The notes under the pieces are model-generated. The model saw only the letters and a program-made list of their open reading frames with translations, was not told the origin of the DNA and did not search any database. Of a DNA stretch of 42,048 bases, positions 1 through 42,048 are shown in pieces (position 1 is the first letter of the stretch; each line of letters begins with the position of its first letter). The stretch spans positions 1 to 42,048 of the forward strand of contig JAFXZK010000090.1 of the NCBI GenBank assembly GCA_017541265.1, in the 5' to 3' direction. A program made the translations under genes and the position numbers. This stretch comes from Bacteroidaceae bacterium (GTDB lineage Bacteria; Bacteroidota; Bacteroidia; Bacteroidales; Bacteroidaceae).

Positions 1-26
1 AGTGAAAAATTGCAGGAAAGCGAAAT

Positions 27-54
27 AACTATGAACTATGAACTATGAACTATG
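27..54. repeat. AACTATG tandem repeat (4 copies)
   Basis: Four head-to-tail copies of the 7-mer AACTATG end just before the first promoter. The same unit or its complement recurs near 25327, 32000-32090 and 41065, so this is a dispersed simple-repeat family in this genome. Confidence 0.9.
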
Positions 55-66
55 AATTAAAATATG

Positions 67-74
67 TATCTTTG
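67..74 (+). promoter_or_regulatory. Bacteroidetes-type -7 promoter box for the GH105 gene
   Basis: TATCTTTG matches the TAnnTTTG consensus and lies 23 bases before the ATG at 98. The region where a -33 TTTG would fall is AACTATG repeat and has no clear match, so only the -7 element is supported. Confidence 0.6.
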
Positions 75-97
75 CACGGAAAACATATTATATTAAC

Positions 98-1225
98 ATG
101 AAACGACAGCTTTTAATTGTTTTGGCGACGCTGCTTGCTCTCGGGGCAGGCGCTAAGGGGACAGACCTTTTGGAGAACTTTCCGTCGGGAAGCACACCGC
201 AGGAGGTTGGTCGCCGCCTCGCTTACCATTTCATCGACGGCAAGCACGCCTACTGGGGCGACACAAAGAACTTGGGCTACCACGAAGTCTGCACTTGGAA
301 CGGAGCATTGATGTGGGGACGTGCCATGGGCGACAAAGTCATCCTACAGAAGATGAAGGAACGCTTTGATGACTTCCTTGTAAACTACAAGGAGAACATC
401 CCCGCCAAGAACCACGTCGATTTCAACATGTTCGGCTCCCTGCCGCTGAGCCTCTACGAGTCCTTCCCTTCGGAAGAGAGCTACAAGCAGATGGGACTCT
501 CGTATGCCGACACGCAATGGGAACTGCCCAAGAATGCCAAGGAGAGCGAGAAACGGCTTGCACGACAGGGCTACACGTGGCAGACACGTATGTGGATAGA
601 CGATATGTACATGATTACGATTGTTCAGGCCTGGGCCTACCGCACGACTGGCGACCGCAAGTACATCGACCGCGCCGCACACGAGATGGTGAAGTACCTC
701 GACGAGTTGCAGCGACCCAACGGCCTCTTCTACCATGCGCCAGATGTGCCGTTCTATTGGGGACGCGGCGACGGTTGGATGGCTGTGGGCCTCACCGAAG
801 TGCTGGACGCTCTGCCCAAGGACAGCCCCTACTACAAACGCATCATGAAAGGCTATCGCAAGATGATGAAGAGCCTCCTGCGCTACCGCAACGAGGAAGG
901 ACTGTGGAACCAACTCATTGACCAGCCCGACTTCTGGACCGAGACGTCCGGCTCCGCCATGTTCACCTATGCCTTCATCCGCGGCGTCAAGAAGGGATGG
1001 CTTCCTGCAAGCACTTATGCTCCGGCTGCACGTAAGGCTTGGCTCGCCCTTATTCCTTATATAAACAGCAACGATGATGTCACCAACATCTGCGTCGGCA
1101 CAGGCAAGAAGAACGACTTCAACTACTACCTCGACCGCCCGAAGATGACCGGCGACTATCACGGACAAGCACCTTACCTCTGGTGCGCAGCGGCACTGAT
1201 GGAAAATGAAAGAATGAGAAAATGA
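98..1225 (+). CDS. Glycoside hydrolase family 105 (unsaturated rhamnogalacturonyl/glucuronyl hydrolase)
   Basis: This is a 375-residue secreted or periplasmic enzyme expected to remove the 4,5-unsaturated uronic acid left at the non-reducing end of pectin fragments by polysaccharide lyases. A signal peptide is visible at residues 1-19, followed by an (alpha/alpha)6-barrel-like sequence. The WIDDMYM motif at about 166-172 carries the catalytic Asp of the YteR/GH105 family, and WGRGDGWM at 221-228 is also typical. Length is normal for the family. It is followed after 20 bases by a GH2 gene in the same direction, suggesting joint action on a plant polysaccharide. The last residues (MENERMRK) are encoded by the start of an ATGAAA-like repeat, so the natural C-terminus may have been altered by that repeat. 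Family assignment is secure; the exact substrate is inferred. Confidence 0.9.
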   Translation: MKRQLLIVLATLLALGAGAKGTDLLENFPSGSTPQEVGRRLAYHFIDGKHAYWGDTKNLGYHEVCTWNGALMWGRAMGDKVILQKMKERFDDFLVNYKENIPAKNHVDFNMFGSLPLSLYESFPSEESYKQMGLSYADTQWELPKNAKESEKRLARQGYTWQTRMWIDDMYMITIVQAWAYRTTGDRKYIDRAAHEMVKYLDELQRPNGLFYHAPDVPFYWGRGDGWMAVGLTEVLDALPKDSPYYKRIMKGYRKMMKSLLRYRNEEGLWNQLIDQPDFWTETSGSAMFTYAFIRGVKKGWLPASTYAPAARKAWLALIPYINSNDDVTNICVGTGKKNDFNYYLDRPKMTGDYHGQAPYLWCAAALMENERMRK

Positions 1226-1250
1226 AAAAATGAAATAATGAAACAATGAA
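1203..1250. repeat. ATGAAA-like degenerate repeat at a gene junction
   Basis: A run of ATGAAA/ATGAGA-like units with 8-10 base spacing covers the end of the GH105 gene, its TGA stop, the 20-base gap and the ATG of the GH2 gene. It contains several possible start codons; the chosen one (1246) leads directly into a signal peptide. Confidence 0.75.
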
Positions 1251-3957
1251 AAAGATACTTCTCACTTCTTTTCTGATGTTCCTCGCTGCGTTGTCTGCTT
1301 GGGCAGGCGACGGTCGCGAGTATATCAGCCTCGACTCCCGCCTCGGGCATGGCGGCAACATCGTGTGGCACATGATTCGTGATGGAGAGACGAAGGCCAC
1401 CGCCAGGGAAATCTCCATGCCAGGCTTCAAGCAGGAAGGCTGGGCGGAGGCCATCGTGCCTGCCACCGTTCTGACGAATCTCGTGGAGCAAAAGGTCTAC
1501 CCCGAGCCTTACTACGGGCAGACGAACAAGCTGGCGAACAACACCATCCCCGACATCGCCAATGTGGGACGCGAGTTCTACACCTATTGGTTCCGCACCG
1601 AGTTCACCGTGCCGGCAGAGTACAAAGGCAAGCGCATCTGGCTCGAACCGATGGGCATCAACTATAGGGCCGAGGTGTGGGTCAACGGTTACATGATAGG
1701 CACGATGGCCGGCATGTTCAACAGCCAGCCCTTCGACATCACCGACCGCGCCGTGCAACCCGGACAGACGTCGGCCCTTGCCATCCGCGTCTTCCCGGTC
1801 GATGTGCCGGGAACAACCGCTCCGAAGTACTGGGGCGCAGTGGGCGAGTGGCACAACGGTGGCGACGGCTGGATGGGGCAAAACGTGTCGCAGCTCATGA
1901 CGGTGGGCTGGGACTTCACCTTCGAGGACGGCATACGCGACCGCAACACCGGCATCTGGCGCTCCATTCGCCTCTATGCCACGGGCGGCCAACAGTTGCG
2001 CAGTCCCTTCGTCCGCTCCGAGCTCTCCCATCCGAACTACGATGAAGCTCGCGAGACGGTGAGCGTCGAGGTGTGGAACCCCAATACCGGCGGCGGCGAA
2101 TGCACCGTGACGGGCACCATCGAAGAATTTCCCCAGAAGGAGGGTAGGGAGTCTGTCACGTTCCGCAAGGAGAAGCTGAAGCTGCAACGCGGCGAACACA
2201 TCACGGTCAGCTTCTCGCCGAAGGACTATCCGCAGCTCGTCATCAAGAACCCCCGCCTGTGGTGGCCCAAGAACAAGGGTCCGCAGAACCTCTATACCCT
2301 TCGCCTGACGCTCACCGACGGCAAGGGCAACGTGATGGACAGCCTCTCCACGTGCTTCGGCATCCGCGAAGTCGTTGCCACCCGCGAGACGCCCGACAAG
2401 TCGAAGCTCTTCCTGGTGAACGGCCACAAGACCTTCGTGCGCGGCACCAACTGGATTCCCGAGGCGATGCTCCGCACCAACGACCAAAGGATGGAGACCG
2501 AGCTGGCCTACACCGACCAGTGCGGCGTCAACCTGCTGCGTCTGTGGGGAGGCGGCATTGCCGAGAGCGACCGCTTCTACGAACTGTGCGACGAGTACGG
2601 CATCATGGTGTGGCAGGAGTTCTGGATGACCGGCGACACGAAGCATCCCATGGACGAGCCGCTCTACCTCGCCAACGTGGAGAACACCATGAAGCGCATC
2701 CGCAACCATCCCAGCATCGTCATCTATGTGTCGAGCAACGAGAGCACTGCAGTCACGGGTGCCGAAGAGCTCATCAGGAGCCTGGCTCCCGACATCCCCT
2801 ACCAGATGCAGAGCGAGTGCGACGGCGTGCACGACGGCAGTCCCTACAAGCAGGTCAACCCCATGCGGCACTACGAGAACACCGCCTCCGACAGAGGCAG
2901 CCGCGTGGATGGCTTTAATCCCGAATACGGTGCCCCCACCCTGCCCATCGTGGAGGACCTCTACGATATGATGCCCCGCGAGGACCTCTGGCCCATCAAC
3001 AAGGCCACGTGGGACTACATGGACGGCAATGGCTTCCACCTGATGACGACGCTCTACAAGGACATGGTGGACCAGTACGGCGAATCGAAGAGCATCGAGG
3101 AGTTTGCCCGCCGGGGACAGATGGTGGGTGCCATCAACTCGAAGAGCATCTGGGAAGTATGGAACGAGAACAAGCTGCAATATGGCGACCGCTGGTGCTC
3201 GGGCTTGCTCTTCTGGTACCACAACTGCCCGAACTGGCAAATCTGCGCCCGCTTGTGGGACTGGTTCTTGGAGCCGACGGCTTCGCTGTACCACACGATG
3301 CACGCCCTGGAGCCTATACATATACAATATGACTACCTGAAAGGCACCGTGAGCGTCATCAACGACTATGTCGAAGCACAGAAGGGACTGAAAGCCAAGG
3401 CCGAAGTCTATGACTTGCAGAGCCGCAAGGTCGGCACCGTCACAGCAAAGGTCGATGTGCCTGCCGATGGCGTGGTGAACGACATTCTGACCATTGCCAT
3501 CCCCGACGGCATTACGCCCGTCCACTTCATCGCCTTGGAGCTGACCGACGCCAAGGGAAACGTCGTGAGCCGCAATTTCTACTGGCGCTCCACGAACAAG
3601 TATGAAGGTAAGCAGACCGTGACCGGCCCCTGCACAGGCGGTTTTGAGCCGCTCAGCACCCTGCCCGAGGCAAAGCCCAACGTCACAGCCCGCCGCCTTG
3701 CAGACAAGGATGGATTCAATCAATGGGAAGTGACGGTGAAGAACGGCGGCAAGCGTATCGCCTTCTTCTGCCAGCTCCTCCTCACCGACATGCAGGACAA
3801 ACCCATCCACAGCACCTTCTACAGCGATAACTTCTTCTCCCTGCTGCCGGGAGAGAAGCAAGTCATCACCATCCGCACCCCGAGGCGCGATGGGCAGAGC
3901 TACCGCCTCCGCTTCTGCGAGAACATGGGAGCGGTGAAGAGCGTAGCACTCAAGTAA
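1246..3957 (+). CDS. Glycoside hydrolase family 2 exo-enzyme (beta-mannosidase/exo-glucosaminidase-like)
   Basis: This 903-residue protein has a signal peptide (1-20, cut near AWA-GD), an N-terminal jelly-roll sugar-binding domain, immunoglobulin-like GH2 domains and a TIM barrel. FVRGTNWIPEAML, followed by LLRLWGGG and the FYELCDEYGIMVW segment, is typical of the beta-mannosidase/exo-glucosaminidase branch. The acid/base is probably Glu499 in SSNES and the nucleophile Glu560 in NPEYGAP, a spacing usual for GH2. A C-terminal beta-sandwich follows. It would act in the periplasm or at the cell surface, removing single beta-linked sugars from oligosaccharides. Its position between a GH105 gene and a uronate-type sugar kinase suggests a pectin side chain or a uronate-containing glycan. 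The sugar specificity cannot be read from the sequence. Confidence 0.88.
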   Translation: MKKILLTSFLMFLAALSAWAGDGREYISLDSRLGHGGNIVWHMIRDGETKATAREISMPGFKQEGWAEAIVPATVLTNLVEQKVYPEPYYGQTNKLANNTIPDIANVGREFYTYWFRTEFTVPAEYKGKRIWLEPMGINYRAEVWVNGYMIGTMAGMFNSQPFDITDRAVQPGQTSALAIRVFPVDVPGTTAPKYWGAVGEWHNGGDGWMGQNVSQLMTVGWDFTFEDGIRDRNTGIWRSIRLYATGGQQLRSPFVRSELSHPNYDEARETVSVEVWNPNTGGGECTVTGTIEEFPQKEGRESVTFRKEKLKLQRGEHITVSFSPKDYPQLVIKNPRLWWPKNKGPQNLYTLRLTLTDGKGNVMDSLSTCFGIREVVATRETPDKSKLFLVNGHKTFVRGTNWIPEAMLRTNDQRMETELAYTDQCGVNLLRLWGGGIAESDRFYELCDEYGIMVWQEFWMTGDTKHPMDEPLYLANVENTMKRIRNHPSIVIYVSSNESTAVTGAEELIRSLAPDIPYQMQSECDGVHDGSPYKQVNPMRHYENTASDRGSRVDGFNPEYGAPTLPIVEDLYDMMPREDLWPINKATWDYMDGNGFHLMTTLYKDMVDQYGESKSIEEFARRGQMVGAINSKSIWEVWNENKLQYGDRWCSGLLFWYHNCPNWQICARLWDWFLEPTASLYHTMHALEPIHIQYDYLKGTVSVINDYVEAQKGLKAKAEVYDLQSRKVGTVTAKVDVPADGVVNDILTIAIPDGITPVHFIALELTDAKGNVVSRNFYWRSTNKYEGKQTVTGPCTGGFEPLSTLPEAKPNVTARRLADKDGFNQWEVTVKNGGKRIAFFCQLLLTDMQDKPIHSTFYSDNFFSLLPGEKQVITIRTPRRDGQSYRLRFCENMGAVKSVALK

Positions 3958-3990
3958 TCAGAATAATCAGAGTAATCAGAATAATCAGAA
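3955..3990. repeat. TAATCAGAA tandem 9-mer (4 copies)
   Basis: Four consecutive 9-base units, TAATCAGAA with one variant TAATCAGAG. The TAA stop of the GH2 gene forms the first three bases of the first unit, and the array fills the gap up to the next gene. Confidence 0.9.
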
Positions 3991-3998
3991 AGAACCCT

Positions 3999-5168
3999 AT
4001 GAAATGCCAAGAAAGATTCCACGAAATCTATAAGCGTGAGCCAGAGGCGCTTGCCTTCTGCCCCTACCGCGTATGCCCCATTGGCGCACACAGCGACGCC
4101 AACCTGGGCAAGATAACCGGCCTTGCCATCGACAAAGGCATCCACATCGCCTACAGCCCCAAGCTCAACGGTGTTGTGGAGCTTTGTTCCCTGCAATTTG
4201 ACAAACGCGCACAGTTCCATGTCCGCGACGTGCCGCGCCACAAGCAGGACGACTGGGCAGACTATCTGCGCGGTGCCACCCTCAAGCTTGCCGAACGCTA
4301 TCCCCTCACCTACGGCTTGAGCGGCGTCATCGAGGGCAGCCTCCCCATCGGCGGACTGTCATCGTCGGCAGCCGTAGCACTCGTCTACCTCAAGGCGCTC
4401 TGCCACGTCAACCTCATCCAGCCCGAACCACTGGAGCTGATACTCATCTCGATGGCTGCCGAGAACGACTACGTTGGCGTCAACAGCGGCAAGCTCGACC
4501 AAAGCTGCGAAGTCTATTCCAAGAAAGACCATCTGCTATACCTCGACACCAAGACCGACGAGTACGAGCTTATCCCGACGCATCCCAAGATGAAGCCCTA
4601 CCGCATTGCCGTCTTCTTCAGCGGCATAGAGAGGACGCTGGCAGGCAGCAAGTTCAACATGCGCGTCGATGAAGCCCGCAGCGCAGCCTACGCTCTGATG
4701 GCCTACGCCGGCATGGAGTACGGCAAGTTTCCCGAGGCGAACCTGCGCGCCGTGCCGCGCGAAGTCTATGAAGAGTACAAGGAACGCCTGCCCGAGACTT
4801 GGCGGCGGCGTGCCGAGCATTGGTACACGGAGTTCGACCGCGTGGAGCAGGGAGCCGAGGCTTGGCGCAGGGGCGACCTCGAGACCTACGGCAGGCTCAG
4901 CTTCGAGAGCGGACAGAGCAGCATCAGCAACTGGGAGACAGGTTCGCCAGAACTCAAGATGCTCTACGACATCATGCGCCACACCGACGGCATCTACGGC
5001 GGACGCTTCAGCGGCGCGGGCTTCAAAGGCTGCTGCATGGCACTCATCGACCCAGCCTACGAAGCCGCCATCACCCGCCAAGTCACCAAGGAATACCTGG
5101 CTGCCTTCCCACAACTCGAAGGCAAATACAGCGTCCACATCTGCGAAAGCGCAGACGGACTGTTATAA
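3999..5168 (+). CDS. GHMP sugar kinase, galacturonokinase-like (usually auto-annotated galactokinase)
   Basis: A 389-residue cytoplasmic GHMP-family kinase. PYRVCPIGAHSD (22-33) stands where galactokinases have the GRVNLIGEHTDY sugar-binding motif. The ATP loop LPIGGLSSSAA is at 115-125, the catalytic Asp is probably D167 in KLDQS, and the C-terminal glycine motif is SGAGFKGCC (338-346). From memory, plant galacturonic acid kinase has the same unusual N-terminal motif (PYRICPLGAH) and a closely similar C-terminal block around EAW, SSI-N-E and RFSGAGF-GCC. I therefore favour phosphorylation of galacturonate or a related uronic acid at C1 over galactose. A nucleotidyltransferase gene follows 145 bases downstream and a GH105 gene lies upstream, which fits a GalA-1-phosphate to NDP-sugar salvage route. 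The kinase fold is certain; the substrate is inference. Confidence 0.8.
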   Translation: MKCQERFHEIYKREPEALAFCPYRVCPIGAHSDANLGKITGLAIDKGIHIAYSPKLNGVVELCSLQFDKRAQFHVRDVPRHKQDDWADYLRGATLKLAERYPLTYGLSGVIEGSLPIGGLSSSAAVALVYLKALCHVNLIQPEPLELILISMAAENDYVGVNSGKLDQSCEVYSKKDHLLYLDTKTDEYELIPTHPKMKPYRIAVFFSGIERTLAGSKFNMRVDEARSAAYALMAYAGMEYGKFPEANLRAVPREVYEEYKERLPETWRRRAEHWYTEFDRVEQGAEAWRRGDLETYGRLSFESGQSSISNWETGSPELKMLYDIMRHTDGIYGGRFSGAGFKGCCMALIDPAYEAAITRQVTKEYLAAFPQLEGKYSVHICESADGLL

Positions 5169-5169
5169 A

Positions 5170-5313
5170 AAATTGAAAAGGTGAAAAGGTGAAAAAGTAA
5201 AAAAGAGAACTCCTGTTCGCTATCTTCTTCTCACCCTTTCACCTTCTCACCTTTTCAATCTTTCACCTTTTTACCTTTTTACCTTTTCACCCTTTTACCT
5301 TTTCACCTTTTAT
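5170..5313. repeat. Low-complexity AAAAGGTG / CACCTTTT repeat forming an inverted pair
   Basis: About 30 bases of AAAAGGTG-like units are followed, after a short unique piece, by about 90 bases of complementary TTTTCACC/TTTTTACC units. The transcript could fold into one long A/G versus U/C hairpin between the kinase and nucleotidyltransferase genes. It might act as a terminator or transcript stabiliser; no coding potential is seen. Confidence 0.8.
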
Positions 5314-6054
5314 ATGAAGTGTTTAATTCTTGCAGCGGGCTATGCCACGCGACTTTACCCTCTCACAGAGAACTTCCCGAAGCCGCTCCTCAAGGTGGGC
5401 GGCAATGCCATCCTCGACTGGCTCATCGATGACATCGACGGCGCAGGCTTGGTCGATGAGTACATCGTCATCTCCAACCACAAGTTCGCCCAGCACTTCC
5501 TTGACTGGGCAGCCACGAAGACGCAGAAAGTGACCGTCGTGGACGACGGAACCTCCACCAACGAGACGCGACTCGGTGCCGTACGCGACATACAGTTCAC
5601 CATCGACAAGCTCGGCCTGGACGACGACATGCTTGTCATTGCAGGCGACAACCTCTTGGACTTCAGCCTCCAGCGCTTCGTCCGCTACGCCCACGAGAAG
5701 CAGACCTCCTGCATCATGCGCTTCTATGAGAAAGACGACGCAAAGCTCCTGAAGTGCGGTGTCGTGACCTTCGACACGGACGACCGCGTGCTCCGCATGA
5801 CAGAGAAGTCGCCCACACCCGAAACACATTGGTGCTGCCCACCCTTCTACTACTACACAAAGCAGGACGCTCGCCTCGTCGAGAAAGGTATCTCGGAAGG
5901 TTGCGGCACAGATGCACCCGGCAGCTACATCGCCTGGCTCTGCACCCAGACGCCCGTCCACGCCATGGAAATGCCCGGCCGCCGCTACGACATCGGCAAC
6001 CTGCAGAGCTACGAGCAGGTGCAGAAAGACTACAAAGGCATCACCATAACCTGA
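5314..6054 (+). CDS. Sugar-1-phosphate nucleotidyltransferase (RmlA/GlmU N-domain type)
   Basis: A 246-residue cytoplasmic enzyme of the NTP-transferase family that would join a sugar-1-phosphate to a nucleoside triphosphate, releasing pyrophosphate. The N-terminal signature LAAGYATRLYPLT with following PKPLL (residues about 5-28) is the nucleotide-binding loop. VIAGDNLLDF near 110 holds the metal-binding Asp, and RRYDIGNLQSYEQV near the C-terminus is the usual end motif. There is no acyltransferase or other fused domain. Its placement after the galacturonokinase-like kinase suggests that it uses the kinase product. Sequence alone does not tell whether UTP, dTTP or another nucleotide is used. 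Confidence 0.85.
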   Translation: MKCLILAAGYATRLYPLTENFPKPLLKVGGNAILDWLIDDIDGAGLVDEYIVISNHKFAQHFLDWAATKTQKVTVVDDGTSTNETRLGAVRDIQFTIDKLGLDDDMLVIAGDNLLDFSLQRFVRYAHEKQTSCIMRFYEKDDAKLLKCGVVTFDTDDRVLRMTEKSPTPETHWCCPPFYYYTKQDARLVEKGISEGCGTDAPGSYIAWLCTQTPVHAMEMPGRRYDIGNLQSYEQVQKDYKGITIT

Positions 6055-6112
6055 CATTTCGGCGGTCAGCCATAAAGAATACAGCACTTTATGCCATTTT
6101 TCTGCCTGTTTA

Positions 6113-6144
6113 TTTGCACGTTTCGCAGAAATAGCATAACTTTG
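6113..6144 (+). promoter_or_regulatory. Promoter of the rimP-nusA-infB operon
   Basis: TTTG at 6113-6116 and TAACTTTG at 6137-6144 are separated by 20 bases, matching both halves of the Bacteroidetes promoter. Transcription should start near 6151, giving a leader of roughly 70 bases before rimP. Confidence 0.75.
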
Positions 6145-6157
6145 CACGCGAAAGATG

Positions 6158-6193
6158 AAAGTGAGGGGCTTCGAAAGTTCCTCACTTTTCTTT
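6158..6193 (+). terminator. Terminator-like hairpin in the rimP leader (candidate attenuator)
   Basis: AAAGTGAGG (6158-6166) pairs perfectly with CCTCACTTT (6180-6188), and the run TTTTCTTT follows. The structure begins within about ten bases of the predicted transcription start and ends before the rimP ATG at 6220. It has the form of an intrinsic terminator inside a 5' leader. Confidence 0.6.
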
Positions 6194-6219
6194 AATAAAC
6201 CAAATAAACGCTTATACAC

Positions 6220-6687
6220 ATGATTAGCAAAAGTGCAGTGCAGCAGGTCGTCGAAGAATGGCTTGAAGGCAAAGAGTATTTCCTCGTGGACATCAACATC
6301 AGTCCCGACGACCGCATCGTCGTGGAGATAGACCATGCCGATGGTGTGTGGATTGAGGATTGCGCAGACCTGAGCCGCTACATCGAGTCGCGCTTGAGCC
6401 GCGACGAGGAAGACTATGAGCTTGAGGTGGGCAGTGCCGGACTGGGACAGCCCTTCCGTGTTCGCCGTCAGTACGAGATACATGTCGGCCAGGAAGTCGA
6501 GACGCAGCTGCACGACGGCCACAAGTTCCGTGGCACACTGCTCAGCGTTGGCGACGAAGGCTTCCAGCTCAGCATCGTGCAGAAAGTGAAGGAAGAAGGC
6601 AAGAAGCGTCCCGTCACCAAGGAAGTACCCACAGACTTCCGCTTCGAGGATGTGGCCTACACAAAGTACCTGATTAAGGTGAAATAA
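6220..6687 (+). CDS. rimP: Ribosome maturation factor RimP
   Basis: A 155-residue cytoplasmic protein needed for maturation of the 30S ribosomal subunit. An N-terminal alpha/beta domain (about 1-80) contains the typical VDINISPDDRIVVEID strand and a DLSRYIESRLSR-type helix. A C-terminal SH3-like domain (about 85-155) includes GHKFRGTLLSVGDEGFQLS. Length is normal for Bacteroidales. It is the first gene of the widely conserved rimP-nusA-infB order and lies 17 bases before nusA. The ATG at 6220 follows directly after the leader hairpin. Confidence 0.93.
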   Translation: MISKSAVQQVVEEWLEGKEYFLVDINISPDDRIVVEIDHADGVWIEDCADLSRYIESRLSRDEEDYELEVGSAGLGQPFRVRRQYEIHVGQEVETQLHDGHKFRGTLLSVGDEGFQLSIVQKVKEEGKKRPVTKEVPTDFRFEDVAYTKYLIKVK

Positions 6688-6704
6688 TAACTAAACACAA
6701 TATA

Positions 6705-7970
6705 ATGGCAAAGACAACAAGATCAAAAGAGGCGATAAACATGATTGAGGTTTTCGCCGACTTCAAAGAGAAGAACAACATCGACCGCGCCACTCTGGTG
6801 AGCGTGCTGGAAGAATGTTTCCGCAACGTCATCGCCAAGATGCACGGCAGCGACGAGAACTACGACATCATCGTCAACCCCGACAAGGGCGACTTCGAGA
6901 TTTACCACAACCGCGTCGTCGTAGCCGATGGCGAAGTCAACGACGACAACAAGGAAATCTCACTGAGCGAGGCACAGCAGATTGAGGACGACTATGAGAT
7001 TGGCGAAGAGGTCAGCCAGCGCGTTGACATGTCCGAGTTCGGACGCCGCGCCATCCTGCAGCTGCGCCAGACACTCGCCAGCCGCATCATGGAACTGGAA
7101 TATGACTCTCTCTATAACGAATACAAGGACCGTGAGGGCGAAGTCATCAGCGCCGAAGTCTATCAGACCTGGAAGCGCGAGACAATGCTCATGGACGAAG
7201 AGGGCAACGAACTGCTCCTGCCCCGCCAGGAAATGATACCGGGTGACTTCTTCCGCAAGGGCGAGACCACACGCGCCGTCATCCTGCGCGTGGAGAACAC
7301 CGGCGGCAAGCCCCGCATCATCCTGAGCCGCACATCCCCTGACTTCCTGCAACGTATGCTCGAAGCCGAGGTGCCGGAGATACAAGACGGCCTCATCACC
7401 ATCCACAAGATAGCACGCATCCCTGGCGAACGTGCCAAAATTGCCGTCGAGAGCTACGACGACCGCATCGACCCCGTAGGAGCCTGCGTCGGCGTGAAGG
7501 GTAGCCGTCTGCGCGGCATCGTGCATGAGCTGCGCGGCGAGAACATCGACGTGGTGACATGGACCTCCAACGTACAGCTCATGATTACTCGTGCCCTCAA
7601 CCCAGCCCGCGTCAACAGCGTTGTGCTCAACGAAGAGGAGCACAAGGCGGAGGTCTTCCTCGACCCAGACCAGGTGTCGCTTGCCATCGGTAAGGGCGGT
7701 CTCAACATCAAGCTTGCCTCCATGCTCGTGGGCTACACCATCGACGTCTTCCGTGAGGTTGACAGCAATGCTGAGAACGAAGACGACGTAAGACTCGACG
7801 AATTCACCGACGCCATCGAGCCGTGGATTATCGACGAGCTTAAGAAGATTGGCTTCGAGACAGCAAAAGACGTGCTGGGCGCACAGCGTGACATGATTAT
7901 CAAGAATGCCGACCTTGAGGAAGAGACCGTAGACGAAGTGCTGCGCATCCTGCAAGCCGAGTTCGAATAA
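6705..7970 (+). CDS. nusA: Transcription termination/antitermination factor NusA
   Basis: A 421-residue RNA polymerase-binding elongation factor affecting pausing, termination and antitermination. The N-terminal RNAP-binding domain covers about 1-125, an S1 domain with REGEVISAEVYQ begins near 145, and two KH domains follow (DDRIDPVGACVGVKGSRL, then LAIGKGGLNIKLAS). The C-terminus has one acidic helical region (about 365-421) rather than the two repeats of the E. coli protein, as is common outside gamma-proteobacteria. It is co-directional with rimP and infB. NusA controls its own operon in some bacteria, so the leader hairpin upstream may be relevant. Confidence 0.95.
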   Translation: MAKTTRSKEAINMIEVFADFKEKNNIDRATLVSVLEECFRNVIAKMHGSDENYDIIVNPDKGDFEIYHNRVVVADGEVNDDNKEISLSEAQQIEDDYEIGEEVSQRVDMSEFGRRAILQLRQTLASRIMELEYDSLYNEYKDREGEVISAEVYQTWKRETMLMDEEGNELLLPRQEMIPGDFFRKGETTRAVILRVENTGGKPRIILSRTSPDFLQRMLEAEVPEIQDGLITIHKIARIPGERAKIAVESYDDRIDPVGACVGVKGSRLRGIVHELRGENIDVVTWTSNVQLMITRALNPARVNSVVLNEEEHKAEVFLDPDQVSLAIGKGGLNIKLASMLVGYTIDVFREVDSNAENEDDVRLDEFTDAIEPWIIDELKKIGFETAKDVLGAQRDMIIKNADLEEETVDEVLRILQAEFE

Positions 7971-7980
7971 ACCACCCCAG

Positions 7981-8016
7981 ACCTACAAGACCCATAAGAC
8001 CTATAAGACCCACAAC
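7981..8016. repeat. ACCYAYAAG tandem 9-mer (4 copies)
   Basis: Four 9-base units (ACCTACAAG, ACCCATAAG, ACCTATAAG, ACCCACAAC) fill the short gap between nusA and infB. They have no visible start, stop or promoter role. Confidence 0.85.
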
Positions 8017-8044
8017 ACTTAAGCGAAGAAGCCGGATATAATTT

Positions 8045-10858
8045 ATGAGCATCAGATTAAACAAAGTAACCAAAGAGTTCAACATCGGACTACAGACGGC
8101 TGTTGAATTTCTCCAGAAGAAAGGCTTCGGCGATGTTGAGGCCAACCCCAACTATAAGATAACCGAAGAGCAATATGCCGCACTGCAGGGCGAATTCAGT
8201 TCCGACAAGGGACTGCGCAAAGAGGCGACGCAGCTCATCCAGCAGCACATCGGGCAAAACAAGAAGGAGCGCAAGGAGCCTAAGCCAAAACCTGTGGAAG
8301 AGGTGCAGATAGAGGCACCCAAGGTAGCTGGCCCAAAGATTCTGGGGCGCATTGACCTGGGCAACGGTCCCAAGGAAACGCCTAAAGAAACGCTCAAGGA
8401 AACGCCCAAGGCAGAGAAGGCTCCCGCCGCTAAGCCAAAGGAAAAGCCTGTTGTGGTGGAGGAAAAGAAGCCCGAACCAAAGCCTGTAAAGAAAGAAGAG
8501 GAAGTCAAGCCCGAACCGAAAAAGGAAGATGTCGCTCCGAAGGAAGCTCCGGCTGCACCAGAGCAAAGCGAGAAGCCTGCCGCTCCAGAAGAGAAAAAGG
8601 AGGAAGAAATCTTCCGCCTCAAACCTGCTGCCAATGCGGTTCCCAGCCTGACCATCAAGGGCAAGATTGACCTGGACAGCCTGAACCAGAACACCCGGCC
8701 GAAGAAGAAGCCGCACGAGGAACGCCGTCGCGAACGCAACGAGGCACAGGGCGGCGACCGCAAGAAGCGCCTCCGCGTGGGCAAGGAACGTGTCGATGTC
8801 AACGCTGTTGCCAACCAGCCCCAGAACAACCAAAAGAAGAAGAGCGGCGGCAATGGTCAGCAGCAGCAACAGCAGAGCCAGAACAATGGCGGCGGAAAGA
8901 ACAAGAAGCAGAAGAACCAGCCCAAGCAGATGCCCCTGCAGCCCGAGGTAAGCGACGAGGAAGTTGCAAAGCAGGTACGCGAGACGCTTGCCCGCCTCAC
9001 CAGTAAAGGCTCAAAGATGGGCAAGGGCGCCAAGTATCGCCGCGAGAAGCGCGAAGCCATACGCCAGGGCATGGAAGAAGAGATGGCGCACGAGGCAGCA
9101 GAGAGCAAGGTGCTCAAGCTGACCGAGTTCGTCACCGCCAACGAACTTGCCACGATGATGAACGTGCCTGTGACGAAGATTATCGCCACCTGCATGAGCA
9201 TCGGCATCATGGTGAGCATCAACCAGCGCATGGATGCCGAGACCATCAACCTCGTGGCAGAGGAGTTCGGCTTCACTACAGAATATGTCAGCGCAGATGT
9301 CACCGCAGCTGTCAGCGAGGTTGAGGACGACGAGGCAGACCTCGTGCCACGCGCTCCCATCGTTACCGTCATGGGTCACGTCGACCATGGTAAGACCTCC
9401 CTCCTTGACTACATCCGCCAGACAAACGTCATCGCGGGCGAGGCAGGCGGCATCACGCAGCACATCGGTGCCTACAACGTGACGCTCGACGACGGACGCC
9501 ATGTGACGTTCCTCGATACACCTGGTCACGAGGCATTCACCGCCATGCGTGCCCGTGGTGCTCAGGTCACGGACATCGCCATCATCATTGTGGCAGCCGA
9601 CGACGACATCATGCCGCAGACGAAGGAAGCCATCGCCCATGCTACAGCAGCAGGCGTGCCCATCGTCTTCGCCATCAACAAGATAGACAAGCCGGGCGCT
9701 AACCCCGACAAGATTAAGGAAGGACTGGCTGCCATGAACTTCCTCGTCGAGGAATGGGGCGGCAAGTACCAGAGCCAGGACATCAGCGCCAAGAAGGGCA
9801 CCGGTGTGAGCGACCTCTTGGAGAAGGTGCTGCTCGAAGCCGAAATGCTCGACCTCAAGGCGAACCCCAACCGCAAGGCGACAGGCTCCATCATCGAGTC
9901 CAGCCTTGACAAGGGCCGTGGCTACGTCGCTACGGTGCTCGTCAGCAACGGCACCCTGCATGTGGGCGACATCCTGCTTGCTGGCACGAACTACGGTCGC
10001 GTGAAGGCCATGCTCAACGAGCGCGGACAGCGCGTGCAGACCATCGGTCCGTCGCAGGCAGCCACAGTGCTCGGCCTCAACGGCGCACCGCAGGCAGGCG
10101 ACTCCTTCCACGTCATGGACTCCGACCAGGAAGCACGCGAGATTGCCAACAAGCGTGAGCAGCTGGCACGCGAACAGGGCTTGCGCACCATGAAGCGTCG
10201 CGGCTTGGAGGAACTGGCTCACAACATCGCACTCGGCGGCGTGCAGGAACTCAACCTCATCGTCAAGGGCGACGTGGACGGCTCTATCGAGGCGCTTGGC
10301 GACTCTCTCATCAAGCTCTCCACCGAGAAGATACAGGTCAACGTCATCTACAAGGCAGTCGGCCAAATCAGCGAAAGCGATGTCAACATGGCTGCCGCTG
10401 CCGAGAACTGCTTTATCGTCGGTTTTCAGGTGCGTCCCTCTGCTGCCGCAAGGAAGCTGGCAGAGCAGATGGACGTCGACATCCGCCTCTACAGCGTCAT
10501 CTACGATGCCATCGAGGAGGTGAAGGATGCTATGGAAGGCATGCTCTCGCCCGAGATAAAGGAAGAGGTGACGGCACAGGTCGAAGTGCGACAGGTTTAC
10601 CACATCACGAAGGTGGGCACCGTGGCCGGCGCATACGTTGTGGACGGCAAGGTCAGCCGCTCGAACAAGGCGCGCGTCATCCGCGACGGTATCGTGGTCT
10701 TCACGGGAGCCATCAACGCGCTGAAGCGTTTCAAGGACGACGTGAAGGAAGTCAGCACCAACTTCGAGTGCGGCATCTCGCTCGTGGGCTACAACGACTT
10801 GCGCGAAGGCGACATGATTGAGACCTTCCAGGAAATCGAAATCAAGGCAACGCTCTAA
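8045..10858 (+). CDS. infB: Translation initiation factor IF-2
   Basis: A 937-residue GTPase that recruits fMet-tRNA to the 30S subunit and promotes subunit joining. An IF2-N domain lies at 1-55. A long charged linker rich in Lys, Pro, Glu and Gln (about 60-335) follows, then a second IF2-N-like domain (about 355-410). The G domain shows GHVDHGKT at 444-451, DTPGHE at 491-496 and NKID at 545-548. The remaining domains up to the fMet-tRNA-binding C-terminus are complete. The linker is long but normal for Bacteroidales. The TAA stop is followed immediately by the start codon of the next gene in the same frame. Confidence 0.97.
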
Positions 10859-11341
10859 GTGGACATCCTCCTGCTCATACTTCTTGCCGTTGGCTTCGTC
10901 ACGGGACTCTTTTCGGGAGCTGTCAGGCAGGTCATCTCGCTTGTAGCTTTCGTGATGGGTTTTGTCATAGCCTGCCTCTATTACTACCGACTGGGAGAAA
11001 TGTTGAGCCAGACAGTGCCCATGTCTATGCCGACGTTCTGGCGGGTGGTGGCTTTCCTGCTGCTGTGGGTCATCGTGCCTATTCTCGCGCAGATTCTCAG
11101 CGCCATACTCACGTCGATGCTCGACAACCTGATGGCCCTGGGGGTGCTCAACCGGCTGCTGGGCGGCATTCTTGGCGTGGCAAAGTATGCCCTCGTGCTC
11201 GGCACGTTCATCTGGTTCTTCTCTTCCGTACACCTGATAACGGAGGAAACCCTGCAGGAATCGAAACTCTGCAAACCACTCAAAGCAGTGCCTGAATACA
11301 TATATAATAATATACTTGACAAACACCCTGAAACTGAATAA
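10859..11341 (+). CDS. CvpA family inner-membrane protein
   Basis: A 160-residue protein with four predicted membrane helices (about 1-20, 23-42, 58-80 and 100-125) and a short polar tail, matching the CvpA/colicin V production family. CvpA proteins are linked to membrane homeostasis and biofilm traits, but their biochemical role is unclear. The start is GTG at 10859, directly after the infB stop and in the same frame. No ATG lies before the first helix, so GTG is preferred and translation is probably coupled to infB. A 22-base palindrome array begins 7 bases after its stop. Confidence 0.8.
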   Translation: MDILLLILLAVGFVTGLFSGAVRQVISLVAFVMGFVIACLYYYRLGEMLSQTVPMSMPTFWRVVAFLLLWVIVPILAQILSAILTSMLDNLMALGVLNRLLGGILGVAKYALVLGTFIWFFSSVHLITEETLQESKLCKPLKAVPEYIYNNILDKHPETE

Positions 11342-11347
11342 GATAAC

Positions 11348-11457
11348 AAGTACGCGGACTTGTGCCAATAAGTACGCGGACTTATGCCAATAAGTACACG
11401 TTCTTATGGAGATAAGTACACGGACTTATGACGATAAGTACACGGACTTATTTCGGC
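11348..11457. repeat. 22-base-period palindrome array 1 (5 units)
   Basis: Five units begin at 11348, 11370, 11392, 11414 and 11436, exactly 22 bases apart. Each is a 14-base core plus an 8-base linker. Cores are AAGTACGCGGACTT (twice), AAGTACACGTTCTT and AAGTACACGGACTT (twice). Linkers are GTGCCAAT, ATGCCAAT, ATGGAGAT, ATGACGAT and ATTTCGGC. Cores are near-palindromic and, with flanking AT, give 5-6 bp stems (ATAAGT/ACTTAT). The array fills the gap between cvpA and sufB and ends 14 bases before the sufB ATG. No clear TAnnTTTG promoter is present. The same cores occur in the array at 35004. Confidence 0.92.
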
Positions 11458-11471
11458 TTCGTGAATAGCCT

Positions 11472-12926
11472 ATGAGTGAAAGGAACAGCTTCGTGCGTGA
11501 GGTGGCGGAGAAGAAGTACGAGTACGGCTTCACCACCGACGTGCAGACGGACATCATCGAGAAGGGACTTTCGGAGGACGTCGTTCGCCTCATCTCCCAG
11601 AAGAAGGGAGAACCCGACTGGCTCCTGGAGTTCCGCCTGAACGCCTACCGCTACTGGCTCACGCTCGAACAGCCCACTTGGGGACACCTGAAGATGCCGC
11701 CCATCGACTACCAAGCCATCAGCTACTATGCGGCTCCGGCCCAAAAGCCAGCCACTGTGGTCGGCGCTTCTTCCGCCGACCTCGACCCCGAACTCATCAA
11801 GACCTTCGACAAGCTGGGCATACCCTTGGAGGAGCGCATGGCACTGGCAGGCACAGCCGTCGATGCCGTGATGGACTCGGTGAGCGTCAAGACGACGTTC
11901 CGCGAGAAGCTCCGCGAGAAGGGCATCATCTTCTGCTCCATCAGCGAGGCAGTGCGCGAACATCCTGACTTGGTGCGCGAGTACCTCGGCAGCGTCGTTC
12001 CCTACAGGGACAACTTCTTTGCCGCCCTCAACTCCGCAGTCTTCAGCGACGGCTCCTTCGTCTATATCCCCAAAGGTGTGCGCTGCCCGATGGAACTCAG
12101 TACCTACTTCCGCATCAATGCACGCGGCACGGGTCAGTTCGAGCGGACACTCATCGTGTGCGACGACGACGCCTACGTCAGCTACCTCGAGGGCTGCACC
12201 GCCCCCGTGCGCGACGAGAATCAGCTTCACGCCGCCATCGTGGAGATTGTGGTGAAGGAACGGGCTGAAGTGAAGTACAGCACGGTGCAGAACTGGTACC
12301 CAGGCGACAGCGAGGGCAAGGGCGGCGTGCTCAACCTCGTCACCAAGCGCGGTCACTTGCGCGGCAGGGACAGCCGTCTCTCATGGACACAGGTAGAGAC
12401 AGGCAGCGCCATCACTTGGAAGTATCCGAGCTGTGTGCTCTCAGGCGACGGCTCTCAAGCAGAGTTCTACAGCGTCGCCGTCACCAACAACTATCAGCAG
12501 GCCGACACGGGCACGAAGATGATACACATCGGCAAGAACACCCGCAGCACCATCATCAGCAAGGGCATCAGCGCAGGCAAGAGCCAAAACGCCTATCGGG
12601 GATTGGTCAAGGTGGCATCCACAGCCGACAACGCACGCAACTACAGCAGCTGCGACTCGCTCTTGCTCGGCAGCCAATGCGGAGCGCACACCTTCCCCTA
12701 CATGGATGTACACAACGACACGGCGGTAGTGGAACATGAGGCAACGACAAGCAAAATAAGCGAAGACCAGCTCTTCTATTGCAACCAGCGCGGCATCAAC
12801 ACGGAGGAAGCCGTCTCGCTCATCGTCAACGGCTACGCAAAGGAAGTCATCAACAAGCTCCCGATGGAGTTCGCTGTCGAGGCGCAGAAGCTCCTCGGCG
12901 TCAGCCTCGAGGGCAGCGTGGGGTGA
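11472..12926 (+). CDS. sufB: Fe-S cluster assembly scaffold protein SufB
   Basis: A 484-residue cytoplasmic protein of the SufBCD complex, which builds iron-sulfur clusters from SufS-derived sulfur. The SufB/SufD beta-helix region spans about 190-450, with [14 protein letters not shown] near 215, YLEGCTAP near 238 and the conserved C-terminal block [14 protein letters not shown] near 430. The ATG at 11472 gives a normal SufB start, [11 protein letters not shown]. sufC begins 16 bases after the stop. The gene follows cvpA after the 22-base array and may be read from the rimP operon or from a weak promoter I cannot identify. Confidence 0.96.
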
Positions 12927-12942
12927 TTGAAAATTGAAAGTT

Positions 12943-13707
12943 GTGTTAGAAGTTAAGAACTTACATGCCAGCATCAATGGCAAAGAAATACTGAAAGGCA
13001 TCAACCTGACCGTCAAGGACGGCGAGGTTCATGCCGTCATGGGACTCAACGGCGCAGGCAAGAGTACGCTCTCCAACGTCATCGTGGGTCACCCTGCCTA
13101 CGAGGTGACGGAGGGCAGCATCACCTTCAACGGGAAAGACTTACTACAGCTCAAGCCCGAGGAACGCGCCCACGAAGGCATCTTCCTGAGCTTCCAGCAG
13201 CCAGTCGAGATACCGGGCGTGTCGATGGTCAACTTCATGCGTGCCGCCCTCAATGCCAAGCGCAAGTACCAAGGGCTTGACCCGATTCCAGCGGGCGACT
13301 TCCTCAAACTCATGCGCGAGAAGCGGAGCATCGTTGAGCTGGACAGCAAGCTCACGAGCCGCAGCGTGAACGAAGGCTTCTCGGGCGGCGAAAAGAAGCG
13401 CAACGAGATATTCCAGATGGCAATGCTCGAACCGTTGCTGACCATCCTCGACGAAACAGACAGCGGCCTCGATGTGGATGCCCTGCGCGTCGTGGCAGAA
13501 GGCTTCAACAAGCTGCGTCGCCCCGAATCGAGTGCCATCGTCATCACCCACTACCAGCGCCTGCTCGACTACTTGAAGCCAGACGTTGTGCATGTCCTCA
13601 TCGACGGTCGCATCGTCAAGACCGGCGGCCCGGAGCTTGCCGTCGAAATAGAGAACCGAGGCTTTGACTGGATAATTAGAAGTGAGAGGGATGAGGTTAG
13701 AGGTTAG
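12943..13707 (+). CDS. sufC: Fe-S cluster assembly ATPase SufC
   Basis: A 254-residue ABC-type ATPase that drives the SufBCD scaffold. The Walker A sequence GLNGAGKST is at about 34-42, the signature SGGEKKRNEI near 149, and Walker B ILDETDSGLD near 170. I chose GTG at 12943 because it gives MLEVKNLHA, the usual N-terminus of SufC. A TTG three codons upstream (12934) would add residues not normally present. The downstream gap to sufD contains several GGATT-type palindromes. Confidence 0.93.
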   Translation: MLEVKNLHASINGKEILKGINLTVKDGEVHAVMGLNGAGKSTLSNVIVGHPAYEVTEGSITFNGKDLLQLKPEERAHEGIFLSFQQPVEIPGVSMVNFMRAALNAKRKYQGLDPIPAGDFLKLMREKRSIVELDSKLTSRSVNEGFSGGEKKRNEIFQMAMLEPLLTILDETDSGLDVDALRVVAEGFNKLRRPESSAIVITHYQRLLDYLKPDVVHVLIDGRIVKTGGPELAVEIENRGFDWIIRSERDEVRG

Positions 13708-13718
13708 AAGTTACCGTT

Positions 13719-13895
13719 CGGGCGGATTTGCAATCCGCCCGCAGAGAATATAGGGATTTATAATCCCGCAACATATAATATAATACGCATTACAAATGCT
13801 TATATTCAACTCTGTCGGATTGCAAATCCGACAGAACGAGAAAGCATTATAGCGTCATTACGAAAGGGGCGTTATCCCGTAATTACGTTATAACG
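13719..13895. repeat. Cluster of GGATT-N3-AATCC and other palindromes between sufC and sufD
   Basis: Three palindromes share a GGATT-N3-AATCC centre. They have 10-base arms at 13719-13741 (CGGGCGGATT, loop TGC), 6-base arms at 13753-13767 (GGGATT, loop TAT), and 10-base arms at 13812-13834 (CTGTCGGATT, loop GCA). Near sufD lie two perfect 10-base palindromes, CGTAATTACG (13878-13887) and CGTTATAACG (13886-13895), and an imperfect relative, CGTCATTACG, at 13854. No promoter consensus is seen. They resemble REP-like intergenic palindromes. Confidence 0.85.
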
Positions 13896-13906
13896 AAAAA
13901 GAAACT

Positions 13907-15124
13907 ATGAGTGCCGAAAAGCAATACACCGACTTCTACGCAGAGGTGCGCGAAACCATCGCCGCCCGCAGTTGCGACGAGATGAATGCCTGCCGCGAGA
14001 AAGCCTTGCAGACATTCGCCGCGCAGGGCTTCCCTTCGCCAAAGATGGAGCGCTACCGCTATGCGAAGGTCGAGGCAGACTTCTCGCCGAACTACGGCAT
14101 TGCCCTCGCGCCACTTGCAGGACCTCTCCCACCCTATTGCTTCCGTATCGCCGATGCCGACCCTCGCGTGCGCGTATTATATAATAATGTAGCGGATGCA
14201 GCCGACAGCATCGTTGCCTTGAACACTTTGCTCTCTGTCGATACGCTCGTCGTGCATGTGCCGCGAGGCATTAAGGTGGAGCATCCCATACAAATCAGCA
14301 ACATCCTGAAGGGCGAGCACGACACGATGGTGAGCCGCCGTATCCTCATCGTGATGGACGAGTTGGCAGAGGCTGACGTCATCATCACCGACCGCGCAGC
14401 AAGCCAGAGCCGCTTCCTGACGAACCAAGTCATCGAGGTCGTGATGGGCGACGGCTCGCACCTCAGCCTTTATGAGATAGAGGAAACACATCTGCTCTGC
14501 ACCCGCTATGGCAGCGTCTTCGTGCAGCAGGGCAGGAACAGTAGTTTGCACCATACCAGCCTGACGCTCTTCAACGGCCACACCCGGGGTCGCCTCGACG
14601 TGCAGCTGCAAGGCGAAGGGAGCGAGGTGACAGCCAACGGCTGCGTCATTGCCGACAAGATGCAGCGCGTGGACAACAACACGCTCATCGACCATCAAGT
14701 GCCTCACTGCCAAAGCAGCGAGCTGTATAAGTACGTCCTCGACGACAGCGCAGTCGGTGCCTTTGCCGGAAAGGTGTTGGTACGCGAAGGAGCGCAGAAG
14801 ACGATAAGCAAAGAGACGAACGCCAACCTCTGCGCCACACGCTCCGCCCGCATGTACTCGCAGCCGATGCTCGAAATCTATGCCGACGACGTGCAGTGCA
14901 GCCACGGCAGCACCGTAGGGCAGATGGACGAGGCAGCCCTCTTCTACATGCGGCAGCGCGGCATCGACGAGCCGGAAGCCCGTCTGCTGCTCAAGGCCGC
15001 GTTCATCACCGAAGTCATTGAAACCATTCCTCTCCTGTCGCTCCGCGACCGACTGCATGTGCTGGTCGATAAGCGTCTGAGGGGAGAACTAAGCAAATGT
15101 GAAGGATGCAAACTATGCAAATGA
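13907..15124 (+). CDS. sufD: Fe-S cluster assembly protein SufD
   Basis: A 405-residue partner of SufB and SufC in the Fe-S scaffold complex. The N-terminal helical part (1-100) is followed by the SufB/SufD beta-helix core (about 130-370), with VPHCQSSELYKYVLDDSAVGAFAGKV near 265 (shown only in part by the family motif QSSELYK) and the ending FYMRQRGI near 350. The last residues, CEGCKLCK, form a CxxCxxC-like tail. Its TGA stop overlaps the ATG of the next gene (ATGA at 15121-15124). This indicates translational coupling to a membrane acyltransferase that is not normally part of suf. Confidence 0.95.
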   Translation: MSAEKQYTDFYAEVRETIAARSCDEMNACREKALQTFAAQGFPSPKMERYRYAKVEADFSPNYGIALAPLAGPLPPYCFRIADADPRVRVLYNNVADAADSIVALNTLLSVDTLVVHVPRGIKVEHPIQISNILKGEHDTMVSRRILIVMDELAEADVIITDRAASQSRFLTNQVIEVVMGDGSHLSLYEIEETHLLCTRYGSVFVQQGRNSSLHHTSLTLFNGHTRGRLDVQLQGEGSEVTANGCVIADKMQRVDNNTLIDHQVPHCQSSELYKYVLDDSAVGAFAGKVLVREGAQKTISKETNANLCATRSARMYSQPMLEIYADDVQCSHGSTVGQMDEAALFYMRQRGIDEPEARLLLKAAFITEVIETIPLLSLRDRLHVLVDKRLRGELSKCEGCKLCK

Positions 15125-16125
15125 AAAACTATGAGATTTCTCTAACAGAGTCGATGGCAATGAAAGGCATTGCCATAATCGCCATGCTGGTGCACCATCT
15201 GTTCTACGACACCATGGAATATGGGGCATTGGTGAACCATATCGCATGGTTAGGCAAGGCCTGTGTCGCGATATTCCTGTTTCTGTCGGGTTATGGACTT
15301 ACCTACCAGTATATGCGAGCCGAAGACAACAAAACCGTTCGCGGCACCATGAAATTCCTTTGCCGGCGATTCACCAAGTTCTACCTTAACTACTGGATTG
15401 TCTTCCTGATTGCTGTTCCTCTGGGCGTGTTTGTCTTCGGACGCACACTGGACGTGCCATACGGGACGGACAACAACCACCTGCTGATGCTGCTGACGGA
15501 CTTCCTGGGACTGAACTTATATGAATCGTACAACATTACCTGGTGGTTCAACCGCGTGATTATCATTTTCTACCTGCTGTTCCCCCTGCTGTTCAAGTTC
15601 ACGTCATACAAGCCGCTTGCTTTGCTGGGCCTTCCCTTTGCATACCTGGAGTGTACCTTCTGTCCCTTCTATTTCGGCATTGTTGCCTCGAGGTATCGGG
15701 AAGACGTGAACCGCTTTCTGAACCGGCTGCCAGCATGGAGCATCATCCTGACGTCCGCTGTGATGATTGTCGTTCTGTGCTTTGTGCGCCAGCTCTCCCC
15801 CATACCCTATCTGCAAGGCACCAACATAGATGCGCTGACAACGGTTTTCCTGTCACTGCTGATTGTCAGCTGGGCAAACGTCCGCCACACGGAATATCGG
15901 GTGCTGACCTTTCTGGGAAAGCATTCCAGGGAAATGTATCTCTGTCACACGTTCATCTACCTGTACTTCTTCAGTGACTTCATTTACCAATTCAAATACC
16001 CTGTGCTTATAGTGCTGGCGCTGATCATCTGTTCGCTGGCAGTGTCTATTGCAATCGAACAGCTGAAGAAGTGCATCTCTTTCTATAAGTTCCAAGACTA
16101 CCTGCTCCGCAAGATTACGCAATGA
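15121..16125 (+). CDS. Membrane acyltransferase (acyltransferase 3 / OafA-like) inside the suf operon
   Basis: A 334-residue integral membrane protein with about ten hydrophobic segments. MKGIAIIAMLVHHLFYD near the N-terminus carries the paired His seen in acyltransferase-3 proteins, followed by FLSGYGLTYQY and an Arg-rich loop (FLCRRFTKFYLNYW). The family transfers acetyl or other acyl groups to cell-surface polysaccharides or lipids. The ATG at 15121 overlaps the sufD stop and is preferred over the in-frame ATGs at 15106 and 15115. Its own TGA (16123-16125) overlaps the sufS ATG at 16122. It also appears poorer in G/C at third positions than its neighbours, suggesting later insertion. The acyl substrate is unknown. 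Confidence 0.8.
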   Translation: MKNYEISLTESMAMKGIAIIAMLVHHLFYDTMEYGALVNHIAWLGKACVAIFLFLSGYGLTYQYMRAEDNKTVRGTMKFLCRRFTKFYLNYWIVFLIAVPLGVFVFGRTLDVPYGTDNNHLLMLLTDFLGLNLYESYNITWWFNRVIIIFYLLFPLLFKFTSYKPLALLGLPFAYLECTFCPFYFGIVASRYREDVNRFLNRLPAWSIILTSAVMIVVLCFVRQLSPIPYLQGTNIDALTTVFLSLLIVSWANVRHTEYRVLTFLGKHSREMYLCHTFIYLYFFSDFIYQFKYPVLIVLALIICSLAVSIAIEQLKKCISFYKFQDYLLRKITQ

Positions 16126-17372
16126 ACGACACAGACAAGATAAGACAAGACTTTCCCATCCTCCAGAAGGTCATATACGGGAAGTACCCGCTGGTGTATC
16201 TCGACAATGCGGCGACGACGCAAAAGCCGCGACAGGTCGTGGAGGCCATGACGGAGGAGTACTACAACGTCAACGCCAACGTGCATCGCGGCGTGCATTT
16301 CCTCTCGCAGAAGGCCACAGAGCTTCACGAGGCGTCGCGCGAGACGGTGCGCCGCTTCCTGAACGCCCGCAGCACGAGTGAGATTGTCTTCACTCGCGGC
16401 ACCACCGAGAGCATCAACCTCGTGGCATCGTGCTTCGGGCAAGCCTTTATGAAGGAGGGCGACGAGGTCATCCTCTCCGAGATGGAACACCACAGCAACA
16501 TCGTCTCGTGGCAGCTTCTGCAGGCAAGGCAGGGCATCCGCCTGCGCATCGTCCCCATCACCGACGACGGACGGCTCCGCATGGACGAGTACGAGAAGCT
16601 CTTCAACGAGCGCACACGCATCGTCAGCATCACCCACATCAGTAATGTGCTGGGCACGGTCAACCCCATCGAAGACATCATCCGCATCGCCCACGAGCAC
16701 GGCGTGCCCGTCCTCATCGACGGTGCACAGAGCACACCCCACACGCACATTGACGTGCAGAAACTCGACTGCGACTTCTTCGCTTTCAGCGGCCACAAGA
16801 TATACGGGCCAACGGGCATCGGTGTGCTTTACGGCAAAGAGCAATGGCTGGACCGCATCCCGCCCTATATGGGCGGCGGCGAAATGATAAAGACCGTCAG
16901 CTTCGAGCGTACCACCTTCAACGAGCTTCCCTACAAGTTCGAGGCAGGCACGCCCGACTACGTTGCCTCCACTGGCCTCGCCCGCGCCCTCGACTACGTC
17001 AGTTCCGTAGGCTTCGATTGTATCGAAGCTCACGAGCGCGACCTCACCGCCTACGCCCTCCAGCGCATGAGCGAGATAGAGGGCATGAACATCTTCGGCC
17101 CCAAAGACATCAAGGAGCACGCCGCGGTAATTAGCTTCCTAGTCTCCCTCCCTTTAAGGGAGGGCCGGGGTGGGTCTATCCACCACCTCGACATGGGCAC
17201 CCTGCTCGACCGCCTCGGCATCGCCATCCGCACAGGCCATCATTGCGCCGAACCCCTCATGCGTCGCCTCGGCATCGAGGGCACCTGCCGCGCCAGCTTT
17301 GCCCTCTACAACACACACCAGGACATTGATGCCCTTGTTGCAGGCATCAAGCGTGTCAGTCAGATGTTTTAA
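16122..17372 (+). CDS. sufS: Cysteine desulfurase SufS with a repeat-derived insertion
   Basis: A 416-residue PLP enzyme that takes sulfur from cysteine for SufBCD. The PLP lysine is Lys226 in SGHKIYGP, and the active-site cysteine is Cys375 in RTGHHCAEP. The remaining sequence is canonical (YLDNAATTQKP at the start). Residues about 342-352 (SLPLREGRGGS) replace the one or two residues usually found between the FLV strand and the IHHLDMG segment. They are encoded by a palindromic element (17145-17177), keep the frame, and lie on the strand before the active-site loop. The gene is coupled to the acyltransferase by an ATGA overlap and is followed by the third 22-base array. Confidence 0.95.
   Translation: MNDTDKIRQDFPILQKVIYGKYPLVYLDNAATTQKPRQVVEAMTEEYYNVNANVHRGVHFLSQKATELHEASRETVRRFLNARSTSEIVFTRGTTESINLVASCFGQAFMKEGDEVILSEMEHHSNIVSWQLLQARQGIRLRIVPITDDGRLRMDEYEKLFNERTRIVSITHISNVLGTVNPIEDIIRIAHEHGVPVLIDGAQSTPHTHIDVQKLDCDFFAFSGHKIYGPTGIGVLYGKEQWLDRIPPYMGGGEMIKTVSFERTTFNELPYKFEAGTPDYVASTGLARALDYVSSVGFDCIEAHERDLTAYALQRMSEIEGMNIFGPKDIKEHAAVISFLVSLPLREGRGGSIHHLDMGTLLDRLGIAIRTGHHCAEPLMRRLGIEGTCRASFALYNTHQDIDALVAGIKRVSQMF
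17145..17177. repeat. Palindromic GC-rich element inserted in frame in sufS
   Basis: CCCTCCCTTTAAGGGAGGG is nearly a perfect palindrome and is followed by CCGGGGTGGGTCT. Its form is that of dispersed intergenic elements of Bacteroidetes genomes, and a related TTCCCCTTAAGGGGA occurs at 22808-22822. Here it is translated as part of SufS. Confidence 0.8.
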
Positions 17373-17383
17373 GGATAAAGGAA

Positions 17384-17465
17384 AATTAGGCGTGCCTAAT
17401 TTGCGAATTAGGCACGCCTAGTTGGTAATTTAGGTTAACCTAGTTGGCAAATTAGGTTAACCTGT
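17384..17465. repeat. 22-base-period palindrome array 3 (4 units, different core)
   Basis: TTAGG of each unit starts at 17386, 17408, 17430 and 17452, exactly 22 bases apart. The 14-base cores are TTAGGCGTGCCTAA, TTAGGCACGCCTAG, TTAGGTTAACCTAG and TTAGGTTAACCTGT, each a palindrome or nearly so. The 8-base linkers are TTTGCGAA, TTGGTAAT and TTGGCAAA. It lies between the convergent sufS and AraC-type genes. The last unit is followed by a T run and could end transcription from the plus side. Confidence 0.92.
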
Positions 17466-17472
17466 TTTTCTG

Positions 17473-18552
17473 TTAAGCCTTGCCGCGCTGCTGTTCGAGC
17501 CAAGCCAGGGGCGTCATTCCCGTGAACTTGCGGAAATTACGATAGAAGGACTGCTCACCCGAGAAGCCCACGTTTTGGGCGATGGACGAGAACTTGCTTT
17601 CGCCTCCGTGCCTGTCGTGTTGCATCATCATCATCTTTGCGTGCTCTATGCGAAGACGGTTCACATAGTCGGAAAACGAACAGCGCAACTCCTGGTTGAT
17701 GTAGTTCGAGACGTAGGTACGGCAGGAACCCACCTCACGCGCCACGTCTGTAAGCGTCACATTTTGGCGCAGATAGTAGGCTTCCGTTACCATCAGATGC
17801 TCTATCTTCGCGCCGAGTTCCTTGTTTTCCGCCGGTGCATCGGGTGGTGTCTCCTCGGGATTGTCGGTCAGGAACTGCTCGACGCGGAATGAACGCTTGC
17901 TCCCGATGTAGCCCAGGACAAAGAGCAGGACTGCCATCGGGACGAGGGCAAAGGGGATCATACCGTGGTTCGTGATGACATATTTCCTGCCGAGAATGTT
18001 AAGGACGAAGGAGACGATAGCGGTCAGCAGCACCGCCACGAGCAGAATGCGGATGGGCAGCACGCTCTTGTCCTCTGTCTCGGCATAGAGCTCGGACAGC
18101 TTGCGGTCGAAGGCACGCAGGCGGCGGTAGCCGAAGATGACTACGCTCAACACCTGCAAGGCGTTAAGTACCTGACGCACAGAATCGGTCGTCTCGTTGT
18201 TCCAGCAGAGGATGGCAAGCGCCACCAAGAGGCCTGGGGCCAGCACCTGCACCGTCAGTCGCGGTGATGCGGGTTGGGCGGTCAGCCGGCAAATGTAGAG
18301 AAAGTAGATGGGATAGACGGAGAGGGAGCAGGCAGCCCATAAGCTTTCGAGCGGCGTAGGCAGTCCCGTCTCTGCATAAAGATGGAATAATAAGGCGTGA
18401 CAAAGATAAAGCACAGAGCAGACGGCAAAGAAGACGGTCAACACCTTCTTGGCTGCGTCGGCACGACGGTGCTCTGCTGCGAACCGCACGAACCAATATA
18501 AGCAGACCAGCAGCGGCAAAACAGCTAAAACAAACTCACCTTTGAACTCCAT
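17473..18552 (-). CDS. Membrane-embedded AraC-family transcriptional regulator
   Basis: A 359-residue protein with about seven membrane helices in the first 215 residues, a linker, and a C-terminal AraC/XylS helix-turn-helix domain (about 250-355). The two HTH parts are visible as LTDVAREVGSCRTYVSNYIN and FSSIAQNVGFSGEQSFYRNF, followed by TGMTPLAW. Such proteins probably sense a signal in or across the membrane and bind DNA at the inner face. The gene is divergent from the BspA-like surface protein at 18790, a plausible target. The start is the ATG at 18552, 33 bases after a TATCTTTG box. The ligand is unknown. Confidence 0.85.
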   Translation of the reverse strand: MEFKGEFVLAVLPLLVCLYWFVRFAAEHRRADAAKKVLTVFFAVCSVLYLCHALLFHLYAETGLPTPLESLWAACSLSVYPIYFLYICRLTAQPASPRLTVQVLAPGLLVALAILCWNNETTDSVRQVLNALQVLSVVIFGYRRLRAFDRKLSELYAETEDKSVLPIRILLVAVLLTAIVSFVLNILGRKYVITNHGMIPFALVPMAVLLFVLGYIGSKRSFRVEQFLTDNPEETPPDAPAENKELGAKIEHLMVTEAYYLRQNVTLTDVAREVGSCRTYVSNYINQELRCSFSDYVNRLRIEHAKMMMMQHDRHGGESKFSSIAQNVGFSGEQSFYRNFRKFTGMTPLAWLEQQRGKA

Positions 18553-18584
18553 CTCTTTACACCCAAAATGGCAATTTATTCATG

Positions 18585-18592
18585 CAAAGATA
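18585..18592 (-). promoter_or_regulatory. -7 promoter box for the AraC-type regulator
   Basis: On the minus strand this reads TATCTTTG, matching TAnnTTTG, 33 bases upstream of the ATG at 18552. No clear -33 TTTG is present. Confidence 0.6.
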
Positions 18593-18654
18593 CTATTTTT
18601 AATGGTTCCGACGCTCTTCTCGGCACAAGAAAAATGCCGATGAAATGGGGATTT

Positions 18655-18741
18655 GTACGTTTTGCGTGTCTTTTTGTACGAAATGATAGTACGAAACTAC
18701 CCTTTCCTACGCGCGCACATCATTTATATTTCGTACCTTTA
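18655..18741 (+). promoter_or_regulatory. Promoter region of the BspA-like gene with repeated GTACG sites
   Basis: TACCTTTA (18734-18741) is a one-mismatch -7 box 49 bases before the ATG at 18790. Upstream, GTACGAAA occurs twice in direct orientation (18676-18683 and 18689-18696), GTACGT occurs at 18655, and the inverse TTTCGTAC (18729-18736) overlaps the -7 box. These could be binding sites for the divergent AraC-type regulator. The inverse copy may be chance, because TTCGTACCTTTG-like -7 boxes are common in this window. Confidence 0.45.
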
Positions 18742-18789
18742 CGCCCGAATTGACGTATAAACTATTAACCAAATTCAAATATCTTTATT

Positions 18790-21700
18790 ATGAAACACAA
18801 ACTACTTCTTTCCCTGCTTGCGCTGTTCTGTCTGACCGGCAGCAATGTGTGGGCGCAAACAACATTTGTTCAGGGCAACCTGAAGTACACGGTCACTAGT
18901 TCAAGCACCGTTTCTGTTGCTAAAGATGGTATCCATCAGCTTTCTGGAGCCTTGACGATTCCATCGACAGTAACGTATAGCGGGAAGACCTACACCGTGA
19001 CCTCCATCCCTGGCTATGCTTTCGAGAACCTGCCCATTACCAGTGTCAGCATCCCCGGCACGGTGACGAGCCTCGCCGACAGAGCTTTTGGCGACTGCCA
19101 CAGCCTGGGGAAGATCACCTTCGAGGAGAGCACACAGCCGCTTACACTTGTTTACGGCTACTACGGCTCCTTCCAATACTGCGATGCCGACAAGCAAGTC
19201 ATTGTCAAACGTAATCTGATTCCTTCCGAGAATGGCTGTCCTTTCTATGAAAATGTCACCAGCGCAGTGGTCGGCGGCAAGGCAACGACTGTTACCAACT
19301 CTTTGTTCTATGGTCAGAGGAAGATGACCAGCATCAGCATCGGCAACAGCGTAACCAGCATTGGAAACCACGCATTTGCTGGTTGCGGCGACGAGAGCGG
19401 CGAGGTTGAAATGACGCTTACCTTAAGCGAAAACATCACCACTATCGGCGAAAAAGCCTTCTTCAACTGCCCGGCATTGAAGTCTCTCAGCCTTCCCTCC
19501 CCGCTGAAGCTTATCGGAGGCGAGGCTTTCTCTTACGCAAGCATCGCCAACCTTGTTATTCCCGAATCGGTTGACAGCATCGGAGAATCAGCATTCGAGA
19601 ATTGCAAAAAGCTGACCAGCATCCGCATCGAGGACAGCGACAAACCACTGAGGATGAGGGAAGGATACTACCGCCCATTCCACTACTGCGACGCCCCCAA
19701 GACCGTCTATCTCGGTCGTAACCTGATACTTACCGAGAATAGCACTCCCTTTGAAACCTCCATCACCAATGTAGAGATTGGTGATAAAGTGACGGTTATC
19801 AATCCACGCATGTTCGCTGATAACACCTTATTGACAAGCGTCACCATTGGCAAGGGCGTGAAGTCCATTGAATACTCCGCTTTCTACAATTGCGGCAACT
19901 ACGAGACGGTAAGCGAACTGACAGTCTCGCTGGGCGAGAACACAACCAGAATCGGCGAGGACGCTTTCCGCTACTGTACGAAGCTGAAGTCCATCGCCCT
20001 GCCCGCTTCGGTGAAGACCATCGAAGGCAGTGCTTTCTCTAATACAGGTCTTACCGACATCACCATCCCCGCTACTGTTGACAGCCTCGGGCAAAGAGCA
20101 TTCGGAGAATGTGGCAACCTGACCAACATCCGCATCGAGAATAAAGCCGCTGCGTTGAAACTCTGGAACGGCTACTATGGCACCTTCGCATACAGCAATG
20201 CCGATAAGACTGTCTATGTAGGTCGCGACCTGCAGCTCAACGACAATACCACCGTCTTTGGCAACCCCACCAGCGTTACCTTCGGCGACAATGTCACCAC
20301 CATCAATCCCTACATGTTCTATGATAACGGCAAGCTGGCAAGCGTCACCATCGGCAAGGGCGTAAAGACTATCGGAATCCAAGCTTTCTATAATTGCGGC
20401 AACGACGAAAGCGTAAGCGACCTGGCAGTCACGATGGGCGAGAATATAACCCAAATCAGCGAGAACGCCTTCTACTACTGTAAGAAGCTGAAGTCCATCA
20501 CCCTGCCTTCTTCGGTGAAGATCATCGAAGGCAGTGCTTTCTCTAACACAGGCCTTACTAACATCACTATCCCTGCTTCTGTTGACAGCCTCGGGCAAAG
20601 AGCATTCGGAGAATGTGGCAACCTGACCAACATCCGCATCGAGAATAAAGCCGCTGCGTTGAAACTCTGGAACGGCTACTATGGCACCTTCGCATTCAGC
20701 GATGCAGGAAAGACCGTCTATGTAGGCCGCGACCTGCAGCTCAACGACAATACCACCGTCTTCGGCAACCCCACCAGCGCTGTCTTTGGCAACTATGTTA
20801 CCAACATCAATCCCCGCATGTTCAATGATAACAGCACGCTGGCAAGCGTCACCATCGGCAAGGGTGTGAAGACCATCAGCTACGAAGCTTTCCGTAATTG
20901 CGGCAACGACGAAAACGTAAGCAAACTGACAGTCACGATGGGCGAGAACATAACCCAAATCGCCAATGATGCTTTCTACTATTGTAAGAAGCTGACATCC
21001 GTCACCCTGCCCTCTTCGCTGAAGCTCATCGAAGGCAATGCTTTCTCTAACACAGGCCTTACTAGCATCACTATCCCTGCTTCTGTTGACAGCCTCGGGA
21101 CAAGAGCATTCGGTGAATGTGGCAACCTGACCAGCATCCGCATCGAGGACAACGCCACTCCGCTGAAACTGTGGAACGGCTACTACGGCACCTTCGCTTA
21201 CACTGATGCCGAGAAGACCGTATATGTAGGCCGCGACCTGCAATATGAAGAGCAAGGCAGCAGCCCCTTCTCCAACATTACCAGCGCAACCATCGGCCCG
21301 AAGGTGACTTCGCTGAACCCGAATGAACTGAGGAGCGACATACTGATGTCTGTGCAAGTGCCTTGGCAGACGCCTATCGACATCGAAGAAAACGTATTTA
21401 GCGAAATCACCTATCAGAGCGGCAAGCTCCTCATTCCTGGCGGCACAAAGGCTAAGTATGCTGCTGCGACCGGCTGGAAGAATTTCTTCACCGTTGAGAC
21501 TTGGTCTTTGCTCGTCACGCTGAAAGCTTCTGCCCACGGCACCATCAGCACGCCGTACGGTAGCGCATCCAACGGCAACACCGTCCAGTACAACCAGCCG
21601 AAGGACGAGCCTATCGTCTATACGCTGACCGCCGACAACGGCTACAGGCTGAGCAAGCTGACCGACAACGGCACGGCTGTCAGCCCGCTGCCCGCTCTCG

Positions 21701-22788
21701 GCACAGCACAGAGCCGCGAAATCGGCAGCACAGAGGAAAGCGTGACACTCTCCGCCACCTTCGTTCCCGTGAACTACACCATCACATACGACCTGGCAGG
21801 CGGCACAATGCCCAGCGGCGTTACCAACCCCGCTACCTACAACATCGAGACGGCTACCTTCACGCTTAACAACCCGACACGCAACTACTACGACTTCGCA
21901 GGCTGGACAGGTACAGACCTCAGCGCAGCCACGAAGACCGTCACTATCGCCAAGGGCAGCACAGGCAACCGCTCATACACGGCAACATGGACACCGAAGA
22001 CCTACACCGTGACCATCAGCGGCGCAGGCGTGACAGCAAGCAACTACGCGCCCAAGTACGGCGAGAGCGTCGTAATCACCATCGACGAAGACCCAGACCG
22101 CACGCTTGTCAGCTTGACAGTCAATGGCACAGACGTGACCGCACAGGTCGTTAACGGCAAGTACACCATCACCAACGTCAGCAGCGACATTGAGATTGTA
22201 GCTACCTTCCGCTCCACGAAGGAGTTCATCACCCTGACCGAAGGATACGCAGTCTTCAGCTGCCCACAAGACCTCGACTTCTCAGAAAGCAACCTCTGCG
22301 CATACATCGTATCGGGTGTCAACAAGAACACGCATCAGGTTCTTATGACACGCGTGTTTGACGTACCAGCTGGCACAGGCTTGTACCTCATCGGCACTCC
22401 CGGCCAAACCTACAAGATTCCTTATAGCGAATCATATTCCATCTACAAGAACTTCCTCGTTGCAAATCTGACGAAGGGCACCGTCGATGCCACCACCGGC
22501 AGCTACACGAACTACGCCTTCGGAACAGAGGGTGGAGAACCGGGCTTCTATCCCATCAACGGCAGCACAACTCTCCAGGCACAGACTGCCTACCTGCAAC
22601 TGCCCACCAGCTTCGTGGAGGCCGGCGTGAAGATGAGCATCATCCTTGAGGAAGACCTCATCGACGGCATTGAAGACTTCTACATGGACAACGATGCAGA
22701 CGCTGCCATCTACGACCTCGCAGGTCGCCGCCTGCAGAAGATGCAGAAAGGCATCAACATCGTAAACGGCAAGAAGGTTCTGAAGTAA
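18790..22788 (+). CDS. BspA-like leucine-rich-repeat surface protein with InlB-type repeats
   Basis: A 1332-residue secreted protein. Signal peptide 1-22 (ending VWA-QT) is followed by about 900 residues of LRR_5/BspA-type repeats, with recurring blocks such as SVTIGKGVK, AFYNCGN and TNIRIEN. Three consecutive 168-residue (504 bp) super-repeats are nearly identical; their ATCAATCC landmarks fall at 19798, 20302 and 20806. A Listeria-Bacteroides/InlB B-type repeat follows (about 994-1067, ending in FAGWTG and SYTATW), then a related module to about 1140. The C-terminus IYDLAGRRLQK...GINIVNGKKVLK is the short terminal motif common in secreted Prevotella proteins. Proteins of this type often bind host or microbial surfaces. 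The role here is inferred only. Confidence 0.9.
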   Translation: MKHKLLLSLLALFCLTGSNVWAQTTFVQGNLKYTVTSSSTVSVAKDGIHQLSGALTIPSTVTYSGKTYTVTSIPGYAFENLPITSVSIPGTVTSLADRAFGDCHSLGKITFEESTQPLTLVYGYYGSFQYCDADKQVIVKRNLIPSENGCPFYENVTSAVVGGKATTVTNSLFYGQRKMTSISIGNSVTSIGNHAFAGCGDESGEVEMTLTLSENITTIGEKAFFNCPALKSLSLPSPLKLIGGEAFSYASIANLVIPESVDSIGESAFENCKKLTSIRIEDSDKPLRMREGYYRPFHYCDAPKTVYLGRNLILTENSTPFETSITNVEIGDKVTVINPRMFADNTLLTSVTIGKGVKSIEYSAFYNCGNYETVSELTVSLGENTTRIGEDAFRYCTKLKSIALPASVKTIEGSAFSNTGLTDITIPATVDSLGQRAFGECGNLTNIRIENKAAALKLWNGYYGTFAYSNADKTVYVGRDLQLNDNTTVFGNPTSVTFGDNVTTINPYMFYDNGKLASVTIGKGVKTIGIQAFYNCGNDESVSDLAVTMGENITQISENAFYYCKKLKSITLPSSVKIIEGSAFSNTGLTNITIPASVDSLGQRAFGECGNLTNIRIENKAAALKLWNGYYGTFAFSDAGKTVYVGRDLQLNDNTTVFGNPTSAVFGNYVTNINPRMFNDNSTLASVTIGKGVKTISYEAFRNCGNDENVSKLTVTMGENITQIANDAFYYCKKLTSVTLPSSLKLIEGNAFSNTGLTSITIPASVDSLGTRAFGECGNLTSIRIEDNATPLKLWNGYYGTFAYTDAEKTVYVGRDLQYEEQGSSPFSNITSATIGPKVTSLNPNELRSDILMSVQVPWQTPIDIEENVFSEITYQSGKLLIPGGTKAKYAAATGWKNFFTVETWSLLVTLKASAHGTISTPYGSASNGNTVQYNQPKDEPIVYTLTADNGYRLSKLTDNGTAVSPLPALGTAQSREIGSTEESVTLSATFVPVNYTITYDLAGGTMPSGVTNPATYNIETATFTLNNPTRNYYDFAGWTGTDLSAATKTVTIAKGSTGNRSYTATWTPKTYTVTISGAGVTASNYAPKYGESVVITIDEDPDRTLVSLTVNGTDVTAQVVNGKYTITNVSSDIEIVATFRSTKEFITLTEGYAVFSCPQDLDFSESNLCAYIVSGVNKNTHQVLMTRVFDVPAGTGLYLIGTPGQTYKIPYSESYSIYKNFLVANLTKGTVDATTGSYTNYAFGTEGGEPGFYPINGSTTLQAQTAYLQLPTSFVEAGVKMSIILEEDLIDGIEDFYMDNDADAAIYDLAGRRLQKMQKGINIVNGKKVLK

Positions 22789-22837
22789 TAAAAGCACCCA
22801 CTAATTCTTCCCCTTAAGGGGAGAATACTATAGAAAC

Positions 22838-22872
22838 AAATCGCCCCAGGCATTCATGCTTGGGGCGATTTT
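22838..22872 (+). terminator. Strong intrinsic terminator after the BspA-like gene
   Basis: AAATCGCCCCA (22838-22848) pairs perfectly with TGGGGCGATTT (22861-22871), with a small inner GCA/TGC stem, then T-rich sequence. It lies about 50 bases after the stop at 22788. The A/T-flanked stem could work from both sides. Confidence 0.85.
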
Positions 22873-22907
22873 CTGTTCAACCAATCTTGCCCATTAAGCC
22901 CATAAGA

Positions 22908-22939
22908 CAAAAAAGCCCCTCTCGCTGAAGAGAGGGGCT
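22908..22939 (-). terminator. Intrinsic terminator of pnp
   Basis: On the minus strand AGCCCCTCT (22939-22931) and AGAGGGGCT (22922-22914) form a 9-bp stem around CTTCAGCG, followed by a run of six T. It lies 16 bases after the pnp stop. Confidence 0.9.
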
Positions 22940-22954
22940 ATGTAGTAAGGCTAT

Positions 22955-25255
22955 TTATTCAGCCTCTGGAGCTGCGCCTTCTTCAGGACGGGGACGATGT
23001 TCCCAGCGCTCACCGCGCTCGGGACGCTCTCTGCGTTCTGGACGTTCGCCACGCTCGGGACGGGGACGGCGCTCACCGCGCTCGGGGCGGGGACGGCGTT
23101 CGCGCTCACGCTCTACATAGCCTTCGGGCTTTTCGAGCAGTACGCGGCGGCTTAGCTTGAACTTGCCGGTCTTGGGGTCAATCTCCAAGAGCTTCACTTG
23201 CAACTTGTCGCCTTCCTTGATGCCTGCCTCTTCGACGGTCTCAAGGCGCTTCCAGTCAATCTCGCTGATGTGGAGCAAGCCGTCCTTACCGGGCATGAAC
23301 TCTACGAAACAGCCGTAAGGCATGATGCTGCGAACGGTGCCTTCATAGACCTCGCCAATCTCAGGAACGGCAACGATGGCCTTAATCTTGGCAATGGCAG
23401 CGTCGATGCTCTCCTTGTTGGGGCCGCTCACCTGAATCTTGCCAACGCCGTCCTCTTCGTCGAGGGCGATGGTGGTGCCGGTCTCTTCCTGCATGCCCTG
23501 GATAATCTTTCCGCCCGGGCCAATGACGGCACCGATGAATTCCTTCGGGATGATTATCTGTTCGATGCGAGGAACGTGAGGCTTCAGCTCTGGACGCGGC
23601 TTGTCGAGTGTCTTCATCATCTCTGCGAGGATGTGTTCGCGGCCAGCCTTTGCCTGCATGAGTGCCTTTTCGAGAATCTCGTAGCTGAGGCCGTCGCACT
23701 TGATATCCATCTGGGTTGCGGTGAGGCCATTCGGGGTGCCTGTGGTCTTGAAGTCCATGTCGCCGAGGTGGTCTTCGTCGCCGAGGATGTCAGAGAGCAC
23801 GGCGTACTTGTCCTCGCCTGGGTTCTTGATGAGTCCCATAGCGATGCCGCTCACGGGAGCCTTAATGGGCACACCGGCATCCATGAGTGCCAAACAACCT
23901 GCACAGGTGCTGGCCATCGAGCTGGAACCGTTGCTCTCCAGAATGTCACTAACGACTCGGATTGTATAGGGGAAGTCTTCGGGCAGCTGACCCTTCAGGC
24001 CGCGCCAAGCCAGATGGCCGTGACCAATCTCGCGACGGCCTACGCCACGCTGAGCCTTTGCCTCGCCTGTCGAGAAGGGCGGGAAGTTGTAGTGCAGCAG
24101 GAACTTCTGGTACTCGCGAACAAGCACATCGTCGATGAGCTTCTCGTCGAGCTTCGTTCCAAGCGTACAGGTAGCGAGAGACTGAGTCTCACCACGAGTG
24201 AAGATGGCACTTCCGTGAGGTCCGGGCAGAGGACTAACCTCGCACCAAATGGGACGGATATCGGTGGTCTTGCGACCGTCGAGACGGATGCCTTCGTCCA
24301 GGATGCAGCGGCGCATAGCGTCCTTCTCTACATCGTGGTAGTAACGGTCAATAAGGGTATTCTTCTCTTCCAGCTCTTCTGCAGCCATATCTGCGTGAGC
24401 CTCGGCATAAGCGGCCTTGAAATCCTCGCGGATAGCCTCGAAAGCCTCTGCGCGAGCATGCTTCTCGAGGCCCTGCTTGGTTACGTCGTAAGCCTTCTGA
24501 TAGCAAGCCTGCTTGACTTGTTCGCGGAGTTCGTCGTCGTTCACTTCGTGGCAGTATTCGCGCTTCACGTCCTTGCCAAGCTCCTTCTCCAGTTCTTTCT
24601 GGAGGCGGCACATGGGCTTGATGGCCTCGTGAGCGGCCTTGAGGGCAGCAAGAAGGTCAGTCTCCTGAACTTCCTTCATTTCGCCTTCCACCATCATGAT
24701 GTTCTCCTCGGTGGCACCGACCATGAGGTCCATGTCGGCTTCCTTGAGCTGCTGGAAGGTGGGATTGATAACGAACTCGCCACCAATGCGTGCTACGCGA
24801 ACCTCGGAGATAGGCCCTTCGAAGGGAATATCGCTGCAAGCCAGAGCTGCAGAAGCGGCAAAGCCAGCCAGAGCATCGGGCATGTCCACACCATCGGCAG
24901 AGAAGAGGATTACATTCACATAAACTTCAGCATGGTAGTTGCTGGGGAAAAGGGGACGCAGGGCGCGGTCCACGAGACGGCAAGTCAGAATCTCGTCGTC
25001 ATTTGCCTTACCCTCACGCTTCGTAAAGCCGCCGGGGAAACGTCCGGCTGCAAAATACTTCTCTCTGTACTCTACCTGTAAAGGCATGAAATCTGTACCG
25101 GGAACGGCATCTTTGGCTGCGCAAACAGTGGCCAGGAGCATTGTGTTGTTCATACGAAGCATAACGGCTCCATCGGCTTGCTTGGCAAGTTTCCCGGTCT
25201 CGATGCTGATGGTTCTTCCATCAGGCAACTCGACTGTCTTTGTAATTACGTTCAT
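22955..25255 (-). CDS. pnp: Polyribonucleotide nucleotidyltransferase (PNPase)
   Basis: A 766-residue 3'-5' phosphorolytic exoribonuclease of mRNA turnover. Two RNase PH domains (about 1-210 and 315-540) surround an all-alpha linker, followed by a KH domain ([17 protein letters not shown] near 565) and an S1 domain ([18 protein letters not shown] near 635). After S1, the last roughly 50 residues form a tail of repeated [11 protein letters not shown]-like units rich in Arg, Glu and Pro and ending in acidic residues. Such tails may bind RNA or partner proteins. The start ATG at 25255 yields the usual [15 protein letters not shown]. The promoter box is at 25312 and a strong terminator follows the gene. 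Confidence 0.96.
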
Positions 25256-25311
25256 CTTGTTTTGGTTAACTTATTGTTTCTGTTACGTCACATATATGAT
25301 ATAAAATCGCG

Positions 25312-25354
25312 CAAAGGTACGAAAAATAGTTCATAGTTCATAGTTCATAATTCA
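25312..25354 (-). promoter_or_regulatory. pnp promoter abutting a TAGTTCA repeat
   Basis: On the minus strand TACCTTTG (25319-25312) matches the -7 consensus, 57 bases upstream of the pnp ATG. From 25327 to 25354 the plus strand carries TAGTTCA three times and a TAATTCA variant, the complement of the AACTATG family. The repeat occupies the -33 region. Confidence 0.65.
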
Positions 25355-25464
25355 TAATTTTTCGTTTTGTTGCGGTTTTGAGACATAAAGGACGGTTTTG
25401 GAAGGTTCGTTCCTCAAGAGAAAGAGCAACTTACCCTGTAAAGCAAGGGCTTAAGGTTAAGCAA

Positions 25465-25497
25465 AACAGACAGCCCGAGGCAATGCCCCAGGCTGTC
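25465..25497 (-). terminator. Hairpin downstream of the BspA-like pseudogene
   Basis: GACAGCC (25469-25475) and GGCTGTC (25491-25497) form a 7-bp stem with an inner GGC/GCC pair. On the minus strand it is followed by TGTTTTGC. It lies 26 bases after the pseudogene stop, so it is probably its terminator. The rest of 25360-25465 shows nothing recognisable. Confidence 0.65.
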
Positions 25498-25522
25498 GTG
25501 TTTGTTAACGGCAAGTGCCGAT

Positions 25523-26223
25523 TTACTTCACAAGATATTTCTTTCCATTTTGGATGTAGAGTCCGGGCTGCGTGGGACGGTTGCCAAGCTTGCGGCCGCT
25601 CAGGTCGAACCACGACGAATCATTCTTCATTCTTAATTCTTCATTCTTAATTTCCTTGATGTCGTCGGGTATCTCGGCATCTTCCACGATGAAGCGGAAC
25701 CATTCGTTCCAGGGATAGACGTTCCAAGCAGGTACGCAGCCCTCGGGAACGTGCAGCGTAGCATAGCCTTCTCCGTCGTCGCCCTCACCAATGCGGTAGA
25801 AGGCATCGTTGTTATACAGGTTCTCATCCTCTTCGCCGTATGCATCGGTGAGACGCAAAGGCTGGTAGCTGGGAATATATACATCCGTCAGGTAGTCGCA
25901 ACGTGCACAGGCATTGTAGCCAATCTGGGTTACCGTCCAGGGGATGTACAAAGCGGTGATGTTGCGCTCGTAGAAGGAGTAGGCGCCGATGCGGACAACC
26001 TCGAAGCCCTCTGGCTCCTCGGGTCAGCCGCGAAGGCAATAGGTTCGTCGAGATATTCTGTTTTCAACAGGTAGGCAAAGAAGTCGTTTGCAAGCTGCAG
26101 GCGTTGAGGAGCCTTTTCGCACTTGGCATACTGCTCGGCATAACGGGGAATCTGCTCCTCCCAATCCGATTGCGCAAAGAGGGGCAAGGCAAACAATTTG
26201 GATGACGCAATCCTCCAATTCAC
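25523..26223 (-). pseudogene. Frameshifted BspA/LRR_5-like secreted protein
   Basis: Two minus-strand reading frames form one protein. The first (from 26223) reads LFALPLFAQSDWEEQIPRY and continues to EPIAFAADP. The second continues EEPEGFEVVRIGAYSFYERN, then ALYIPWTVTQIGYNA, to the C-terminal DLSGRKLGN...GLYIQNGKKYLVK. They join at about 26029-26033, where a CCC codon appears to have lost one C. The N-terminus also lacks a full signal peptide, keeping only its end (LPLFAQ). LRR_5-type text (IGYNACARCDYLTDVYIPS) and the terminal motif show relationship to the BspA-like gene at 18790. A 15-base repeat at 25621-25653 encodes KNEELRMKN. Probably not functional. Confidence 0.75.
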
Positions 26224-26228
26224 GAGGT

Positions 26229-26251
26229 TAATTCGAAAAAGCCTCGAATTA
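26229..26251. promoter_or_regulatory. Perfect inverted repeat between divergent genes
   Basis: TAATTCGA (26229-26236) and TCGAATTA (26244-26251) are perfect complements around a 7-base spacer. The element lies between the pseudogene N-terminus and the promoter of the gene at 26303, touching the -33 TTTG. It could be an operator or a short hairpin. Confidence 0.5.
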
Positions 26252-26283
26252 TTTGGCGATTAATTCTCTTATTCGTACCTTTG
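26252..26283 (+). promoter_or_regulatory. Promoter of the thioredoxin-fold lipoprotein gene
   Basis: TTTG (26252-26255) and TACCTTTG (26276-26283) are 20 bases apart, matching both parts of the Bacteroidetes promoter, 20 bases before the ATG at 26303. Confidence 0.8.
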
Positions 26284-26302
26284 CACAATATTCAAAATAG
26301 AG

Positions 26303-27448
26303 ATGATGAAAAAGGTACTGTTTTTGTTAGCGCTAACCCTGCTTTGCCAGTGCAGGCAAAGGGAAACATTCTGCATCGAAGGCAACATCACAGGTGCTGT
26401 CGACACGGTGCTCTACCTGGAACACCTGTCGCTGGGCGAGGGCGCTGTTGCCATCGACAGCATCCGACTGAAGGAGGACGGAACATTCCGCTTCGCGAAG
26501 GAAGCCGTCGGCAATCCCGAGTTCTACCGCCTCCGCATAGGTGGGCGGGGTATCAACCTCGGCATCGACAGCACAGAAACGGTAAAGGTGACGGCAAGCC
26601 TGGACAGCATGTCGTTCGGCTACAAGGTCGAGGGCAGCGGCACTTGCGACACCATCCGCCTGCTCTGCCTCAAACTGGCTGACCTGGAACGGAAAGCAAG
26701 ACGCATCTCTGCCGACCGCAACTTCACCATCCAAGAAAGAGACAGCATGATAAACCGCCTCGTGGAACAATACAAGACAGAAGTCAAACTCGCTTACATA
26801 CAGAACCGCTACGGCACGGCCTACAGCTACTACGCCTGCTTCCAGACGCTCGGCACACAGCTCATCTTCGACCCGATGCGCAACAAGAGCGACCTAACGT
26901 GGATGCAAGCCGTAGCCAATGCGTGGAACGAGAAGTTCCCGGGATGCCAGCGCACAGAAAACCTCTGCAACATCATACAGGAATGTCGCCGCCACCAGGC
27001 AAAGCCGCACGAAATCGTGCTCGACATCGACGGCGACAAGGTGCGCGAGCTGGGCATCATCGACATGACCTTCCCCGACATCAACGGACAGGAAAGGACA
27101 CTGAGCAGCCTGCGCGGAAAGGTCGTCCTGCTTGACTTCACCGCCTTCTCTATGGACGGCAGCACAGAACGTACCCTGTTGCTGCGCGAACTCTACAATA
27201 AATATCACGACCAAGGACTGGAGATATACCAGGTGAGCCTCGACCCAAGCATACACTTGTGGAAGCAGCGTTGCGAGGCATTGCCCTGGGTCAGCGTCTA
27301 TTGCGAAGAGGGATTGGAGAGCGACATGCTGCAACTCTACAACGTGCAGCACCTGCCCTGCTACTTCCTGATAGACCGTAACTGCGACCTTCAGGCACGG
27401 CAGGAAGACATCACGGACCTGGAGCAAGCAATAGAGAAACTCTTATAA
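26303..27448 (+). CDS. DUF4369 / thioredoxin-fold protein without CXXC
   Basis: A 381-residue exported protein. The N-terminus MMKKVLFLLALTLLCQC could be a signal peptide or a weak lipobox. Residues about 22-110 resemble DUF4369 (FCIEGNITGAVDTVLYLEHL), a middle helical part follows, and the last 130 residues are TlpA/AhpC-TSA-like (FPDINGQERTLSSLRGKVVLLDF, then QVSLD and CYFLIDRNC). The redox centre normally reads WCGPC or similar after DF-A; here residues 278-287 are DFTAFSMDGS and contain no cysteine. It therefore cannot act as a normal disulfide oxidoreductase and may have become a binding protein. It converges with the DUF4833 gene, only 2 bases between stop codons. Confidence 0.8.
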   Translation: MMKKVLFLLALTLLCQCRQRETFCIEGNITGAVDTVLYLEHLSLGEGAVAIDSIRLKEDGTFRFAKEAVGNPEFYRLRIGGRGINLGIDSTETVKVTASLDSMSFGYKVEGSGTCDTIRLLCLKLADLERKARRISADRNFTIQERDSMINRLVEQYKTEVKLAYIQNRYGTAYSYYACFQTLGTQLIFDPMRNKSDLTWMQAVANAWNEKFPGCQRTENLCNIIQECRRHQAKPHEIVLDIDGDKVRELGIIDMTFPDINGQERTLSSLRGKVVLLDFTAFSMDGSTERTLLLRELYNKYHDQGLEIYQVSLDPSIHLWKQRCEALPWVSVYCEEGLESDMLQLYNVQHLPCYFLIDRNCDLQARQEDITDLEQAIEKLL

Positions 27449-27450
27449 GC

Positions 27451-27981
27451 TTAAGGTATAATCCTTTCGCACCGCGATTCGCCGGTGTTGATGTCTGTGC
27501 CGTAGATGTCCACGTACTCGCACCTGATGCACATGGGCGGCTTCATCTGGGCATACATTCTCTCAAGAATCATCTCGTGGTCGTGCAGCTTGACAATGCC
27601 CACCCATTTGCCTTTGCGCTTGCAGATGCGTATGCTCAAATCTTTGTAAGCAGTCAAATGAACGAGTGCCTCATCCTCTTTCGCATTGATGACCTTCACG
27701 CCGAACGCCATCTTGCGGTCCAGGAAGGTCAGCTCCTCTATCTTGTAGTCAAACCCTTTTACCCTGAAGCCTCCGCCCACGACCCAGTACACCTTAAGCG
27801 GTGCCTTTTTACATAGAGAGCCACCCTGAAGGTTGATGTCGTAGCAGACCATGTTGCGGTTCGTGTTGCGCTCAAACACAAAAACATGATCCTTGAACGG
27901 CGCATCTATTTCTGCCCAAGTGGCAAGGCAGGAAAAAGTGCACAGCAACGCACAGAGTATAAAACGTCTCATCGGCAGCAT
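27451..27981 (-). CDS. DUF4833 domain secreted protein
   Basis: A 176-residue protein with signal peptide (about 4-23, ending TWA-EI) and a single DUF4833-like domain: FVFERNTNRNMVCYDINL, then KVYWVVGGG and ELTFLDRKMAFGV. The function of the family is not established. Its ATG (27981, or 27972 for MRRFIL) lies 12-21 bases after the stop of the DUF5686 gene, so the two are probably co-transcribed as the end of the minus-strand lipid-type operon. I infer an envelope role from the signal peptide and neighbours only. Confidence 0.75.
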   Translation of the reverse strand: MLPMRRFILCALLCTFSCLATWAEIDAPFKDHVFVFERNTNRNMVCYDINLQGGSLCKKAPLKVYWVVGGGFRVKGFDYKIEELTFLDRKMAFGVKVINAKEDEALVHLTAYKDLSIRICKRKGKWVGIVKLHDHEMILERMYAQMKPPMCIRCEYVDIYGTDINTGESRCERIIP

Positions 27982-27993
27982 GTTTTTCTGGTT

Positions 27994-30531
27994 TTAGAAG
28001 GAGAAGGTTAGATTGAAGCGGATGCCGTTTCTCTTGGTTCCGCCATGGATATAGTTGAGACGGCGCACATAGTCGACGCCGAAGAGCTTGAAGATGTTGC
28101 GGATGCCGCAGGCAAACTCCATATAGGGCGTGTGGGAATCCATAATATAGGATCCCTCTGGCAACATGTAGAGCATTCCGTCTGTCGGGTTTAGGTAAGG
28201 ATTGTTCTTGTTGGTAAGCATACCCCAACAGCCCTTGAAGGCAACATACTCGCGCAACTTGAGCTTCTTGAAGAGTGGAATGCGGTTGAATATCTTGCCG
28301 TTCATGTTCCACTCCACCGACCAATAGACACGACGGTCCATGAATAGCTCCATATTGTGGAGCATGTTGAAAGTGCCTTCCTGCTCGACGTAAGAGATGC
28401 ACAGAGGCGGTGTGAGGAGGAACAGGAAAGGAACCTTGTTCCATTGTGCCGATGCCGTAAGGCGGAAATCCATACGACCCCAACTGCCCAGCCACTGACG
28501 CTTGTAGATGACGATGTCGGACTGGTTCGTATTGTACTGTCCGCCAAGGAAGCCCTTGAAACCGATTGTGTGACGGATGATAAAGTCCGGACGGTCTTTG
28601 TTGAGAGGCCAGCGGTCCTGCTTAGTGATGATATAAGTCTGCCCAGGACAGAAGCGAAGCGAAGTGCTCCATTCGGTTGTGCGCAACTTTCTATCCTCTA
28701 ATCCTGTATTGACATGTATGAAATGCAAGTCGCCAGCCACTTCGTTGCTCTCCACCTTGAATGCGGTGTTGAAGTTCAGGCCGTAGTCGGTCTCCCAAGT
28801 GAAGGAGAGACGCTGCATATTGGTCTTGTAGAGCATATTCACCTTCTCGGTCTTGAAACTGACGAAGAGGTTGTCCTTGCTGTTCTGGAGGAACTTGTCG
28901 GCAGCAGACGTGACATCGTATGTGCTCTCGAAAGTAATCTTCCTCATCGGGAACTCGTAGGGAGAATACTTCTTCTTGTTGAAGCAGTAGTCCGCCACAA
29001 TCCCATAGTAGTTGCCGTTCGACTTGAAGCCGTGCGTATAGTATCCGTCCAGGAACACATGCTTGTTGAAGGCGCCGGTGGTCTTGCCGCCGATACGCGC
29101 ACGGAAGCCGTCGTTGAAGTTGGAGGAGAACATGCTGGTGACAGGACCGATGTCGAACTTGCTGGGCTTACCAGGCTTGGAGGTCTCAATATAGTTCTCG
29201 AAGAGTGTCTTGACAATAAACAGAGGGATGCGCATTGCCTTAGACTTTGACATCGCCGTCATGAAGTCACCCAGTCCGTCTTCCTTTTCGGAGAGTTGGA
29301 CAGCACGGTACTGGTTCCAGAACTCCTCGTCCTGGTTGCGCGAGTCGGCCATGTGTATGACTTTTGCCTTGTTGCGGAAGAGGTTCTTCTGAAGCGGCTC
29401 GAAGTCATAGTCGGAAAGGCGCGTGTTGCGCACCACAAGCAACCGCTTTGCCAGAAGCGTCATCTCCGCCCACATGTCGTCGGTGGTCAGCACCCATTCC
29501 TCGTTGGGCAGTTTGGTATAGACCTGGTCGACATGCAGTGAGCTGACGAAGTTGACGTCGCTCTTAGGCGGAATGCTAAGGTGGCACTTCTTGACGTGCA
29601 GCGTCGAGTCCTTCAGAATGTAGATGTCACCGTTGAAACCGATGTCCTGCGGGTTGTTGGGGGTGAACTGCAGATGGAAGCAGGAGTCGCGCTCTACAAG
29701 CACGGTATCGACGATGTAGTATCTGTAGAAAGCCGTCGCGCCCGTCCCGATGGGGCTAAGGAAGGGGAGCTTGAGCAGCCTGACGTAGTTGTCGTAGATG
29801 TCCACGTCCTGGAAGACTTCTTTGAGCGTCGTGTTGACAATGTCGCCGGTAGCGATGAGCTGGTTCAGTCCGGAACTCTGCTCACCCGTTATGATGTCCT
29901 TCTCCGACCTCGGCTCTTTGCGGTAAACATGCTTCGTGACGGTCTCGTCGAGAGAGATGGGCACCACCATCTTGCCGTTATACGGGCTTTTCTCTGCCTG
30001 CATCGTCCACTTCACCTTGCCTTTGGCAATATCAAGGCTGTCCACATCCTTGACCTTGTAGTCGTTCAGTGCCATGGACAACTTCTGGTATTTCGTGTAT
30101 TGAAAGAAGTCATGGTTTTCGAGCTTGGTTCCCTTCTTGGCCTCAATCACACGCTTCATGAGTTCCACGGCAGGGTTGTCCTTGCGGACATAGCGTTTCC
30201 TCTCCGCCTTGACGACAACCTCGCCCAACTGCTTCGTGTCGGGCTTGAGCTTGATGGTAAGGCGGCTGGGCGTGGCCTTGGTGATGTTCACCTTCTCCTC
30301 CTTGTAGCCCATGCAGGAGAAGGAAAGCGTAGCGCCGTTGATACGCGTGATGGTGAACTTGCCATCCAAATCCGCTATTGTTGAAACCTTGCGCTCCTTG
30401 TAAGTCACGCCAGCCAAAGAAAGGCTGTCGCCGGTGGATGCATCAAGGATGACACCGGTGATTTTCTGTCCCAAAGCATTCACAGCGAATGCCAAAAGCA
30501 AAGCAATGGTTGCAAAGAGTTTTCTTCTCAT
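27994..30531 (-). CDS. DUF5686 / carboxypeptidase-regulatory-like outer-membrane protein
   Basis: An 845-residue outer-membrane protein. Signal peptide 1-21 (VNALG-QK) is followed by a carboxypeptidase regulatory-like domain (about 22-95: ITGVILDASTGDSLSLAGVT, then GKFTITRI and SFSCMGYKEE). A DUF5686 region comes next, and a beta-barrel-like C-terminus rich in alternating aromatic residues ends in the strand RNGIRFNLTFSF, typical of outer-membrane proteins. There is no TonB-dependent plug domain. The role of the family is unknown; the domain order suggests surface transport or binding. It lies 83 bases after the FAD oxidoreductase gene, with a TTTTCACC-like repeat in the gap. Confidence 0.85.
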   Translation of the reverse strand: MRRKLFATIALLLAFAVNALGQKITGVILDASTGDSLSLAGVTYKERKVSTIADLDGKFTITRINGATLSFSCMGYKEEKVNITKATPSRLTIKLKPDTKQLGEVVVKAERKRYVRKDNPAVELMKRVIEAKKGTKLENHDFFQYTKYQKLSMALNDYKVKDVDSLDIAKGKVKWTMQAEKSPYNGKMVVPISLDETVTKHVYRKEPRSEKDIITGEQSSGLNQLIATGDIVNTTLKEVFQDVDIYDNYVRLLKLPFLSPIGTGATAFYRYYIVDTVLVERDSCFHLQFTPNNPQDIGFNGDIYILKDSTLHVKKCHLSIPPKSDVNFVSSLHVDQVYTKLPNEEWVLTTDDMWAEMTLLAKRLLVVRNTRLSDYDFEPLQKNLFRNKAKVIHMADSRNQDEEFWNQYRAVQLSEKEDGLGDFMTAMSKSKAMRIPLFIVKTLFENYIETSKPGKPSKFDIGPVTSMFSSNFNDGFRARIGGKTTGAFNKHVFLDGYYTHGFKSNGNYYGIVADYCFNKKKYSPYEFPMRKITFESTYDVTSAADKFLQNSKDNLFVSFKTEKVNMLYKTNMQRLSFTWETDYGLNFNTAFKVESNEVAGDLHFIHVNTGLEDRKLRTTEWSTSLRFCPGQTYIITKQDRWPLNKDRPDFIIRHTIGFKGFLGGQYNTNQSDIVIYKRQWLGSWGRMDFRLTASAQWNKVPFLFLLTPPLCISYVEQEGTFNMLHNMELFMDRRVYWSVEWNMNGKIFNRIPLFKKLKLREYVAFKGCWGMLTNKNNPYLNPTDGMLYMLPEGSYIMDSHTPYMEFACGIRNIFKLFGVDYVRRLNYIHGGTKRNGIRFNLTFSF

Positions 30532-30613
30532 ATTCTTCAGATGTCAAAGTATTAAAGCGTTGGCCTTTTAATCCTTTAACTCTTCAACTTTTCATTTTTT
30601 AATTTTTCACCTT

Positions 30614-32008
30614 TTATGGTGTTATCCTGCTGCACGTCTCGAAAGCTGTCATGGTGACACCCTCGATGCCGGGCAGGATGATGCTCTGCCCCGTGAGCAG
30701 CAGGTTCGGCAGCGGCGTGCCTACAGAATGGAAGCTGAGCATCGGTGTGCGGCAGTCCTTGCGCATTCCGAAGGCTCCTCCCTCGGGGCTTCCCAGATAG
30801 TCGCGGTAGGTGAGCGGTGTGCTGGTATAGCACTGTTCCACCATGCCACGCAGTCCGGGGATGTATTGTTCTGCCAGTGCGATGCACTGTTCTGTCTTTT
30901 GTCGGCAGAGTGCCTTGTAGCCGTCGCCACGGCGACCGACCTTTGTGTCTGCCCATGCTTTGCACTCTTCCCACGGCATGGGTGTGAGGAGGTCTATCTG
31001 TCGGAGCGTGTCTGTCTCGTCCTCCGGAGTCCTTGCGCTAATCATGACACCTTTCACAGGGTTGTTCTCCTCGGCCATCGTCCAGACGTTCGGCTCGTCA
31101 TAGACGAAGACGTTGTAGGCGAAGTAGCGCAATGCGCCGGGTTTGATGGCAAGTTGCACCGTGAACATGCCGTTGGTGTTCTCTGCCGCTTCCATCCGTC
31201 TGCGGAAAGCCTTGCGTACCGAAGGACATTCTTCCAGCATTTGGCAGAGCACGGCGGGATGGATATCGGAGATGAACCACTCCGCCTCGTAGCTTTGCCC
31301 GTCGGCACAGGCGGCGCTTGTAATGCGACCGTCTGTTTCTGTCAGACGAACCACCTTGCTGTCTGTCCGCACTTCGCCGCCTGCCTCTTGGATTGTACTG
31401 ATGAGCTTGTTCACCAGCAGGTTGCCATCCCCCTTGAGCCGCCAACTGCTCTCAATGTAGCTGGCGCAGGTGTGGGCGAAGTTGAAGAGCGGAAGTGACT
31501 CGCGCCGGAGTTCCGTCTTCATGGCAGCAGCGCTGACCACATTCAGCAGCAGCTCGTCGGAGAATGTCTGGCGCAGGTAGTCGTAGGCACTGACTTCCAT
31601 GTCGGCAGCCGTGATGTGCTGCAAACGCCAGACGTAGCTTTGGAGTGCCTCGCGCTGATGCGGGAAGTCCTTTGCCAGTCCCTCTGCGAATGCCTCATAG
31701 CCCTGATGGAAGGTGAAGTGCCGACCGCCGATGATGATGTGGTCGAACTCCTCGTCCATTCTCTCCCACGGGAGGTCGAGCAGTCCGAGCTGTGCGAATG
31801 CTTTGTGCACCGCCTGCCCAGGAGCCAGCCCTCCCACATAGTGCAGTCCTGTATCGTAGCGCAGTCCGCCTCTGCGGAAACTTTGCATGCAGCCGCCCGG
31901 TTGATTGGACCTTTCAAGCACAAGCACTTTAAGCCCTCGCTTGGCGAGTAGTGCTCCGCACTCGAGTCCACCCAGTCCGCTGCCGATAATCAGGACATCA
32001 TAGTTCAT
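30614..32008 (-). CDS. FAD-dependent phytoene desaturase/retinol saturase-like oxidoreductase
   Basis: A 464-residue flavoprotein related to all-trans-retinol 13,14-reductase and CrtI-type desaturases. The N-terminal Rossmann motif is YDVLIIGSGLGG, followed by LVLERSNQPGGCMQSF. Near the C-terminus GTPLPNLLLTGQS and the glycine-rich IEGVTMTAF match the family. It probably adds or removes double bonds on a hydrophobic chain. I chose ATG 32008 (MNYDVLI); the ORF opens 7 codons earlier at 32029 (MNYELWT), but both ATGs are made by AACTATG repeats. Neighbouring acyl carrier protein and ketoacyl synthase genes suggest a polyene or lipid substrate. Confidence 0.8.
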   Translation of the reverse strand: MNYDVLIIGSGLGGLECGALLAKRGLKVLVLERSNQPGGCMQSFRRGGLRYDTGLHYVGGLAPGQAVHKAFAQLGLLDLPWERMDEEFDHIIIGGRHFTFHQGYEAFAEGLAKDFPHQREALQSYVWRLQHITAADMEVSAYDYLRQTFSDELLLNVVSAAAMKTELRRESLPLFNFAHTCASYIESSWRLKGDGNLLVNKLISTIQEAGGEVRTDSKVVRLTETDGRITSAACADGQSYEAEWFISDIHPAVLCQMLEECPSVRKAFRRRMEAAENTNGMFTVQLAIKPGALRYFAYNVFVYDEPNVWTMAEENNPVKGVMISARTPEDETDTLRQIDLLTPMPWEECKAWADTKVGRRGDGYKALCRQKTEQCIALAEQYIPGLRGMVEQCYTSTPLTYRDYLGSPEGGAFGMRKDCRTPMLSFHSVGTPLPNLLLTGQSIILPGIEGVTMTAFETCSRITP

Positions 32009-32092
32009 AGTCCATAGTTCATAGTTCATAGTCCATAGTTGTGGGACGTTAGGGCGTAGCCTAACTATGAACTATGGACTATGAACTCTTAA
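32000..32092. repeat. AACTATG-family repeat with inverted halves
   Basis: TAGTTCATAG / TAGTCCATAG units (32000-32040) and their complements AACTATGAACTATGG (32061-32088) flank a unique stretch of about 20 bases, so the transcript can form a long hairpin. The repeat fills the gap between the acyl carrier protein stop and the oxidoreductase and supplies the oxidoreductase start codon. Confidence 0.85.
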
Positions 32093-32335
32093 CTACTTCT
32101 GGTGCTGCTCGATGTAGTCGTAGAGCTGGGCGAATGTCTTGATGGTGGGAAGCTCTGCCTTCGAGATGAGCACGCCATACTTTGTCTGTACGATGCCGAT
32201 GAGGTCCACTAGGCTCAGGCTGTCAAGCTCAAGCGTCTGGTAGATGGGTGCATCGGGAGTGATAGCCGCTTCGTCGATTTCAAACTCTTCTGCCAGTTCG
32301 GCGTTAATCTCAGCAATGATTTCTTCTCTTGTCAT
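32093..32335 (-). CDS. Acyl carrier protein
   Basis: An 80-residue acidic four-helix carrier protein. The phosphopantetheine site is Ser39 in ELDSLSLVD. It is not the housekeeping AcpP, since the DSLSLVDL motif and the flanking genes differ from the fab cluster. It is expected to carry acyl chains for the adjacent ketoacyl synthase. The stop is embedded just before a long AACTATG repeat. ATG 32335 is the only reasonable start. Confidence 0.9.
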   Translation of the reverse strand: MTREEIIAEINAELAEEFEIDEAAITPDAPIYQTLELDSLSLVDLIGIVQTKYGVLISKAELPTIKTFAQLYDYIEQHQK

Positions 32336-32393
32336 ATTTTCTTGTTTTGATTGGTGAATGTTGCGTTACTATACATTATATATTAATATATTA

Positions 32394-33611
32394 TTAGATA
32401 TTCTTCACGATAATGGTGGAGTTGGTGCCGCCGAAGCCGAAGCTGTTGGAGAGGAACATGTCGAAGCCTGTCTCCTTTGTTTCGGGCAGGACGTTGATGC
32501 AGGCCGTCTCTTCGTCGGGCTTTTCGAAATTGATGTTGCCGGCGATGAAGCCGTTCTTCATCATCAGTGTCGAGTAGATGATTTCGCTGGCTCCTGCCAT
32601 CCACATCTCGTGACCTGTCTGGCTCTTTGTAGAGGTGACGGGCACTGTGCGTTCGCCGAAGAGCTGCGCTATGGCCTGTGCTTCGCGGCGGTCGCCGATG
32701 ACGGTGCTGGTGGCGTGGGCGTTGATGTAGCCAATCTGCTTGGGGTTGATGCCGCCGTTACGGAGGCAGAGTTCGAGGGAACGTGCCGGGCCTGCCACGT
32801 TGGGTGTAGAGATGTGGTCGCCGTTGCCGGAGAAGCCCCAGCTTACTATCTCTGCGATGATGTTGGCTCCGCGCTTGACGGCGTGCTCGTAGCTCTCCAG
32901 GATGACGGTTGCGCCGCCGCCGCTGGGCACGAGTCCGTCGCGGCTGGCGTCGAAGGGGCGGCTTGCCTTTTCGGGTTCGTCTTCACGGATGGAGAAGGCC
33001 TGGATGCCGTCGAAGGAAGCGATGCCGTACATGTTGTTCTCCTCTGCGCCGCCGCAGACCACGCACTCCTGCAAGCCCTGCTGAATGAGCAATGCGCCGA
33101 GTCCGATGCTTTGCGAACCGGATGCGCAGGCTGCCGAAGCCGTGAGGTTGATGCCACGCAGCTTGAAGAGACAAGCGAGGTTCATCGTGATGTTGGAGTT
33201 CATGCTCTGGAAGATGGCGCCGCTGCCGCAGGCCACTGTGCTGTTTGCCTGGCGGAACTTGTCGAGGCTCTGCATCGTTGCCTCTGCCACGGAGTCGTTG
33301 CCGTAGATGATGCCCACTTCGTGTGTATTGAGATAGTCTTCGTCGATGCCGGCGTGGTCGAGTGCCTGCTTGGTGGCGATGTAGCCGTACATGGCCTCTT
33401 CGGGCATGAAGTTACGGAGGTTGCGGGGAACGTAGGGCTTGAGATCCACTTTGGGCACATTGCCGACGAGCGCTGAGCGGAAGCCGGCGTCCTTGCGTTC
33501 CTGGCTGAAGATAATGCCACTTTTGCCCTGATAGAGTGCGTCGCGCACTTCGTCGAGACTTGTACCGATGCAGGACCAGATGCCCATGCCTGTTATCACT
33601 ACTCTGTTCAT
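32394..33611 (-). CDS. Beta-ketoacyl-ACP synthase (KAS I/II family)
   Basis: A 405-residue thiolase-fold condensing enzyme. The catalytic Cys162 lies in SAACASGS, His299 in NAHATST and His334 in KSQTGHEMWMAG, giving the normal Cys-His-His set. FGFGGTNSTIIV closes the fold. It elongates acyl-ACP by decarboxylative condensation with malonyl-ACP. The partner is probably the acyl carrier protein encoded 58 bases downstream. The AACASGS and GHEMWMAG variants differ from housekeeping FabF (TACSSG/TACATG and GHLLGAAG), suggesting a dedicated secondary pathway. Confidence 0.88.
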   Translation of the reverse strand: MNRVVITGMGIWSCIGTSLDEVRDALYQGKSGIIFSQERKDAGFRSALVGNVPKVDLKPYVPRNLRNFMPEEAMYGYIATKQALDHAGIDEDYLNTHEVGIIYGNDSVAEATMQSLDKFRQANSTVACGSGAIFQSMNSNITMNLACLFKLRGINLTASAACASGSQSIGLGALLIQQGLQECVVCGGAEENNMYGIASFDGIQAFSIREDEPEKASRPFDASRDGLVPSGGGATVILESYEHAVKRGANIIAEIVSWGFSGNGDHISTPNVAGPARSLELCLRNGGINPKQIGYINAHATSTVIGDRREAQAIAQLFGERTVPVTSTKSQTGHEMWMAGASEIIYSTLMMKNGFIAGNINFEKPDEETACINVLPETKETGFDMFLSNSFGFGGTNSTIIVKNI

Positions 33612-33666
33612 TTATTTCACTATTTTACTATTCAAGATTATACAATTCATTTGTCCTATTGTCCAG

Positions 33667-34803
33667 TTACTTAATTGCCTTGCTGAAGCACCTGCGGCGC
33701 TTGCAGACGGTGTGATTGAACACTTTCCATTGTGTGAGTACCTTCATGTTGTCCTCGAGCATAGGCCCTGTCTCTGCATAGCGGAACCCCTTCTCGTTGA
33801 AGAGGGGGATGAGGTCGGCAAAGAGCAGGGCGTTGATGCCCAGTGCCTGCCATTCGGGATGGACGGCGATGAGCAGCAGCTCGACTTCCTCCTCGTGCTT
33901 GAACTTGAGGGCGCGGAGCATGTGAAACCACCCGAAGGGAAACAGCCGTCCGCCTGACTTCTGCAGTGCCCTTGAGAGGTTGGGCATGGTGATGCTGCAA
34001 GCGATAAGGTTGCCTTCGCTGTCCTCCACCATCGGCAACATCTTGAGGTCAAGCATCGGGACGTATTCGGCAACGAAGGCGTCTGCCTCTTCATCGGTGT
34101 GCGGTGTGTAGCCGAAGAGCTGACTGTAGGCTTCGTTGAGCAGACGGAATATCTTGCGTCCGTAGCCGCCATTGAAGACTTCATCGTGCGTCAGCTTCTT
34201 CACCTTCAATCCATACATGTCCTTCACCAGCCCGTCCACGCGGGCAAAGCGCTCCGGCACTTCGGCAGGGACCTCCACCTTGACCTGCACCCAGTCCACC
34301 TCCTTGCCATAGCCGTGCCGCATCATGTGCTCGGGATAGTAGGGAGGGTTATAGATGGTAATCTGGGAGCCCATTTTGTCGAAGTCCTCGACGAGCATTC
34401 CCTCCTTGTCGAAGTCGGAGATGCCGAGCGGTCCCTGTATGGAGCCCATACCCTTCTGGCGCCCCCATTCCTCGACGGCCTTCAGCAGGGCGCGGGAGAC
34501 GTCATCGTCATCGACAAACTCTATCCAGCCGAAGCGCACGCAGCTGCCCTTCCATATCTGGTTGGCCTTATGGTTGATGATGCCGACGACGCGACCGACC
34601 GGCTCCCCCTCCTCGCTGTAGGCGACAAAGGGGACCACGTCGCAGTGCGCCAATCCCGGATTATGCTTAGGATTGAACCATTTGCGCACGTCTGACTCCC
34701 AGTCCGGCACATAGTTCGGATTGCCCCGGTATATCTTTCGGGGAAGCGCCAGGAAGTCGTTCATCTGACGCTTGGTTCGGACTGTCTCTACGGTGCACTT
34801 CAT
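33667..34803 (-). CDS. GNAT-fold N-acyltransferase-like protein (YghO-type family)
   Basis: A 378-residue cytoplasmic protein with a duplicated or extended GNAT fold. The N-terminal motif IYRGNPNYVPDWESDVRKWF is followed by NPGLAHCDVVPFVAY. QGPLGISDFDKEGMLVEDFD, then YNPPYYPEHM, and the acetyl-CoA-type loop VHPEWQALGINALLFADL are typical of the YghO-like acyltransferase family. Some GNAT-type enzymes of this kind N-acylate lipid head groups, but the substrate here is unproven. I chose ATG 34803 (MKCTVE): the longer frame (34890) begins upstream of the -7 box at 34862, while 34842 is also possible. It is the first gene of the minus-strand lipid-type operon. Confidence 0.72.
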   Translation of the reverse strand: MKCTVETVRTKRQMNDFLALPRKIYRGNPNYVPDWESDVRKWFNPKHNPGLAHCDVVPFVAYSEEGEPVGRVVGIINHKANQIWKGSCVRFGWIEFVDDDDVSRALLKAVEEWGRQKGMGSIQGPLGISDFDKEGMLVEDFDKMGSQITIYNPPYYPEHMMRHGYGKEVDWVQVKVEVPAEVPERFARVDGLVKDMYGLKVKKLTHDEVFNGGYGRKIFRLLNEAYSQLFGYTPHTDEEADAFVAEYVPMLDLKMLPMVEDSEGNLIACSITMPNLSRALQKSGGRLFPFGWFHMLRALKFKHEEEVELLLIAVHPEWQALGINALLFADLIPLFNEKGFRYAETGPMLEDNMKVLTQWKVFNHTVCKRRRCFSKAIK

Positions 34804-34861
34804 GCCAATCTCACTTGCTTTTTCGCGTGTATGTGCGCGCATGGTGCGCACTATTCGGCTG

Positions 34862-34869
34862 CAAAGATA
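34862..34869 (-). promoter_or_regulatory. Promoter of the GNAT-led minus-strand operon
   Basis: On the minus strand TATCTTTG matches the -7 box. It lies 59 bases upstream of ATG 34803 and inside the longest possible GNAT frame, which argues against the 34890 start. No obvious -33 TTTG. Confidence 0.6.
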
Positions 34870-35003
34870 CAAAATTTTACCCGAAATCACATTAATAACG
34901 ACATGAATTTTGCTTAATTATTATCTTTTTGACGAATTGATAAGCCTTTTGGGTGAATGCGAAACGGCAAAAGGGACAAAAGTACGCTTTTCGCCATAAG
35001 AAT

Positions 35004-35091
35004 AAGTACACGTTCTTATGGCAATAAGTACACGTTCTTATGAGGATAAGTACACGGACTTTTGGCAATAAGAACACGGACTTTTGGAAGG
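35004..35091. repeat. 22-base-period palindrome array 2 (4 units)
   Basis: Units start at 35004, 35026, 35048 and 35070. The 14-base cores are AAGTACACGTTCTT (twice), AAGTACACGGACTT and AAGAACACGGACTT. The linkers are ATGGCAAT, ATGAGGAT, TTGGCAAT and TTGGAAGG. A degenerate preceding unit (AAGTACGC, 24 bases) begins at 34980. Cores are the same as in array 1, 23.6 kb away. The array lies between the DUF349 terminator and the GNAT promoter, that is, upstream of the GNAT operon. Confidence 0.92.
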
Positions 35092-35111
35092 GGGACGCAG
35101 AGCCTGGATTA

Positions 35112-35141
35112 TTGGGGCTTCCGCATCCTGCGGTTTGCCCC
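35112..35141. other. Nested GC-rich hairpin of unknown role
   Basis: TGGGGC and GCCCCA enclose CCGCA-TCC-TGCGG, giving an 11-bp two-part stem on either strand. It stands between the DUF349 terminator and array 2 and is not followed by a T run on the plus strand. It may be a second terminator, a small RNA element or a REP-like palindrome. Confidence 0.6.
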
Positions 35142-35144
35142 ATG

Positions 35145-35200
35145 CAGAAAGAGACGGAAGCCTGCTGCTGGAGTTGTTTCCTGCGGCAGGCTTCCGCCTC
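35145..35200 (-). terminator. Intrinsic terminator of the DUF349 gene
   Basis: On the minus strand GAGGCGGAAGCCTGC (35200-35186) pairs with GCAGGCTTCCGTCTC (35165-35151), with a single G-U wobble, followed by TTTCT. The wobble would be an A-C mismatch on the plus strand, supporting the minus orientation. It lies 25 bases after the stop. Confidence 0.88.
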
Positions 35201-35224
35201 TTTTGTATCCGATGGGAAGCAGGG

Positions 35225-37195
35225 TCAGCCCTGCTCCTCTGCCATCTGCTCGTCGACTGCCTTTATCTTCTGTGCCAGAAGGTTCAGTTCGTCGCGGAGC
35301 TTTTCGACCTTCTTGTTCATGGCTTCGACCAGAGAATTGCCCTTCTTGCTGCCCGCATTGAGGAAGCCGATGTTGTTCTCGTAGGTCTTGATTTCCGTCA
35401 CCATGCGCTCATAGGCACGCTGCATGCGCTCACGCTCGTTAGCCAGCGAACCGCCGGCGCTCTCCACCCTCTGCTGCAGGTTTTGGCGGAAATTGTTGAG
35501 GCGGCGCTTTGCCTGGCTGATTCCGTATGCGTCATAAATCTTGTCGCAAAGGGCGCGGTACTCCTTGTAGAGGGTTTCCTTGTCGCGGAAGGGAACGTGT
35601 CCCACTTCGCTCCACTTTTGCTGGAGTTCCTTGACCTGGGCGATGACACCCTCGCCCTCTGTCTCCGCCAGTTCCTTGAGCTGCTGGATGATGCCGAGCT
35701 TCTGCTCCTTGTTGGCTTTCTCTTCGTTGCGGACATCGGCAGTGGCTGCCTGACGCGCCTCGAAGAAGTGGTCGCAAGCGGCGGTGAAGCGCTTCCAGAG
35801 GTCCTCGCTGTACTTGCGGGGCACGGTGCCGATTTCCTTCCACTGCTTCTGCAGGTTGATGAGGATGTCGCCTGTGGAGCGCCATTCGGTGCTCTCCATG
35901 AGCGACTCGGCCTTCTCAACCAGCGCTTTCTTCTTGGCGAGATTGGTGCCCAGCTCCTCTTTGAGGTCGCGGAAGAAGGCGGTCTTCTTCTCGAAGAAGG
36001 CGTCGCACCCTTGACGGAAACGCTCGAAGATGGCTGTGTTCATCTTCTGCGGGGCGAAGCCGATGGTCTTCCATTCCGCCTGAAGCTCCTTGATTTTCTG
36101 CGTGACGGCATCCCAGTCGGCAAAGGTCTTAAGCCCGTCTGTCTCGAAGGCTTCGAGCTGTTCGCAGAGCGCCGTCTTCTTTGTCAGGTTCTCTTCTTCG
36201 CGGGCTTTGATGGCGTCGAAGAAAGCCTGATGTTTCTTATTGATGACGGTAGAGGCTTCCTTGAACTTTGCCCATACGTCTTCGCGGATTTCCTTGGCGA
36301 CAGGTCCCGTCTCCTTCCACTCCTGATGGAGCGCCTGCAACTGGTTGAAAGCCTGCAGCACGTCGGGATTCTCGGCAAGGGCCTCTGCCTGCTGGATGAG
36401 GCGCATCTTGATTTCAAGGTTCTTCTTGAAATCGTAGTCGCGCAGCTCATGCCCGAGCTTGAGCAGGTCATAGTACTGCTCGACGTAGAGCTGGTAGTTC
36501 TTCCAAAGCTCTGTGGCACGCTCGGCCGGCACAGCCTTTATCTCCTTCCACTCGTTCTGGAGAGCCTTGAACTCGTCGAAGTTCTGGTTGGCCTCCTCGG
36601 GTGTGGAGGCAAGCTGCTGTATGCGCTCCAGTATCTCGAGCTTGCGCTTGAGGTTGTCCTGCTTCTGCTGCTCCAGGGTTTCCTGAATGGCGGCACGGCG
36701 TTCGCGGATGGTCTGCATTGCCTGACGGAAGAGAGGCTCTGCCGCATCCACCTCGGGCATGAACTTGTCCTCCTCGCCTCCGGCTTCGATGAAGGCGTTG
36801 AAAGCCTCCTGCACCTCGGCGTTATGGAACTTGTAGAAGAGCTGCTTCAACAGGTTGAGTTCATTCTTGTCGCCTGCCTCGCCGCTGTTGGCGATTTCCT
36901 GTGCGCGGGCAACGACCTCATCCTTTGTCTTGAAAGTTTGCTGCACTATCGCCTGTTCGGCTTCTGGCCATGCGGCTTCTGCCTCTAACTCTACGGCTTC
37001 TGCCTCTGGCTCTGTCGCTTCTGCCTCAGGCTCTGTTGCTTCTGGCTCTACGGCTTCAGGCGTTTCGCTTTGTTCCGGTGCCGCCGGAGCTTCTACTTGG
37101 GGTTCTGTCACTTGTTCAGCAGCAGCCTCAACCGGCTGCTCGGCTGTAATCTCAGAAGACTGCTCAAGGGCAGTGGTCTCTAATTCGTCAGTCAT
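35225..37195 (-). CDS. DUF349 domain coiled-coil protein
   Basis: A 656-residue cytoplasmic protein. Residues 1-80 are low-complexity Glu/Ala/Pro repeats (EATEPEAEA-type) encoded by degenerate hexanucleotide-like DNA repeats. After about residue 160, DUF349-type helical units of roughly 70 residues recur, with LWKNYQLY, VWAKFKEAS, FERFRQGCD and LWKRFTAACDHFF at equivalent positions. The function of DUF349 is unknown; long charged helices suggest a structural or nucleic-acid-associated role. A weak -7 box lies 28 bases upstream and a strong terminator follows, so it is probably a single-gene transcript. Confidence 0.85.
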   Translation of the reverse strand: MTDELETTALEQSSEITAEQPVEAAAEQVTEPQVEAPAAPEQSETPEAVEPEATEPEAEATEPEAEAVELEAEAAWPEAEQAIVQQTFKTKDEVVARAQEIANSGEAGDKNELNLLKQLFYKFHNAEVQEAFNAFIEAGGEEDKFMPEVDAAEPLFRQAMQTIRERRAAIQETLEQQKQDNLKRKLEILERIQQLASTPEEANQNFDEFKALQNEWKEIKAVPAERATELWKNYQLYVEQYYDLLKLGHELRDYDFKKNLEIKMRLIQQAEALAENPDVLQAFNQLQALHQEWKETGPVAKEIREDVWAKFKEASTVINKKHQAFFDAIKAREEENLTKKTALCEQLEAFETDGLKTFADWDAVTQKIKELQAEWKTIGFAPQKMNTAIFERFRQGCDAFFEKKTAFFRDLKEELGTNLAKKKALVEKAESLMESTEWRSTGDILINLQKQWKEIGTVPRKYSEDLWKRFTAACDHFFEARQAATADVRNEEKANKEQKLGIIQQLKELAETEGEGVIAQVKELQQKWSEVGHVPFRDKETLYKEYRALCDKIYDAYGISQAKRRLNNFRQNLQQRVESAGGSLANERERMQRAYERMVTEIKTYENNIGFLNAGSKKGNSLVEAMNKKVEKLRDELNLLAQKIKAVDEQMAEEQG

Positions 37196-37222
37196 AACAA
37201 TATATTATTTTATTTGGGGATG

Positions 37223-37230
37223 CAAAGTAA
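37223..37230 (-). promoter_or_regulatory. Possible -7 box for the DUF349 gene
   Basis: On the minus strand this reads TTACTTTG, one mismatch from TAnnTTTG, 28 bases before the ATG. Confidence 0.4.
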
Positions 37231-37293
37231 ACAAAAAAAGCCCTAACCTGCAAGGAAAGAGCTTATTTTTTTGTCCGATAGCCAGAAAAATAG

Positions 37294-37324
37294 ATGTTCA
37301 ATGTTCAATGTTCAATGTTCAATG
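37294..37324. repeat. AATGTTC-family tandem 7-mer (4 copies)
   Basis: Four head-to-tail ATGTTCA units lie directly after the corA stop (minus strand). The same 7-mer appears inside cdsA at 41771. Confidence 0.9.
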
Positions 37325-37327
37325 ACG

Positions 37328-38254
37328 CTAAATCCACGTTTTGCGCTTGAAATACCACATAAAGGCAACAGTGACACCTATCGACAAGAAGAGGGCAAGC
37401 GGGAAGCCCCAGGCGGCACTCTCCATGCCGTTCACCAGGTTCATGCCGAAGAGACTGGCAATGAGCGTGGGGAACATGAGGATAATGCTGATGCTGGTGA
37501 GCATCTTCATGACCGAGCTCATGTTGTTGTTGATGATGTTGGCGTAGGTGTCCATCGTGCTGTCGAGGATGTTGGTGTAGATGTTGGTGGTCTCGCGTGC
37601 CTGGCTCATCTCGATGCCCACGTCCTCTATCATGTCTGCGTCAAGCTCGTCGATGGGCAGCTTGAACTTGAGCTTGGAGAGCAGGTTCTCGTTGCCACGG
37701 ATGGAGGTGACAAAGTAGGTGAGGCTGTCCTGCAGGCGGCTCAGCGATATGAGGTCGGCGTTGTCCACCTTGCGGTCGAGGTTCTGCTTGGCCTTATCGA
37801 TGAGCACGCTGATTTGCTTGAGCCGCTTCAGGTACCAGACAGCACAGCAGAGGAAGAGGCGGAATATCATATCCACCGAATCGACAAAGCCCAGCCCGCG
37901 CTTCTGCTGATAGGAGACGAAGTCAATCATCATGTTTGTCTCGAAGTTGCAGACCGTGATGAGTACATTGCCTTTCATGATGATACCGAGCGGGATGGTG
38001 GTGTAGGGCGTTCGGCTCTTGTTCTCCTTGACGTATGGGATACGCAGGATGATGAGCACCCAGCCATCGTCAATGTCGTAACGGGCACGTTCGTCCGTAT
38101 CGGCAATGTCGCTGATGTAGTAATCGGGAATCTTGAGTTCTTGCTCCAGGAAGTTCACGTCTTCCTGTGTCGGGCAGGTGACCTGCACCCAGCAGCCGGG
38201 CTGCCATTCGGGGATGGTACGCAGACCATTCGAAGTGTTCCAGTAAGTTCGCAT
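37328..38254 (-). CDS. corA: CorA-family magnesium/divalent cation transporter
   Basis: A 308-residue inner-membrane channel of the CorA/2-TM-GxN family. A large cytoplasmic domain (1-245) precedes two C-terminal helices. The selectivity motif GMN is at 270-272 and the protein ends in the basic tail FKRKTWI, both typical. It would import Mg2+ (or Co2+/Ni2+). The ATG at 38254 gives MRTYWNTSNGL. Two tRNA genes lie upstream on the same strand, 156 bases away, with an inverted repeat in the intervening leader; co-transcription with the tRNAs is possible because no separate promoter is evident. Confidence 0.9.
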   Translation of the reverse strand: MRTYWNTSNGLRTIPEWQPGCWVQVTCPTQEDVNFLEQELKIPDYYISDIADTDERARYDIDDGWVLIILRIPYVKENKSRTPYTTIPLGIIMKGNVLITVCNFETNMMIDFVSYQQKRGLGFVDSVDMIFRLFLCCAVWYLKRLKQISVLIDKAKQNLDRKVDNADLISLSRLQDSLTYFVTSIRGNENLLSKLKFKLPIDELDADMIEDVGIEMSQARETTNIYTNILDSTMDTYANIINNNMSSVMKMLTSISIILMFPTLIASLFGMNLVNGMESAAWGFPLALFLSIGVTVAFMWYFKRKTWI

Positions 38255-38285
38255 CGTCTTGGCTCCTCTTCTTTTTAGGGATGGG

Positions 38286-38324
38286 GTACATGCATAAAAT
38301 CCTTTTGCTCATAGGAGCATGTAC
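38286..38324 (-). promoter_or_regulatory. Inverted repeat with alternative pairing in the corA leader
   Basis: GTACATGC (38286-38293) and GCATGTAC (38317-38324) are perfect complements. A competing hairpin, TGCTC-ATAG-GAGCA (38306-38319), uses some of the same bases. Mutually exclusive structures upstream of a Mg2+ transporter could be regulatory. No known riboswitch is recognised. Confidence 0.4.
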
Positions 38325-38410
38325 GACGATACAGACTCCCAGGCACTAAGAATTGTAATTATCCGCGTGATAGTCGTCCATTGTGTGCTGTAAAACTAAA
38401 TTTGGTGTTG

Positions 38411-38481
38411 TTGGGCTACCCGGACTCGAACCAGGAAAGGCAGGACCAGAATCTGCAGTGTTACCATTACACCATAGCCCA
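38411..38481 (-). tRNA. tRNA-Gln (anticodon CTG), copy 2
   Basis: The minus strand folds as a 71-base tRNA with a TGGGCTA/TAGCCCA acceptor stem, D arm GTGT...ACAC, anticodon loop TTCTGGT (CTG, reading CAG) and T arm CCTGG-TTCGAGT-CCGGG. A-C at the top of the anticodon stem is the only mismatch. No CCA is encoded. The sequence is identical to the copy at 38502, with 20 bases between them. Confidence 0.93.
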
Positions 38482-38501
38482 ATATGACTGCGTTCTTTGT
38501 G

Positions 38502-38572
38502 TTGGGCTACCCGGACTCGAACCAGGAAAGGCAGGACCAGAATCTGCAGTGTTACCATTACACCATAGCCCA
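38502..38572 (-). tRNA. tRNA-Gln (anticodon CTG), copy 1
   Basis: Identical to the tRNA at 38411 over all 71 bases. It is promoter-proximal: TAACTTTG lies just upstream, so both copies are probably made from one precursor. Confidence 0.93.
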
Positions 38573-38582
38573 ATTGCGGCTG

Positions 38583-38613
38583 CAAAGTTACACCTTTTTT
38601 GTAAACTGACAAA
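38583..38613 (-). promoter_or_regulatory. Promoter of the tRNA-Gln pair
   Basis: On the minus strand TTTG (38613-38610) and TAACTTTG (38590-38583) are 19 bases apart, a full Bacteroidetes promoter ending 10 bases before the first tRNA. Confidence 0.8.
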
Positions 38614-38685
38614 TCTTTATGCCAAAAAAAACTTAATAATTTTGATTTCTTTACTCTTAACTCTTCACTTTTCACTTGAATTTCG

Positions 38686-38693
38686 TATCTTTG
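38686..38693 (+). promoter_or_regulatory. -7 promoter box of rsfS-ftsH-cdsA
   Basis: TATCTTTG lies 35 bases before the rsfS ATG. The -33 region is a TTTTCAC-type repeat without a clear TTTG. Confidence 0.6.
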
Positions 38694-38727
38694 CACACTC
38701 TTTAATACTTATTTATTATTATAGCGA

Positions 38728-39087
38728 ATGAAGGAAAAGAACGAACTGGTCGAGGCCATCGTTGCCGGACTGCAGGAGAAGAAGGGACGCGACATCGTTG
38801 TGGCAGACCTCACTGAGATACCCGATGCCGTGTGCCGCTACTTCGTCATCTGCTCGGGCGGTTCGCCACTGCAGATACAGGCTCTGGCGCACTCTGTAGG
38901 CGACACCTGCCGCACAAAGGTAGCCACAAAGCCGTTGGCTGTGGATGGCCTGAACAATGCCGTCTGGGTGGCTATGGACTTTGCAGAAGTCATCGTACAC
39001 ATCTTCCTGCCCGAACTGCGCAGCTTCTACGACATCGAACACCTCTGGGCTGACGCCGACCTCCACAGCATTCCTAACCTCGACTGA
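38728..39087 (+). CDS. rsfS: Ribosome silencing factor RsfS (Iojap/YbeB)
   Basis: A 119-residue cytoplasmic protein that binds L14 of the large ribosomal subunit and blocks subunit joining when nutrients are short. The fold is recognised by LQEKKGRDIVVADLTEIPDA at 15-34 followed by FVICSGGSPLQIQAL and the C-terminal WVAMDFAEVIVHIFLPELRSFYDIEHLW. Length is normal. It is the first gene of the rsfS-ftsH-cdsA order and ends 11 bases before ftsH. Confidence 0.93.
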   Translation: MKEKNELVEAIVAGLQEKKGRDIVVADLTEIPDAVCRYFVICSGGSPLQIQALAHSVGDTCRTKVATKPLAVDGLNNAVWVAMDFAEVIVHIFLPELRSFYDIEHLWADADLHSIPNLD

Positions 39088-39098
39088 CCTCACCGACT

Positions 39099-41064
<1,966 letters not shown>

Positions 41065-41066
<2 letters not shown>

Positions 41067-41096
41067 CTATGAACTCATAACTATGAATTATGAACT
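41065..41096. repeat. AACTATG-family repeat bridging ftsH and cdsA
   Basis: AACTATGAACTCATAACTATG and related units span the ftsH stop (41064-41066) and the cdsA start at 41090, which is itself an ATGAAC of the repeat. Confidence 0.8.
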
Positions 41097-41995
41097 TGCA
41101 TAGCCTCATCATCCGCACCCTGACCGGTGCCATTTATGTCCTGCTGCTTGTCAGCTGCACCGTCTATAGTCCCGTCAGTGCCTTTTTCTTCTTTGCCGTC
41201 GTTACGGCAGCCACATTGTGGGAGTTCGGCACACTGATGAACAAACATGTCCATTCCACAATCGTCCGCCCCATCAACGCTATGGCGGGCGTCGTGCTCA
41301 TTGCCGCCGTCTGGCTCAGCACCATCGCCAGCCCGCAGACCGCCAAGATGTTCGCGCTCTACGGCCTTCTGCTCCTCTACATCCTTGTGAGCGAACTTTA
41401 CAGGAAAGCCAGGACACCGCTCCGCAACTGGACTTTCTGCTTCGCCTCGCAAGTCTATGTCGCTATGCCCTTCGCCCTGCTGCCCCTGCTCAGCATCGTC
41501 TATGACGCGGACACAGGCGCCCTGGCGTACAACTGGATTTACCCGCTCACCCTCTTCATCTTCCTTTGGGTGAACGACACCTTCGCCTACCTTTGCGGTT
41601 GCTCGTTGCAGAAGTACATCCCCTTCAAGCTCTTCCCGCGCATCTCGCCCAAGAAGTCGTGGATAGGCAGCATTGGCGGCGGACTGTTCACCCTGCTTGC
41701 CGCCGTCATTATCTGGCGGCTGACAAATGGCCTTCCGCCTGCGCCTGAGGCGACAGCCGAAGAATGGCCAATGGTCAATGTTCAATGTTCAATGCCCCTC
41801 TGGCGTTGGCTGGGCTTTGCCCTCGTCGTCATTGTCTTCGGCACATGGGGCGACCTCGTGGAGAGCCTCATCAAACGTCATTTCGGCATCAAGGACAGCG
41901 GCAACGTCCTCCCCGGCCATGGCGGCATGCTCGACCGCTTCGACAGCGCCCTACTCGCCATCCCTGCCTCCGTCATTTACTTCATGTTGACATGA
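41090..41995 (+). CDS. cdsA: Phosphatidate cytidylyltransferase CdsA with a repeat-derived insertion
   Basis: A 301-residue inner-membrane enzyme making CDP-diacylglycerol from phosphatidic acid and CTP. About seven to eight hydrophobic helices are visible. The CDS signature is present near the C-terminus: GTWGDLVESLIKRHFGIKDSGN (in part KRHFGIKDSG) and LPGHGGMLDRFDS. Residues 228-235, MVNVQCSM, are encoded by an in-frame AATGTTC repeat (41771-41794) in a loop between helices. The start codon lies in an AACTATG-type repeat. The gene is complete and ends with FMLT at 41995. Confidence 0.93.
   Translation: MNLHSLIIRTLTGAIYVLLLVSCTVYSPVSAFFFFAVVTAATLWEFGTLMNKHVHSTIVRPINAMAGVVLIAAVWLSTIASPQTAKMFALYGLLLLYILVSELYRKARTPLRNWTFCFASQVYVAMPFALLPLLSIVYDADTGALAYNWIYPLTLFIFLWVNDTFAYLCGCSLQKYIPFKLFPRISPKKSWIGSIGGGLFTLLAAVIIWRLTNGLPPAPEATAEEWPMVNVQCSMPLWRWLGFALVVIVFGTWGDLVESLIKRHFGIKDSGNVLPGHGGMLDRFDSALLAIPASVIYFMLT
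41771..41794. repeat. AATGTTC tandem repeat inside cdsA
   Basis: ATGGTCA and ATGTTCA units run in frame through codons 228-235 of cdsA. The unit matches the intergenic repeat at 37294-37324. Confidence 0.85.
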
Positions 41996-42027
41996 AATTT
42001 GATTAAAGAATAGAGATTAGGGGATAA

Positions 42028-42048
42028 TTTTTCACTTTTCACTTTTCA
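42028..42048. repeat. TTTTCAC repeat at the window edge
   Basis: Three TTTTCAC units end the window. The same unit occurs at 38668-38676 and, as variants, at 5240-5310 and 30575-30617. No gene is visible after cdsA. Confidence 0.75.

Follow-up and report, generated by a model that had tools for sequence, protein, structure and literature searches.

Palindrome rows with a 22-bp pitch in a Bacteroidaceae genome as probable binding platforms of an HU-like, DNA-bending protein

The intergenic palindrome arrays described here probably serve an HU-like, DNA-bending protein as docking sites. The two arrays on which the analysis is based lie in the window, a 42,048-nucleotide stretch of contig JAFXZK010000090.1 from a Bacteroidaceae bacterium (assembly GCA_017541265.1, source genome G000), and are members of a genome-wide set of palindrome rows with a 22-bp pitch. 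We propose, with a probability of about 0.6, that each array is a series of sites for dimers of an HU-HIG paralog, which would use one row as the operator of its own gene and many others as chromosomal sites spread in part by MITEs; the binding is inferred. The proposal could account for an entire class of intergenic minisatellites of Bacteroidales that have lacked an explanation, and provides a large family of HU paralogs with candidate target sites.

Arrays in the window and across the source genome

Array 1 (11348..11449, plus strand) contains five 14-bp quasi-palindromic cores of the AAG family, which start at positions 11348, 11370, 11392, 11414, and 11436. It begins 6 bp after the stop codon of a cvpA-like gene (10859..11341, plus strand; Colicin_V, PF02674) and ends 22 bp before the start of sufB (11472..12926, plus strand). 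Array 2 (35004..35083, plus strand) contains four AAG-family cores starting at 35004, 35026, 35048, and 35070, and is flanked on both sides by minus-strand genes. The called 5′ end of the downstream GNAT-like gene (33667..34842, weak match to Acetyltransf_1) is 161 bp away, and the 3′ end of the upstream DUF349 gene (35225..37195) is at a distance of 141 bp. The sequence-only reading had reported arrays of five and four units with 14-base cores, 8-base linkers, an exact period of 22, and the same gene contexts, all of which were reproduced; Tandem Repeats Finder assigned both arrays a period of 22 with 0% indels. Both are bare, that is, lacking a leader and tail with terminal inverted repeats, and an Rfam scan of the window detected two tRNAs only. 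A third array (17383..17463, plus strand), overlooked in the sequence-only reading, is located between convergent genes; it has the 22-bp pitch and belongs to another palindrome family (AATTAGGCRYGCCTAATT / AATTTAGGTTAACCTAGTT).

The paired motif AAGNNCNNGNNCTT-N8-AAGNNCNNGNNCTT occurs at 306 exact places in the source genome, whereas its reversed control does not occur at all. Therefore, the 22-bp pairing of the cores is not due to chance, and the arrangement is not limited to the two loci noted originally. A search that accepted any linker between 5 and 9 bases returned 74 matches, and the linker length was 8 in 74/74. We estimate that the genome contains about 100 AAG arrays, most of which have four units. 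The arrays are intergenic, since in 64 out of 65 any overlap with a called gene is at most 15 bp, and at seven array ends a stop codon is overlapped by 2 bp. In tandem gaps the arrays are closer to the stop codon in 33 of 42 cases, and their orientation has no fixed relation to gene transcription. Among 42 four-unit arrays, the identity of linkers between arrays is 0.695 for the same position and 0.689 for different positions. This similarity is not position-specific, and therefore the arrays are mostly not block copies of each other.

Arrays upstream of HU-HIG genes

The association with HU-HIG genes is the main evidence for the proposed role. Arrays with the 22-bp pitch were found in 29 of 54 gaps upstream of HU-HIG genes, compared with 1/40 downstream gaps and 3/64 other gaps. 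In the first set of HU-HIG genes, a lag-22 signal was present in 22/37 upstream, 0/24 downstream, and 3/48 other gaps (p=2e-10), with no enrichment at lags 17–21 and 23–27. The second set gave 7/17, 1/16, and 0/16, respectively (p=0.0014); lag 21 was found there in 3/17 upstream gaps, which counts against the HU-HIG reading, as do the 25/54 upstream gaps without a 22-bp array at the threshold used. The upstream tally included 11 stretches deliberately picked from array-rich genomes, and after these were dropped 12 of 28 HU-HIG genes still had an array. Outside the genus, arrays accompany HU-HIG genes in G059 at 22 bp (2/6 versus 0/41) and in G047 at 23 bp (2/6 versus 0/21).

A 153-residue HU-HIG protein of the source genome (PF18291) is encoded in locus L121 (contig C21, L121:1861-2322, minus strand). 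A four-unit array of the AAG family, the dominant one in the source genome, is positioned at −259 to −180 of this gene and thus separates its start from the canonical HU gene. In G012, a genome of the same genus, the syntenic ortholog has the TTAACC palindrome, which is the dominant family of G012, at −255 to −176. HU-HIG relatives in G024 and G005 have TTAACC at about −255 to −176 and another repeat at about −263 to −197, respectively. The order of HU gene, array, and HU-HIG gene is shared by the source genome, G012, and RUG837; the distance from the array end to the HU-HIG start is 675 bp in RUG837 as opposed to about 180 bp, which counts against the HU-HIG reading. A second HU-HIG gene of the source genome (contig C99, L324:1808-2482) carries a second palindrome family, which has 70 pair matches genome-wide with at most one mismatch. 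The L324 palindrome is also carried by the HU-HIG gene L325 of G013, a genome with 41 pair matches to it. The palindrome family at the putative operator is also the one found more widely in the same genome for two paralogs each in the source genome and G012, and for one each in G024 and G013. HU-HIG genes of G012 are located at L262:10145-10606 and L259:15882-16343.

An AAG array next to one of the five HU-HIG genes in the source genome could have arisen by chance, given the approximately 100 arrays present, and the case for HU-HIG therefore rests on the group test. The 2/84 PF18291 matches among genes flanking arrays do not provide independent support, because both come from a single array, which has the HU gene and the HU-HIG gene as its neighbours. 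Across loci L021–L102, one HU-HIG gene was found beside an array, 1,034 bp away. Matches to PF18291 are present in all 61 genomes searched, including those without AAG arrays, which counts against the HU-HIG reading. Their number does not track the abundance of arrays (5 in the source genome, 19 in G017), and canonical HU may be part of the counts, given that 9 of 14 control genomes, including E. coli, also have a match to the profile; it scores the canonical HU of the source genome at 26.1 bits. No HU-HIG relative was confirmed in viral contigs by a search that reached close relatives only. No solved relative was found, which also counts against the reading.

Based on these observations, a mechanism can be proposed. 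An array probably represents a DNA-level cluster of binding sites, usually with four putative dimer sites spaced every 22 bp, in which each quasi-palindrome would consist of two half-units of about 11 bp. With the 22-bp repeat, four protein dimers would be aligned along approximately the same side of the helix. In the source genome the most likely binder is the HU-HIG paralog from L121, a protein of the HU fold, and its dimers may occupy the row in a cooperative manner, thereby bending or wrapping the DNA. The array at an HU-HIG gene would serve as the operator of that gene, whereas the about 100 other intergenic arrays may organize local nucleoprotein knots that shape the chromosome, insulate, or silence. 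Every paralog would recognize one palindrome of its own, which would change together with the protein between species while the pitch and place stay constant, and MITEs presumably disperse part of the arrays. Among the interpretations offered by the sequence-only reading, a multi-dimer protein-binding platform is the best supported, with HU-HIG as the candidate protein family.

Burroughs et al. (2017) reportedly described an expansion of HU-HIG in Bacteroidetes and predicted a role against invading DNA. A limited literature search found no description of HU-HIG target sites or operators. According to Pfam, HU-HIG (PF18291) combines the HU domain with a wHTH, Ig, or glycine-rich motif, and in the parts of PMC11035120 covered here an HU-HIG protein is named in a table only.

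Arrays in related species

Comparison of the sequences indicates that related species keep the spacing of the arrays and change the letters of the palindrome. The arrays of G012 have four 14-bp quasi-palindromes with 8-bp linkers at the 22-bp pitch, as in the source genome, and the core AAxGGTTAACCxTT. Matches to the TTAACC family number 128/165 in G012, 141/123 in G024, and 0 in the source genome. The pitch is 22 bp within the source genus, and 23-bp-pitch arrays were found in G047 and G054. A lag-22 array precedes sufB in 6 of 30 loci, seven of which have gaps too short for the array test: those of the source genome, G005, G013, G012, G024, and G016, where the array lies in a 1,072-bp gap. 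The sufB locus of G035 contains a single unit. The sufB-gap palindromes of the first five genomes belong to four unrelated families. The palindrome of G005 has no other occurrence across the 37 genus genomes searched, which counts against the HU-HIG reading. G012 has arrays in 2/4 gaps where the source genome has one and in 1/13 where it does not, a comparison that carries little weight because it covers few gaps and because the gaps of G012 often contain a 22-bp array.

Dyad symmetry is raised at the group level for 22-bp arrays, with a slight excess at control periods too; tested for single arrays, it was detected in 4/37, and the test has low power. Some 22-bp arrays are not clearly palindromic, which counts against the HU-HIG reading.

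We give even chances to a broader proposal, in which Bacteroidales possess an undescribed class of sequence-specific HU paralogs, each reading its own row of about four palindromes with a 22- or 23-bp pitch, first at the operator of its own gene and then at up to about a hundred chromosomal sites, with BrickBuilt as the member of this class in Porphyromonas gingivalis. Because the protein and its sites would turn over together, the palindromes of orthologous genes in sister species would be unrelated even though their offsets are almost identical. If true, this would provide a bacterial example of a chromatin-type protein that evolves rapidly together with hundreds of sites, in which the register of the sites stays and the letters are replaced, much like an arms race or a chromatin code that spreads itself.

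Alternative explanations and known systems

The arrays could instead be selfish minisatellites carried by MITEs, similar to BrickBuilt or BOX elements, and have no role for the host. The 22-bp pitch would then merely reflect whole units duplicated in tandem, and the arrays would be found after stop codons because insertion there does the least harm. We consider this unlikely, even though many RUG837 arrays are inside a MITE-like element whose terminal inverted repeats are TGATAATCCGC...GCGGATTATCA (judged by eye), arrays of RUG837 occupy two gaps that are empty in the source genome, and 13 of 65 source-genome arrays share a flank motif at ≥17/21 bases. The avoidance of genes and the stop-side bias also agree with it. 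However, many arrays are bare, including both of those in the window, so that the mobile repeat suggested by the sequence-only reading holds for a part of the arrays. The position-independent linkers argue against block copying as the main process, G012 has the same four-unit design with a different core, and the arrays cluster upstream of HU-HIG genes. A series of RNA or single-stranded DNA hairpins, the remaining suggestion of that reading, is improbable. Hairpins functioning as terminators, processing sites, or mRNA stabilisers would fit the palindromes, the A-rich left and T-rich right edges of some arrays, the closing stems predicted in 66/130 strand folds, the proximity to stop codons, and folds that are considerably more stable than those of mononucleotide shuffles (mean z −6.4 in the source genome, −5.0 in RUG837). 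Nevertheless, the would-be stems of 219 out of 253 source-genome units contain non-wobble mismatches, and the true unit order has no folding advantage over units in random orientation (mean z +0.5 in the source genome, +2.0 in RUG837). T-runs are of similar frequency where no gene reads in (20/60) and where one does (27/66), array orientation is independent of transcription, and only 22 bp separate array 1 from the sufB start. Based on the fold z-scores, the unit-orientation control, and the T-run test, we reject a hairpin or terminator as the main role.

Mobilization of REP/REPIN elements by RAYT, a Y1 transposase, is very improbable and was rejected on a Y1_Tnp scan and a tag count. Both systems consist of short intergenic palindromes that are specific to a species and present in hundreds of copies (PMC3733652), and the source genome has four Y1_Tnp matches. 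However, G012 and G024 (86% and 72% complete) have hundreds of array matches and no Y1_Tnp match, the GTAG and CGTC tags occur in 1/214 and 25/214 linkers, not regularly, and REP dimers have variable spacing in the part of PMC3733652 covered, in contrast to the fixed 22-bp pitch. The arrays are not CRISPRs, since their linkers are 8 bp instead of long unique spacers and contain GGC/GCC in 99/214 cases. The regulon of a classical regulator was rejected on a Pfam scan of 84 array-flanking genes of the source genome (60–650 residues, not at a stretch end): among the first 25 of 118 families listed, none was present in more than 3/84 genes, and therefore the arrays do not look like an ordinary regulon.

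The HU-HIG reading has parallels in MatP/matS, SlmA, and Noc, in which one protein reads many short palindromes per chromosome. Their sites are generally single, not fixed-pitch rows of four, and are generally conserved among relatives instead of being replaced, and the proteins are not known to be HU-like.

The nearest described relative of the arrays is BrickBuilt of P. gingivalis, and the match to a described repeat family is one of kind; BrickBuilt itself has no settled role. In the sections of PMC4596501 covered here, BrickBuilt is a dispersed, strictly intergenic tandem repeat of Bacteroidales with a 23-nt unit, near two helical turns, and some copies reside in a MITE with leader and tail, whereas others are bare, as may also hold for the arrays analysed here. 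A putative leader and tail, bounded by terminal inverted repeats, accompany many RUG837 arrays and part of the source-genome arrays, and neither window array. According to the same sections, BrickBuilt has 19 copies with 1 to 22.8 repeats and up to 6% indels within an element, compared with about 100 mostly four-unit arrays of rigid pitch in the source genome, and its pitch is 23 nt as opposed to 22 in the source genus. Those sections mention dyad symmetry in passing and contain no link to HU proteins. They place the shortest copy, BrickBuilt_14 (84 nt), between a minus-strand membrane-protein gene and the plus-strand gene PGN_0872, which encodes a DNA-binding protein of the HU family (PF00216).

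22-bp arrays in the window and its genome

Both 22-bp arrays proposed by the sequence-only reading were recovered in the window. Array 1 (11348..11449, five cores) occupies the cvpA-sufB gap, and array 2 (35004..35083, four cores) is flanked by two minus-strand genes, one of the DUF349 family and one GNAT-like. Convergent genes flank a third 22-bp array, built from another palindrome, at 17383-17463. The two-core pattern of the AAG family, to which arrays 1 and 2 belong, occurs at 306 exact places in the genome of the window, G000 (3.24 Mb in 143 contigs), versus none for the reversed control. At three pairs per four-unit array, this corresponds to an estimated 100 or so arrays.

The anatomy of the arrays was derived from 60 stretches around G000 arrays together with the window, which contain 65 arrays of at least three units, 42 of them with four and 18 with five. 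The unit consists of the core AAGnnC-nn-GnnCTT and an 8-bp linker, mostly near ATGGCRAT; the linker had eight bases in all 74 matches to a pattern tolerating 5 to 9. In stretches picked because they held a core pair or triple, spacings of up to 110 bp between strict cores were multiples of 22 in 188 of 188 cases in G000 and in 243 of 244 cases in other genomes. GGC or GCC is present in 99 of 214 linkers (15 expected from shuffling). In G000, core halves are almost always unlike, with 8 homotypic units of 253 (87 expected); in genome G012 the count is 10 of 110 (32 expected). This avoidance was not seen in genome RUG837 (117 of 194 versus 127.5 expected).

Array families with a common pitch

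The arrays are a class rather than one sequence. The core AAxGGTTAACCxTT of the TTAACC family, dominant in G012, has no match in G000; its matches number 128/165 in G012, 141/123 in G024, 20/11 in G020 and one in G005. Of the TTAACC arrays of G012, 26 of 35 have exactly four units, their linkers contain GGC or GCC in 63 of 100 cases, and the core halves are again mostly unlike. Period 22 was found in 42 of 60 arrays of period at least 10 in 438 kb of this genome. A scan of named genomes yielded at least 81 stretches in which different half-sites recur at this pitch; among the 81 listed, 80 have Bacteroidales-type titles, several of them indicating rumen origin, and one is titled Clostridia. 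The analysis of these stretches covered all but L103. In composite arrays such as L058:445-752 and L047:6144-6474, unrelated palindromes share a single 22-bp register, and 22 bp remained prominent among non-microsatellite arrays after the AAG core was masked.

Eleven unselected stretches from relatives in the genus had period 22 in 6 of their 15 arrays of period at least 10; for 20 stretches representing other families of the order, the figure was 1 of 21. Enlarging the latter set by 20 stretches, 12 of which were picked around HU-HIG genes, gave 3 of 42; here 23 bp was more frequent than any other period (7 of 42). In G054, from another family of the order, L178 carries 23-bp arrays at 8231-8298 and 9647-9736, both built around palindromes resembling ACAAGCTTGT; they recall the 23-nt unit of BrickBuilt, a tandem-repeat MITE of Porphyromonas gingivalis. 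The ten-unit 22-bp array at L110 4587-4839, whose unit combines an AAG-type half (ATAAGAAC) with a TAGGC-type half (GCCTAGTT), resembles a hybrid of two families.

Arrays upstream of HU-HIG genes

PF18291, the profile of the HU-related HU-HIG proteins, has matches in 61 of 61 genomes searched (59 above the family cut-off); it also matches 9 of 14 control genomes, so that its counts can include canonical HU. Stretches around strong genus matches, 40 and then 20, were taken from the top of the match list. The first set includes 11 deliberate additions, of which G012 and G024 supplied eight, G013 two and G000 one; the second set contained none of these genomes. Arrays were called at lag 22 with at least 28 of 44 positions in gaps of at least 80 bp; 6 of the 60 stretches lacked a usable upstream gap. 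Arrays were present in 22 of 37 upstream, 0 of 24 downstream and 3 of 48 other gaps in the first set, and in 7 of 17, 1 of 16 and 0 of 16, respectively, in the second. In the first set, none of the other lags between 17 and 27 came close to this enrichment; lag 21 was found in 3 of 17 upstream gaps of the second. The first count by gene placed an array at 20 of 39 HU-HIG genes versus 11 of 97 others, seven of which adjoin an HU-HIG gene and share its array, and 12 of 28 HU-HIG genes retained one without the 11 added stretches. In two other families of the order, the counts were 2 of 6 at HU-HIG versus 0 of 41 for 22 bp in G059, and 2 of 6 versus 0 of 21 for 23 bp in G047.

Several HU-HIG genes carry arrays of families also found elsewhere in their genomes. 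The candidate protein for arrays 1 and 2 is encoded by the G000 HU-HIG gene L121:1861-2322; AAG cores (L121:2502-2581) lie at -259 to -180 of this gene, with a canonical HU gene on the other side. In G012, TTAACC cores (L262:10782-10861) occupy -255 to -176 in the same gene order, and the two HU-HIG proteins are 58% identical. RUG837, which also has an AAG family, shows the order HU, array and HU-HIG, with the gene 675 bp from the array and its protein 60% identical to that of L121. Relatives of the L121 gene have a TTAACC array at about -255 to -176 in G024 and an array of another repeat at about -263 to -197 in G005. The second HU-HIG gene of G000 (L324) is preceded by TTGCTTCATCATGATGAAGCAA units, a family with 70 pair matches genome-wide; in G013, this family has 41 matches, with arrays upstream of HU-HIG gene L325 and in the cvpA-sufB gap. 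Upstream of the second paralog of G012 (L259) is AACTTCTGCAGAGAACTT, and its AACTTC-type core recurs in five of 11 non-TTAACC arrays in the 438 kb.

In L320, a TTGACA and TATATA pair, unlike the promoter type known for Bacteroidetes, lies between array and HU-HIG start. In L321 such a pair precedes the array, and weaker versions are present ahead of HU-HIG in L319 and L335.

Candidate roles of the arrays

In our reading, the arrays are probably rows of dimer sites for HU-HIG proteins. Twenty-two base pairs are about two helical turns; with 10.5 bp per turn, neighbouring units are rotated by about 35 degrees, so that they face nearly the same side of the helix. An operator at the HU-HIG gene may have arisen before the chromosomal sites, and binding might, at a guess, silence genes or shape the chromosome. 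No common theme was found among the flanking genes. The closest described element is BrickBuilt (PMC4596501); according to a table of that paper, the 84-nt BrickBuilt_14 adjoins PGN_0872, a PF00216 protein, which fits this reading; the sections consulted draw no such link. An HU-HIG protein is named in a table of PMC11035120. Among the matches listed for open-licence literature on 22-bp repeats, BrickBuilt-like minisatellites, Bacteroidetes REPINs and HU-HIG, there was no report of such arrays or of HU-HIG targets.

The sequence-only reading had also offered a series of RNA hairpins or a mobile repeat. The arrays fold better than shuffled sequence. In G000, any overlap with a called gene stays within 15 bp for 64 of 65 arrays. 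They lie closer to stop codons (median 52.5 bp) than to start codons (median 162 bp), and the upstream stop is the nearer gene end for 33 of 42 arrays in tandem gaps. Real unit orientations folded no better than random ones, array orientation was independent of transcription (24 of 40 in G000, 6 of 19 in RUG837), and T-runs at arrays were not tied to transcripts reading in. RNA stems are disfavoured by the non-wobble core mismatches present in at least 219 of 253 G000 units (three commonest pairings). Mobility probably accounts for some arrays: many in RUG837 lie inside an element whose ends are inverted (TGATAATCCGC...GCGGATTATCA), part of those in G000 share common flanks with ends of this type, and two gaps hold an array in RUG837 and none in G000. 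However, arrays 1 and 2 are bare of MITE-type inverted ends, as are many others.

Tandem repeats of 11 bp form inverted pairs at L028 5133-5437, where they enclose an array, and at L056 4786-4966 and L058 175-352, where they adjoin one; they suggest MITEs with repeat-built ends. A contig classed as viral (L022; major tail protein, tail-fibre match) has two four-unit 22-bp arrays (AAGGACGCGTCCTT) in intergenic gaps at 2808-2887 and 11187-11266. An AAG-type array in a Clostridia-titled MAG (L091 6958-7037) reflects transfer or misbinning. In the window, two identical tRNA-Gln (CTG) genes at 38409-38574 form an exact 91-bp tandem duplication; the orthologous gap of G012 holds two such tRNA-like copies and a TTAACC array. 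Numerous, largely intergenic 7- and 8-bp microsatellites (1203-1253, 5227-5311, 25326-25356, 31998-32040, 37294-37324 and others) are a second repeat habit of G000.
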